A stretch of 64,000 bases of DNA, taken from positions 10,282,323-10,346,322 of the forward strand of contig JABAKD010000005.1 in assembly GCA_012845835.1 (NCBI GenBank), written 5' to 3'. Positions within the stretch are counted from its first letter, which is position 1. Every line of letters begins with the position of its first letter. The notes beneath the pieces were generated by a model. That model did no database searches, had not been told where the DNA came from, and was given only the letters and a program-made list of their open reading frames with translations. The stretch comes from Undaria pinnatifida. Its lineage: Eukaryota > Sar > Phaeophyceae > Laminariales > Alariaceae. A program made the position numbers and the translations under genes. Of this stretch, positions 1-64,000 are shown piece by piece.

Positions 1-97
1 CCCCCATTCCCCCTGTCCTTCCATTCCCCTCCCCCTTCCCTCGCCCTCGATCTCCGCCTTCTTCCGCCCCCCCTTAATATATATATATATATACTAG

Positions 98-830
98 TTG
101 GCCTCGGTTGGCACCGACGCTGTGATAAGATACGACCTCGAAAAAAGAAAATCGGAGAGATTGGAGGAACGCTGCCACAATAACAAGTCAAGCTAGACGA
201 CGCCATATGTAAGGTTATAGGTGGGGATGTTGATCCGTTTGACCACTTGCAAAAGGTTAACCAGTAGCTTACCCAAACTAATAAGCCTTATAACAGCTGT
301 AGAACATTATATGTATTGTTGGGGTTGGCGTTTGTTGGCAATGACGCTGTAAAACATGCCAGTCACTGCGTGAGCTAGACAACCAGGGTACCGTTTTTTG
401 TTTTGTTCTGTTTGGCGGTCACCATGATGGTTATCCAGTTTGATCATATTGTGCGGGGTGGAGAACTTTAACTCCGCACAAGGGGATTTATCACATCACG
501 TAGCGAGCACATGGTAGGGCACCCACGAGGCGGTTATATTGCTGTCTGGAGTAGCTACACCAGAAAACAAAGTATACTCATTTTGGCGCTGTCATCCATT
601 AGCAAGAAAATAGGTACAAGGTGCCGGAGTCCGTCTTACGAGCGGTTCTAGGAAGGATGCAGTTCGCCCTTCATGCGACTCGCCGAACACCTCACGGAGC
701 TTCGCGCTTGGTGCAAGCAATGTCTGCCTGTTTTATGAAAACCCGACGTGCTCTGTCTCGGCATGGTAGGCATGCGAGGGTCTCTATGGTCACACGACTA
801 CGGCCGTGCACAAACTGAGTACACCCCCCC
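98..830 (+). repeat. Element R, copy 1 (about 730 bp)
   Basis: This is a non-coding dispersed element. It begins with TTGGCCTCGGTTGGCACCGA, has a related second unit about 210 bp on (GGGTTGGCGTTTGTTGGCAA), a dyad TTGTGCGG...CCGCACAA near 448-482, and ends with GCACAAACTGAGTACACCCC and a cytosine tract. The same order recurs at 1903-2555 and 13925-14690, with shorter pieces in introns 4 and 6. Its ORFs are short and not conserved in frame. Class unknown; it looks like a non-autonomous mobile element. Confidence 0.75.
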
Positions 831-1394
831 CACCCCCTCTCCCTCATCCCCCCTTCCCCCCCTCCATCACCCCCCCCCCCCCCGCTCACCTCCCATGATC
901 TTCCCCCCCCCTCCTCCCCTTCCCCTCCCCACCCGCTCCTCCCACCACCCACCTCACCCTCTTCCTCGCACCGACACACAAAAATACAGACGCGTTCTAC
1001 GATCGAGGTGCACCACTTTTTTTCTAACACTACCCCTCAATTTGGGAGCTTAAGACCTCTCTAAGGCAAAAACTTATTTGATCCCGGATAAAACTGCCAC
1101 CGGATGAAAAATCTCGTGGCCTAGGTACACAACGAGATTCCGACGGTTTTGGGTTAAGGAGCCCCCATCATTCAGAAACTGTTTTCGCCAAAAAAGGGTA
1201 TACCTCGATCGTAGCACGCGTCAGCAGGAACAGTCAAAGCAAGCTACAAACGTACCAAAGCGTTGACGGCACGGCAGCACAACAGCACGAACACAGCGGC
1301 GATGCCCAACCCCTGAAAAAGCCTCTAAAAAAAAATAGCTGGCAAATGGTCGTCAACGTCGTCCCTTCGCACATTGCGAAAAACGCCATCTTGC
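831..1394. other. Gene-less stretch: C/T-rich run, then unique sequence
   Basis: Up to about 970 the plus strand is a nearly pure pyrimidine run (CCCCTCC-type). Around 1140-1230 lies a copy of a short dispersed motif, GGTTTTGGGTTAAGGAGCCC, followed by TCGTAGCACGCGTC. The same motif recurs near 58915 and 62205. Nothing codes here. Confidence 0.6.
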
Positions 1395-1490
1395 CGTTGT
1401 GCCCTCTTTGCGAAAGGCCAGGACACAACCCTCGCACTCACCACAGCGCCAAGTTGTCGCCCACGCTGCGAAAGGTAGAGAGGTTTCCCT
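1395..1490 (+). repeat. GCGAAAGGTCAGGTCACC-type repeat, segment 1
   Basis: Diverged units of about 55-60 bp contain CGCATTGC, then TTGTCGCCCACGCTGCGAAA, then GGTCAGGTCACC. They recur at 1740-1895 and 2570-2712, between element R copies 1 and 2 and after copy 2. Confidence 0.5.
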
Positions 1491-1494
1491 TTTT

Positions 1495-1760
1495 TTGTTT
1501 TTCAGCAGTGGCTTGAGGTCGCTTGCGCGAGTGACCTCCCTGTTCCTGCGCGATCTTGAGCTTTGGTGCTTTTCAACCTTGGGGAGTTGAATCCGCTATG
1601 GAATGGTAAGCTACGCTGCGCCAAACGAATCGCGTGACGTATTTTTGTCCGCGGGCATTGTGAGGGATGGAGTCACCCGTAGTGCGAGTATGATGGCTCA
1701 AACCTGGTAGTGAAATAGGGGTTTTCCCCACCGCCGTAGCCTTGGCCAAAGGCCAGGTCA
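1495..1760 (+). repeat. Dispersed about 270-bp repeat shared with 60800-61100
   Basis: GTGGCTTGAGGTCGC, AATCCGCTATGGAATGGTAA and CTGCGCCAA occur in the same order and orientation at 60800-61100, which I judge by eye to be about 70% identical. The two copies lie some 59 kb apart. No coding potential. Confidence 0.55.
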
Positions 1761-1895
1761 CCTCCCCGCGTTGCAAAACGCCACGTTATCGCCCACGTCG
1801 CAAAACGTCCGACTCCCCCCTCCCCCCCTCCCCCGCATTGCGCAAAGTTACGTTGTTATTCACGCTGCGAAAGGTCAGGTCACCCCCCCCCCCCC
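1740..1895 (+). repeat. GCGAAAGGTCAGGTCACC-type repeat, segment 2
   Basis: Three diverged units of the same 55-60 bp motif as at 1395-1490, each ending in a cytosine run. Confidence 0.5.
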
Positions 1896-1902
1896 TGCTC
1901 CG

Positions 1903-2555
1903 TCTCGAAAGGGATGCGTGGTCAATGGTCAAATGACTAAAGGAAGCAACAAATTAGTATCCCCCGCCCCCCCGCCCCCCCGCCCCCCCGCCGCGTACCC
2001 CCTCAACATATACAACAGTTGGCCTCGGTTGGCACCGACGCTGTATTACATTATACCAGGTATGTACTATTGGGGATGGCGTTGGTTGGCAACGACGCTG
2101 TAAAACATGGCAATCACTGCGTGAGCCGGTACCGTTGTTTTTTCGGCGCACTGTAGATTATATTGTGCGGGGTGGAGAACCCTAACTCCGCACAAGGGGA
2201 ATGATCGCATCACGTAGTGTGCATATGGTAAGGAACCCACGCGGCAGTTACATACAACACCCATTGCTGTCTACTGGAGTGACCACACCAGAAGAACAAA
2301 ATAACTCATTGGCGCTGTCACCCATAGGCAAGGAAGTAGGCGCAAGGTGCCGAAGTCCGCCTTACGAGCGGTTCTTGGAAGGATGCAGTTCACCCTTCAT
2401 GCGACTCGCCGAACACCCCACGGCGCTTCGCGCTTGGTGCAAGCAATGTCTGCCTGGTTGGTGACCACCCGACGGGCTCCGTCCCGGCATAGTAAGGATG
2501 CGAGGGTCTATGGTCATCCGACTACGGCCATGCACAAACCGAGCCCCCCCCCCCC
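1903..2555 (+). repeat. Element R, copy 2
   Basis: This copy includes the head GCTCCGTCTCGAAAGGGATG and a long cytosine run, then the TTGGCCTCGGTTGGCACCGA block at 2018, the TTGTGCGG...CCGCACAA dyad at 2163-2200, and the tail CATGCACAAACCGAG followed by C10. Head and tail share a related sequence of about 80 bp. Confidence 0.75.
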
Positions 2556-2569
2556 CGTACTTCATATAG

Positions 2570-2712
2570 CGGCGTTGTCGCTTACTCTGCGAAAGGTCAG
2601 TTCAACCTCCCGCAGTGCACAACGCTATGTTGTTGCCCACGAATCGAAACATTAGGTCACCCCTTCGCATTGCACGAAGCCACACTGTCGCCCCCGCTAC
2701 AAAATGCCGGGT
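2570..2712 (+). repeat. GCGAAAGGTCAGGTCACC-type repeat, segment 3
   Basis: Further diverged units of the 55-60 bp motif, directly after element R copy 2. Confidence 0.45.
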
Positions 2713-2749
2713 GATGCACACTATTGTCATTTTTTCCTGGAGGATTGTT

Positions 2750-3655
2750 TGGGACATTCCGTGGGATCTCCAATGGAGTGCCATGGGAGCCCCACGGGAG
2801 TCCCATGAACGACCCACGGGAGCCCCATGCGCGGCCCATGGGCGGCCCATGGGCAATCATTGCCCACCGGCGACCCATGGGAGGCCAACGGGAGCCCATC
2901 CATGGGAGCCCCGCGGAAGACGCTTGGGAAACACATGGACGCCCATGGACACCCATGGGAGCCCATGGAAGCCAATGGGAGCCCATGGAAGCCAATGGGA
3001 GACCAGGGGAGACCCATCATGAGAGCCCACGGACGCCCATGGAGGCCCACGGGAGACCCGTCGGTGACCCATGGACGCCGATGGAGACCCATGGGAGACC
3101 ACGGGAGAGCCATGGAAGCCCATGGACGCCCGTGGGAGACCCATGGAGACCCACGGGAAACCTATGGGTCTCCAGTGGACGCCCACGGCAGACCCGTGGG
3201 TGACCCATGGACGCCCACGGGAGATCCATGGGAGCCCATGAAGCAAATGGGAGACCACCGGAGACCCATGGGAACCCATGGACGCCCATGGGAGACCCGT
3301 GGGAGACCCATGGGAGACCCATGGAGACCCGTGAACGCCATGGATCTCCATGAACCTCCATGGATATCCACGGGAGACCCGTGGACGCCCATGAGAGACC
3401 CGTGGGTGACCCATGGATGCCCATGGACACCCACGGGAGACCCATGGAGCCCCATGAAGACCTACAGGAGACCCATGGGTCTCCCGTTAACGCCCACGAG
3501 AGACCCATGGACGCCCATGGCAGCCCATGGGCGACCCACGGGAGACATGGGAGACCCATGGACGCCCTTGGACGGCAATGGGAGCCCATGGGAAGCCTGT
3601 AGGAGACCACGGGAGATCCATGGGAGCCCATGGACACCCATGGACGTCAATGAAC
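2750..3655 (+). repeat. CCCATGGG minisatellite, arm 1 (GAGACCCATGGG units)
   Basis: A degenerate array with a 12-bp unit GAGACCCATGGG and variants with GACGCC or AGCC spacers. The palindromic CCCATGGG core recurs throughout. All six frames stay open (for example MGDPWETHGRP-type peptides), which is a by-product of the 12-bp period and not a sign of a gene. Confidence 0.9.
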
Positions 3656-4765
3656 ACCAATGGGCGTCAATGGGCGTCCATGGGCGTCCATGTGTTGCCC
3701 TAGATCTCCATGGGCCTCCCATAGGTCTCTGATGGGCGGCCATGGGCTCCCGTTGGCGTCCGACCAGTCCATGGGTCCTCCATGGGCGAACATGGTCTCC
3801 CATAGGCTCCCATGGGCGTCAATGGGCGTCCATGCGCTCCAATGGGCGTCCATGAGGCTCCCATGGGTCTCCAATGGGCGTCCATGGGCTCCCGTCGGCG
3901 TCCATGGGCATGCATGGGTACTCCACGGGCGTCCATGGGACTATCATGGGCCCCCATGGGCCCCCATGGGCGTCCATGGGCGTCCATGCGCGTCCATTGG
4001 CTCCCATAGGTCTCATGGGCGTCTATGGGCTCCCGCGGGCGTTCGTGGGAGTCCAAGGGCCTCCCATGGGCGTCCATGAGTCTCCCATGGGTAGCTCACG
4101 CCGGCGTGGCAGAGGATTATTAATCCGAAAAGCCAATAACGTAACACCCGGGGTTCTACATTTTTGGCTCTTCTTATCCGCGAGGTCTTTGCGGGGCTGC
4201 CATGGACTTCCATGGACACCCATGGGTTGACAGCGGTAGCCCATGGATGCCGTGGATTGATAGCGGCAGCCCATGGATGCCATCATGGGCTTCTTGTGGT
4301 TTGCCCAATGTTTCCTTTGGGCGTCGATGGGCGTCAATGGGTTCCCATGGTCTCCCATGGGTCTCCCATGGGTCTCCCATGGGTCTCCCGTGGGTCTCCC
4401 ATGGGTCTCCCATGGGTCTCCCATGGGTCTCCCGTGGGTCTCCCATGGGTCTCCCATGCGTCTCCCATGGGTCTCCCATGGGTCTCCCATGGGTCTCCCA
4501 TGTGTCTCCCACGGGTCTCCCATGGGTCTTCCATGGTTGTCTATGGGTCTTCCATGGGTCTCCCGTGGGCTCCGATGGACTGCCATGGGTCTCCTATGGG
4601 CATCTATTGGTCTCCCATGTGTCTCCTGTGAGTCTCCCATAGATCTCTCATGGGCTCCCATGGGTCTCCCATGGGCGTCCATTGGTTCCCCTTGGGCGTC
4701 CATGGGTCTCTCCCATGAGTCTCCGATGGGTCGCCCGTGGGAAACCCATGGGAGACCCATGGATA
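3656..4765 (+). repeat. CCCATGGG minisatellite, arm 2 (inverted, CCCATGGGTCTC units)
   Basis: The unit is the reverse complement of arm 1. From 3656 to 4095 it is GGGCGTCCATGGGCTCC-like. A break of about 100 bp follows, and then 4335-4560 is nearly perfect CCCATGGGTCTC. The most homogeneous part is thus the youngest-looking. Confidence 0.9.
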
Positions 4766-4984
4766 TCGAAACAGTTTGCGAGAAATTACGTCGGATAACG
4801 TACATCGTTGGTATACGTGCTGCAAGTAAAGGCGGCGCCAACGATAGCCCCCCCACAGTAGTACTGCTTCACGAACATGCAGGTGTTGGAAACTGGGGGA
4901 TACGTAGGCCCTGACAATGCCAAGCGCTTTTTTTTTCACGGAACGGGCCACCCCTCGCGGCTCGGCATCGGGTCACGGTGACTC

Positions 4985-5190
4985 GAACCGATCGGGGACA
5001 TTGAGGCGATCTTCATTGGGCAAAAAACTCACATTGACCCGAGCCGACCCGGTGAGCTTTGAAAACCTCCAGGCCCGACCCGCTCCGACCCGTGAGCGTC
5101 TGAAGTACCGCCTGGCCCGACCCGACTAGACCCGAGAGACCTTAGAAACCTACTGGCGCGACGCGCGAGTCGGGTCATGACCCGCCAATA
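4985..5190 (-). repeat. Diverged GGGTC pentamer region
   Basis: GACCCGACCCG blocks are separated by a spacer like TTTGAAAACCTCC. This is the reverse-complement counterpart of the long array at 6525-7005, with the same spacer. Confidence 0.6.
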
Positions 5191-5680
5191 AAAACTGGTA
5201 AACGCCACCAGAAGCCAGGCATGACGCTTGCTTATAGTAGATGTTCCTTTTTTCTTTCGGAGGTTCGTAACATAATAAGGAGCTCTACACTTCCCACCCA
5301 AAAACTGCTTTCGAGTAGACTGAGAAAGTGCAACAACCCTATGAACCAAAAAAGAACATGGGAGTCGTTCTACGGCAGCCCTCCCAACGTTTCTTCGACG
5401 AAATCGCCGGTTTCAAAACCAGCTCCCGGTCGTATCCCCTGAAGAATGGTGTCCCTCGACACCCCGACGTCATCGATCGATAGCCCTTTGCACACAAGAA
5501 GATGTACAGTATGGATACTTTGTTTTCAACTGCGTCCTTCCTTGTGTCGAGCAGCCATGAAACGTTCATTATAGAAAATCGCTGCTGTTTTTTGGGGGGC
5601 TATCGTAGAATCAGTCATGGGCTAGGTATAAAAAGAAGGTAATATTGCAAAACAAGAATGACCACTTCCAAGGGTTGTGG
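5191..5680. other. Gene-less stretch
   Basis: Single-copy-looking sequence with no coding signal. Part of it (5385-5440, GAAATCGCCGGTTTCAAAACC) recurs inverted near 6165-6185. Confidence 0.4.
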
Positions 5681-5682
5681 CT

Positions 5683-5970
5683 TAACGCCTTCACAACACT
5701 GGAAACCCTTTTTGGGGGAGACAAATTTACTCGAAGTTAGTGTAGGAAGAGGGATTTTGGGGCTCGAAAAAGCCCCGTCGTTCAGAAAAAAAATGTTCTA
5801 GCTAAATAGTGCTACCTGTATCGTTGTGGTTTAACGCCTTTACAACACTGGAAACCCTTTCGGGGGATACACATTTACTTGAAGTTAGTATAGGGAATGG
5901 GGTTTTGGGACTCTTAACAGGCCAGTCGTTCAGAAAAAAAGGTGTTTTAGCTAAGAAGAGTGTGCTTAGA
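5683..5970 (+). repeat. Two tandem element T derivatives (about 142-bp unit)
   Basis: Two units each begin with TTAACGCCTT.ACAACACTGG and run through GGGGCTC to TTCAGAAAAAAA. The left part is element T and the right part is an extension with CTACCTGTATCGT. The extension also occurs alone, near 6226-6260. Confidence 0.65.
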
Positions 5971-6524
5971 CTGATTCTGCGATAGCCCCCCCCCCAAAAA
6001 AAAAACATCGGTTTTCTTTCACGAACGTTTCATGACTGCTCGACACGAGGAATGGTGCTATTAAAAAAAAGCCCCTCACTGTATTTTGTTGTATGGAAAG
6101 GACACCTGAACGACGACGCCGGGGTGGCAAGGGGCACCATATTTCAGGAGGTGCGGCCGGGAGCTGGTTTCAAAACCGGCGATTTCGTTAAAAGAAAAGT
6201 TGGGGGGGGGCTACCGTAGAATGACTCGCTACCTGTATCGTAACACGCGTCGGATGGTAGTGACCCAGATACCGGTCACACCCGGTTAAGAAATTTGCCG
6301 GGTGGGTAACATGAAGAGTTGGGTTGTCGAGAGCATATGACTGCTTCGTACTGTGAAAAGGCAGTAAAGCGGAACCAGATTCGTGAAGCCACACACACGG
6401 AGGAAAAATAGCCAGAGCTTTTTCACGGGTGATGTCCCGGCCCGCGGATCATGCCAGGAGGAGGTTATCAAAATCTCGCGGTTCGAGTGGCGTCGGGTCA
6501 GGAAGTGTCTGAAATATCACGGTA

Positions 6525-7005
6525 CGGATCGGGTCGGGTCAGGTCGGGTCGGGTCGTGTCGGGTCGTGTCGGGTCGTGTCGGGTCGTGTCGTGTCGTGTC
6601 GGGTCGTGTCGTGTCGGGTCGTGTCGTGTCGTGTCGTGTCGTGTCGTGTCGTGTCGGGTCGTGTCGGGTCGTGTCGGGTCGTGTCGTGTCGTGCCGGGTC
6701 GAGTCGGGTCGGGTCGGGTCGGGTCGGGTCGGGTCGGGTCGGGTCGGGTCGGGTCGGGTCGGGTCGGGTCGGGTCGGGTCGGGTCGGGTCGGGTCGGGTC
6801 GGGTCGGGTCGGGTCGGGTCGGGTCGGGTCGGGTCGGGTCGGGTCGGGTCGGGTCGGGTCGGGTCGGGTCGGGTCGGGTCGGGTCGGGTCGGGTCGGGTC
6901 GGGTCGGGTCGGGTCGGGTCGGGTCGGGTCAGGAGGTTTTCAATTCTCGCGGGTCGGGTCGGGTCGGGTCGGGTCAGGAGGTTTTCAATTCTCGCGGGTC
7001 GGGAC
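6525..7005 (+). repeat. GGGTC/GTGTC pentamer satellite
   Basis: About 400 bp of 5-bp units. From 6525 to about 6710 GGGTC and GTGTC units alternate irregularly, and from 6711 to 6930 the units are almost pure GGGTC. Two copies of a spacer AGGAGGTTTTCAATTCTCGC follow at 6931 and 6976. All frames read GSGRV-like peptides, which are artefacts. Confidence 0.95.
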
Positions 7006-7990
7006 GGGTTGCCCTGACTCGACATGACCTAAAACCCCGACAATAATGGCTGACATAAAACGTATGACCATAGAAACACCAAGGACAGCAACTATCATCC
7101 CGAGGTCCAGGGGCTATCATCGTTGGGTAACATCAAAAGCTGAAAATGGGTCATTTCCGGCAATCTATATTTTGAATCCAGGCTAATGCCATCCCTGCTA
7201 GTAAAAGAAGCATGAGTGTCCAACACGAATATATGCCGAACATGTACAATGCATGCCGAACATATATATTTGGTGTCAGTATATGTAATCATACTACTAT
7301 AATACGATATTGCACATAACACAGGCACCTTGACTCTCGCTCATACTATGCATGCCACTAGCCCTATCGATACTACCACACGGATGTGCGTACTCGTATA
7401 TACCTCGTAATTGGAAGGGAGGTGGAAAATACTGCGCTGCCAAAAACATCGGTCACAATATTTTTCTTCTCCCCACCCCCTCCGTTTTTGTTACTCCCCC
7501 TTCCCTTCCCATTTGCTCCCATTGGCGACAGCTCATTGGCCGAGCCGCTAATCCAACCAGTTTTCATCTCTTCGAGAGTCCAAGCTGTCGCGCAGGGTCT
7601 AAACAGAACTCTATCCACTTCCGTATTATTAATAGTATTAATATTAATAGCAGTCGCAGGACAAAACAGAACAAGCTCTTGCCAGTTAAAAAAGTTCCAT
7701 TCCCTTATATTTCGTTTTAAAGGCCTGTGGGAGAGATTTCCCGAGTTTTTTTTTCAACCTACTACGCTACGGCAGCAGCAGCAACAAGTTCCACTACCAT
7801 TGTTTACCGATATGTGGAGTGCGCTACCAAATGTAACACCTACTATGCCTGCCAGTTCAGTAATGAAACCCTTTTCCCACCCGTCCCTTGCCGGCACAAT
7901 CTAGCTGTTCCCAGTTCCCGACCACTCCCCCTTTCCATGCCACCACCACCGTCGTAGAAGGTATGGTATCATACGTATGTGCCACTCGCT
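7006..7990. other. Gene-less stretch
   Basis: Mixed AT-rich sequence with a T/C-rich patch at 7440-7530. No repeat family or coding signal recognised. Confidence 0.4.
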
Positions 7991-7994
7991 CACT

Positions 7995-8215
7995 CAAACG
8001 AAACTCTTCGAAGCGTAACTTCGAAACGTCACATTGAAGCGTATAAGTTCGAAACGTACCTACGAAGCGTACCTTCGACGCGCAACTACGAAGCGAAACT
8101 ACGAAGCGTAACTTCAACTTCGGAGGGTAACTTCACAAACGCCACTTCGAAACGAGAAAACAAACTTCGAAGCGTAACTTCGAAAAGTAACCAGTACTTC
8201 GAAACGCAACTTCCT
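7995..8215 (+). repeat. TTCGAAACG/ACGAAGCGTAAC short tandem repeat
   Basis: Degenerate units of 10-16 bp built on CTTCGAAGCGTAACTTCGAA, with repeated TTCGAA palindromes. No coding meaning. Confidence 0.75.
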
Positions 8216-8394
8216 CCTCATCATGCCATCCAATGTTTTTCGTACGTTTATTTCTGCCGCACGCACAAGACAGGGGGACGAGGCTTCACGCCATTATTGT
8301 GCGTTTACCTTTCTTCTTCGTTCAGCATCCATCCATCCGCTCATTCATCTATCCATGCATACCTCCTACACCGACACCACAAAATGTAGGCAAA

Positions 8395-8900
8395 AAACCA
8401 AAGAAAAAAACCAGCAGCAGCAATCCGCAAGCAGCCGTGAGCATCCACAAGCATCGGCACGCAGCAGCTGACGCCTTTCATGGCAAAGCCAAAACACGAA
8501 GAATTCACATTTTTTCACTCGTTTTTCCTCGAGTGTTTTCTCTGCAAACAAACCGAACAACCTCGACCCGGACAATTCATAACTACCACGAGTTCCACTG
8601 CGCTGACCGCATCGTGGCTATTGATGGGTCTACCCCCTCGGTCACGAGAACAGACCCGCTCTATCTCAATCGCGACTGCAACAGCAGCACTACCCACAGC
8701 GGCAGCAGCACCAACAACAGCAGTAGCGGCAGCGATAGCAGCACCATCACCAACAGTACTGCAGCAAAGCACCAGCGCCAGCACCAACAGCCGCGAAACC
8801 AGCAGCAACGCAGCAGCAGCACCATCAACAGCACCAACACCACAACAGCAGCGGCAGCATCATCAATAGTAGCGTCGGCGGCAGCAGCAGCAGCTGAAAA
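8395..8900 (+). repeat. CAG/CAN triplet-rich tract
   Basis: Interrupted CAG, CAA and AGC triplets, densest at 8405-8470 and 8690-8900. A 256-codon open frame runs through it, but its peptide is Ser/Thr/Gln low-complexity with no domain, and the antisense frame is equally open. I do not call it a gene. Confidence 0.6.
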
Positions 8901-9287
8901 CAGGAAAACAAAACAAAACAAGCCCACCACACAGCACAGTAGCACAGCACTTGCCTGCTGGACGTGGGCGCTTTCTACTCCACCCAAAACAAAACCTAAA
9001 TGAAGAACCGAAGCTGAAAAATAAAAGCGAAAAAATCAGACGAGTCCAAGATGAAAAACCAAACCCAAGGAACACTAAAAAAAAGAAACCAAGAGAAAGA
9101 CTGACAAAAAAAAGAGAAAGCAGTATGTACTTGTAGCACGAAAAAAAAAAAATCAAACAACTAAAATATTTCAGCAAAAAAGTAAAAATAATAACTTTTC
9201 GGCGGACGATACCATTTCGGCGGACGATACCATGGTACCAGTAACTCTTTGGGAACCGAACCGTTGTACAAACACCAAACGGGTTGG

Positions 9288-9503
9288 ACGGTATACGTAC
9301 CCCAAGCAGGGTCGACGGTATACGTACCCCAAACAGGGTGCATGGTACACGTACCCCAAACAGGGTGGATGGTACACGTACCCCAAGCAGGGTGGATGGT
9401 ACACGTACCCCAAGCAGGGTGGATGGTGTACGGACCCCAAACAGGGTGGATGATGAACGTACCCCAAACAGGCTGGATGGTATACGTGCCCCAAATATGG
9501 TGG
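9288..9503 (+). repeat. 27-bp minisatellite, eight units
   Basis: The unit is ATGGTACACGTACCCCAAAC followed by AGGGTGG. It is repeated eight times with few changes. Two copies of TTCGGCGGACGATACCAT lie just upstream (9197-9232). Confidence 0.93.
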
Positions 9504-10140
9504 ATGAGACATTAATCCAAGCGCGACAAACGGATTTCGGGCACCGCATACTCGTCTACAGAACCAGGTACTTTTCAGGTCCACCCACGTCCATACATAC
9601 CCCTTTAGACCAAAACCTAAGGACCGTGTGGCATTCATGCCAATACCCCAAAGGTCCTTATATTGCAGCCCCTAGGCGGTAGTTTCCAATCGAACAGCCA
9701 CAACATCACGGAGAACAAGTTTTTTTTTTATTCTTCAGGCCTAGTAACGTACTGCATCGTCTTCGTTGCCCACTTCATTCCTCCACCACCGACGGAGTAG
9801 TCGAAAGCACGCATAGAGTACCCTTCAGTTCTGTACCTCGCTCTATAGTATAACTCGCAGCAGTCACAAATCAAAATCAAATCAGTCCCAAACTCAAATC
9901 AGTCGGTTGGGGCGGGCGGGCGGGCGGGCGGGGGGGGCGAGGGGAGGGAGGAAACAAAATAATACAGGAAAAACGCAACAAGAGTAAAAAACAAAAAATC
10001 CCAACTCCTCGCTTTGGAACTCCTCGTTCGCTTTCGGGAGAGGGGGGATGGAAACACGCGGCCGCTACCTGTCAGCACGACACACAAAACAACAGAAACA
10101 CTTTCCTACCAAATGACTTAAAACGAATGGAGGATTTGGC
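9504..10140. other. Gene-less stretch with a GGGC run
   Basis: No coding signal. A (GGGC)n run lies at 9910-9945. Confidence 0.4.
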
Positions 10141-10149
10141 CAAGTCACA

Positions 10150-10345
10150 GCCGCCGCCGCCGCCGCCGCCGCTGCTGCTTCTGCGGCGGGGCCAGTCTCC
10201 GTACCGTTGCCACCATCACCACCACTATTTCGCTCATCGCCATCGCTACTACCACCACCACCACCACCACCACCACCACGACCACTACCGTTGTCGCCAC
10301 CGCCGTCATCACCATCACCATCACCACTACTGCCACCGCTAACAT
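10150..10345 (+). repeat. CCG and CCA triplet arrays
   Basis: About eight CCG units are followed by interrupted CAC/CCA triplets. Polyhistidine and polyvaline frames arise from them and are artefacts. Confidence 0.85.
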
Positions 10346-11094
10346 TGCCACCGTCAAAGTAAGGTTTTGCCGGGCAGACATAATCGGCCGGTGGCAAAAT
10401 CCGTGGCGAACACCCGGGCGGTGGCACACACGGCGGCAAAGACCGGTGGCAGACACCCGGGTGGAGGCAAATACCGGTGGCAGTTGGCGAAAGTGACGAT
10501 GAAGGCGGTTGATGACCTGGCTCCGCGACTTAGGGCTAGAGGCGCTGCCTCAGCACGCGGACGTTATCATAACAAAAAATAATAATATCCATACATGTAT
10601 ATAGATAGCTTCTACTACCAGTGTTAGCTCGTGCTGCCGTAGATAATTCATGTTACCGTACGTAGCCGCTGCCGCCGAAAAGAACTCGTACTAAACCGTA
10701 GATATATCCTGCTGAAGACACCACTCTGCTGCTGCCGCTGCGGAAGAAACTAATGCTTCTCACTCCTCCTGCGGCGTAGATAGAAGCAGCGGCGGCTGCA
10801 GTAGCAGTAGCAACAACAACCACAGCAGCATCAACAGCAGTGCCGGCTATAGCTGTTGCTCTAGAATGCTGCTGCAGCGTAGACAGCGGCGGCAGCAGAC
10901 GAAAATAGAGAACAAGAAACGATGACATATACGTCCGCACGGTATCATAACATAACGTAAAGAAAAGGTCATGCAAGAGGCGGGGGGCGTCATCTGTCGT
11001 GCGCAGGGCAACTCCATAAAGAGGGAAAATCAAAGGGCGGGGGGGGAGAATATGACGTTCTCCGCACGTGCACGCCTCTACTCGGTTTTCTAGG
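10346..11094. other. Gene-less stretch: CGGTGGCA-type repeats, CTG-rich sequence
   Basis: At 10385-10485 short units CCGGTGGCA and ACACCCGGG repeat irregularly. At 10630-10900 CTG/GCAG-rich sequence dominates. No gene seen. Confidence 0.4.
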
Positions 11095-11335
11095 ACCGGG
11101 CCGACCGAATGGAACCGAACCGAACTGAACCGAATTCGACTGGATCGAACCAAACAGAATCGGACGGAGCCGAACTGGACCCAACGTAATCGGGCCGAAC
11201 TGGGCCGAACCGAATCGAACCGAACCGTTTTTTCAACCGAATCGAGCCGCACCGAAACTCACCAAACTAAGCCAAACTCGACCGAACCGGATCGAAGGGG
11301 GACAGACAATGCAAATCGAACCGAACCTAACCGAA
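11095..11335 (+). repeat. Degenerate CCGAA pentamer/hexamer array
   Basis: CCGAACCGAACTGAACCGAA-type units, about 240 bp and strongly diverged. Confidence 0.8.
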
Positions 11336-12491
11336 CTGGAACTTTGTTCGGGGATCGGTGCGCGATGTACGATTTGCATTCGGTCGGCTGTTGGTTGGGC
11401 TTGTCTACAGATACTCTTGCTACAGAGTTCTAAAAAGTAGAATACACCCCCCTCCTTGTCTCGATTTCGGTACAGTCGTCCGTATCCTCATCAAGATCGT
11501 ACCGAAATCGAGACAAGAAAGGTTAAGGGATACACAAAGAGCTATGAGGTGCGTGCTGCAACCATAACCATCGTACGTATGTATGCACTACAAGACGCCC
11601 CCGCCATAATCTGCTGCCCTGTCCCGCCCAAACCCGTTCTCCCCCATCCGCCATGCCACACCCAAGTATTAACAAAACCTGTTTGTGAGGAGTCAAAACA
11701 CGCCCCGTCCTACATCCCTTGCGTCAAGCATTGACAGGCACAGGGGTGTTCCCGGCCAGCGTTCCCGACCAGACTACCCAACGTCCTGCAGATGACTGAA
11801 CGCCTCGCACAGTACAAGACCAACGAGAGACCCAGCTAGCTGGAAGAACAGAAAAAGAAAAGAGACAACAAAAAATCATCGCAGTAGCACGCCCGCACGC
11901 ACACACCGTACCAGCAATGACTCCCCCTCCCCCCCCCCTCGCTCCCCCTTCAAACCATCCCCAAACTTGGGAAAACATTATGTTGCCATACAGTCCACTG
12001 AAACAATCCCCAAACTATGTCCTCACCGTGGCGGCCGAATCCCACCAGAGGACATGACAACTCCCGCCCCTCCCCCCAGGCACAAAAACGCCCCCATAAA
12101 GCATTCGCGACAAGCGAGGACACACAGCACACGCAACAGAACATGCCCACCAATACAACGCAAATCCCGAAAAATCCCTCCCGTCTCCCTTCATCGTTTT
12201 CTTGTTTCTTGTCTCAACATACGCACGATCGCGATCGATCGTCTGCCTAATGGAGTTACGGCAGACCCCCCCCCCCCAACATGCCAAACAAAATGCAACT
12301 CCACGGCGAGATTCGCAGGTGGTGGCAAGGACGCTTTTTTTTCAGAATTGCCCCCCTGTTTTGGGGGAAAAACAGCTTGGAGTTGGTATAGGGCCGTCAT
12401 TGCAGTCACCAAAGCATCAAGGCTTTCGATTACCCCACCCACCCCCCCATTTCCCAAGTCTCCACCCCCTTGCTCCCCCCCCCGCCCCGCC
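11336..12491. other. 3' flank of the PUF60-like gene
   Basis: This presumably contains the 3' UTR on the minus strand near 12491. A fragment of element T lies at about 12353-12401. I see no other coding region. The ORF of 208 codons on the plus strand at 11967-12593 overlaps exon 10 antisense and is an artefact. Confidence 0.4.
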
Positions 12492-12680
12492 TCAAGCATC
12501 AAGCATGCCCTTCGCGAGCAGGGATTGGTCGTACGTCACGGCCTGGACCTGCCTCCCGGCGAAGAATCTTCCGTGCATTTTCCGCATGGATAATGCGGCC
12601 TCCCCAGGTGTGTTGTACACCACGAACACCCTCACGGCGACCACTGTGCCTCCCGACGCTCTTTGCTTGTGGACGTGGAA
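12492..12680 (-). CDS. PUF60: PUF60-like exon 10: end of the UHM and stop
   Basis: Exon 10 is 189 nt including TGA. It encodes FHVHKQRASGG, then TVVAVRVFVVYN, PGEAALSMRKMHG, GRFFAGRQVQAVTYDQ and the end SLLAKGMLDA. GRFFAGR carries the R-x-F motif that defines UHMs, and YDQ with a short acidic tail is the PUF60 ending. No clear polyadenylation signal is visible in the G-rich sense sequence after the stop. Confidence 0.93.
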   Translation of the reverse strand, partial: FHVHKQRASGGTVVAVRVFVVYNTPGEAALSMRKMHGRFFAGRQVQAVTYDQSLLAKGMLDA

Positions 12681-15600
12681 CTGGTTTGACGGTGGTCGAT
12701 GGATATAGCGGAGGGTAGGGTTAGGGTTGCGTTAGGGTAGCAGCGTAGAGCTGGGTGAGGGTAGGGTAGGGTTAGGGTTGGGTGAGGGAAGGGTAGGGTT
12801 AGGATGGGGTTGGATTAGGATAGGGTTGGGTTAGAGTTGGGCTAGGGTAGGGTTCAGTTAGGGTAGAGTTGGGTTAGGGTAGGGTTGGATTAGAGTAGGG
12901 ATAGGGTAGGGTAGGGTTGGGTTCGGGTAGGGTTGGGTAGCAGGGTAGGGTTGGGTGGCGGTAGGTTAGGGTAGGGTCGGGTGAGCGTAGGGTGGGGTTA
13001 GCGTAGGGGTTAGCGTAGGGTGGCGTTAGGGTAGCGTTGGGTTAGGGTAGGGTTGAGTTAACGCAAGGATGGGTTAGGGTAAGGTTGGGTTGGGGTAGGG
13101 TAGGGTCAGTCGGGTTGGGGTAGGGTAGGGTCAGTCGGGTTGGGTTCGGGTTGGGTTCGGGTAGGGTGAGGTACGGTCGAATTGGGGTATCGCACGGTGG
13201 CGATGGGGTATGGCACTGTTGGGATATACTTCTTCCGAACAAGTAGGATGGGGGTGGGCGTCTCTACAGCGGGTACGAATAGACTTCCTTCTACACTAAA
13301 ACATCTGCCCAGTATTGCACCACAGCTACATCTAGTCCACCTCTCCGTACGCAGTCTTATGTACTTCATACCGGTAAATTTTAATGATAAGCACTTTTCG
13401 CGGTTCGAATCCCTCCTGGAGAGGGTTACGGTTAGGGTGGTCCAACCGGATCCGACCCATGATATTTTAAACACGTCTTGACCCGACCCGGTTCGACCCG
13501 CGGGTTTTCGAAAACGTCCTGACCCGACCCGCGGGCCGGGCTATTAGGGTCCGTGAAAAGTCCTCCTATGATTTTCTATTTCTATTCATGAACGTAGGTT
13601 CACCTGCTGCACGGTTCCGCAAGTGCCCAACTCCTCGAAGATCTCCGCCTTCACATCCTCATCGTCCGCTTCTTCCGGTCCCAGCATATTCTGAACACAG
13701 TGATAAACACACACGTCACACGGCAGCAGCAGCAGCAGCAGCAAAATTGACAAGATAAATTGAAACCAAAACAACAAACCACCAAAAATAGAGCGGCGCC
13801 GCAGTCCGGGAAACAGCAGCCCTAACCCCGCCCCTCCATGAAAAAAAAACACACCACCATTGCCCGCCAGCGATTACAACAATCGGTTGTTGTTGCTGCT
13901 GCTGCTGCTGCCCCCCCCCCCCCAACCCCGGTGTACGCGACGCCTGCCTGCTCGGTGAAAACCCTAGTGTTCCGTCCCGGCACTCCAGGGTTGCGAGGTT
14001 CTATGGTTAGACGACTACGGCTGTGCATGATACGAGTACACCCCCCCCCCCCCCCCCCCCCCTCCCCACCCTCCACCCCGAATATATGTATGTATATATG
14101 TATTTGTATATATCTGAAATAGTTGGCCTCGGTTGGCACCGACGCTGTAAAACATTATATGTATTATTGGGGTTGGCGTTGGTTGGCAACGATGCTGTAA
14201 AACATGCCAGTCACTGCGTGAGCTAGACAATCAGGGTACCGTTTTTTTTTTTTGGCGGTCACCATGATGGCTATCGAGTTAGATCATATCGCGCGGGGTG
14301 GAGGACCCTACCTCCGCACAAGGGGAATGATCGATCACGTAGCGAGCACATGGTAAGGAACCCACGAGGCAGTTACATACAATACCCATTGCTGTCTCCT
14401 GGTGTGACCACACCAGAAAACAAAGTAAAACTCATTGACGCTACCATCCATACGCAAGAAAGTAGGCACAAGGTGCCGACGTCCGTCTTAAGAGCGGTTC
14501 TTGGAAGGATGCAGTTCACCCTTCATGCGACTCGCCGAACACCTCACGGAGCTTCGCGCTTGGTGCAAGCAATGTCTGCCAGGTTGGTGAAAACCCGAAA
14601 CGTGCTCCGTCCCGGCATAGTAGGGATGCAAGGGTCTATGGTCATACGACTACGACCATGCACAAACTGAGTACCCCTCCCCCCTCCCACCCTCGCTCAC
14701 CATCAAGCACATACACCGAGACGGCCCCACCCCCCCACCCCCCCCACCAGCTGCCGCCTGCTGATGCCCCTGCCCACCCCCAAGCCTCCTCATCAGCTCC
14801 GCGCGCTGCGCCGCCATAGCCGCCTGCGCCGCAGCATTCTGCTGGAACTGCTGCTGCTGTTGCTGTTGTTGCTGCTGATGCTGGTGTTGACCGTTAACCG
14901 CGGCTGCCGCAGCCATCGCTGCCGCCGCGCCCCCCCTACCCCCCGCCGCCATAACGCCGTTGCCACTATCGAAACCCGAATAGCGTTGCCCGGACGCGTT
15001 CATGCGATTCGAGCCCGCAGCGGAGGCGGCTTTGGCGGCCGTTGCTGCGGCTTGCGCGGCTGCCGCGGCGGGGGTCAAGCCGGGCGGGAGGACGGAGAGG
15101 GCTGGCTTGGATTGGTCCTGAGCCCAAGCTACACGTAGGGACCGTCCTGCGAGCTCGAAGCCCGACATTGTCTACGAGGAGGGCAGGGGAGGGGACAAGT
15201 GGGGGGAGGGAGTAGGGGAGGGGGTTGGTTGTGTTGTGTCGTGTATTCTTGTAAAAGTTTTTGCACTACACACGAAAAAAAAGGTGTACAAAACGCTCCC
15301 TCTTGCACAAACCAAGTACTTGACACGAACCAAGTACTTGTTTTGTGTTATGTTGTGTTCGACTAGGGCAACACGTCAGGAGACGGTCAGTCACGGGGAA
15401 AAACGTCCAGCGGTCAGTCAAGGGTGTAAAACCGATCGTTCCACAGTGAAACCTAGTAGTTCGGCGTCAGTCAAGGTAAACTGATGGAAAACTATCGTTG
15501 GGTCGGTCAGGAGGTGAAAGCCCCGTCTCTTGACATACTTTGTTTTGGTGCAGGGTGGGCTCCGTGGGTAAAGGCGCAAGGGAAACGGAAGAGGGAGTGA

Positions 15601-18600
15601 CAAGGACGAAAATATCGTGACAAGGCTGACCAGCCTACCGCCGAGAGTGCCACAGTAGGGACAACACATGACCAGGTGAACGTTTTCGTCGACAATTTTT
15701 CCGCCTCTTTTGTGTGTTTCAGGCTCTCTTTTCACCCTCTCGCCCCTCCCCTCGCGCGGGAGACAGAACGGCTACCTACAAACGACAGGCCAGCCGCTGG
15801 CTAGCGGGCCAGAAGCAACACCGATACAACGCTAAACTTCTACCACAAACGCGATCGACGGAAAAAAGGAACAGACGGACAGATGAGACCGACCGATTGA
15901 CTAATCCACGAAAAAACACAGAACGCTCCGATTGACCGACGCCAAACCCCGAATACATCAATTCAGGAACGATCCGAGGTCAAGGGTATCACATCACACA
16001 TCACACATCAAGTCAAGTCAAACCACGTCAACTCAAACGAAACAGTGCCCACCGTCCCACCCCCCTCCCCGAACCCTTTGGCTCCTCTCGACCCTTTGGA
16101 GAAATTCTGAGTCCGACTCACCTCAATCACCGTCTTCGCCACGCTCTCCTGCGCGTATTGGATGAAACCGAAGCCTTTGTGCTGCGGGCGAGGAGTAACA
16201 AGAACAAGAAAAAAAAAAACCGAAAAGTCAGAAAAGAAAACGAAAACAATTTTTTACCATAAAAAGGACAAAACAAAAAGAACATAAAACAACAAAAAAA
16301 AGGAACAAAATGGGTTACGGAATTATTAGCAAAAAATAGCGAAAAGAAGAGAACGAGCAAAAAAAAAAAACATAACTCACGGCGGCGGCGTATGTTAAGC
16401 CTCATCGGAAAAATACAATCCAAACACTCCAGATTTTGTTTTTAGCGTCATACCGCGGCCTATGTTATGCTTCGTGAAAGAAATACAGAACCAAACCACT
16501 CCAGCTATTGTTTAAAGAGTCATATCGCGGCTTATGTTACGCAACCAGTCCAGCTTTTGTTTATAACCCCTTTGCAACTGGAAACCCGTTTTGGGGACAT
16601 TACTTGGATTTAGTATGATGAGGGGTTCGGGGGCTCTTAAAGGGGTTAAAGAGTCATCCCGCTGCCTATGTTATGCTTCGTCGAAAATACAAAACAAGCC
16701 AGTCCAGATCTTGTTCAAAGAGTCATTCCGCGGTCTGTGGTATGCTTCGTCGAAAAAATACAAAACCAACCAGTCCATATTTTGTTTCAGAGCCATTCCA
16801 CGCTGGCAGTTGTCGGATACGCCGATAGAGTTCCTCAAGTGTGCAACTATGGGTTGGTTAGTACGACAATTTTTACGACGATATCTACTTGTCTCAAAGG
16901 ACTAGCGCATAGAGATGTGCTGGTCGGATTGCGCGGACGAACGCCTTCCAAGTCATATTTCGGGTGAAGGAAAATCTTGAGCTCTTCCTCATGGTAAGCA
17001 CTCAGAAATTTTCTAGAACATTCTGCACTTCTAGCGTGGGACGACGCTATATTCAGACCCCGAGCACCCAGATGTTCCACCCCACCGAAGCGGGTTCACA
17101 AAACACATCGCAAAGGTGAGGGGAGAGCGATAGATTCAACGTCTACGAACGGGTAGGAACTCAGAACCCCTCCCGACGGTGACCACAGAAGGCCAAAACA
17201 GGAACGAGACAAGCCAAGCTAAAACTTCTTATGCAACATAATGTATGCAAGACACGTTCAGAGCGCCCAAATGTTGGAGGTATCTCTAGTAGGAGTAGGA
17301 ACGGTGCTCCGTCTCGAAAGGGATGCGTGGTCAATGGTCAAACGACTAAGGCAGGCAACAAACAAGTACGCCCGACCCCCCCCCGTCGCCGAACACCTCA
17401 CGGCGCTTCGCGCTTGGTGCAAGCAATGTCTGCCTGGTTGAAAACCCGACGTGCTCCGTCCCGGCAAGGTAGGGATGCGAGGGTCTACGGTCATACGACT
17501 CCGGCCATGCACAAACTGAGTACACCCCCCCGTTTTCTTTCCCGTGGACATGAACATGCAGTATGCACAACAACCCTCCCCCTCCTTGCCCTCCCTGCAA
17601 CACCCAAATAACATGAGCGGCGGTTTGCACAACAACTCCCTCCCCCCGACAAATGAAGCTGCAGCAACCCTTCCCCCTCGCACTCTCCGATGTATACACA
17701 GCTGGAGAACGTCCCCCCCGCCTCGAGAACCTACGCCGCAGCATGCAAACCTAACAGTACCGTCGTTTCTCACGTGTCCAGGGTTGGAGGGATCGATGAC
17801 CATCTCCGCCCCTACTACCATGCCGAACGGCTCGAACACGGTTTTGATCATCTCCGTCGTGATGTGGGGCTCCACGTTCCCCACGTAGATTTTGGTCTGA
17901 GGCAGCGCCGTGGTCCTGTCAAGCGCAATGTTTCCGAAGCAAAAAAAAAAATAAGCGGCATGTTTCGGAGACAAAAGTGTTGGGACACTATTTGGAGCAG
18001 CTACAAAGGGATGTGCCTACACTCGAACCCTCCGCCGCAAACGAATACCCGGGTATGTAACAAACCTGGCAGTTTGGAATTAAGTCACATTACTTAAGTT
18101 GCTTATGTCAACATAGTGCCTCCACAACGCCTTCCCCCTCTGCCTCAACCTCATGAAAACCCACAAAAGCCATGGCAGTCGCACTACTACTCATACTACA
18201 ACATGGAAGTTTCATCAGGACAACTACACCCTCCCTGCCCCTCCCTCCCTCTTCTCCACGAAACCCCACATAGCCGGGGTAGCCTTGAAGGTACCCGTAG
18301 AAAAGCTGCACCAAGAACGACAAAAGCAGCCATAACGCACCAGCCCCGCTCCCTCTCATGAAAACATGAACCACTTACATAGCCATGGCAGCCTTGAGCT
18401 GTGCCGCGGCCACTCCTGCTCCTCCAGAGGTAGGAACAGCGGCCGCGGCGGAGCGCTGCGCCATGAAGGCCGCCATGCCGGGGAGCTGCATCGCCGACGA
18501 CAGACCCATGCCATCGATCCCGCCTGCAACGCCCGAAGCAGTGTTGTGCGGCCGCCCGACCTGGGGTTGCACGCAGCAGGCCGGGCACGCATGGGGGGCG

Positions 18601-21420
18601 TACTTCATTTGTTGCATGCCTTATTGTAGTCATTTGACCATTGACCACGCATCCCTTCCGAGACGGAGCACCGTTCCTACTCCTAATAGAGACACCTCCA
18701 ACATTCGGCGCTCAGTAGGTTTCTGCCATATATGACGCATGCTAGGATAGAGGTGCACCTAATATTTTCCGTAGCCTCCTTAATTGAGCAACTCCGTACC
18801 TCACCCAAAAAATTCTCACTTTTTTAGTCATAAAATGTGAGCTTAACGCCTTTACAACTTGAAACCCCTTTTTAGGAACAAAATTACTTGGAATTAGTAT
18901 AGGAAGGTGTTTTAGGGCGTTGAAGGGGATAAACCGGGTTAAAACCCTTTTGGAGCCCCAAAAACCCTCCCCATACAAATTCCAAGGTGTTTGTCCCCAA
19001 AAACGGGGTTTCCCCTTGTGAAGGGGTTAACAAAAAAATATCCCCATGGCCTGGGATTCCTACCTTGTGAAACACAAAATGAGACTCGAACGATATCGAG
19101 AATTTTTTGAGTGGTTACGAGTAAGGCCCGTCAGTTTAGACGGCTTTCGGGCCGAAAAGTGCTCACTCCATCGTACCACGCGTCATATGGCGTTGGAAGG
19201 GGGAGGGGGTGTACTCAGTTTGTGCATGGCTGTCGTCGTGTGACCTTGAGACTCTCACATCCCTACTATGCCGGGAGGGAGCACGTCGGGTTTTCACCGA
19301 CCAGACAGGCATTGCTTGCACCAAGCGCGAAGCGCCGTGAGGTGTTCGGCGAGTCGCATGAAGGGTGAACCGCATCCTTCCAAGAACCGCTCGTAAGACG
19401 GACTTCGACACCTTGTGCCTACTTTCTTGTTAATGGATGACAGCGGTGAGCGTTCTTACAACTGCAAATGCTGGGTGGGAAAGCGTCGGAAATCGTCTAA
19501 ACGGCCTCCCGCGTACCCGTGGGGGAAGGGGTGGGCGTCCCGTACACTTATGGCAGGAAAGTGCCCAAAAACTAATTCACCCAGATAATTTTCAATAGCT
19601 GCTTCGGCGCTTCTTGAAGCCGGAAACTCAAACGAACAGCGCAAGAATGACATCGCCGAGTGCACATGTACAGGGAATGGTCACCGTAGCTACCACGCAA
19701 GACCGGTCCAAATCACCGCGAATGCAAGCGATCTCCGACGCGCACACAATAAATCTCCCGTGCGCACTCAGGCGATCTCCTACACGCCTACAAGCGACCT
19801 TCCGCGCGCATAAAATCGATCTCCAGCGCATACAACCTACCTCTCGCGCATACAACGCCAACAACCCCGCGATCCAGCCAGCAACGGAGCGAACAAGGCA
19901 GGAAACTCCTATACGAGCAAACAAGCAAGACAACACGCCACCTGACCACCAAAAACCAGCCCGGCCCAGCAAGCACGGCAGTAAACTATCCATCGAAAAC
20001 CTTCACGGCACGACCCACCAGCAAAAAAAACGCAGTAACCCAAGCCCAGCAAGCACACCCGCAAACAACCCAAAGCACACCTTTCAAGAACAACGCCAAC
20101 GACGAGTTAAAACCGCCAAACCACCCACAACACACCACACCACCATAAACCAGCCTGGCAAGCAAGCCAGCAAAAACATCGACAGCGCACCATATGACGG
20201 TACAACAAACCTGCAAACCGCCATATAACAGCTTTAGCAAACGCGCCAGGAAAACACTCCAGAGCGCACCATGACAAAAAAAAAAAAGCAGCCAATCAAT
20301 GAGCGAGCAAACCAGCAAACCATGAAAAAAACAGCCCAGCATTAAAGCCAGCATATTCCGAATACGGCAGCGCACCTTGATCGCACGCCCCGCGAGCTCG
20401 AACCCGTTCATGGCGCGCAGTGCCGCATCAGCCCCGGCTACATCGGTGTACTCGATGAAGCAGAATCCTTTGTGACGGCCGGTAGAGGGGTCGTGAGACA
20501 TGTCCACGAACTTTAGCGCTCCAAAAGCGGCAAAAATAGCTCTAAACAAACGACACACACACACAAAATTGGAAGACATCGGCCGATAGCGGGCGAGGGT
20601 TGGGGGGGCGAGGGGGGGGGGAGGCGGGGGAGAGGAAAAAAGAGATATCTTGAGAAAATGAGACGATGAGCTGTTCCGGCATGATGTGCCCAAACAAGAG
20701 CGTGGAGGATTAAAACCGATCCCTGCCGCGGAGGCGACGGCACAGCACAACGCACGGGAAGACACAGAAGGCAGAAAACAAATTTGCCAAGAATCAAGCC
20801 ACGACGAAACAAAAGAAACAACAAACCACGACACAACCCAAGCCACACCTAAAACACAACGTTACCCCTCCCCCCCCCCCTTGCGAGAAAAATCCAACAC
20901 AGCGGCCAAGACGCACCGAAAACAAAACCCGCAAAACAAGCCAAGACAACAGCCGTGACGAAAGCGAGCCATAAGACAAAAAACAAAAACCGAGACGCCA
21001 CACAACAGACGCGACGACGTTGCGGGTTTCTGCGCCCATGCGGCCAGCCAGCAAACCATGGGCGTAAGGTAAGCTAATAATGTTCACTCGTCCACCCTAA
21101 GATACAATAATCTATCTATCTACTCGTACTTCGTGTCTATTCATCTATCATCTATCTACGAAGCAGCTATCTATCTAAATATCTATGTATCTATCTGTCC
21201 ATCTATCTATCTATCTATTCATCAATATATGCTGGTTATCTATCTACTTCGTATCTATCTATCCATCCATCTGCCCATCTATCTATCTATCTGTCTATCT
21301 ATCTATCTTTCTATCTGTCTATCTATCTATCTATCTATCTATATCTATCTATCTATATCTATCTATATCTATATCTATCTATATCTATCTATACCTATCT
21401 ATCTATCTATCTATATCTAT

Positions 21421-21504
<84 letters not shown>

Positions 21505-24500
21505 TTATCCATCGATCAATCAATATATGCTGGTCTCACGTGATGTCGCTCTCCTTCAGTTCATAGTGGAGAGATCCCACGTAGATTCGCCTAGGATTAT
21601 CCTGGTCATTACGGCGTTGATGGCGTTCATGCCGCCGTGTTGATATCGTGATTGAAGTATTGGCGTGGTGATATTGGTATTGTGATGTTGTCATTTTCAC
21701 ATCGATATTGCGATATTGAGGTTGCACGTGATGTTGATATTGTGATAACGAGAGAGGAAAAGGGGGAAAATGCGATAACAAGGGTCGGGCGTGTGGGGGA
21801 GGGCGGGTGGGAGCAGGGAAGACGGGAGGGGAGGACGGGAGGGAAGGACGGGAGGGAAGGACGGGAGGGAAGGACGGGAGGGAGGGAGGGAGGGAGGGAG
21901 GGAGGGAGGGAGGGAGGTAGGTAGGTAGGGAGGGAGGGAGGGAGGGAGGGAGGGAGGGAGGGAGGGAGGGAGGGAGGGAGGGAGGGAGGGAGGGAGGGAG
22001 GGAGGGAGGGAGGGAGGGAGGGAGGGAGGGAGGGAAGGAGGGAGGGAGGCCGGGTGGGAGCAGGGAGGGCGGGAGGTAGGGAGGGCGGGAGGTAGGGAGG
22101 GGGGGGGGGGGGGGCGGGGAGGGGACGAGGGGGGGAGGGATGGTGGGAGGGAGGGAGGGGGGGAGGAAGGGACGGAAAAAGATAAGAGGGTTAGCGATAA
22201 GAGGGTTAGCGAAGAAGAGTGAAGCCACATTCCGAAACGGACACCAAAACCAATACACGCATCAAAACGGACACCAAACCTGACCGAAAAATCAAGTAGA
22301 CCAAATCCGCACGAAAACAAATAAAGGGATGCGACATCAAAGCAACCGAAGCCAAACCCGAAACAAGTCCAAAACCGAACCCGTCAAGCCTTACCGGCAC
22401 AGCCGGCGCGGCAGCTGCTGCTCTCATACCCACAGCCTGCATAACGCCTCCCATGGTTAGACCAAGCGCTGCGGCTCCGGCGGCAACTGAGGCAACAGGG
22501 GGTGCCTTGCCCATCGCCGCAGCGACCTGTTCCTCCGCCAACTTCCGTTGCAACTCCTGGAAGCCGCCGATGCGTTACGACGAGGGGGGTAGGGGGGGGT
22601 CGAATAGGAGGGGGAAGAGGAGAAGGAGGCGGGAGGGAGAACAACAAGGGTCGGACGGGTCGCGAAAGGAGAAAGGGCGGAAGAAGAAAGAAAAGAAGAA
22701 GAAACAAAAAGAACAACACTGACACGAATCATGGAAAAGGGGGGGGAGCGAGGGGGAGGAGGAGGAGCAGGAGAAGACGACGCGAGGCGAGCACGTCACG
22801 TGTTGTCCAGGGGGAAGAGGGTGGGGGTATGGGGGGAAGAGGGGGGGGAAGGGGGGGGTACTGTGTCTTTTACGAGAGAAAGACATACATAGAAACCATT
22901 ATGTGTAGATACGGATATGCAGCAGCAATAGACTAAGGCTCGAAACAGAAACACAGGGGGGTTACAAACACCTTATACGAAGTACATTTCCATCTACGTG
23001 GGAGTCGATATAGTTCGACATGCAACGAGGGGGAATTTATAAAATTGCAACAAAATTTAGTTTCCGGGAAGCGATATGAAGATACGGATATACCTGTACA
23101 CCTGGTAGCTGGGAAGAGTCCTACCGTTGTGTGCACAACGATCCCAAGAGTTCAATCGCATTGTAGAGTCCTACTGGCCCCATCCACTTACGGGGGGGGG
23201 GCAACTTTCGATCCCAATTGTTCTTTATCGCGAACGTGGCGTTTCCTCAACCGAGGACTTACGGGTACTCGTATATACCCAAGACCATACACCAGTAGCG
23301 GTGATTATTGGTAGACGCGACACGAGCAGCAGTGAACATGTGGATTACAATCATAGACACGATGCAGCAACAGCCGCGAATATAGGCAGACACCATTGCA
23401 GTAGCGACCTTTAGCCGTAGACGCGATAGAACAGTGAGAGATAATTACATTCAGAATAAGCGCGATAACGTTGGAGATAACGGATCAATGAAGAGTGGAC
23501 GGAGGACCGGAGCCCGGCGAACGAACAAACATAATCAAACGCAATCAATACATCAATCAATCCACCATGGAGATAGCGAGGAGAACGCAGAAGAAGCGGA
23601 AGGTGGGCGAGGAGAGATGTAAGAGAAAGGAATTCGAATGGAGGATGATGAGGAGGAGCAGGAGAATGAAGCCTGGGGAGAAGAGGAGGAGGAAGAGGAA
23701 GAGGGGCGAGGGGGGGGGGGGGGGCGGCGGCCAGAGCAACGGCAAGTGACAAAGCGCGGAAAAAACAGATAAAATACGTGGTGACAAACGGGGCGGTGTG
23801 GGGTGAGGGTGTTCAGAGGAAGAGATACGCAGGGGGTGTGAGAAAGGGGTTACAGCGAGGAGGGGTATATAGCAGACGGGAAGAGAGATAGAGAGGGGTA
23901 ACAGTGCAGTACATCGAGAGAGGAGGTGACAGCAGAAAGGGAGAGAGAGAGGGGCGGAGAGAGGGAGATACGAGAAGGAAAATAGGGAGGAAAGAAAGAG
24001 GGGCTATATTTTACAGTAGGTAGATAGAGAGAGGACGACATGCAATACAGCAGGAGCAAAGAGGGATTACAGCAGAAGCAAAGAGAAAGAGGGAGAGGGC
24101 GGCGGTGCAGCAAATGGACACGTGCATAGAAGAGCGGAGAGAGATAACGAGAGACGGGGAGACAAACAGCGGGGCATCAAGGAGACAGAAACCGCAATGC
24201 GCGGAAGAAACACAAGAACAAAAAACCAAACCACAACAAAAAACCAACGAAGAACAAAAACAACAAAATAACAAACATATGATAAAAAACAAAGCAACAA
24301 GGCCAAGAAACAAACCAAGGAAACGGGCAAAAAGGAAAAACAAGACGATGACGCCCGCGCCGCAGCCATCAAAGCGAGCGGCAAGTCCTGGAACGCGGCG
24401 AGAAGAATAAGCAGCCGGTGGACGGATCATTTGTTCGGCCGACTGGCACGTGCGTTCGGCCAAAAATCACGAGCGTTTAGCCGAAAGGCATGTACCGGAG

Positions 24501-27500
24501 GATGTCAGAGCATAGCCAGGGGACGGAGAAGACGAAGAAGACCAGCAGTCGGCGGACCGCTATTTTGTATACTTTGGCCGTCTGGCCCAGCAAGCAGGTA
24601 ACTACGAGAAGGCGGAGGCGAAAAAAAGACGAAAACGAGGACGACAAACGAAATGCGATGACGAAAAACGACAAACGACTACCACAACAACGCAAAACGA
24701 TACATACGAACGACAAAACGAACACGAAGACGAACACGACAAAAAAAAAAAAACACGAAAAACGAGCGAGATAACCCAACACCACCGCCCCGCCCCCCCA
24801 ACAGCGAAAACGAAGACAGCACACACGTGGACGCCAAGCAACGCGAGCATACAGCAAAACGAGGTGCGCGGGAAGGGGGAAAGACGGAGGGGGACGGGGA
24901 GGAGGAGGAGGAGGAGGACGGACAGGACATACAAGAATACAGAAAAAGACAGGGAGGCGTGGATGCGTGCGTTGCATCCGAGGGATAGGAAGGCAGTTGG
25001 GGAGGTACGCAGACACAGAGGGCGGGACGGAGGGAGGGAAGGAAGACGATGCGCGACAAAAGAGCAGTAGAGGGGCGAGGCAAAGCCATATGCATAAAAC
25101 ACGAGGGGGGGGGGGGGGGGGGGGGGAGAGCGGGGGCATGGAGAGGAACAAGAATGGGAAACAGCACAAGGAATACAGGATTCATTAACATCAAGTGAAC
25201 AGAGAACAACAACTCTTTGCTAAAGACGAAATGAGAAGGTGACAAAAGCACGCGGCCGAAAAATTACAGAGGGGGAACGACAAGCGACGAGGGGACAGAG
25301 AGGTAGAACGTCAACCGAAAAGCAGGAAAAATTTAAAAAGAAAAAACAAGAAAAACAAAAGTACTTCCAAGGCGAAAAAGCTGCCAAAAAACTCGGATTT
25401 TTTTTTGCAGGTGAAAAAAAGCTGGGTATTTTTCGGTCTATTCATGGACAAGTTTGTTTCGCCCGCGAGTCGTCGAATAAACGCAGGCGATCGCGAGGCG
25501 GGAGGGGGGGGAAGAAGCGTTTCGAGCGAAGGTCCAGGCAGACTAGAAGCGCCCACGGGCGGGCCCGGCGCGTCAACCATCACGCAGACCATCAAACGGT
25601 CCAGGGTACAGGTCCCGATTTTGAAACTTCGCTGTGCGTATGTGGTACGCACCGGGCATACAATACACCGTACCTGTATTAAATACTCGTATTATACGGG
25701 AACAAGCCGGTCTATTGGCATCGCACTTTACGCGGTAACAGCCCTCGTATCCTCGTGCAACATGAACGTTATACTACAGAGTAGTATCATATATACTGAT
25801 ATAATGACAATAGTGACACAAGTATTATACACCAGGCCTATATGTACAATATCAGGCAACAGCAGTATAATGTATATTCGCTGCAATTTGGTACGAGGCA
25901 TTTCTGTTTGCTGTGCGTGGAGCACCTCAATATTTAATGCTGTACTTGTACGCCATACGGATACACGTACACAACTAACGGAAAGACGAGGCCCACGTCT
26001 GCACATTCTTTTTTTTTGTTTTTTTAATCCCCCGGCGACGTGGGAAAATATAGGTTACGTTCACCGCCACAGGTCGTCGTATTTTCACACATACATGTCC
26101 TGCGTCGACTAAACTCGACTGTATTCGTAATCTAGCGCTAGCTTTCTTTTTCTTCTACGGTGCCATTTCATGAAAAATATTTTAAGGGCGTCAGCCGTGA
26201 GTTCGACGAATTTTTGTACGACGGAAGGGCGTTTAACGATCTCACAAAAATAATGAACACCGCATTCGCATTTTAGTGCGGTTGCGTCTTCAGGACTACC
26301 CCAAAAAAGAGATGGCCTTCTTTAAAGGGTGATTGAGTGACAATGGGACTCGAAGGGTGCGCCAGCTAGCGTTGGGCTGCGAAAGCAACTGAGTTAAATC
26401 GACACACGACGCGTATGAAAATACGCGGAAGTGTGGTGAGCTAAAGCTTTATTTTTCCCCATCCGCCGGAGGATAAAAAAAAAAAAAAAAAAAAGATTGA
26501 GTAATATCCGACGGAGATTTTTGTATGCAAACAGATTATGCGCAACACATTGCGGGACACGTGCGTATAAAACAGAAATTCGCAGACGGTGTAAGCATGT
26601 GGCCGGAGTGGCCGCGCGGTCGCCGGTTCTATCTTCCAAGAGGCGCATCTGCGGACGCTGTTTCGTCCAGCCCTAACATGAACATCGAGCGGGCGGCTGA
26701 AAAACAAAAAACAAAAAAAACAAGAAAATCGAGCGGGCGGCTAATACGCCTCGACAAAAAAAACGCATCGTCTCGGCACGCCGCCGCTCTCCTCGGAGAG
26801 TCGGAGAGGGCAACAACAAAAGCTCCCGGATCTTTGTCCTTCCTTTTGTCGAAAATATATCTAGTATATTCGACAATGTGCTGTATGATTTAGTCTGGCC
26901 ACGGCAAGACGCGGTGCCACGGCAAGACGCGGTGCGTGTGGTTCACAGACAATCACTACCGCCACCACTGACATCAACATGATTTGCTTCGTTAGGCCAG
27001 AAACCGCGCAACGGAAGGGCCCACGCCACAACATCACATCGAGCGCGCGTTATTGATGCTGCTGCGGGTCATAATGCAAGATATGCTGCTGATGCTTGCT
27101 GATGTTCGCCATGTAAGATACGACGCTGGTGCTGTTCGTCACGTACGATAAGGTACTGCTGCTCGTCATTCATCTACTCCGTTCCATGTCAAGTCAGAAC
27201 AAGAAAAATCATCAGCAGCAAGAAGAGGACAGCGGTCGTATCATACCTGGTATACCATACACGAGCAGACGTACGTACGAGTGGTCGCTGGCAACACTCA
27301 TCGACCCTTCAACACAAAACAAAAAATATCATCTTTTGCATCGAAACATCGAAACTACTACAAGGATATCTCCCCGACCGATGCCACCGCGAGAGCTCTT
27401 CGCCGACGGATGACGGCTGGGTAGCTAGCTAGCTAGCTAGCTACCTACGGCTGGGCGAGTGTGGGCTGGCAGGGATGCTCGTGCTGCTGACGTAGTCTGT

Positions 27501-30500
27501 GGCTGCGGAAACACACGTCACGTGCAGCCAGTGTGAAGCAAACAGCAAATGACTCGTTTTTTTGGGGGGAGTACTGCTACTATGAATAGCTAATCGTAGC
27601 ATGCGCTGCTGGAGTAGTAACGGGCACCGCCGGTAGGGACAGCTCGCGCTATATCGCTATCACGGGAACTGAAGGACACGCTAGAAAAACCAGCTGGATT
27701 GCGAATACAATTGACTCCATTTGACACACGACAAGGATGAAAATACGTGCAAGTGTGGTGAGCTCAAGATTTACTTTTCCCCGCCCGCCGGAGAATAATA
27801 AAAAAAAACAAAACAAAACAAGACGAAACAAAACCTACGAACCGCACCAACACGCAGCATCCTACCAGCGCCCCTCCGACACAAGCAAAACCCAATTTAT
27901 CGTTCTCGACAACGGGGAAACAGTGCAAAAACGCCGAGCGACGCACCAATATCGAAACAATCACATTCAACCCCACCCAGGGGTGTATATAATAACCCAT
28001 GCACCCCTGCCCAAAATACTGTATTTTACATACAAACCCTGATCTCACCCCCTATGGCTTTCGGGCTGGGTTAGGGCTTAGGCTTATTTATGGCCGGGGT
28101 GGGACCCGATACAAGGTAGCTGTGGTCGCCCCGGTGGCGCATCAGGTTATTCTCGAGCCTGGTACTATAATACCAGGTCACTTTCGCGAGTTCGAGTCCC
28201 CCCGAGCGCATACTCGTATAAATTCGTGGGTAATTTTTCTTGTGCACAAATTGACTTGCGGAAAGCGCGAGAGCGTGACTTAGCAACACTCGATGGAAAC
28301 TCGCCGAGCAGCGGGGATTGCTGAACCCAATGCGCGATAAAAAAAGAAGGCAAGAACCGGGGGAGGGGGGGAGGGACGAAACCTGTGACAATGGCTTGTC
28401 CAGAAGCTGAAAAGTACAAGTGTCAAGAAAAAAAAAGCAGGTATCCTACAAGTACCTATATATTATTAAATAGGGGTGAATGGCTCATTAAACACCCCTA
28501 CGAAGCGATCCGTTTCTTTTGCATTTTTCAATGGACAGATGTCGACGAGACCTTCCCAAAGCCGCCCTTTTCGGTGCGTGTTGGGTGTGTCGCCCTTGTT
28601 TTGGACATACCAGACTCCGGAATGAGTCCGGGGTGGGGGTGTTCCAAATCGCGCGCGTTGTATGCGCCACCCTGCCATCAGACCTGATGCCACAGCAGTA
28701 GTGAGTGGTGTGTGCGTGGGTTCTGTATGAACTCTAGATATGTTTACGAGGGTTTATTGTGAGAACAACAACAACACCATCCCCTACCAGGCATACCACG
28801 GGTGCAGACCACAGCTCCATTTTCAACTCCTGATGCTATAGTTAGACATGCTGCGTACACCATGGTACATGAAAGGAAGCCGCAGGTTAACATAGCTGAC
28901 CGCCCCAGTACAAAAGCTTGCCAAAAACAAGCCTCGACCAAACCTACAGGAGAAGACGGTCTCGCGTATGAAAGCACATCTGTGTGCAAGTGGTGGCTGG
29001 GCGTGCAAGCGGTAGCTTTGAGCAGTCTGGCCGCCAGATCGACCAATGCGGCCGCCGCGTCAAACAGGATTGGCGAAACAAAACGTTAAAAAAATCCGAT
29101 CCATTTTGGACTACATATATTGTATATATATAGTTTCCGCGCACAGACTGATCCAACATCACCCTGTTGACCCTGGTACAAGCTACACTGTAGTTCCAAG
29201 GGGAGTCGCCGACCTATATCCTTAATGAGGACACACACTCCGTATTATGCGCGATCGGAATATCACACACAGCTTGCAAAGATGAGTTTCGCCAAAATCT
29301 TCGATCTCACAGCTGGAGCGTATTTTTATTTTTATAACACGAGGTATGTATATCAGGTTCTGTAGCGCGCAAGGTTACCCTCATGCAATTTATGCCTCGC
29401 TCTCCGAACCTTCATCGAACAACGAAAAACAAAAAAAAATCTACTTGGATTTTTAGTTCACAAGAATCAAGAAAAATATAATGCGAGTGAGGCCAATCAG
29501 GGAATGGCGTATACAAATCCTGCAAAAACGTCGTACAATAATCGCACATGATTCTGCAAGTGCTGGCGTCCCCGATGGTGTAATCTTAAGCCGCGCGGTT
29601 AGCGAGGTCGATGCCGGGGACTGTTTTTTACAAATTGGTAACCCAAAAGTGCGCGAGAGCGAGCTCGCGAAATTCAACGCAAACCGATGAGCACAAAAAG
29701 CTGACAAACGGCAATGATGTATCCTGCGCGCGACAACATTGACGGCACGTACCGAGGGGAAGACGAGGAGACACTTGTGACCACGACTCATGCAGAGCTT
29801 GCTGAACCTCTTACGAGATGAGCTTGAAACCAAAAGTGATGATGAAAAAATATATTAGAAAAATAAAAACACACTCCAGCTGTGATATCGAAGATTTCGT
29901 CGAAACTCACCTTTGCAACCTGTGTTGTGATACTCCGATCGCGCGTATTGCTGGGTGTGTGTTATCATTAAGGATACACAGTAGTGGCAAAATATATACA
30001 TGAAAATACGAAATAAATCCGAATCACGTCGAGGGGCCAGAGCTGAGGGGCCAAGAAACAATCACCGAGACGAGCGACGGCATACGTTGTCGCGGAAGCA
30101 CCGCCGCCAGCCGCAAGCGGTTGTTTAGTGTTGGCGCCCCAGACTGGGATAGAAGGCTACGCTGCTGTCTCTCTTGTGGTATCGTGGGTGGGGCGAGGGA
30201 GTCCTAAAACATCCCAAGCGCGGAACAACGGCGGCGGTTCAGCTACCGACACCTTCAGCAAAATAAAAGTCCCGCTTCGAGGTGCTTCGGGCGATGGTTG
30301 TGTCTAGTTGTTCAGTATCATGGTTGAGCAAAGCCACAGCTTTGATCTATGCTCGTGTATAGTATCTGCGTTGAGCGATATAGTAGAGTGTTTTTTTAGG
30401 CCCTTCGCTCCATATGCTCGCGTGAGGCGATCGGAGGCTGTGCGCGAAGAACAACTCGTTTTGCGACGGCCTTGATTCTGTGTTCACGCACCGCCCACGG

Positions 30501-33500
30501 CTACGCATTACCGACAGCCTTATGTACATCGTTCGCGTTGTGGCTCCTTCGGCCAACCCTTGCTTCCACGCTTCTGAGGCGGTCGACGGCACAATTAGTC
30601 CAACTTCATGTTGAAAAAAAAAACTCCAATTGGATTGGATTTGGACGCCGACAAGAAGGCAGGAGACGGCAGTTTTAAGCCGCGTCAGTCACACTTTAGG
30701 AGCCGCCAGTCTAAACGCCAGTATACGGCGTCTAGACCACCGTCCGTCACAGACCAAAACGCCGTCTTCTGAAATACACCTGTGGAAAGAAAGAGCCGAG
30801 CGCATCGCATCATACGCTATGTATTGATAACACCGTCCCAAGGATACATACTCCGTACGAAGGACAACAAACTATCGGATTTTTGTTCCCTCTCAGGGGA
30901 AAGCTAGTTAGCGCGGTCTGTGGTGTCGAGAAGAGAAGACGCGCCGTGTCCGCCTGACACATTGAGAACCACGGCCGGCGGCACCTAGAGCTACTTAGCT
31001 CGTTGGCGCAGAGTTCACTCCTTTGTCGTTCGCCCCTCCGGGGCCTACAAACACAGCCAGAAGAGTAGCGGAAGAGCTTCGGCAATAACAACAGTCCAGC
31101 GTGAGCGTGGAGCAGGACGAGTGATACCGTGCTGCGCGTGGGCGTCCAACACTCGTTGGGTTGCATCTCGGAGAGCAAATGACCGTTCCCTAACCCCGCA
31201 TCCTCTGTTGTTTCGTGTCGTCGATGTTGCAAAATCCATTGCTCGTCAGCCTTGCCCTCTGAACTCTCAAGAGGGGTACTCGTGCGGCTTGGGGACTCTT
31301 TAGCAACGCGAAAAAACGACGGAAAAAAGAGAAGATTACAACACCAATGTCGGCCAATCGAAGCAACGCGGGCAACATGGCTACGAACATGTTGTAGTCT
31401 GTGGTCTCGGGGGAGACGCGCCGCGTGCGCTTTACACGCTGATAACTAGACATGCATGGCGGCAACAATAGCTAGCTCGTGGTCGTCCCATTTTCTTCTA
31501 TGCCGCTAACCGCTTTGATACTTGACAACGCTTTGATACTTGACAAGGCAAAAGTGTCGAAAAAAAAAAGAAAGCAACGATGACAGCATCATCGCCCAAC
31601 GCCGGGGTGGCGGAAGGGCTTGACTATTTAGTTGCTGTGCGCTGTGCCCTCGGGGGGGCGCTTGGCACACCGAGGGCGATGGCCGCCGGCACCGATAGCT
31701 AGCTCGTCGTCGGTCGAACCCTCGTTTTCTTCTCGTTAACCGCTTCGAGACTGAAGAGAGGAAACGTGTCGATAAAAAGCGACGGCTACAGCAGCGGACA
31801 CACAGAACCGCATCTCTAACGCGACAGCCACAGCATCGTCCGTACATTGCATACATCTAATAATACGTAATTACCTTATCTTTCCAGTAGTAATCTTCCT
31901 TTTGGTTTTGTCTTCTTCCCCTATATTTTCTGTTTTTTTCCTTCTGAAAAAGTCTGGTGTGCTGCTTGCACATGTGTTGCTTCTCCTGTCCATTTCGGTT
32001 GTAAGCCCATGGCCAAGTCACCTCTACTGTATTTGCAACGTGTATCTATCTGTCTCCAATTTTGTGACCACAGCAGTAGCAAAGCTTCTCTCTCTACGAG
32101 GCACCGGCACGGGTCACCACTGGTTGTGCTGGATGTAGATGTGGGTGGAACTTTGAGAAAAAAACAAACACACACACAGCATCGGCCAGACAGAGCTTTG
32201 CTTCAATCTCTCTAGGATGTTGATAGTTATACACAAAAAAAAGGAGTGTACTGCCAAGAAAACACACGAGACACAGTAGTGGCGCAGCCCGGGGTGGTGG
32301 GGTATTCAGGACGTGTGTCCTATTTGAAACGCAAGCAGATCGACGGCACGAGCGCAGGCAGCACGGTCCTGCACTACTGACTACACTTCTGCACTCCTCT
32401 TCGTGGGCCAGCATCACAACAACACCGTACTCGACGCTTTCCAGGTCGGGTTGTCCTGGGCCCCAGGACAAAAACAACACCGCACTCGACGCTTTTCAGG
32501 TCGAGTTACCCGGGGCCAGGACGGCAATAACGTACGTCAAGTTACCCTGGGCCAGGGTGACAACAATTCCGTGCATGATGCTTTTTAGGCCGGGTTATCC
32601 TGTGGCAGGATGACACACACCGCACTTCCATGCCTTTTCTCGCCAGTTACCCCGAACCACACTATTAAAAAAATACTTCACTTGACGATTTTTAGGTCGA
32701 CCTGCCCTGGGCCAGGATGCCAGCAACACGTGGCGTATCAGGTTATCCTCGAGCCTGGTATAGGTCAGGTTCGTGAGTTCGAATCCCCCCGAGTGCATCC
32801 TCGTGTAAGCTCGTGGGGACTTCTTCTCGGCAACAAATTGACTTGCGGAAAGCGCGAGAGAGCGTGAGTTAGTGACACTCGATGAAAAATCGACGAGCAG
32901 TGGGATTGCTGAACCCTATGCGCGATAAAAATAGGCAAGAGCCGGGGGGGAAGAAGGGACGACATCTGTGACCACGCCTTGTCCAGAAGCTGGAAAGTAG
33001 ATTTTTGTGAAAAAAATAAAAAAAAAAGCTGCAGCGGAAACCGGCACTGCTTCGCATGCTGCCACTGCTGTAGTGGTTGGTCCCACCTGTGCCACGCGAT
33101 TTTACAGGCACTATAGCGGGCAACCGGCACTACTCAACCGGCGCTAAAATACGGACTTCTAGCGTAGTCGCGTACAGAGAAGAATGCGCAGAAAACGTTG
33201 GCGCCCTTGCCATGGGAACTGGAGGATACGCCAGCTGTATAGCGCTGGATGGCGACTACAATTGAGTTAATTTGACATGGGACATGTGTGAAAATACGTG
33301 GACGAAAATACGTCGGAGTGTAACGAGCTCAAGTTTCATTTTTCCCTATATCCGACGGAGGATAAAATACACAAAAACACACACAAAAAAGTTACGAATT
33401 ACACTGGGTCGCAAACGGGTGGCTAAATCCGGTTTAGTACTAAACCGCACCCAGGTTATTCTCCAAAAACATTTGGAGAAAAAATAGGAACGGTCTAGCA

Positions 33501-36500
33501 GTGGGAAAATAAAATATTGTGGTGGAAGATTTGTCGCACAGTTTTCTGTTCAAGATCCTTTGCTTTGTTGCGTTTGTGTTTGACAAAGGACTCTCAAATG
33601 CCGATGCCTACGAAATCGTAAGCTTTTGAAAACGGGAAACCAAAACCAAACATCGAGCGCGCGCCGATAATTTTATGCAGGCCTGCATACACAACCACTC
33701 GTGTCCTAAAACAGCGAGCCTTTGCTCCTTGTAGGGTCATGTATATGTATCGGATGGAAATATGGAAACTGCAACCATCAAATCGTGTCGTACAAATAAT
33801 ACACACAATTCGCGGACGCCTTAAGAATAGGGCCTCCGTTGCTTGTGTCCCAGGAGGCGTTTGTGCGCGACGTGTGTGTCGCCACGGACCCGACCGGACC
33901 GCAAGGGGCGCCCTCCTCTCCCTCGCGGATGATTTTTCGTCGATCGCTACCACCACGTATGCGGCTACGGCGCCCAGACAGGACATAGGTTCCATACATC
34001 GGACACCCAGACGATCTAGATGGCGATTTATCCCGGGGGGTAACACGAACAAAACATCGGAGCGTTCTAATGTCTGTGCGAATGACTTGTTTTTCTACAA
34101 TTTTGTTTAACTTTCAGTAGACCCCCCCCCCCTCCTTGTCTGGCTTTAAAAGAAAAAAAAGTGTGGCGTAAGTTTTATTTTTCATTTTTGGTCCGATGTG
34201 TGCAAAACGTTTGGACGCTGAGCGTGCTCGGTGAGCCAAGCGTACCACGTCGGCATGCTATCAATATCCATAGACAGGACCAACATGGTACCAGGGCTGG
34301 ACAGTAGTGGCAAGAAGAAGCAACGGTTTTGTAGTGTCTGTGGCCGCGGGAAGACGCGCCGGGTGCGCGTCACCCACAGAGAACCACCGCCTGTTCCGGC
34401 ATCTACAGCTCGTCGTCACCACCTGAATTTTGTTCTCGTTAAGATAGCCCGTCTTGTAGGCAGGCAAGACGGTCGTCCGTCTTGTATGCAGGCAAAGGTG
34501 GTGTGGTCCGGGGTGGTTGCAAAACAGCGCTGCACGGCTTGCATGCCCCATGCGACCTCAGAATAAAAAATTGAAAATTTCCGAGTGTAGTTAACCCGCT
34601 CAACCCTGCATGCAGCACGTATCCAACTAGCTTTTGTTTCCCAAACACGTGGGCGCAGAGTGCAGGCCTACCTACAACATACAAACAGCAGGTCACAGGC
34701 CCACTCGAAAAAGAGGCACGAAAAAAAAAAATCAACAGGGTTTTCGGGTCACACCCGAAAACCAACACCAGATAACCACACACTCCGAGGGATGATTTCT
34801 GATCCACTCACCAGTATCTCCGAGGCAAAGACGTCACATAAAACAACAATGGTATACCTCGTACCTCGTGTAGCTTTCGAGACAAGCCGTTGAGATCTCT
34901 TGCCATGGGCGCATTGCTCGGCAATCGCACTGTTACATTTGTCGAGCACCCCAGCTTGGAAATCCGAACGCGCTTGTGTGCTGTCTTTGCTGGCGATAAG
35001 GGTAAGTCCATGCTAGGGTGGAGACCATCGTGTTATGGGTACTTTTACAACACACCCATTGGGGGGGCTGTTAGAACGGAGACGCCACTACATCACGAGG
35101 AGAAGGAGCTGCGTCTGCGCGCGCATGAGTAGCTCGAGGACCCTGCTTCGTCCATCGCTAGCACACCACACACAACACCACACACAAATGGCTATGACGC
35201 CCAAGCATGGTACAAGTTTGGACGCAGAGCGTGTTCCGCTTGCCGAGTTCAACGTCTCGCCATGTCAACGCCCCGGACAGGACCAAATTTTATCGGGAAT
35301 TTCCCCCCTATCCTTGAAAACGCGGCGTAGCGATAGTCTGGCCGTGCAGAGACGCACCGCCAGCGCTTCACACACAGAGAGCCACCGCCACGGCATTTAT
35401 GGCTCGCGGAAGAGTTATTTAGACGCGCGCGGAGAGCCGACATCATCGTCTCGGCACGCCTACGTTCTCCGTGCGAAGGTAGGATCAAAATCAGCTGGGA
35501 CTTCGCCCTCTTCCGCTGAAACGTTAGTTGGCGGCATGCGGCGAGACGAGCTCATCGACCAAGATACGCCAACCAACGCTCTTATACATGTACGTTGACA
35601 CGACCAAATGCTACAGGGGCTTTGGTCCGCGCTCTCGCTGAAAAGTTGTAGGATACGTTGCTGAGCATGCAGCGGTGCGGAGACGCGCCGCTGGCACCCC
35701 CCACAAGGACATCCACCATCACCACCGGCATCTAAAGCTCCAAGTCATTGCAGGCGGTTCCAGGCAAGAAAAGGGAACAGCGCCGCGCGAAGACGCAACG
35801 CGACCCCTGCCAGATGGCGTATACGAGTACTAGGTACCAGTATGTCACGCCAGGTAAGGCACCTCTTGGGACACATGTTCGAAGGTGATGTTTTCGACAA
35901 CTGGGGGAATGCAAACGCCGAGCGAAAGGTTTGTGGGAAGACTCGATGAGCTCTCTCCAACTCCACCCTTTTCGTTGTGTGTACCTCTCTGGTTTGTTTT
36001 GCTGTTGTGGAAAAACCCGCGCAGGAATTCGTCCCAGGGAGTGTCGTAAGTGTGTGTGTTATCATTCGTGCGATACGGTAGTAGCAGCGAGCCTTTTTCA
36101 CTACGGCCGCTGCCATATATATATACTCAGTATATATTATGAAGTAAAACAAAATACCTGGTACACTCCAGCTGTGAGATCGAAGATTTCGTCGAAACTC
36201 ATATTTGCAAGCTGTGTGCGATACTCCGATCGCGCGTATTATTGCCTGTGTGTGTCACCATTAAGGATATAGGCCGGCGACTCCCCTTGGAATTACTGTG
36301 GCTTGTACCAGGGTCAACAGGGTGACGTTGATCAATCTGTGCACGGAAACTAAAAAACCGGTTCTAGAGGGGGACAAAATCTGAGGGTTGTGGACTGCAC
36401 CAGTGTATTTTGCATATCCTGTAGTCGTATGACCATTAACATGTTCTTACGAGTACCTGGTGTCCATGGTACTCTGAAATACAATACCGTCGCCCGTGTT

Positions 36501-39500
36501 TTAGGACAGTCTTTGACGTGCAAGCGTGTTCCCCATCCATGACTTTGTTACATACAACAAAGACAAAGAACAATATCTCTTTCGTAGGATACGAACAAAC
36601 CTGCACACTAAAAAATGACCTGTACAGCAGTCGGGGGACTTGGCTTGGTTTGTTTGGAGGTCACAAAAAGCAGACCAGACGTACAGTAGATCCCTATAAC
36701 ACTCGTGCTGCATTCTGCTGCTGCCGCTTGTAGCCATGCCACTCATACTCAAGCCCCATAGCGTTGCTGCCCGTAGTCATGCAAGTGTTCAACGCCAGTT
36801 CCACCAGAGCAAAAAAAGCCGCAAAGTGCTGGTGCCCGTAGCCATGCACGCGTTCAACGCTATTCCACCAGAGAAAAAACAAAACGGACACCTTGTGCGT
36901 CCAACAAAGTAATGCAAACAGCTGAAAAACAATAGCCACCAAATAATTAATCCAAGGCAAACATACTATTAATACTTTGAAGTCCAAAATGGAGAATTGC
37001 GTAGTTCCATTTCCGACAAGGCTTGTTTGCACCACGTGCATGAGAAGGCGATCGTGCGCCCGCAGGTTAAGGTAACTACAAAGCTCAACACCACCACCTG
37101 CAGACAGACTTGGAAACTGCGCGGCCACACCAGCATAACTGCTGTGATAAAAGGATACCTGCCCCTAGAAAGTATTGAAAAAACACACATACACGACCAC
37201 AGCACCAGCGGTATAACATCATACCAGGTACTAGGCAGAGGTACCCCGTGTGTGAGGTATGGTACGTCAGGTAGGTACCTCGTATATTACGTCAGGTAGG
37301 TACCCGGTGCGTTCGTACGCGCACAAGACCCAACTAGACCGATGCGCTGAACACAGACGGCTTTTGTAGAGGTGGGCGACAAGCCCCACCCTCAGGGAAA
37401 AACTCTCACACCGCCATCGCGGAGGGGCAATGCGATAGACGGCGCCAGCGCAGCTATGGGCTATGACAGAAACACACGTAAAAACAGACACAACAAACCA
37501 CCACTGCCAATTAGGTTGCCGATTAGATCTGTCTCGTACTTTGTGACTACAGCACTATAAAGGCGTCCACAAGTAAGGCGATGGTGTTCCACAGCAATAT
37601 GACCGCCTTTTACAGGAGGAACTCGCCTTTTTCTTCTCGGGTAATGATTGCAATTCCCTTCCAACACTCGCGCCAAGCGATTTTGACCGCCTTATGTCGG
37701 GATCCCGTCGTATTGCAGACCTTGCATCTCTAGGGTGAAAGAACAGCACACAATCCAACACACAAGCATCATGAGGGGTCGTTGAGCCTATATTTAGCCA
37801 ACGACTACCCATACGGCTGACCTATTCTTGCATGAAAAAACACAAACACAAAGAGATCAAGGGGCGTCATTGAGCGTTATGCCAACGATTTCCCATACGG
37901 CTGTGCTCTTCTTGCTGTTGCCCTAACTGCTTCGGACACGTCGTCACTTTCCAATAGATCACGGGGTCTCGCACATGCGCTTTTGCCAGCGACCACTCAC
38001 ACGGTTTGTTCTCTCGCCGTTGCGCTGACCCCTCTCAACCAGATAGCGGGCGATCAGCATCAACAGCGTGAATTCGCAGTGTGGCAACGCGCATCGTGGC
38101 GCGAATTCGCAGCGTGGCAACGCTTATCGTGGTCGCCTTATATTGCTGTCACTACCTTGAACATACCGTCATTGTCCAGTAGACCAGTAGGTGCCGATGA
38201 GCTTGGGTAAACCTGCTCATACGAGTGTCTCATTCTTGCTGTTGCTCTGACCCTTTTCGACCAGGAGGCGCCGATGAGCTCATACAGATGTCCCATTCTT
38301 GCTGTTGCTCTGACCTCTTCCAACCAAGTGAAGGACAATCAGCATAATTCACAACCGCGCTTATTCGCAGTGAGGCATCAGCGTTATCGCGGGCGAGCCG
38401 GCCCAAAACAAAAGCTGCCAAACTGCGATTAAGCGGTACTGGTGCGTGTCGTCTTCCACTTCGAAGCAGCGAGAGTATCAATAAAGAGGACAGTCGCCTA
38501 TACCAGGTTCCGCGCATGAGCAGTCGTTGTCAAACGCTCATCGGCATTTCCTAATCGAACGGACTATGCCCCAACGACATGCCAAATATTACTGCCGCCA
38601 TGTTCCGTGATGGGTGAAAGACACAACACAACGCGTCTTCCGTCGGCCGGAGACTACACTTAATTTGCAGAGACGGACAGAGTCCCGGTACCTGTTAGTT
38701 CTGTCGTGTGCGCCACCAGGTGCCTGGCACAGTCATGGCCCCGCGTTGTGCGGGCTCCCAGTTTAGTGCGGTGATAATCGCTTGTTTACGACCTCGTTGT
38801 ATAGAGTACCAAACTATCCCGGATAGTGGAATAGTGCGTGGTCCCCCTTCAGTGCTGCTATTGTCATGTGGCAAACCACTACACTAATGAGAGACCACGA
38901 CTGCTGTATATGGTAGTGTTCCTACGGCGGTATATAGCAAAATAGGTGCTGTCCGAGGATAAAGTTTGCGTGCCGAGACGACGGGCTCGGCTCGTCACGC
39001 CTGGGCATCGTCGCCGCCCTTCCGGTTGTAGTGATGGACAAAACAGCCCCAGCGAGTTTCGCCCGCAGACGCGCCTCCTAGGAGACAGCAGGAGCGGCCA
39101 CACCATTCTAACGGCGCCCGTTTTCTTGATGATACGAGTGCTGCTGTTAGCTGCTGCACGTATCATAGTCTCCGTCGGATACGACCCTGACAAAAAAAAG
39201 AAAGATCTTGTACTTTCATGGGGTCTATTGAAGGAAATAAGGGACGACACCTGTGACCAGAAGCTGGAAAGTAGAAGTGTGTGAAAAAAAAAAAAATGGT
39301 CCATGAGTCTGGTCCTGAACCATTCGTATGCAGCGCTCGGGATAATTTCGGTTTTATGAGGTCGCAGGGTGGGCGGCGTTGAGCGGCCTCCCTCCTGGTG
39401 TCAGCGATGGACGAAACAGCGTCTGCGAGATGGGCGGGTGTAGCCGCATCACCTGGAAAAATAGCGGCGGTCAAACTCTTGAATGTTTATAAAACACGCG

Positions 39501-42500
39501 ATGATTACAGCGTCCGCGCCGCCTCACGCAATCACCCCAGCTGCTGGGGTGAAACATAGGGTTAGCGTTAGGGTTGACCAGCTGACATATACCCGGCATG
39601 TCATTTGACGTGCAACGGAAACATATGTACACTGGCAGCATATCATGTCATACAAACGCACGACACGCACGCAGCGTGATGATGCTACTACAGTGGGTAA
39701 CCCGATTTAAGAGCACCCAGGACAAGACGACTCGGGACTTCAACCGTTCACTCCCTCACGCATGTCCCAAGTAATCCTCCCCTAAACACGAAGATGCAGG
39801 TTATACTTAGCCCCTTAAAAGCCCCAAATCCCGTCCCTATACTAATTCCAAGTATTTTCCCCCCAACAACGGGTTGCCAGCTGTAAAGGATTCAATCGGG
39901 ATGTCCCGCTTTTTTGGTCAGAGCGGAGTGTAGCGAAGAGCTGCTAATTCGGCTGGTCCCGGGGTGCTTTTGAATCGGGGTACTCATTGCTGGAGTGTGT
40001 TGCACGCTCTTTTACCTGCACATCACATAGATAAAAAGGTTATTAATAGTATGACCGTATTATACCTACACATTACATAGATGAAAAGGTTAGTATGACC
40101 GCACCTGTCGGTTTTCTGAGCGTTACCCTGGGGTCCCAACATGGTTAACCCCTTTAGAGCCCCCGAACCCCTCCCTGTACTAAATCCGAGTAAATTTGTC
40201 CCCAAAAACGGGTTTCCAGCTGTGGAGGGGTCAACTGCGCTCCAAGTATGTATTTTTGTGAGGTCCAAGGGTGGGCGCCAAAGCCGCTCGCTCCGTGCTA
40301 GCGGTCAGCAAAGAACGAAACAACGCAAGGTTTGTAGCAACGGTGACCGCCGGTAGGGGCAGCTCGCGCTGTCGTACCACCGGAACTGAAGGATACGCCA
40401 GTTAGAGCTGGATTGCGCGTACAATTGAGCTAAGTTGACACACACGTATGAAAATACGTGGAAGGGTATATTTCGAAATTTCCCCATCCGTCGGAGGATA
40501 AAAACAAAAAAAAAAGGCAACAGCGTCAGCGAGCTGCAAACGCACACGCGTATCTTGGGGAGACAGCAGACGCGGCCCCAGCCTGACGGCGTGCGCGATT
40601 ACATTTTATGCGCGTAAATTGTCTCCATCGAATATGACCCAAAAAAACAAGAAAAAAAAACTCATTTTGAGAGTGGCTTGGCCTTTCTGAGGCAGCAAAA
40701 ATGAATCTTACACGTGCTATATACAACTATCGTATAATACTTCGTACTGGGTATGCATTTATACCATACGGTACGTAGGTATAATACGAGATCTGAAACA
40801 CATGACTTTTTTTTTTTAATCCTCCGCCGGATAAGGAAAAATGAAGGTTAACTTCACCACACTTCTACGTATTTTCATACATGTCGTGCGTCAATTCAAC
40901 TCAATTGCTTTCGCAATCCAACGAAAAAAAATAAACGTTTGACCCATGTACCACTGGAAAATCGACCATACATACTCTAATTCCACGTTTTCCACGTTAG
41001 TTTGTGCCCAAAAGGCGGGAACAGTGCCATTCATTGGTCAGATTCACAAACTCTCGCCTGAAAAACGGTCTAGATGTGCCATACAAAACACTCGTACCAC
41101 TCGTACATTACGAGAATTCTCGTACAGCAGTGGAGCTTCTCCGACAAGTCAGAAAGGGAAAACCTGTCGAAACTTCCGTTGTATAAAAAGAAAAGCAGAA
41201 AATACATTTTATTAGCTGTGAGATCGACCAAAAAATGTTTGATGATTAAAACTCAGCTCTGCAAGCCGCGTGTACTACTTCGATCGCGCGTTTCACGGGG
41301 TGTATATACCCTCGTGGAAGGATACAGGTCGGCGACTCCCCTGCTAATGCCAGGGTCAACAGGACTAACACGTCCAGCCTTGTTGTGCGCACGGAAACGG
41401 TATATAACCCGCTTTCAGGCGGGAATAACCACGCATCTGTGTAATTCAGTATGCATAAAACAATTGTATACTAGTGTGTTGTATATGATGATTACAGCGT
41501 CGACCACACGAAGCAGCCAGCGTTGCTGGGGCCGAGGACGTACGCGCCCCAAAGTCGAAAAGCAAGGAGCCCCAAGACACAAGCGCAGCACCAAATACTC
41601 GTGCTGCAATTCGACGCGAGTCGACGAGAGAAGAAAGTGCTGAATCATTCTCGCGATCTGTAGTGGGGAGAGGGGAGAAGAGCCTGCCCGGGTCTGACTT
41701 GGGTCTAGGGAGGAAGAAAGAAAAAGTGCGAACATTTTAGTTAGGATGCGCGAAAAAAAAAGAAGAAAGAAAACTGCAGCGCGCTTGAACAATATCGCCA
41801 TCAACTTCTCCATCGTTTTGCTCGATTTCCGAGGTGTAAAACTCCCTTACAAAAAGTGGGTGCTGGTGCCGGCTACTGCATACCAGGTATGACAGTGCGC
41901 AACACCCCCCCGGCGATGGATGAGTTTCTGAGTCGTTTTCCTCCTTTACAAGGGCACCAACAACAAAAAATAGCGGCTTTCAGAAGATCGAGATCTTCCC
42001 ACAGCCGCATCGCTTGGTGTTTTCGCTCTGCAGGTGGTCGAGAAAATCGCCACACGAATTCGTCCGAAGGAGTGTGTTATACGATGTCACACACGGTAAA
42101 GGTGACGATAGCAGCATCGACCACAGAAGCGGCCCGGGCCGATGAGCCACAAGAGGAGGCAGGAAAAAGGCGATAGGTCCCGGCTGCTGCGCTCGCCTGG
42201 GCTAGGGTATCTTCAGAGCGTCTCGAGCTAAAAACTAAAAAAGATTGACGAAAAACGACACGCTCGCAGAGTGCCACCACTCGTTCTGCATGCGCGATCT
42301 AAAGAACCAGACGGTTTACAGGGACCGCTCATACATGAGAATCCCACATAGGGGTTGGGCTGTCGTGCTGGGTTGATACGGATGGTATCCGCTCAAGTGC
42401 CCGTGCAACAAAGCAGCAAGATCGACGAACTGACATGCGCGTAGCACGACACCACTCGTCCTTTAGTGTGCGATCGTACGGAACGGTGGGTAGGGACCGC

Positions 42501-45500
42501 TCAATTTGGTTTCCGAATGATATAAATAAACAAAACCAACGCGACACGTGCACCGCATGCCACCAATCGTTCTGCAGCTGCGATTGCACCAGACGCTTCC
42601 ATGGGACCGCTCAGGCGAACCCCATCTAGGCCCGGGCTGCTGTGCCGGGCTAGGTGGCAGTAACTTTAGAGCGTCCGCGCTACACAGTAAGAATATTCAC
42701 GAAATTGCAAGGGCGCAGCGTGCCACCGCTCGTTGCGCATGCGCGATTGCAGCTGGCGGTCGTTATCGATACACAGGACGCCTATGCAACAAAACTCCGA
42801 TATGGCCGGGCTGCTGTGATGGTCTACGGGATGGTAACCTTAGCAGCCGAGATACAAAGCACGACTATTGCCCGAAACGACACGGGCGAAGCGTGTGAAC
42901 ACTCCACTGCATGCGCGATCAAATCAGACCGTTGGTATGCGGGACAGCTGATGAAATCTTATCCCGTCGTTAGACCTGGGATCCAAAAGGGTTGAGCCGA
43001 CTCTAAGGGCACGAGTATCACATCTGTGAATCATCTGTGAATGTGATGTTAGTGAAAAAATGTACCCCCCGGGTACGCATCTTTTTTTGAGCTGTTCGTT
43101 CAAGTATACCGGTACTCGTATAATATGAGCGCAACAGCAGTATAACAGCGTATACTTCTCCGTGGTATGTAGGAACACGAATGAATGGCATGCTTAACTA
43201 CGAAAGAAGGAGGTACTTCCTCTATTTAATAGGGTAAACATTTCGTAAGTCGATACTCCTTCGTTATGCTGCACCTCTGGTCGAACATTCGTACATCAGG
43301 ATAACGCAGGGTATGAAACAACATCACCCTGTAACCCTGGTAAAACCCTGGTAATATGCTGCACCTCTGGTCGGACATACATCAAGATAACGCCGGGTAT
43401 GAAATAACATCACCCTGTAACCCTGGTAATAACCCTTGTAATACAAACCTGGAAACATAAACTCTGGCAATATGATTTAGGTCGGTGACTCCCCTCAGAA
43501 CTCGTAATATAAACCCTGGTGATATAATATAGGTCGGCGACTCCCCTTAGAACTCGTAATATAAACCCTGGTAATATGATATAGGTCGGCGACGCCCCTT
43601 AGAACCACGAGTCGTAGCTTGTACCAGGAGTCGCCGACCTACGCCTGTACAGCTGGAAACCCGGTTTTGGGACAAAAATTACTTTGGACTGGTATAGCGA
43701 GGGGTTTGAGGGCTCTCAAGGGGTTGATGAGGAGGCGCCCAGTAACACGCGTGATCGGAGAATCGCACACAGCTTGCAAGCATTAGTTTCGACGAAATCT
43801 TCGATCTCACATGCTGTAATATATCTTAATTTTCATAATTCAACACAAGCGAAAACAAGGGAGCCAAACAAGAGCATGTATCACCACGTACATCCCAACT
43901 TGGGCGGAAAACCAAGGACCGTCAGTGTACCATTAATGTAAAACACACCGAAATGATCCTTACGTTTCCGTCCACGGCGTGGTATGTAAACTATTGATAC
44001 ATAAGTAGCATAACATTATCCGCGGTGGGGGTTTCTCCGGGGGGACGTTTGTAGATTGCACGACAGATGCTAGACAACGTCGAGCAGGCCACGAAACCCC
44101 AGCAACGGACCCGTCGTCTTTAATTCCGTCAAAACAGCCCTCAAATCAGCTCATCACCGTCATCGATAGAAACAGCTAATATTACATTGCTGTTGCTGTT
44201 GTATAATATTAACAACTGCATTTCCTTGAGTACGTGTGACGCAGTGAAAGGTGACAATCTGCGGTGGTACTGCTGGCAGCTGGACATTGAATATAAACGG
44301 CGGTAATAATGGATTGACAGCAGCAGCAGCAGGAGGAGCAGCAGCCCTCGGTGCACCGCGAATGACATAAACCAGCACGTGCACGTACGGCTGCTTCGCT
44401 GCTGTTGCGCCAAGAACGAATACATTTACTCGGCACCATCATATCATTGTATTAGTCAACACTTACGACCAGCATACTGGTAAGACAAGCAGCGGCCGGT
44501 TCCTTACGAGGAGTTAGAGTATGTCTTGAACTATGACAGAACAAAAGCTGACGCCGTCAGAGAATTTTTATAAAATAACAACTACGGAACAGACCCTGGG
44601 CGATCTGGATGTATTTGATGAGCAGCAAAGAGCATTATGCGGATTATAGGACGGAACAGCGACATAAAAACGGCAAGCTGATATTACCAGCATGAAAATA
44701 AAATCGTGGGCCGGAATTTCAAAGTTATTCAATATACTAGGACAGAATCCACCCTCTCCCAAATAAGAATCCCAGCCTGGGACAAGTGCTTCTGTTCATC
44801 ATTTCGTAGACGTCCTGTATCAGTATACCAGTAATAATACGGACCTCGGGCCTCCTGCATGTCTTCGATAAGCAAGATGTATCCAACCGTCCGGTTCCAC
44901 TCATAGGTATACGAGTAATTATAGCGCAAATCGGTTTCACTGGGTTAGGGTTGGGGTATATAAAATTCAAAGAGTATGCCAACCGTGTTGTCGAAAAAGC
45001 GGTAAAGGTACCCTCCAAATCGATGCGAGTCGACTCCAGGGTCACACATTATTGTCCTTTTTCAACCATTTCACCCCGGTGACCCATTAGGGTACAGTCA
45101 TCGGTAGATTATATTTCCTATGGGTTAGGATTAGGGTTAGGGCTACTTCTATCCACTGTGAAAAACACAATCATGTAGGACACCCGTCGATTCGACGAGG
45201 GAAGCAAGGGTTCAAGTTTTTCCCGCGAATAAAAACGAAGGCGTACCGAATGTCGAAGTGGGGAGGGGGGAGAAGAGCCTGCCTGTCACATAGTAACCCC
45301 GGATCTAAGTTACGACTCTTAATAGGGAGGGAGAAGGAGAAAAAAAACGAGTCAAGACAACGGATGGGATGAGCGACAAAAAAAACGACCAAGAGGGTGG
45401 TAAGAGGGCGTTATCCGACGGGCCCAGTAAAAACGTTCAGCGGTACGACACCACCGTCTTGCCTGCGCGCACATTGTATAGCTCCTTACACTGCAACTCC

Positions 45501-48500
45501 TCGCGCATGCCGAACCCCAGCAGACCCGACTGGTTCGTGTGACCGACGCTGTACTCGTCATCAAATATCGACACTTCTCTCCAGATGGGAAATGCCCGAC
45601 CAAAAGGGGCTAAACGTGAAACATAACAACCGCACGCACGCACGCACGCACGCACGCACGAGAACAAGGTCTTACGCGTAGAGAGTGTGGGCTGCACCTC
45701 TTCAACTCTTATAGCTTTTGCTGGTGAGAAGCCTTTACTCGCCGCTTAACGGTTGCGACTTTGGTAGATTTGACTCGTAATTACAGCACCCATCGGAGAG
45801 TTTGGATGAAGGACGGAAGAAGCACGACTTCAAGCAAACGCCAAGAAACACTCCTTCTGAGCAACAGCAGCAGTGAGAATGCAGCTGACCCAACCACGTC
45901 CGATGTTCGACACCAGATTCGCGTTGTATCTGTTGTTTTCCACCTATTGTCCTTTCATGAGCTTGCGCCCGCGGTATTAATCCTCCCACAGCCACACAGC
46001 ATCTATCATAGCAACTATTGCTGAACCAAGATAAATACACAGTTGTGTTTTAAGCGTTTCGTTGTATTATTTTCTCATGGGTCATGCGACTATCGACTAC
46101 GACACGCTACGAGTACTGATGTACTGCTGTGTAATGGACCTGGCCTACGATACAAGGTACTGGCTTGCCCTCCGCAACCACCAGCTCACCAGTTATCATG
46201 ATGGCATTATACCGTAACCTGTACCCCGTGTTAGATACTTGCACCTGACATAATATGCCGCCGTGTCATACCGGGTGCGTACTTCGGCTACGGTACGCAC
46301 TCGTACACCAGTACTGCTGCTGAACCTGGTAGAACCCGGTATGGGTTCAGAGTGTATAGACAGAGCGGTACCGGTAGCCCCCCTGCTCTACAGAATATTT
46401 GTCAACGATACACCGGTACGCCGCTCGGGAATGGAGACCCTGATCGCACAATTTCCCTGCATTATACCAGGTACTTTGTTCAAAGTAAACTCTTTTTGCC
46501 GATAAGTGACTGCTGCGAGCGCTTAGCAGTGTGTGTGGCGCAGTTCGATGCGAGTCGACGAGGGAAGGAAGGACTAGACTCTTCTCGCGATAACAATTAA
46601 GGCACGTGCCGCGGTGGGGAGTAGGGAGAACAGCCTGCGTCGTGATCCTAGATGTGAGCTACGTTTATTTTTAATAGGGAGACAAAGAGAAAAAAAACGA
46701 GAAAAACATTAAATGGAAGGATGGGCAACAAAAAGCATTAGTGGGAAAATGTGTAAAATGCGATCGTAGGGGTACAATTAGTAGGAGTCGATTTGACCGC
46801 GCCGAACCACACAAATAATGATCAGATCAGAGTACAGTCTACCTCCTTTATTATAAAAAATGAAAATACACTCCAGCTGTGAGATCGAAGATTTCGTCGA
46901 AACTCATCTTGTGCAAGCTGTGTGTGATACTCCGATCGCGCGCATTACGAGTTTATATCGTGCCAACTCAAATATGGACTATATATCTGAATCTCCTTCG
47001 GGGCCTGCCGCTCTGCTACAGCGCTAAGCTGTACCTACCTGCCTACCCCGTTCACACGTGTTGGAACATTTATGTATCTTGATCTTTTTAAACTGTCATA
47101 CGACCTTACCTTGATCTCCTTTTACACTGTCGTCATTTTTTTCGGCGACGACCCGGATTTGTATCAATCTGCATATTTGCCTATTTGCAGTAAAATCTCG
47201 CAAAAAGAAAAAAAAATATCACGAAGAGCTAAAAACAAAAAAAAACTTCTACTTTTGTGGTGGAACGTCGTGCCGCCATGTTGACTGTTCCCAGGTTCAC
47301 GGCGGTGCATACTAGTATTAGAGTGCATATGGTACATAAATGTCAACACTTGGATCTAGAGGTAGATGCTATACACTTGGAGTTAGAGGTAGGCGCAATA
47401 TACATGGTGCCAGGTACACTGGAATCCAATTCCAGAGGGCGAGAGGGTCGTGATATATTTCACTGTAATTTCATCACTTTTCTATAGAGCGGTTTGTGAC
47501 TCACTTGAAAGCTCCCGGTAATTCGAAAATAAGGGTATTATAGCCTCCCCCTACGGTGAACTACCCAGCAGCAGCAGCAAGTGGTGCCGACAGCAGCAGT
47601 AGCAGTAGCGGCAGCTACAGCAGCAGCAGCGCCGTTTTCGTAGGGTGATGTATACTTATGGAGCCACTACGCATATGCAGCCGTGATCCTTCGTTAGTGC
47701 GGCGCCTTGCCAGCCGATCATAACCGCACTAAAGTGGGACCCCGCACTATCCTGTGATGGTGCGCCATGGTACTAATCTTGACGGCAAGCGAGGTCGTTT
47801 GACAAACGATTACCACCGCATTAAACTGGGACCGCACTAAAGAGTACCGCACTAACGCGCGATCACGCCTGTAGCTGGGTTGACTCCTCTACGGGTCGAC
47901 ATTGGTACGAAATTCAAGTCTGTCCACAAGTCAAACACGACGTACGCGCAACGCACAGCCCAGTAAGGAAACAACTTTACCAGGTACACTCCACTTCGCT
48001 CGCAGGATTATTTTCCTTGCAGGATAAAAACCTCGGATAGCCAGTGCAGTAGTCAAGTACTTCCGCCGTTTCCGCCGCCGCTGCGGTTTAGAGCGAGTGA
48101 TGCGTGTTGTTCAATAACATTTGAATACGCGCTGTTGTGCTGCCACGAAAGAATTGCCTCCCGCGCAAGAAGCATACGAACTGTCCAGCCTTGCTCTGCT
48201 GCTGCCGGCTGTCGCCAACCAAGCGTTCGTCCAATCTCTAATAATACCTTGCCGAAAAGACTGCGTACCTCTCACATCCCAGGTATACTTTTTTTTTTCC
48301 CCCACACATTTCTACTTACCAGCTTCTGGACAAGCCGTGGTCACAGGTGTCGTCCCTTCTTTCCCCCCCCCGGTTCTTGACTTCAATTTGTATCGCGCAT
48401 GGGTTTCAGCAATCCCACCGCTCGGCGATTTTTAATTTTCACCGAGTATTGCTAACTCACGCTCTCGCGCTTTCCGCAAGTCAATTTGTGCACAAGAAAA

Positions 48501-50347
48501 ATTCTTCACGAATTATTCGAGTATGCACTCGGCGGGACTCGAACCCAAGAAACTGACCTATACCAGGCTCGAGGATAACCTGATACGCCACCGGGGCGAC
48601 CGGCTATCAATAGTGAGCGTGTACCATGACGTATATGGCGAGCTGTTAGAAACCTCCCCCCCCCGCCCCCCCACCCACCCACCCCCTCGAACACTCCGCC
48701 CTCTCCTCACTGGCTGTACGACTTACAGGATATTATACAAGATAAACTGGTGCATTCCTCCCAAAACCGTCAGATTTATCCCCTTGAAGGATATAGTTTC
48801 CACGCACAGATAGAGTTGCCCCCCCCCCCCGCGCGCTCTCTCTTGTTCAAACCCATGCCCCCACGCCCTTCAAAATCCCGCCCTCCCCTCACCGGTTATA
48901 CGACTTACAGGATGCACTTGATAAACTGATGCATTTCCTTCCACAGCTGTCGAATTTTGTCCCCCTCAAAAACGGGTTTAATAGTTTCCGCGCACAGAAT
49001 AACTAACATCACCACTGTAGTTCCAAGGGGAGTCGCCGAGCTATATCCTTAATGAGGACACACAACCCGTAATACGCGCGATCGGAGTATCACACACAGC
49101 TTGCAAAGATGAGTTTCGACAAAATCTTCGATCTCACAGCTGGAGTGTATTTTAATTTTTATAATATAGCGAGCAGTGTTCCACCATGTCATGTTGCAGA
49201 GTTGTTATCGCATAAACCCGCATAATCAAGTTGGTGGAATAACATCCATGATCGTACAGCACTTCTATGTAACATCGTAAAACACCGCACAAATAGGGAG
49301 AATGAAGTACGAGAAAAAACCGTCACATCATTGCCAAACTTCGCCAAGTGAAGCAGACAGGTGAGACAAAACAGGAAGCAGCATGCTCACGGCGAAAGTG
49401 CACACAGCAGACTAAAGAAGTATGGCTTGCACGGCCATCGTTCCCCTCAGTCAATTCCTCAGACATGAACAAAAAATGAAAGAAACCGAGAGAGCGACGA
49501 TTTCATTGCTGCGTCGACCCATTTTCGATTTTCTCCACGGTTCAGCTCCAATTTCGACTCATTGGCAATAATTATGGTGTCTGTTTCAAAGTGTGTGACC
49601 ACATGATTTTAACAAATGAAAAAATACAGCAGTTCATTCAACTGTGAGATCGACCACAAAGGATTTTTATCAAAACTCAGCTTTGCAAGCTGCGTGTGAT
49701 ACTTTGATCGCGCACCACATAATTTGTAAGGATCAACAATCAGGACGGACGGACACTGGGTGTGCTGATGGTGTGTGCGTTATGTGTTTGCGCCCATGGC
49801 GCTTGTTATGTATGTGCGGCTGATGCTGTCACTGGGCAGAGAGAAGACAGCATGCATATATCAAATCTTCAAAGGCAACACACAAAAAGCTCAGAACTCA
49901 AAACGATTCGTACGGTGACGGCCGGTAGGGACAGCTCGCGCTGCCGCTACCTCGGTAACTGAAGGATACGCCAGCTAGTGCTGGTATGCGAATGCAATTC
50001 GAGTTAAATTGACACAGGGATACACGAAAATACGTGGAAGCATGGTGATGAGCCTGAGCATTACTTTTGCCCAATGCATCCGCCGGCGCAATAAGAATGG
50101 CTTGGATTTTCGATTTTTTTGTCGCCCTCTATCCCCCGCCCCGGCAATCAATACTTTCACTGAGTATATTAATGCGAGCACGAAAAAACTGAACTTCGTA
50201 TCAAAATTCCACATACCTACCAGTTAAAAAAGTGCAATTGGAAAAGTGTACTCAAAATTCAAAAATGACACCGATGATCCAAAACAATGAATCACGAGCA
50301 GTAAAAGAGTCACGCCGCGATAAACGAAGGTCCGCCCCGGTGTACCG

Positions 50348-50423
<76 letters not shown>

Positions 50424-51320
50424 GAACAAAGCAAGCACAAAGCAAGCAAGCAAACAAAGCAAGTAAGCAGCAAGCCAGCCAGCAAGTGGAGGCCACACAC
50501 GCACCCCCTCCCGCTCCCCGAGGCCCAGCTCTTCTCTTACCTGGAGAGGGTTCATAGGTACAGCCGGCGCCGCTGCTGCTGGCTTGGGCGCATCCCCCCA
50601 GCCTTTCGAAACTGTCTCAGCCGAAGGTGTATCCCAGCCTCCTCGCCTCGTGCGCTTCTTTCTAGGTTGTTCCGCGGAGGCGGCCGTGACGGCGTCACCT
50701 CCCTCTTTGCCGGCACCTCCTCCCCCAGCCTCGGCGGCGGCTGCAGCAGCCGCTTTGATGGCTGCAGCAGCCATGGCTTCAATTGCTGCGGGAGTCTCAT
50801 CCTCATCATCAGCAGCAGCCGCAGCAACGGCGGCGGCAGCGACAGCAGCGACAACAGCAGCATCAGCATCAGGAGCAGCTGATGGATTTTTTTCGGGCTC
50901 ACCGCTGTTTTCTTCCGGGCACTCCATCGGTGACGCAGAGGATGCGGAGGGCGGCGCTGTCAACGCCACCGCTGCTGTTTCTGCACCGGGAGAAGTGGCG
51001 GTAGCCCCGGGGGACGCTGACACTGAATCCGCAGCGTCAGTGTCAACAACACTCGCGGCGTCAGAAGGCTTGGGTGCAGCAGCAGAGGCGGCAACCGCAG
51101 CGGCAGCAGCAGCCGGAGCACCCGCACCAGAACCAGAAGTCTCGTCAACAGCCTGGGATTCCTCAGATGGAGGAGCAACTTCGGCGACGGGTGCATCGTC
51201 GTTCTCCGGGGTGGTCATTGTTGCGGGCGGGACTTTAAGGTCGCTGGAAGGGGAGGAGGTTGTCTCCAGAGCATCTTCTGACCGGTACGAGGTCGCCCTT
51301 ATATCCATGGTATCAGCCAT
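12492..51320 (-). CDS. PUF60: PUF60-like poly(U)-binding splicing factor, complete gene in 10 coding exons
   Basis: Known role of the family: nuclear U2AF65-related protein that binds pyrimidine tracts and helps the U2 snRNP choose 3' splice sites. Seen here: exons 51320-50541, 22556-22395, 21601-21540, 20541-20376, 18560-18379, 17915-17774, 16181-16122, 15171-14701, 13690-13604, 12680-12492 join in frame to 766 residues. RRM1 is about residues 319-391 (RNP2 IYVGSL, RNP1 KGFCFIEY). RRM2 is about 459-532 (IYVGNV, KGFGFIQY). The UHM is about 671-765, with acidic helix EEADDED, the R-x-F motif in GRFFAGR (742-744) and YDQ near the end as in animal PUF60. The first ATG of the exon 1 frame has good context (ACCATGG). 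The N-terminal 260 residues are longer than in animal PUF60. The YDQ ending favours PUF60 over U2AF65 or RBM39. Identity is from remembered family sequences, not a search. Confidence 0.9.
12681..13603 (-). other. Intron 9, carrying telomere-like repeats
   Basis: The intron is 923 nt and about half of it is degenerate GGGTTAGGGTAGG-type repeat on the plus strand (12712-13175). On the sense strand this is a CCCTAACCCTACC run ending about 30 nt upstream of the acceptor ACCAG of exon 10, so it probably acts as the pyrimidine tract. A short GACCC-type patch lies at 13440-13545. Confidence 0.85.
12712..13175 (+). repeat. Interstitial telomere-like repeats in intron 9
   Basis: Degenerate GGGTTAGGGTAGGGTTG units run over about 460 bp, mixing TTAGGG, GTAGGG and TTGGGT. 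On the gene's sense strand they read CCCTAACCCTACC and end close to the exon 10 acceptor. Whether they come from a former telomere or grew by slippage cannot be told from sequence. Confidence 0.9.
13604..13690 (-). CDS. PUF60: PUF60-like exon 9: acidic helix of the UHM
   Basis: This 87-nt exon of 29 codons, phase 0 at both ends, encodes NMLGPEEADDEDVKAEIFEE and then LGTCGTVQQ. It matches the family segment [20 protein letters not shown]. Acidic residues in this helix are the usual contact for basic residues of UHM ligand motifs. The acceptor is GTTCAG and the donor is CAG|GTGAAC. Confidence 0.93.
13691..14700 (-). other. Intron 8, mostly an element R copy
   Basis: This intron is 1010 nt and about three quarters of it is the element R3 region (13925-14690). 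The exon 9-proximal part holds a GCA/CAG triplet stretch at 13715-13743 and a CTG/CAA-rich patch at 13880-13912. The donor is GTGAGC and the acceptor is GTTCAG. Confidence 0.85.
13925..14690 (+). repeat. Element R, copy 3, in intron 8
   Basis: A head block (13930-14060, ending GAGTACACCCC and a long C run), the TTGGCCTCGGTTGGCACCGA block at 14123, a dyad at 14287-14322 and the tail CACAAACTGAGTACCCC at 14655-14680. It lies antisense to the gene and ends within about 10-25 nt of the exon 8 donor. Confidence 0.78.
14701..15171 (-). CDS. PUF60: PUF60-like exon 8: end of RRM2, Ala/Gln/Gly linker, first UHM strand
   Basis: Exon 8 is 471 nt, 157 codons. TMSGFELAGRSLRVAWAQDQ closes RRM2. Then come alanine-rich repeats, a His/Gln tract of about ten glutamines (CAG/CAA mixed), AAQRAELMRRLGGGQ, a polyglycine run and SRCMCLM, which is the first beta strand of the UHM. 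The acceptor CCTCGTAG follows a good pyrimidine tract and the donor is ATG|GTGAGC. The mixed CAG/CAA and GGG codons suggest repeat-length polymorphism. An element R copy starts about 10-25 nt beyond the donor. Confidence 0.9.
15172..16121 (-). other. Intron 7
   Basis: 950 nt with donor GTGAGTC and acceptor CGTAG. The sense strand before the acceptor is C/T-rich. No repeat family recognised apart from a short GTCAG-rich patch near 15370-15520. Confidence 0.8.
16122..16181 (-). CDS. PUF60: PUF60-like exon 7: RNP1 of RRM2
   Basis: A 60-nt exon of exactly 20 codons, phase 0 at both ends, encoding HKGFGFIQYAQESVAKTVIE. KGFGFIQY is the RNP1 strand. The acceptor is CGCCCGCAG and the donor is GAG|GTGAGTC. 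Because it is small and in phase, skipping it would remove the RNA-contacting RNP1 strand of RRM2 without changing frame. Confidence 0.93.
16380..16810 (+). repeat. Diverged about 70-bp tandem repeat interrupted by element T
   Basis: Five or six units carry TATGTTATGCTTCGTCGAAA, then AATACAAAACCA, CCAGTCCA and TTGTTTAAAGAGTCAT. One unit is split by element T4 at 16563-16649, which makes the insertion site readable. Confidence 0.75.
16563..16649 (+). mobile_element. Element T4: about 88-bp TTAA-flanked miniature inverted-repeat element
   Basis: The ends are TAACCCCTTT and AAAGGGGTTA. The inner block GAAACCCGTTTTGGGGACA and TTACTTGGATTTAGTATGAT is common to all copies. The neighbouring tandem units read TGTTTAAAGAG without the insert. 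TTAA stands intact on the right side and slightly changed (TATAA) on the left, which fits a TTAA target duplication as used by piggyBac-type elements. It has no coding capacity. Confidence 0.7.
17253..17535 (+). repeat. Element R, copy 4 (internally deleted), in intron 6
   Basis: The head GAGCGCCCAAATGTTGGAGG through CTCGAAAGGGATGCGTGGTC and a C run is joined directly to the tail segment GCCGAACACCTCACGGCGCT, which ends in CTGAGTACACCCCC. The long middle present in copies 1-3 is absent. Confidence 0.75.
17774..17915 (-). CDS. PUF60: PUF60-like exon 6: start of RRM2
   Basis: Exon 6 is 142 nt. After the split methionine codon it encodes TTALPQTKIYVGNVEPHITT and continues to the turn DPSNPGH. 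RNP2 is IYVGNV. FEPFG is the end of helix 1. The acceptor is GACAG and the donor is CAC|GTGAGA, phase 0. Exon 7 continues HKGFGF, as in the family pattern (DPTTGKHKGYGF). Confidence 0.92.
17916..18378 (-). other. Intron 5
   Basis: 463 nt, the shortest intron. Donor GTAAGT, acceptor TTGACAG. The sense strand has a T-run (TTTTTTTTTTT) about 30 nt before the acceptor. No mobile element seen. Confidence 0.85.
18379..18560 (-). CDS. PUF60: PUF60-like exon 5: RRM1-RRM2 linker
   Basis: This 182-nt exon begins VGRPHNTASG, closing RRM1 exactly as the family does, and continues as a Gly/Met/Ala-rich linker ending AAQLKAAMA plus two nucleotides (AT). The donor is AT|GTAAGT and the acceptor is CCCCAG. 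A copy of element R ends about 40 nt before the acceptor, so its cytosine tract lies where the polypyrimidine tract should be. Confidence 0.9.
18604..18718 (-). repeat. Element R, copy 5 (head only), beside the exon 5 acceptor
   Basis: The reverse complement of 17253-17365 with about nine in ten bases matching over roughly 110 bp by eye. On the sense strand its cytosine end (TACGCCCCCC) sits about 38 nt before the acceptor of exon 5. Confidence 0.8.
18843..18932 (+). mobile_element. Element T5
   Basis: Starts TTAACGCCTTTACAACTTG and ends GAAGGGGATAA, with the family core ACTTGGAATTAGTATAGGAA. Together with T6 it forms an inverted pair. Confidence 0.7.
18939..19030 (-). mobile_element. Element T6
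   Basis: The reverse complement starts TTAACCCCTTCACAAGGGGA and ends AAAAGGGTTTTAA. It lies 6 bp from T5 in opposite orientation. Confidence 0.7.
19195..19445 (-). repeat. Element R, copy 6 (tail only), in intron 4
   Basis: The reverse complement of the tail part of element R: GTGTACTCAGTTTGTGCATG, then GGAGGGAGCACGTCGGG, and GTCGCATGAAGGGTGAAC through AAGAACCGCTCGTAAGACGG. It is truncated beyond about 19445. Confidence 0.75.
20376..20541 (-). CDS. PUF60: PUF60-like exon 4: rest of RRM1
   Basis: Exon 4 is 166 nt. It encodes AIFAAFGALKFVDMSHDPST, then GRHKGFCFIEY and the final helix and strand AMNGFELAGRAIK. RNP1 is KGFCFIEY. The acceptor is TTTGTTTAG and the donor is AAG|GTGCGC. The next residues, VGRP in exon 5, complete the IKVGRP end that is typical of PUF60 RRM1. 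Confidence 0.93.
20542..21539 (-). other. Intron 3, carrying the ATCT array
   Basis: The intron is 998 nt, with donor GTGAGA and acceptor GTTTAG. Its donor-proximal 430 nt are an ATCT tetranucleotide array, (AGAT)n on the sense strand, that begins about 30 nt inside the intron. The remainder is low-complexity, T- and C-rich on the sense strand. Confidence 0.85.
21111..21508 (+). repeat. ATCT tetranucleotide array in intron 3
   Basis: About 400 bp of ATCT, interrupted in the first half and nearly pure from about 21420. It reads AGAT on the sense strand and begins about 30 nt after the exon 3 donor. Confidence 0.95.
21540..21601 (-). CDS. PUF60: PUF60-like exon 3: start of RRM1
   Basis: This 62-nt exon encodes DNPRRIYVGSLHYELKESDI plus two nucleotides. 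IYVGSL is the RNP2 strand of RRM1, and SLHYELKESDI matches the first helix region of animal PUF60 (SIYYELGEDTI). The acceptor is ACCAG and the donor is AC|GTGAGA, phase 2. Joined to exon 4 it restores the family spacing up to AAFG. Confidence 0.9.
21602..22394 (-). other. Intron 2, carrying the GGGA array
   Basis: This 793-nt intron is dominated by a GGGA tetranucleotide array on the plus strand, read as (CCCT)n on the transcribed sense strand. Between the array and the acceptor the sense strand has no AG until ATGACCAG directly before exon 3, so the acceptor choice is unambiguous. Confidence 0.8.
21820..22170 (+). repeat. GGGA tetranucleotide array in intron 2
   Basis: Mostly GGGAGGGA, purest at 21870-22050, with GGAC and GTAG interruptions and a G12 run near 22100. 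On the sense strand it is an uninterrupted pyrimidine run, (CCCT)n. Confidence 0.95.
22395..22556 (-). CDS. PUF60: PUF60-like exon 2: linker before RRM1
   Basis: Exon 2 has 54 codons, phase 0 at both ends. It encodes ELQRKLAEEQVAAAMGKAPP and then an Ala/Gly/Met-rich stretch ending AAAAAPAVP. Its charged start may correspond to the helical, glutamine-rich segment that precedes RRM1 in animal PUF60. The donor is CCG|GTAAGG. The closing APAVP resembles the end of exon 1 (APAVPMNP), and exon 3 continues DNP, so the two boundaries could descend from a small duplication. Confidence 0.82.
22580..25640 (-). other. Sense-strand pyrimidine-rich end of intron 1
   Basis: About 3 kb whose minus strand is rich in C and T, with few breaks, including C15-20 runs near 23720 and 25107. 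Open frames on the minus strand read Phe/Leu/Ser/Cys/Pro-rich peptides, which is a consequence of the bias. No gene or mobile element recognised. Confidence 0.6.
26020..26130 (-). repeat. Family B copy 1 (partial)
   Basis: The reverse complement of the family B 3' part: GTTGACACA, GTATGAAAATACGTGG and TTTTCCC before GCCGG. Family B copies end in an A-rich tail. Confidence 0.55.
26365..26483 (+). repeat. Family B copy 2
   Basis: GCTGCGAAAGCAACTGAGTT, GACACACGACGCGTATGAAA, AGCTTTATTTTTCCCCATCC, GCCGGAGGATA and then A18. The oligo(A) end suggests spread through RNA. Confidence 0.7.
26484..27615. other. Gene-less part of intron 1
   Basis: No coding signal. It contains a short family C fragment at 26885-26985 (GGCAAGACGCGGTGC twice) and a perfect 26-bp palindrome at 27420-27445. 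Confidence 0.4.
27420..27445. repeat. Perfect 26-bp palindrome of TAGC units
   Basis: GGTAGCTAGC...GCTAGCTACC reads the same on both strands. It is a short (TAGC)n array. Confidence 0.9.
27620..27805 (+). repeat. Family B copy 3
   Basis: A fuller copy: GCACCGCCGGTAGGGACAGC, TCGCGCT, GGAACTGAAGGACACGC, CAGCTGGATTGCGAATACAA, and the 3' part ending GCCGGAGAATAATAAAAAAA. Confidence 0.7.
28118..28439 (+). mobile_element. tRNA-derived SINE, copy 1
   Basis: The 5' part has pol III promoter boxes: an A-box-like TGGCGCATCAGG at 28135-28146 and a B-box-like GAGTTCGAGTCC at 28188-28199. The body contains AAATTGACTTGCGGAAAGCG and GGATTGCTGAACCCAATGCG, then GACGAAACCTGTGACAATGG. The copy ends in A9. The same order occurs at 32724-33029 and, inverted, at 48283-48606. 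Confidence 0.82.
29105..29345 (+). repeat. Family A copy 1
   Basis: Starts near GTTTCCGCGCACAGACTGAT and contains TCACCCTGTTGACCCTGGTA, AAGGGGAGTCGCCGACCTAT, ATCACACACAGCTTGCAAAG and AAATCTTCGATCTCACAGCT, ending T/A-rich. No coding capacity. At least eight full or partial copies lie in intron 1. Confidence 0.75.
29865..29985 (-). repeat. Family A copy 2 (3' half)
   Basis: The reverse complement of the family A right half (CTCCAGCTGTGATATCGAAG, then GATTTCGTCGAAACTCACC). It is inverted relative to copy 1, some 500 bp away. Confidence 0.7.
30000..31385. other. Gene-less part of intron 1
   Basis: Mixed sequence. At 30895-31230 it resembles diverged family C (GTCGAGAAGAGAAGACGCGCC, GAACCACGGCCGGCGGCACC). 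The 140-codon minus frame at 30810-31232 has no recognisable domain. Confidence 0.35.
31390..31810 (+). repeat. Family C, two diverged units in tandem
   Basis: Two units at about 31390-31560 and 31640-31800 share CTCGGGGG, GGCACA/GCGCC, GATAGCTAGCTCGT and CTTCTCGTTAACCGCTT. Confidence 0.5.
32413..32728 (+). repeat. About 60-bp minisatellite beside SINE copy 2
   Basis: Five to six units carry ACAACACCGCACTCGACGCT, TTTCAGGTCGAGTTACCC and GGGCCAGGA. The array runs directly into SINE copy 2. Confidence 0.75.
32724..33029 (+). mobile_element. tRNA-derived SINE, copy 2
   Basis: A-box TGGCGTATCAGG at 32731-32742 and B-box GAGTTCGAATCC at 32775-32786. The body matches copy 1 (AAATTGACTTGCGGAAAGCG, GGGATTGCTGAACCCTATGC, TTGTCCAGAAGCTGGAAAGT) and the end is A-rich. 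Confidence 0.82.
33190..33375 (+). repeat. Family B copy 4
   Basis: GGAACTGGAGGATACGCCAG, ACTACAATTGAGTTAATTTG, GTGTGAAAATACGTGGACG and TTTTTCCCTATATCCGACGG, followed by AGGATAAAATACACAAAAA. Confidence 0.7.
33376..34190. other. Gene-less part of intron 1
   Basis: No repeat family or coding signal recognised. Overlapping open frames at 33594-34110 on both strands have no known domain. Confidence 0.35.
34195..34450 (+). repeat. Family C copy
   Basis: TTTGGACGCTGAGCGTGCTC, GACAGGACCAA, GGAAGACGCGCCGGGTGCGC, ACAGAGAACCACCGCC and CATCTACAGCTCGTCGTCAC occur in the same order at 35205-35475. Ends near TTCTCGTTAAG. Confidence 0.6.
35205..35475 (+). repeat. Family C copy
   Basis: TTTGGACGCAGAGCGTGTTC, GACAGGACCAA, CAGAGACGCACCGCCAGCGC and ACACAGAGAGCCACCGCCAC match 34195-34450. 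A shorter related piece lies at 35650-35760. Confidence 0.6.
36145..36360 (-). repeat. Family A copy 3
   Basis: The reverse complement contains both halves of family A: the CACAGCTGGAGTG/GATCGAAGATTTCGTCG part, TATAGGCCGGCGACTCCCCT and CCAGGGTCAACAGGGTGACG, up to GTGCACGGAAACT. Confidence 0.75.
36361..37780. other. Gene-less part of intron 1
   Basis: Short local duplications only: GTTCAACGCCAGTTCCACCA versus GTTCAACGCTATTCCACCAG at 36785-36865, and GTCAGGTAGGTACC twice near 37265-37305. No coding signal. Confidence 0.35.
37780..38360 (+). repeat. Locally duplicated CATTCTTGCTGTTGCTCTGA block
   Basis: CATACGGCTG, TTCTTGCTGTTGC and CTGACC...TTC..ACCA recur four to five times between 37800 and 38335, and GAATTCGCAGTGTGGCAACG recurs three times. 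A diverged tandem duplication. Confidence 0.5.
38730..38860 (-). repeat. Family H copy 1
   Basis: CCCAGTTTAGTGCGGTGATA, ATCGCTTGTTTACGACCTCG and ATAGTGCGTGGTCCC match the reverse complement of 47705-47865. Confidence 0.6.
39233..39296 (+). mobile_element. tRNA-derived SINE, 3' fragment
   Basis: ATAAGGGACGACACCTGTGA and CCAGAAGCTGGAAAGTAG, then A13, match the 3' end of the SINE copies. The tRNA-related part is missing. Confidence 0.65.
39807..39895 (-). mobile_element. Element T7
   Basis: Begins TTAGCCCCTTAAAAGCCCC and ends AAAGGATTCAA, with the core ACTAATTCCAAGTA. Diverged ends. Confidence 0.6.
40145..40234 (-). mobile_element. Element T8
   Basis: Begins TTAACCCCTTTAGAGCCCCC and ends GGAGGGGTCAA, so the inverted ends are well preserved. 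Core ACTAAATCCGAGTAAATTTG. Confidence 0.7.
40337..40514 (+). repeat. Family B copy 5
   Basis: A full copy: GTGACCGCCGGTAGGGGCAG, CGGAACTGAAGGATACGCCA, GCTGGATTGCGCGTACAATT, ACACGTATGAAAATACGTGG and CCATCCGTCGGAGGATAAAA, then A-rich. Confidence 0.72.
40815..40925 (-). repeat. Family B copy 6
   Basis: The reverse complement of the family B 3' half, preceded on the plus strand by T10. It lies opposite to copy 5, 300 bp away. Confidence 0.65.
41200..41415 (-). repeat. Family A copy 4
   Basis: GCTGTGAGATCGACCAAAAA, CTCAGCTCTGCAAGCCGCGT, ACAGGTCGGCGACTCCCCTG and GCCAGGGTCAACAGGACTAA. More diverged than the other copies. Confidence 0.65.
41605..41740 (+). repeat. Family G copy 1
   Basis: TTCGACGCGAGTCGACGAGA, GTGGGGAGAGGGGAGAAGAG, CCTGCC and TAGGGAGGAAGAAAGAAAAA. 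Shared with 45183-45360 and 46545-46715 in the same orientation, A-rich at the end. Confidence 0.65.
42177..42930 (+). repeat. Diverged 110-190 bp tandem repeat, about five units
   Basis: Each unit has CCACCACTCGTTCTGCATGC, GCGAT, TAGGGACCGCTC and, in most, CCGGGCTGCTGTGCCGGGCT. The cores fall near 42280, 42450, 42560, 42725 and 42905. Confidence 0.7.
43310..43625 (+). repeat. About 60-bp tandem units related to family A
   Basis: ACATCACCCTGTAACCCTGG recurs near 43320 and 43405. TATAGGTCGGCGACTCCCCT, TAGAACTCGTAATATAAACC recurs three times from 43470. These are pieces of family A amplified in tandem. Confidence 0.65.
43638..43727 (+). mobile_element. Element T9
   Basis: ACGCCTGTACAGCTGGAAAC through CTTTGGACTGGTATAGCGAG to CTCTCAAGGGGTTGA. 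Left end diverged, right end good. Confidence 0.6.
43735..43840 (+). repeat. Family A copy 5 (right half)
   Basis: GTGATCGGAGAATCGCACAC, AGCTTGCAAGCATTAGTTTC, GACGAAATCTTCGATCTCAC. Confidence 0.65.
43841..45180. other. Gene-less part of intron 1
   Basis: A triplet-rich GCAGCAGCAGC patch at 44320-44345 and short telomere-like GGGTTAGGGTT at 44940 and 45124-45146. No gene seen. Confidence 0.35.
45183..45360 (+). repeat. Family G copy 2
   Basis: GTCGATTCGACGAGGGAAGC, GTGGGGAGGGGGGAGAAGAG, CCTGCCTG, TAATAGGGAGGGAGAAGGAG and then A8. Confidence 0.65.
45631..45660 (+). repeat. CGCA tetranucleotide array
   Basis: Seven and a half units of CGCA. Confidence 0.9.
46545..46715 (+). repeat. Family G copy 3
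   Basis: TTCGATGCGAGTCGACGAGG, GTGGGGAGTAGGGAGAACAG, CCTGCGTC, TAATAGGGAGACAAAGAG and then A8. Confidence 0.65.
46850..46960 (-). repeat. Family A copy 6 (right half)
   Basis: CTCCAGCTGTGAGATCGAAG, ATTTCGTCGAAACTCATC, CTCCGATCGCGCGCATTA. Confidence 0.7.
47560..47640 (+). repeat. CAG/CAN triplet patch
   Basis: Interrupted AGC triplets. No associated open frame of interest. Confidence 0.7.
47705..47865 (+). repeat. Family H copy 2
   Basis: AACCGCACTAAAGTGGGACC near the left and GACCGCACTAAAGAGTACCG near the right. The inner part CGAGGTCGTTTGACAAACGA matches copy 1 at 38730-38860 inverted. Confidence 0.6.
48283..48606 (-). mobile_element. tRNA-derived SINE, copy 3
   Basis: Read on the minus strand: CCGGTCGCCCCGG leads into A-box TGGCGTATCAGG (48590-48579), then B-box GGGTTCGAGTCC (48546-48535). 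The T-arm-like GGG-TTCGAGT-CCC is better paired than in the other copies. The body is as in copy 1 and it ends GTGTGGGGGAAAAAAAAAA. Confidence 0.84.
48970..49168 (+). repeat. Family A copy 7
   Basis: GTTTCCGCGCACAGAATAAC, AAGGGGAGTCGCCGAGCTAT, ATCCTTAATGAGGACACACA, TATCACACACAGCTTGCAAA and ATCTTCGATCTCACAGCTGG. Very close to copy 1 at 29105-29345. Confidence 0.78.
49610..49725 (-). repeat. Family A copy 8 (right half)
   Basis: AACTGTGAGATCGACCACAA, AAACTCAGCTTTGCAAGCTG, TGTGATACTTTGATCGCGCA. Inverted relative to copy 7. Confidence 0.65.
49912..50095 (+). repeat. Family B copy 7
   Basis: GTACGGTGACGGCCGGTAGG, GACAGCTCGCGCTGCC, AACTGAAGGATACGCCAGCT, CGAAAATACGTGGAAGCATG and CATCCGCCGGCGCAATAAGA. 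The A-tail is lost. Confidence 0.7.
50347..50487 (+). repeat. AAGC tetranucleotide array in intron 1
   Basis: Perfect to 50422, then interrupted. It reads GCTT on the sense strand and begins about 55 nt after the exon 1 donor. Confidence 0.93.
50541..51320 (-). CDS. PUF60: PUF60-like exon 1: acidic alanine-rich N-terminal region with basic/Trp motif
   Basis: Exon 1 is 780 nt, exactly 260 codons, and ends in phase 0 at CAG|GTAAGAG. It starts MADTMDIRATS and is low-complexity: Ser/Thr/Pro/Glu-rich at first, then alanine runs broken by acidic patches such as ADDEDETP. Near its end lies KKRTRRGGWDTP (residues 221-232), followed by a second tryptophan in KGWGDAP (W241). The basic run could serve as a nuclear localisation signal. 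Together with the tryptophan it resembles UHM-ligand motifs of SF3B1, SF1 and U2AF65. No other in-frame ATG lies upstream within this open frame. The link to exon 2 rests on matching phase, a strong donor, composition and the lack of any other partner on this strand. It spans 28 kb and is the weakest junction of the model. Confidence 0.78.
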
Positions 51321-51500
51321 GGTACTCCTGTCCACTACTCTGAGGCCTTGTGTTCCTCGAGGGTTTTTCACGGAGGTTTCACTTAGGTATGGAAGCGTGC
51401 TATTCAGGGTACAGGGGATATGCACGATTTGGGATCTTCACTGCTGTTCATCATCGGGGCGTCATTCGTTCGCGTATCGTTTTGCTGTGAATAATTAGAC
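51321..51500 (-). promoter_or_regulatory. Presumed 5' UTR / promoter-proximal region of the PUF60-like gene
   Basis: This sequence lies immediately upstream of the ATG. The exon 1 frame stays open to 51425 but has no ATG in it, so translation should start at 51320. I see no convincing TATA box. The transcription start cannot be placed by eye, and the label is positional only. Confidence 0.25.
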
Positions 51501-54500
51501 CTTTTGCTGCTGCTACTACTACTCTGCTGCTTGTTGCTGCCTTATAGTCGTACAAACTCTATAGAGCTCTATGTACGTGGGGGCGTGTAACATGACATCA
51601 TCACTCCCCCGGACTGCCTAGTACGAAGAACGCAGATTATGTTGTACGCATGTCACTGCCAGGGGATCAAAGGTTCGCACGTCGCCCTGGTGCCATATTT
51701 AATTTATACGTAAGCGAATAATACATAATAAGCGAAGTGACGATCATCATGCATTATCGATCTCCTCTGCTGCTGTCACGTTCGTTGTTCCTGTTGTGTG
51801 TTGTGGTTGATGATGACGATGATGCTTATTACACACACGTTGATGGCGTCATCATAAAACGGACACCATGATGACCGAACACGATTCTGCTGTCAAGTAC
51901 CTGTACATAGCAGCAAACAGCACACACGCGCTGCCGGCTGCAGAGAGACAAAGAAGCCAGCAGCAGCAGCAGTTGCACGTTACTTGCTGCATATTTTTTT
52001 CTTCGTCGTATATCCTCTGGGAAGATTTCGTTTGGTGGCGGCGGTGGCGGCGGAATTGTCTACAAGTGATACATATCCACGCATGACATGATGAATTTAT
52101 TATACGATACACGTATCCTATAACACGCGCACAGCAGCGTATTACACATCACACACACAAAGTGACACGCGCAGAGCGCTCATCGTGATATTGCCTACCT
52201 GGGTACTAACACCCGACGGCAACGATACAGCAGCACAAGACATACAGAGGCAGATACGAAGAAAAATGGATACGCACTCACTTTCTTTGCGGGTCAGAGC
52301 CCGGAGCTCACTCATTCATCAATCCATCAGTACTGCTGCTGTGTATCGACGAAACCCACACACATCATGCACAAAAAAAGATACCCTCCTCACGGAACGC
52401 ACAATTGAATGACAAGGATGGAGGCGGCGGGGGAGGGGCGCGCGCACGAGAACGGGCGACGATAATAGGGTTTGGGCGAGAGTTACAGCGGCAGCTTTTA
52501 GTGACAATCAACGATCGACCCTCTCCCGGACGTTTTTGCTTCCATACAACCGTCGCTATAAAACTGAGAGAGGAGCGAAGAAGAGGAAGTGTGCCGGATT
52601 GCCTTTTTGTCATGAAGGAGACGTTCACTTGAACAGCCCTGAAACTCTATACCAGGTACTTGATTTGTGTTCCCAATTAAATTGGAAATTATTCACTATT
52701 AATAAAACACCGCAGAAGATACGCTATAGATACGACAGATCATATACATACGACACGACGAAGATGCTTTGCGTTTGTTTCCAACCCAACCGCCGATGAT
52801 TCGCAGATTTTCGATTTCGATGCGCGGGGAAGATTCGTCGACTATGGAGTGGGTGCATGTTCCATCACACAGCAGTGTGCCCTCTGTGCTGTTTGCTGTC
52901 TGTCGTCGAACCTGCACAGAATATGGTTTGTATTTTGCGTTGCTTTGATATACCTGGGGTTGGTGTCCTTTTCATTTGCAGGAAGTGCTGGTAGTTTGTG
53001 CGACATATATATGATCACATCAGAGAGAGCGAGAAAGAGGGAGAGAGAGGGTACGGTGGGGGAAGAGAGAGAAAGAAATACGATATAGCTGGGTTAGTTA
53101 TTGCTGGTAGTAATTGAGGGAGAGAGAGAAGTGGAGAGAGAGGGAGAGGGGGGGGGGGGTTATCAGGATTTACGAGAGCGCAAAAGAGGCAGGAAATGAC
53201 AACGTACATATCATATGATCACAGGTAGTATGCTTATTTATTCGATTTCACATATCAAGAACCCTGAAACGGAGCTGCAAGAACGACCAAGGCCTCATAA
53301 TAAATGGCGCTACATCATCTGTTTCTAGACAAGAAAAAAACGTGTTCTGATTTGTTACGAAGTACCTGGTACATACAGTACCTTGGTACAACAGCAGTAC
53401 CTCCGTACGCACTTGTAGACCTCGACTATGTCTATTACGAATATTTATGCGAAAGAGGCGCTTTTTTAATATTTTTGTTTTTCTGGTGTGCTGTTCTCCG
53501 GCGGCCGAGGTTTTTTTCTCGCGCTTTCGGCTGCGGGGCAAGCAATGGGGCCCTCGGTACCTTACGACGCATGTCTCGATCCCGACCGAGGTCTGTGGCG
53601 GTGCTCTAGGCATCCAACGTCGCTGAGCTGGCTCTTTTTTCAGGAGTTTGCGTCCCGCCTCGCTGCTCAAAAAGCCGAGAGAGGTCCATTTAAAACTAAG
53701 TGAACAAAATCAAGTACCATGTACATAGACTAACGGTGTATACTGGTAATGACCAAGTTATTAGTACATCAAAGCGTTCAGAAAATTATTGATAATGTTA
53801 ATTGTGATTATTATATGGTAAAAGGCTTAGTTTGGGTAAGCTATTGGTTAATCTTTTGCAAGTGGTCAACCAGACTAATACCCCCACTACTTCCCTAACA
53901 AATGGCGTCGTCGACAAACCGTGTTTTTTTGGGATCGTGGGTTCAAATCCCACATATCTGCCATTCATTATAAACATTTTTTATAATTAACTTTTTCGGA
54001 CTTTCCTCGACTTTCCCCATGTCGAACTTGAAAAATACTCTCTCCGGTATACCCAGGAAATGAAACAGCCTGGATATTGACAGGTCCGCCCGTGTATCCG
54101 GCCGACCTGCTATCCCGCCGTTTTAGGGGGGGGGAGTGTTTCACAAAACGATAAAACAAGAGAACGGTGTTTTTTTCTTGCAAAGGCAGCAGCCGCTCAG
54201 CCCAGCAGCCACATAAAAAAGGAGTACACGATTATACAGCAGTACGCCAGCAGTACAACAACAGCAGCAGCGCTACAACGGCGGCCACGTTCCAAGGTCT
54301 CGCCTTTGTGCCAGCAGTCACGGTGTATGTGCGTGTGGCTGGTGCACAGCAGCAGTAAGAAGAGCAGGAGGTCGGACCACGACAACATTAGACTAACATG
54401 TCCAGCGCAATAATCGAACATCATCGTCGGAACTCGTAATAATGGAGTACGGAGATTACAGCAGAATGCTCTGCAGCAAACATACTACTGAAGCCCACAC

Positions 54501-54700
54501 ACCTGTGCATATCATTGAAACGCCTGTGTTTCCCCTTTCTGACTTGCGACGCCCCCCGGGAAATCGATCAAGTCAACCGCAGCGCGAACGGCAGCAGACC
54601 TTAGAACCGAAGACGTCCGATAAATACTCCGATATTTATCGAATCGGATCGGATCGCTAAACAATGCGTTTCCCAAGTCCGATGGACGACACGTGAGGCG
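51501..54700. other. Gene-less upstream flank
   Basis: Scattered CAG triplet patches (51965-51975, 54265-54275), a GAGAG-rich purine run at 53020-53155, and a T-arm-like GTGGGTTCAAATCCCAC at 53937-53953. No supported coding region or divergent gene partner. Confidence 0.4.
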
Positions 54701-54701
54701 A

Positions 54702-54784
54702 AAAAATGGCTAACGATAGATACTACTGCGGAAGAAGCACACAAAAATGGCTAACGATAGATACTACTGCGAAAGGAGCACACA
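54702..54784 (+). repeat. 42-bp tandem duplication
   Basis: AAAAATGGCTAACGATAGAT, ACTACTGCG and AAGGAGCACAC, twice in a row. Confidence 0.9.
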
Positions 54785-54825
54785 TTTTGCTTTCTTTAGA
54801 CACCTCACGCCGAGGTATTCACCTT

Positions 54826-55036
54826 GGACCCTCTTATCAGGGGGGGGGGGGAGGAGGGGGAGAGTGACGACCCCTCCCCGCTAGAAGCAAGGCAACCCGA
54901 TCGGATATCTGGGCGTGTTTCCGATTCGATACCTCGGGCCCTCTTAGGGGTGGGTGCGGCGGGGGAGAGTGACGACCCCTCTCCGCTAGAAGCAAGGCGT
55001 TTCGTCGGATATCTGGGCGTTTCCGATCCGATACCC
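54826..55036 (+). repeat. About 105-bp tandem duplication
   Basis: GAGAGTGACGACCCCTCCCC, GCTAGAAGCAAGGC and CGGATATCTGGGCGTTTCCG are present in both units, each preceded by ACCCTCTTA/GCCCTCTTA. Confidence 0.88.
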
Positions 55037-55264
55037 GTTCGATTTCCGATTTACTTCAGGTACGATGTATGAAACAACACAAAAGTACAACCGCTGCGAT
55101 AACTATAGCATAACACGCCAGGTGTTTGGCCAGGCGTAGCCGCCAGACGCCACCCGGAATCATGCTCAAGTATTTGATATGCACCATAACTACTGGGGCA
55201 TGGAGTCAGCGCCAACCACGTGCAAATCAGGTAGCTCGGTGTATGGTCCATCTCTGATAGAAGA

Positions 55265-55990
55265 CCAGCTGCCTACTGCTTGCTTCGATCGCTACGTGCA
55301 TACCACCGGCCAACCGCCTACTTGCTTCCGTCGTCCCGTGCATACGATCGACCAGCCACCTATTACTTGCTCCGATGGCTCCGCGCAAGCAACCGACCAA
55401 CCGCCTAATACTTGCTTCGACCGCGATGCGCATTCAACCGACCATTTGATTGCCCTTTTCTTGCTTCGATCTCGTTTTGCGCATACAACCGATCAAGTGC
55501 CCTTGCTTCGCGCCGTTTCCCCCGACGAACAGTCGAAGGGAGGAATAAGGTGTACCGTACAGACCACCGCGCTCGACCGCAGACACGGCAGGTACGCCAA
55601 GCCCAGCCTATTGTCGCCCTAAGCAGCGGATCCTCGCCTGATCCCGCTGTAGGGCCGGTTTAATCGCTCTGTGCATACAACTGATCGACCGCCTCGGTGT
55701 TTTGTGCCGTTTCCTCCGACGAAAAGTCGAAGGGGGGTGAGGTGCGCGGCGTAGGCCACTAGGCCACTAGGCCACTATGTTCCGCCACACCCACGGCAGG
55801 TGCACAATGTGAAGCTTTCCAATCGGTCTGGGCAGCGGATCCGCGTCAAATTCCGCCGTGGGGCCGGTTCGATCGCTCCGCACATACAACCGCGATCAAC
55901 CCTGTACAAGTATTTGCTTCGATCGCTCGGTGCAGCGTATAACCGGACCAGACGCCTACCACTTGCTTCGATCGCTCCGCGCATACAATG
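55265..55990. repeat. About 51-bp minisatellite, CTTGCTTCGATCGCTCCGCG type
   Basis: Units of CTTGCTTCGATCGCTCCGCG, CATACAACCGACCAACCGCC, TA recur, densest at 55280-55440, with later copies near 55665, 55870, 55920 and 55965. On the minus strand they read AIEASSRRLVGRM-like peptides. Related remnants lie near 56450. Confidence 0.75.
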
Positions 55991-56499
55991 CGAGGCTACG
56001 GTGTGATAGGGGGATACCGACGGTGGTCACTTTTGAGCATTTCGCATGTTCAAGCGGCGCAGGGCCACCCGCGAGAACGACTACCCTGTTTCTCTGTGCG
56101 TTGCGTTTTTCGTGATATGCACGGGCATGGAATTGACTGCTTGTTGCGCTTCACCAAAAATCCACCTTTTTTTGGGAGTGTCGGTATGGGTGATGTGCAT
56201 AGCTTAACCTCGGTGGTGAAAAGGGGGACGCCCGCTCCACCTTAACGATGATCTCATTCCGCGCATACAACAGTCCAGCCTGCCTGCTTTCTCTGTGTCG
56301 CATTCAACCATCAACAGTTGGCGGCGAGGGGGAGGTGCGCAACAAAAGCGACTACGTCCACTGCCGCCACGGCTTGTACTAAGCCCAACACCCAATCTTC
56401 CTGGGGTCGCGGGTCCGATGCAAATTTTGGCCGCGGGGTCGGTTTGATCGCTCCGCGCATGCAACCGACAAACCACCTACACTTGCTGCGCACCGTTTC

Positions 56500-59440
56500 C
56501 ACCGACGAGTAGTCGAGGGGGCGGGGGGGAAGGTGCTTCTATTTTCCACCGTACCAACTACATGCCCAATCTGCAGGTGCAAGCAAGTGCAGCCCCAAAC
56601 CGGCCCGGGCAGCGGCGCCACCATCTACGCTGCACCTGGTGTCTGCCGTCTGCCGGGGGCGATGTGTTTGCTCGTTTGTTGGCTGCTGGGGGGGTGTACC
56701 GTACGACACAGAAGAAAGAACACCCCTCTCAGACAACCCCCCCACCCCCCCCCCCCCACATGAACACACCCGGCGATAAATCTTTTGGTTCGTTTTTCGG
56801 ATGTCACTTCATCGCCGGTGGTACGTTGGATGCCACACACCACACGGAGGAGGTGCGCCTGAAAACAGCATCGAACTCCAAACTTATCACCCTTCCTGGT
56901 GGATACCGTTCACCCACCACACCCACCGGTACGGACACCAGCATGGAGGCAACTTCTTCGCTCAACCAAATCGGGCCGAACGAGTCTGTGGCCCCGACCC
57001 CAGTGGTACCTGCTGGTCCCGCGCCCCGAGCAGCGACGACGTCGTTTATTTCCGAGATCAACCCGTTCACGTTACTGGTACTGATACTCTCAGTATCGTG
57101 CCTGCCACTACTACTCCTACTGCTGTGCCCCAAGCCCCGACAACCGGTGACGGTACAACCGATGGTAGTTTTGTGGTCAATCACGGAAGTTGTCTCGAAC
57201 CGTTGCATGCACCTGTGTCTCAAAAAACATACCATTGCGCGCACTGCTACGGCTTGTCGTCGTTCTGGGCGTCGGCTAAAAACATTATTTTGATATGATT
57301 AAACTAGACTATAGCAGCAGTTGCTTTTTCAGCGGGATCTCTGAAACGCAATCCTCGGGTGTTCTCATATCATTGAATACTCATGGTGCCGGTAACCCAG
57401 GCCTGCAGTAATTTGGGGTTCCTCGTCTGCTGTGTGAAGCGCAACATGAGCTGGAAGGCGTGTTGCGCTCACGCACTGCAAGTGTGCAGTCCCCCCGGGA
57501 GAGACCACGGAGGCTGAAGAATGCGACCATCGCATAACTATACCCCCGACAACCGTTTCACATAATATTAATAGTGCGTTTAGCCACCTACAACGTTTGG
57601 TTCGCCTGCAGCGAAAAACCAACGAAACGTACACCTCCAGTATCGCTCTCACCTCCGGCACCTGTTGCTCTTGACAGCAAATAAACCCGACGCGAACGAT
57701 GTGCCAGGAACGCTCTCCGGTATGGCGGCCAGGCGGGGATCTTTTCTGGCATCTCCGGGTTCAAGTGTGGGCCTTAGCACGCCCCTTGCTATCACACCCC
57801 AACTTTCCGACCCACCGTCCTTGTCGTCGAGAACCCCTTGCTCTCACACCCTCTTGATACCACAATGCCTAAAATCTGGACGAGGTCTGTTAACGCTCCT
57901 TAGCAATCATGGATACCGCCAGCACGCCCAACGAAGGCTACGGCAAGGGGGGTCAGTTTTAGGGTAACGTTTTACAGCGGGTTAGAGGCGCTCTCCGCGC
58001 GAGAGGCCCTTAGCAATAGGGCATTCCGTTTCCGCGATATCCACCATCATACACAACCGTGTTGCTCTACGCCAATTATTTTTTTTGAATGCGCGATGCG
58101 TCTATCGTAGCCATTCGTGCGAGCGGCCTCAACCCAAAGGCAGGGAAAGTGGGGGCACCCCTCTACCGTAGCCCTCCCGCCACCTCCTCGTTACCACCCC
58201 CCCCTCCCGTTACCACACCCCCCAGCTGCGGGGCTTCCGTGCGTGTTGTTTATTGCCGGGTATGTGTTGGATGGCACACCCCCCGACAACAGCACACCCG
58301 GTGATAATGCTTTTGAAGGTCACAATGGTATCACCGGGGTGTGCTTTCTTCCGTATTACACGGTATGTTGGTTTAGTTTTCGCATCCCATCTTATATCTT
58401 GTAGCCCCTTTTTTCCAGCCCCCCTCGTTCTGTTCCGTAACTCAGATCCGAGGCTACACGGCAGCCACTCCTCCCCCCAACCCCACTTCTGTACGGTGCA
58501 CGGTGTGGTTGCCTATCTTAAACCCCCTCTTTCCTACACACACCAAACACACGCCACACCCGCGAATTAAAGACCACGTGGTTGTCGCACACGCGTTTCA
58601 CGCACGCACCACTCTCGCATTCCAAAACCGTGCCCCGCGTGATTCACACGGACGCGCTACACACACGTCCACCGACCACACCCACGCTCAGAAGGCGACG
58701 TCTGTGATTTGCGCACACGAATGCATGTGCTATGTAACATTAGAGAGTGCACCATATTTCTTGTTTCTGAGAATCCTCGCTTAAACATCTCTATTTTATA
58801 CCTTTCCCGAACAGTAGATTTGGGCGAAAATAACAAGCGCGACGCGACGATCGATCCCTCTATAGCCTAGACATAACAACAAGAATGGTGGGGGGAGAAA
58901 AAAAAAGTCAAAACTCCGACGTTTTTGGGTTTAGGAGCCCGGTCACATTCAGAAACTGTTTCTTTACATCAATACCAAAAACTGCTACCTCTGCCGCAGC
59001 ACGCTCCCAGACACGTCCTGGAGAAGGCCCACCCGCCTCGAGAGCGTGCCTGGAGAGCGTGGCACGATAGAGGTAGCGCTTTTCGGCTACATAGTTCCAG
59101 AATGTCGGAGCTCCTTGACCTGTTAGTAAAGGCGTCGGACGTCATCCCCCACCTTGACATGTGCGTCGGTCGCATTAAATACGCGTTAAGTACGCATTAA
59201 ATACACGCGGCCTCGGGAACACTGTACCATCTGCGTGTAAAACGCTCGGACGGGACGTCTTCAGCGTTGGCGCGCGTGTTCGTGCAGACCAACGTTTAGG
59301 GCGTAAGCAATACCCACACACCCTGATCCCACCCGGACCTGCTCCAACCTATTAACAGCGGCGCATCAGACGTATACCCAGCCCTGCCGCAGGAGTCGCC
59401 GGAGAGGCCGTGAGCGCGAAGATCGAGCCGTAATATGATC
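56500..59440. other. Gene-less upstream flank with two related gene-like patches
   Basis: Open frame 56562-57293 (plus) is 243 codons with a hydrophobic run FTLLVLILSVSCLPLLLLLL in its second half, but it has no domain I know. A related patch at about 58235-58345 shares GTTGGATG.CACACC and ACACCCGG.GATAA. These may be remnants of a duplicated gene or a dispersed repeat. I do not call a CDS. Confidence 0.3.
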
Positions 59441-59484
59441 ACGGCTTGGTTGGGTTGTTTTTGTCCATATATATTGTTTTTCTT

Positions 59485-59530
59485 TTGCTGGTCCGCATAT
59501 ATACATATATATATATGATATATATATCTG
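59485..59530. repeat. AT dinucleotide-rich microsatellite
   Basis: ATATATACATATATATATAT-type sequence. Confidence 0.85.
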
Positions 59531-60799
59531 TCTTTAATAAGGTGTGCTGGTGCCAAAGAACGCGCACCAATATTGGTGCCCCAACCATTGCTGCGACGAC
59601 AGATATATGCCGGTGATCGACCCTGCCATACAGCCATAGCAAGACGAGCTACCTTGGGAAGCAGTCTCCAGAAGAGGGGATGCCGTTCCCCGGCGAGACG
59701 GCGAGGCAAGACGGGCTCTCTGCGGACGGGTACGGCGGTCTGGTGGGGGTTGGGTAGTGGGGCAGTAGGGGGAGTGGGGGAAGGAGGGGCGGCGAGCGAG
59801 AGATGACGCGCACGGGTTTTTTAGAGTGGTGACTCGGCGACAGTCAGGAAACCTTCGCGGTGTACGCGTTCCAAAGGGGAACGATACTGCCGATAATATC
59901 GGTGTTAGTGGTGCGTGCCGCCACATGTCGCTTTCGTATCCGTAGCAGACTTGAGGGGTGTGCGTATTGTTGTAGAGTTCAAGTAGTGGTCGCGTGCTAG
60001 GTTAGAGGTATACGAAGTACCCTTTTTGGGGGCTATTTTGCTTTCTGAATGACAGGGCCCCTTATTCCCAAGATCGTCGGAAATGCGCCATTCTTGCGTT
60101 ACGATATGACTTTTTTCAGTATATCAAGGCCATGGCGAGCTGCAACGTCGTTTGTATCAAAATAAGGTTTTAGGTGGGGCATTATAGAGCTCCTCATGTG
60201 AGAAGCATCAGCGCCAAATTATTGTACACCTGTACCGCACTTGTAGAGTGAAGCGACGCCACAAAAAATGTCGTCGCGGACCGCCAACCCCCGCCGACGA
60301 GGTCAAGGTAGTTAGCAACACGTGTGAACATGAGCTGGAGGAGCAGGAGGGGCGAGGGGGGAGGAGGGAGCGGGCCAGGGTCTCAAACAGGCTGACAGCC
60401 CGTACGGGCAGGGGGGGGGGTGGGGGGTAGAGGGGGGCGGCCGAGGTATGAACCATGCCAATGGGAGGCGGTAGACTCGTTGTGTTGATACAGACAAAAC
60501 AGTAGTACGTTAAGTATTTCCTCTTCGCAAGAGGTCAATACACTGTCTCTCCTCCGGGCGCGATCGAGAGATTTTTATTACCAGGGGTATAGAATACATT
60601 ACCACCTCGTTAAGTACGGGGGGTCCTTTCCCAACCTTCCCTGCAACTCAACGAAAAATGTAGGGGGGGTCGCAAATTTTTTCCCGCCCGACGTCAAACA
60701 TGCAGCATATATCAAAGGTACCGCGCTTGTTCTAGACGCGAGGTGCTATTATCCTTGTCTGTCCGGGCACACCGCCGACTCAGGCTCCAGTAGGGGGGG
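59531..60799. other. Gene-less upstream flank
   Basis: G-rich runs at 59740-59800 and 60340-60440. At 60020-60080 an inverted copy of the short CATTCAGAAA/GGGCTC motif also found near 1170 and 62230. No gene seen. Confidence 0.35.
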
Positions 60800-61100
60800 T
60801 AAGTTGATTTCGCGCCGTTTCTTGCGGTGGCTCGAGATCGCTCTCGAGGGTAACCCCCCCGTTCCTTTTTAGCGGTGTTAATCTTTCGCGCTGTCTCATT
60901 TTGGCGACATCAATCCGCAACGGAGAATGGTAAAAGCCACTGCTGCGCCAAGACAACCATCTGCTTCGTGCCAAAAACAACCACCTGCTTCGTACAAAAG
61001 GTCTTTTCGTCGGCGTTCGAGGTACGGAGTCGCTCGTGCGAGTGTGATAGTGGAAACCCGGCAGTGCCAAATCGGCAGCCCCCTGCTGCAGCCTTATTGG
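60800..61100 (+). repeat. Second copy of the dispersed repeat at 1495-1760
   Basis: GTGGCTCGAGATCGCTCTCG, AATCCGCAACGGAGAATGGT, CTGCTGCGCCAA and GTGCGAGTGTGATAG match 1495-1760 in order. Confidence 0.55.
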
Positions 61101-61369
61101 TCCGCCGACTAACAAGGTATCGTTAGACTCCTCTTTCTCTGGCCACTCAGCTGGGGGGGGCTGCTACGACGGTGTTGCAATAGAGTAGACGTAGCATACC
61201 GAAGGGGGCCAATTGGTATCAGTAGAGGGGTTAGATTGGCTTGATTAGATTTAGCGAGGAAGATAGGCGTGCGGCCGCAAGCATGCCGCCGCGCACGATC
61301 TGGCGGCACGGGGTGCAGCCACCAGACGAGTTGGCAACGATCATCGTATGCGACTTTTCTATGGCAGTG

Positions 61370-63410
61370 TGTCATGGCACGTGCGATGGGTCTTGGTGGA
61401 AGTGTCATAGCATTGCCATGGTATTGCCACGGTGCTTCCACGGGCTTTCACGGCACTGCAAAATATGTGTTCATGGCACGGATAACTGCCAGTGCCACTG
61501 CGACGGGCGCTGACATGCAACGACAGTGCAATGGTAGCCCATGACAATGTCACGGCGTTGCCATGGAAGTGACATGGCACGCCCACGGGCTTTCATGCCA
61601 CTGGACCAATGGGCCTTACCGCGGTCTAAAGTCTACCATTACAACCATTACATTGCCTTTATCATTTTCCAAACTGCACGGCGGACTTTGGTGACGGTGA
61701 CTACCGAGCCACTCCATCACACTGCAAGAGGATAGCTATGGGCTTCCATTGCAGTTCCATGGACTAGCTGTCATGGGCATGCCGTCGCCTTTCGTTGCCT
61801 CCCAATGCCTGCCGTGGCACTGCCATGAAGTTTTGGGCCTGCAATAGGCTTGACATTGGCTTGGCATGGGATTTCATGAACCTCCAAAGCCCTGCCATTG
61901 TGGTGGACTGGTTTTCATGGCGCTGACACGTCATGTTCGGATCATGGGAGTCCCATGACAGTGCAATGGCAGCGCCATCGCCTGACCCTTCAAGTCCCAT
62001 GAAGGATACGTGCTGCGATAGAGAGGTGCGTGCACTACTTTTTTTTCTGAGGTGCCTCACTTTCGGTGCTCAAGGCATGTATGTCCTTCTTGACCCCCAA
62101 AAAATTGACTATTATTTGGAGAAAAATAAACCTGCTTTATCGCGGATGCAAAAAGAACATGGCGCACTTGCTAGATACACAACGAGAATGATGTTTTTTT
62201 GTTTGGACGGTTTTGGGTTGAGGAGACCGGCCATTCAGAGACCGTTTTAGACGAAAAAAGTGCTCCCTCTATCGTAGCACGCGCGTAAGGCCAACGAAGA
62301 ACCACGTGGCAGAATGCCTGCTCTATGTGCAGCATTGATCTGCGCACGGCTCTGTGCAGGTCCTGTGTGATGTCAATTTCAGATTCTGCACATTGGCCCA
62401 GATCAGTCCGACCCCAACCCCTAACCCTTACCCTTACCCTTGAACTTACCCCTGATCCCAACCCCTTGGGGATTTGAGATCGGCAGGGGCAGTGACGCAG
62501 CTCCGTCGAGTGTTTCGGTGGAGCGTTAAAAAAAACACGGGCGGTCGAAAGGCCAGCCATGACCAATAAGACCAACATTGGAGTCGTATGCAGACCGCTA
62601 CATGCAGATAGTAGGGCGAGCCAAAGAAAGGGCAGACCTGTGGTAACGCCATGAATGCTTATTATCCTGGCGGCCTCGGCATTTCCATGGAACTGTCCCA
62701 TGCAGGTACCACGCAGGAGATCCCATAGCAGAAGTGCGTTACAGTCAGTGCCATGGGGTTGCCATGGGATTCCTTAGACACTGCCATTGCATGGAATAGC
62801 AGCGCCACGGGGCATTTTCATGGCACTGCCATGGCAGTCGGTGCCGTGAAAGTCCATGGCGGTGGTATGGAGACCCATGGAATTGCCATGGAAGTCCATG
62901 AAGGTTCTCGAAGACCCACGAAATACCTTATATAAGATGCCATGGGAATCATGGCCGTTCATGGGCGGTCATGACGTTTTTTTGGGGCGCTTATGAGTTT
63001 TCGCTACAAGTAACTTGTCACGGGTTTTCATGGCGTCGCCATGGGGTTTTACAGCTTGGATTGAATCGCACGGACTGCCACGCGGTATACCATGAAAACT
63101 GAAGACGTTCATTGCTTCGCCACGGAAATGACCGATGGCAGTACCGTTGGAGGTCTCATGGCACCGGGATTGCCTTGAGGACTGCCATTCTTTGCCGTGC
63201 TATATGGCACTCCTAACCCTGAGCCTAAGCCCTATCAGTGCATCCTCGTGGCTTGCCGTGGCCTTTCCATTGCAATGGCATTGCCATGGGCATTCATGGC
63301 AGCGCCATGGGAGTGCCATGGCAAAGGCGGGGGTGTCATGGCAAAGGAACTGCCACGAGGTCCACGGCCGTGCCACGACAATGCCATGGAAACGCCAAAC
63401 AATGAATGAA
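61370..63410 (+). repeat. Dispersed GCCATGGC-rich field
   Basis: CCATGG, CCATGGCA and TGCCATGG recur several dozen times at irregular 10-40 bp spacing, densest at 61370-61600, 61740-61990, 62750-62960 and 63260-63400. There is no clean period. It resembles a decayed counterpart of the CCCATGGG arrays at 2750-4765. The peptides it encodes are artefacts. Confidence 0.7.
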
Positions 63411-63440
63411 TGTGCATCGTTGAACAACGCTCGTAATAGT

Positions 63441-63506
63441 AATCGCTAGAAATCGCTAATAACCGCTAGTATTCGCTAGTAATAGCTAGTAATCGCTGGT
63501 AAACGC
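63441..63506 (+). repeat. 10-bp tandem repeat AATCGCTAGT
   Basis: About six and a half units of AATCGCTAGT with single changes. Confidence 0.88.
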
Positions 63507-63754
63507 AGTGGCTGGGTTGAAGAGGGCGCCGGACGTTAGCTGCATGGTGTGATACGCGCGCAGCAGAACATGAGTTGTGGGAGGCAGGCTTCTGGTTTTG
63601 GTCAAAACAATTGAGTCGAGAAAAACGCTTCGACCGAAGATGCTTGGGTCTTGGATGGCGGCTGACGTCAAGCAACAACCCACTGCCTGTATTTGGTACT
63701 TGGAAATGAATGGCGGTCCTCAACCCACTCTACTGCTGTGGCCGTCGAAAACTG

Positions 63755-63892
63755 CTTCTTAGCGTTGGGCTGCGAAAGCGACTGAGTTAAATCGACACAC
63801 GACGCGTATGTATGAAGGTACGTGGAAGTGTGGTGAGCTCGTAAAGCTTTATTTTTCCCCATCCGCCGGAGGCTAAAAACAAACAAAAAAAA
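63755..63892 (+). repeat. Family B copy 8
   Basis: GGGCTGCGAAAGCGACTGAG, TTAAATCGACACACGACGCG, AAAGCTTTATTTTTCCCCAT, CCGCCGGAGGCTA and an A-rich tail. Very like copy 2 at 26365. It is the only family B copy seen outside intron 1. Confidence 0.72.
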
Positions 63893-64000
63893 AACTTTGC
63901 AACGCCGGCGAACGTTGTCCGCATACCACCCTGGCCCTAATTGGCACTACTTTTGTCATCATGATGCCGCGCACGCCCACACTACTGCACGTGTTGACAA

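Follow-up and report, generated by a model that had tools for sequence, protein, structure and literature searches.

The 64,000-nucleotide stretch of the Undaria pinnatifida genome analysed here (the window; C52:10282323-10346322) carries on its minus strand a new PUF60-like splicing factor gene of a brown alga, ordinary in kind: with its ten exons it is probably the PUF60-type gene of this kelp, and its protein most likely has the function known for PUF60 in other organisms. Rebuilt from splice sites and reading frames, the exons rejoin into 2301 nt of coding sequence (766 amino acids and a stop codon) spanning 51320-12492, with the frame intact across all joins, GT-AG borders at nine introns of nine and a start codon in the context ACCATGG. 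This rebuilding returned the same coordinates as an earlier sequence-only reading, which had described a complete minus-strand gene of ten exons with canonical splice sites and no frame error, and it bore out the remark that no single open frame contains the whole gene, its 2301 coding nucleotides being split over ten exons. RRM1, RRM2 and the UHM, all three of which had been claimed, are each built from two or three exons and yet are complete as domains across the joins. The exon 9/10 junction was the single join found open to choice; the acceptor at 12680, which reads QQ-FHVHKQ, keeps the UHM in the register of human PUF60. Intron 1 was recomputed at 27,984 nt, as claimed before, and the other eight introns measure 463-1815 nt, so that they are 15 to 60 times shorter. 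The features are as follows.

50541..51320, minus strand: exon 1, with the ATG and an acidic, Ala-rich, low-complexity N-terminus; 260 codons, phase 0 end at CAG|GTAAGA
50613..50663, minus strand: ULM-like motif RKKRTRRGG-W229-DTPSAET (RKKRTRRGGWDTPSAET), residues 220-236, near the end of exon 1
22557..50540, minus strand: intron 1, 27,984 nt, GT-AG, with many short dispersed repeats
22557..25400, minus strand: pyrimidine-rich block, 70.4% C+T on the transcript strand, 2.8 kb, ending at exon 2
22395..22556, minus strand: exon 2, 162 nt, phase 0-0; the first in-frame ATG is residue 275
21602..22394, minus strand: intron 2, with 76% C+T on the transcript strand and a (TCCC)n array at 21797-22176
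21540..21601, minus strand: exon 3, start of RRM1 (RIYVGSLHYEL)
20376..20541, minus strand: exon 4, remainder of RRM1 (KGFCFIEY)
18379..18560, minus strand: exon 5, linker between RRM1 and RRM2
17774..17915, minus strand: exon 6, start of RRM2 (KIYVGNV)
16122..16181, minus strand: exon 7, RRM2 (KGFGFIQY)
14701..15171, minus strand: exon 8, end of RRM2, Ala/Gln-rich linker and start of the UHM
13604..13690, minus strand: exon 9, UHM
12492..12680, minus strand: exon 10, end of the UHM with R742-F-F (the RXF motif), stop codon
310-882, 2009-2543, 14100-14688, 17386-17533 and 19205-19445: copies of one dispersed repeat family (among the matches listed), several of them within the gene's introns

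Since exon 2 is 162 nt long and in phase 0 at both ends, its skipping would keep the reading frame; the same holds for exons 7, 8 and 9, but their loss would break RRM2 or the UHM. A search of the genome (511,146,479 bases in 68 contigs) with the 766-residue protein, in which 59 of 103 candidates were scored, reported 14 matches: the ten exons, once each and all in the window, and four lone RRMs outside it, the best of them 41% identical, on C50. No retrocopy of the gene appeared among these 59 scored candidates.

PUF60-type is the best reading of the protein because its RRM1 and UHM match PUF60 and because the genome holds distinct RBM39-like and U2AF65-like genes. Pfam finds three RRM_1 stretches in it, the RNP motifs and the RXF motif are intact by sequence, and the general RNA-binding domain model NF058537 scores above its cut-off (113.4 vs 100). 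Compared directly, RRM1 gives 77.9 bits with PUF60 RRM1 (53% identity), more than with RBM39 RRM2 (64.1 bits), and 36.9 bits with the available stretch of U2AF65 RRM2; against the PDB, domain by domain, it gives 75.5 bits with PUF60, 70.7 with RBM39 and 62.1 with U2AF65. For the UHM the scores are 49.5 bits (PUF60), 30.1 (SPF45), 27.4 (U2AF65) and 26.9 (RBM39), a margin of 19 bits for PUF60 over the next family. RRM2 leans to RBM39, giving 61.1 bits with RBM39 RRM2 and 51.2 with PUF60 RRM2 in direct comparison, and 73.0 bits with TIA-1, 64.5 with RBM39 RRM2 and 53.7 with PUF60 RRM2 as a single domain against the PDB; the whole-chain score of 92.3 that PUF60 receives for the RRM2 query is higher because it sums the two PUF60 RRMs. 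Within PUF60 it prefers RRM2 to RRM1 (51.2 vs 38.2 bits), and in a tree of nine RRM rows it sits on a long branch, its place unsettled, with five of the six inner branches open.

Whole-protein profiles rank the families differently. SF-CC1 (TIGR01622) comes first in NCBIfam with 199.9 bits (cut-off 231.65), U2AF_lg (TIGR01642) second with 132.4 (cut-off 310.3) and half-pint (TIGR01645) third with 125.6 (cut-off 443.95), all three scores lying below the cut-offs. It had been laid down beforehand that a best profile match to RBM39 would change the name, and on that check, SF-CC1 being first although below its cut-off, the outcome formally goes against PUF60. As a naming test the whole-protein ranking was set aside, SF-CC1 being under its cut-off and RRM1 and the UHM disagreeing with it; RRM2 agrees with it, on the RBM39 side. 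The family name proposed from the letters alone therefore stands for RRM1, for the UHM and with regard to the separate RBM39-like and U2AF65-like genes, and is drawn into doubt by RRM2, which is nearer RBM39, and by the top NCBIfam model. We take an NCBIfam cut-off as a naming threshold and not as a biological feature, hence our wording "PUF60-type".

The gene could instead be a second RBM39/CC1-like factor, a U2AF65-like one, or a branch older than the split between PUF60 and RBM39 (RBM39 is described as a paralogue of PUF60 in the available part of PMC6093180). Such a reading would account for SF-CC1 topping NCBIfam, for U2AF_lg scoring above half-pint and for RRM2 alone standing nearer RBM39 RRM2 than PUF60 RRM2, but PUF60 is the best match of both RRM1 and the UHM, with a 19-bit lead in the case of the UHM, and elsewhere the genome has an RBM39-like gene and a U2AF65-like gene, each with its domain matches in order; we consider it very unlikely. 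The RBM39-like gene (C52:1178500-1188490) shares a contig with the PUF60-type gene and has four SF-CC1 matches in order at 1181279-1186086; read by eye, its exons resemble RBM39, including a UHM with GRWFAG, and the best single-domain matches of its RRM2 are RBM23 (55.6 bits) and RBM39 (54.8 bits), poly(A)-binding protein topping the list because its score sums four RRMs. The U2AF65-like gene (C13:1051000-1066990) has four U2AF_lg matches in order at 1053687-1065154, the best of 76.8 bits; its UHM, also read by eye, has GRQF, and its RRM2 scores 66.4 bits with U2AF65 vs 52.5 with PUF60. The PUF60-type gene is distinct from both. Further U2AF_lg-like matches lie at C28:15.16 Mb, C22:11.99 Mb and C37:1.14 Mb.

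Set beside the known systems, the kelp protein shares with PUF60/FIR/half-pint (human, PDB 2qfj and 3ue2) the order RRM1-RRM2-UHM and a long linker between RRM2 and the UHM, and human PUF60 is the closest to its RRM1 and UHM, with RNP and RXF motifs kept. There are a number of differences: (i), the kelp protein has a 260-residue exon-1 tail with a ULM-like motif, and human PUF60 is reported, in the available part of PMC6093180, to be without an N-terminal ULM; (ii), the kelp linker between RRM1 and RRM2 is longer and its RXF reads R-F-F where the human one reads R-W-F; (iii), the kelp RRM2 alone scores higher with RBM39. Should a ULM-like site precede RRM1-RRM2-UHM, the layout would be that of U2AF65 (U2AF2), from which the kelp protein nevertheless differs in its lower domain scores with U2AF65, in the absence of an apparent Arg-Ser-rich domain in exon 1, and in the existence of the separate U2AF65-like gene on C13. 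With RBM39/CC1 it shares the RRM-RRM-UHM architecture, the top whole-protein NCBIfam score and an RRM2 that, of the three families, is closest to RBM39 RRM2; it differs in a UHM that gives 49.5 bits with PUF60 vs 26.9 with RBM39, in an RRM1 of the PUF60 RRM1 kind, and in that a separate RBM39-like gene is present at C52:1.18 Mb.

That exon 1 belongs to the gene is suggested indirectly, by its phase and splice site, by its codon score and by a change in strand skew close to its 3' end, and we infer that it is part of the main transcript. Exons 1 and 2 meet phase 0 to phase 0 and the exon 1 donor, CAG|GTAAGA, is strong. On a codon score trained on exons 2-10, which are Ala-rich like exon 1, exon 1 reaches 0.226 in the gene frame, the top of its six frames (the next, an open antisense frame, has 0.118), and 454 windows of 780 nt along intron 1 reach a best-of-six maximum of 0.025, under the value of exon 1. 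Exon 1 has a lower G+C at third codon positions (about 0.49) than exons 2-10 (0.71). Exon 1 is the sole genome match reported for residues 1-265 (59 of 103 candidates scored), and a comparison of exons 1-2 with solved structures gave one match only, which at E 0.92 was taken as chance. On the plus strand, antisense to exon 1, runs a stop-free frame of 343 codons (50467-51495), probably a by-product of the Ala-rich codons.

The strand skew has a wider context. When the interval 25.4-50.4 kb is divided into 2.5-kb bins, all ten show an excess of T runs over A runs on the minus strand, with no such excess upstream of exon 1 (25 T vs 32 A runs) and with an excess again downstream of the gene (41 vs 22). 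The best single change point of the T-minus-A skew within 26-64 kb falls at 50,500, just inside intron 1 (p 0.008; 2000 permutations), and with the main tandem repeats masked at 50,278 (p 0.006); once homopolymers are masked as well it moves to 54,788 and loses significance (p 0.13), for which reason we count the skew as a modest sign of exon 1 transcription. Thirteen RRM-gene loci (L009-L020 and L036), oriented by their RRM match, hold 430 T vs 232 A runs, with an excess in ten and the opposite in the other three, and the T-run excess is possibly a general strand bias of transcribed kelp sequence.

Two other accounts of exon 1 have to be weighed. The main transcript could start within intron 1 near the pyrimidine-rich block, with translation from Met275 or from an unseen short exon and with exon 1 belonging elsewhere or being an alternative; a start at Met275 would give a product of 492 residues that keeps both RRMs and the UHM. 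The in-frame ATG of exon 2 upstream of RRM1, the sharp change of strand composition at about 25.4 kb and the lower third-position G+C of exon 1 would fit such a start, but the strong phase-0 donor of exon 1 fits exon 2, its codon use is coding-like, the strand skew begins at exon 1, and no other home for exon 1 is seen, none of 121 intron 1 frames matching Pfam; we judge an internal start unlikely. It is hardly credible, in turn, that exon 1 and exons 2-10 were joined by an assembly error and that the 28-kb intron is not real: the interval is repeat-rich in a long-read assembly scaffolded with Hi-C (available part of PMC7058681), and repeats can cause misjoins, but the window is without N, phase and splice sites fit across the gap, and the T-run excess keeps one sign throughout intron 1. 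The ten-exon gene with exon 1 in its main transcript is the model that we retain.

The length of intron 1 is, taken alone, a weak argument for regulation in kelps and the least interesting part of the gene. The available part of a report on the related kelp Saccharina japonica gives a mean intron of 1,816 bp and a mean gene of 12,489 bp (PMC11836290); by these means the other eight introns are of ordinary size, and intron 1, at 28 kb, is long without being disproportionate. A scan for nested genes or transposon proteins, covering 121 stop-free frames of at least 85 aa in 22.9-50.2 kb, gave no match to Pfam at E<=0.01. Outside the pyrimidine-rich block, intron 1 is occupied by many short dispersed repeats that, among the matches listed, recur in other loci (L001-L020); none of the dispersed-repeat matches listed (150 of 188, by position; loci L001-L020) falls between 19,445 and 26,352. 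An (AAGC)n array at 50348-50486 starts about 55 nt into the intron, past the exon 1 donor.

Two leads, the strand-specific pyrimidine block and the ULM-like motif, are new here and are put forward as proposals. The pyrimidine block, which may hint at regulation, carries 7.4 T runs of at least five per kb and no A run of at least five, and the best 2-kb pyrimidine value in the gene is 0.73. Among the controls, the sense strand of 12 RRM-gene loci does not exceed 0.574, the RBM39 locus has 0.563, and neither strand goes above 0.572 in the two U2AF65 loci or above 0.598 at 12 arbitrary places; antisense at one RRM-gene locus (L020) it is 0.674, beside a very purine-rich stretch. Taken together, none of 27 control loci reaches 0.70 and 26 stay under 0.60, and three other stretches of the window have 0.45-0.56. 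As a whole the block occurs once in the genome, the 64 other matches being short and partial in a search that skips simple repeats. A PUF60-type protein could bind this block ahead of exon 2 in its own transcript.

The second lead is a putative ULM in exon 1, which may likewise be a hint at regulation. UHM ligand motifs combine basic residues with a key tryptophan, and the arginine of the SF3B1 ligand that fills a pocket of the PUF60 UHM stands next to that tryptophan. The residue before W229 is Gly and not basic, and since SF3B1 has Arg at this place the fit to a ULM is imperfect. The exon 1 motif has Asp at W+1 and the protein's own UHM has R-F-F as RXF; according to the available part of PMC2791216, Asp after Trp is conserved among the ULMs with strong binding to UHMs in which the X of RXF is aromatic (Y or W), and the available part of PMC7648758 has an Arg of the SF3B1 ligand filling a pocket of the PUF60 UHM. 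In six-frame translations of the window and other loci (535,680 residues), 8 of 992 W[DENQ] sites have at least five K/R in the preceding nine residues, a criterion set after the motif had been seen; one string is counted twice among the eight because loci overlap, and Asp follows the Trp in two of them. Human PUF60 is stated, in the portion of PMC6093180 at hand, to have neither the RS domain nor the ULM that U2AF65 carries N-terminally, and no RS domain is apparent in the exon 1 translation. Titles and abstract openings among the papers listed, from a collection without most subscription papers, showed nothing on this gene or on a ULM-bearing PUF60.

How the gene would work can be sketched from its family. 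Transcription on the minus strand would begin a little upstream of 51320 and end near 12.4 kb, followed by splicing of the ten exons. We infer the RNA binding and the partners of the kelp PUF60-type protein from relatives: RRM1 and RRM2 would hold U-rich RNA near the branch point and the 3' splice site, and the C-terminal UHM would dock on the tryptophan motif (ULM) of SF3B1 or another partner and help U2 snRNP to bind, the docking partner in animals being the ULM of SF3B1 (available part of PMC6093180). Exon 1 would add an acidic, Ala-rich tail ending in the ULM-like motif and supply a second contact of the ligand type, which could engage the UHM of the protein itself, of another PUF60 molecule or of U2AF35. 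In its full form the proposal is that the N-terminal ULM, separated by 28 kb from the remaining coding sequence, is functional and recognises UHMs whose RXF is aromatic, that of the same protein among them, and that self-binding at the pyrimidine block controls the use of exon 1 and exon 2; in our estimate this is doubtful. If true, the kelp PUF60 would be laid out like U2AF65 and could fold back on its own UHM, form dimers or bring in a small subunit.

The analysis provides the exact structure of a brown algal gene for a core 3' splice-site factor, and PUF60-, RBM39- and U2AF65-type genes are shown together in one kelp genome. If the exon 1 motif binds a UHM, the split between a U2AF65 with a ULM and a PUF60 without one would fail across eukaryotes; and should the protein bind the pyrimidine block of its own transcript, the gene would be a compact system in which to study how a polypyrimidine-binding factor regulates itself.

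As to the rest of the window, no RNA family reached its gathering score in it and no tRNA was found, and among viral contigs no relative was confirmed. A Pfam scan of 83 frames outside the gene, which left out frames below 4.8 kb and those starting in the array at 6.3-7.05 kb, gave a single match at E<=0.01, a weak one to DUF2793 (E 0.00055). The intervals 2781-4752 and 6525-7009 hold long arrays of CCATGGGAGAC-like units and (CGGGT)n. Among the matches listed, the dispersed repeat family whose copies are given above, about 78-91% alike, is also present in loci L010 and L020.
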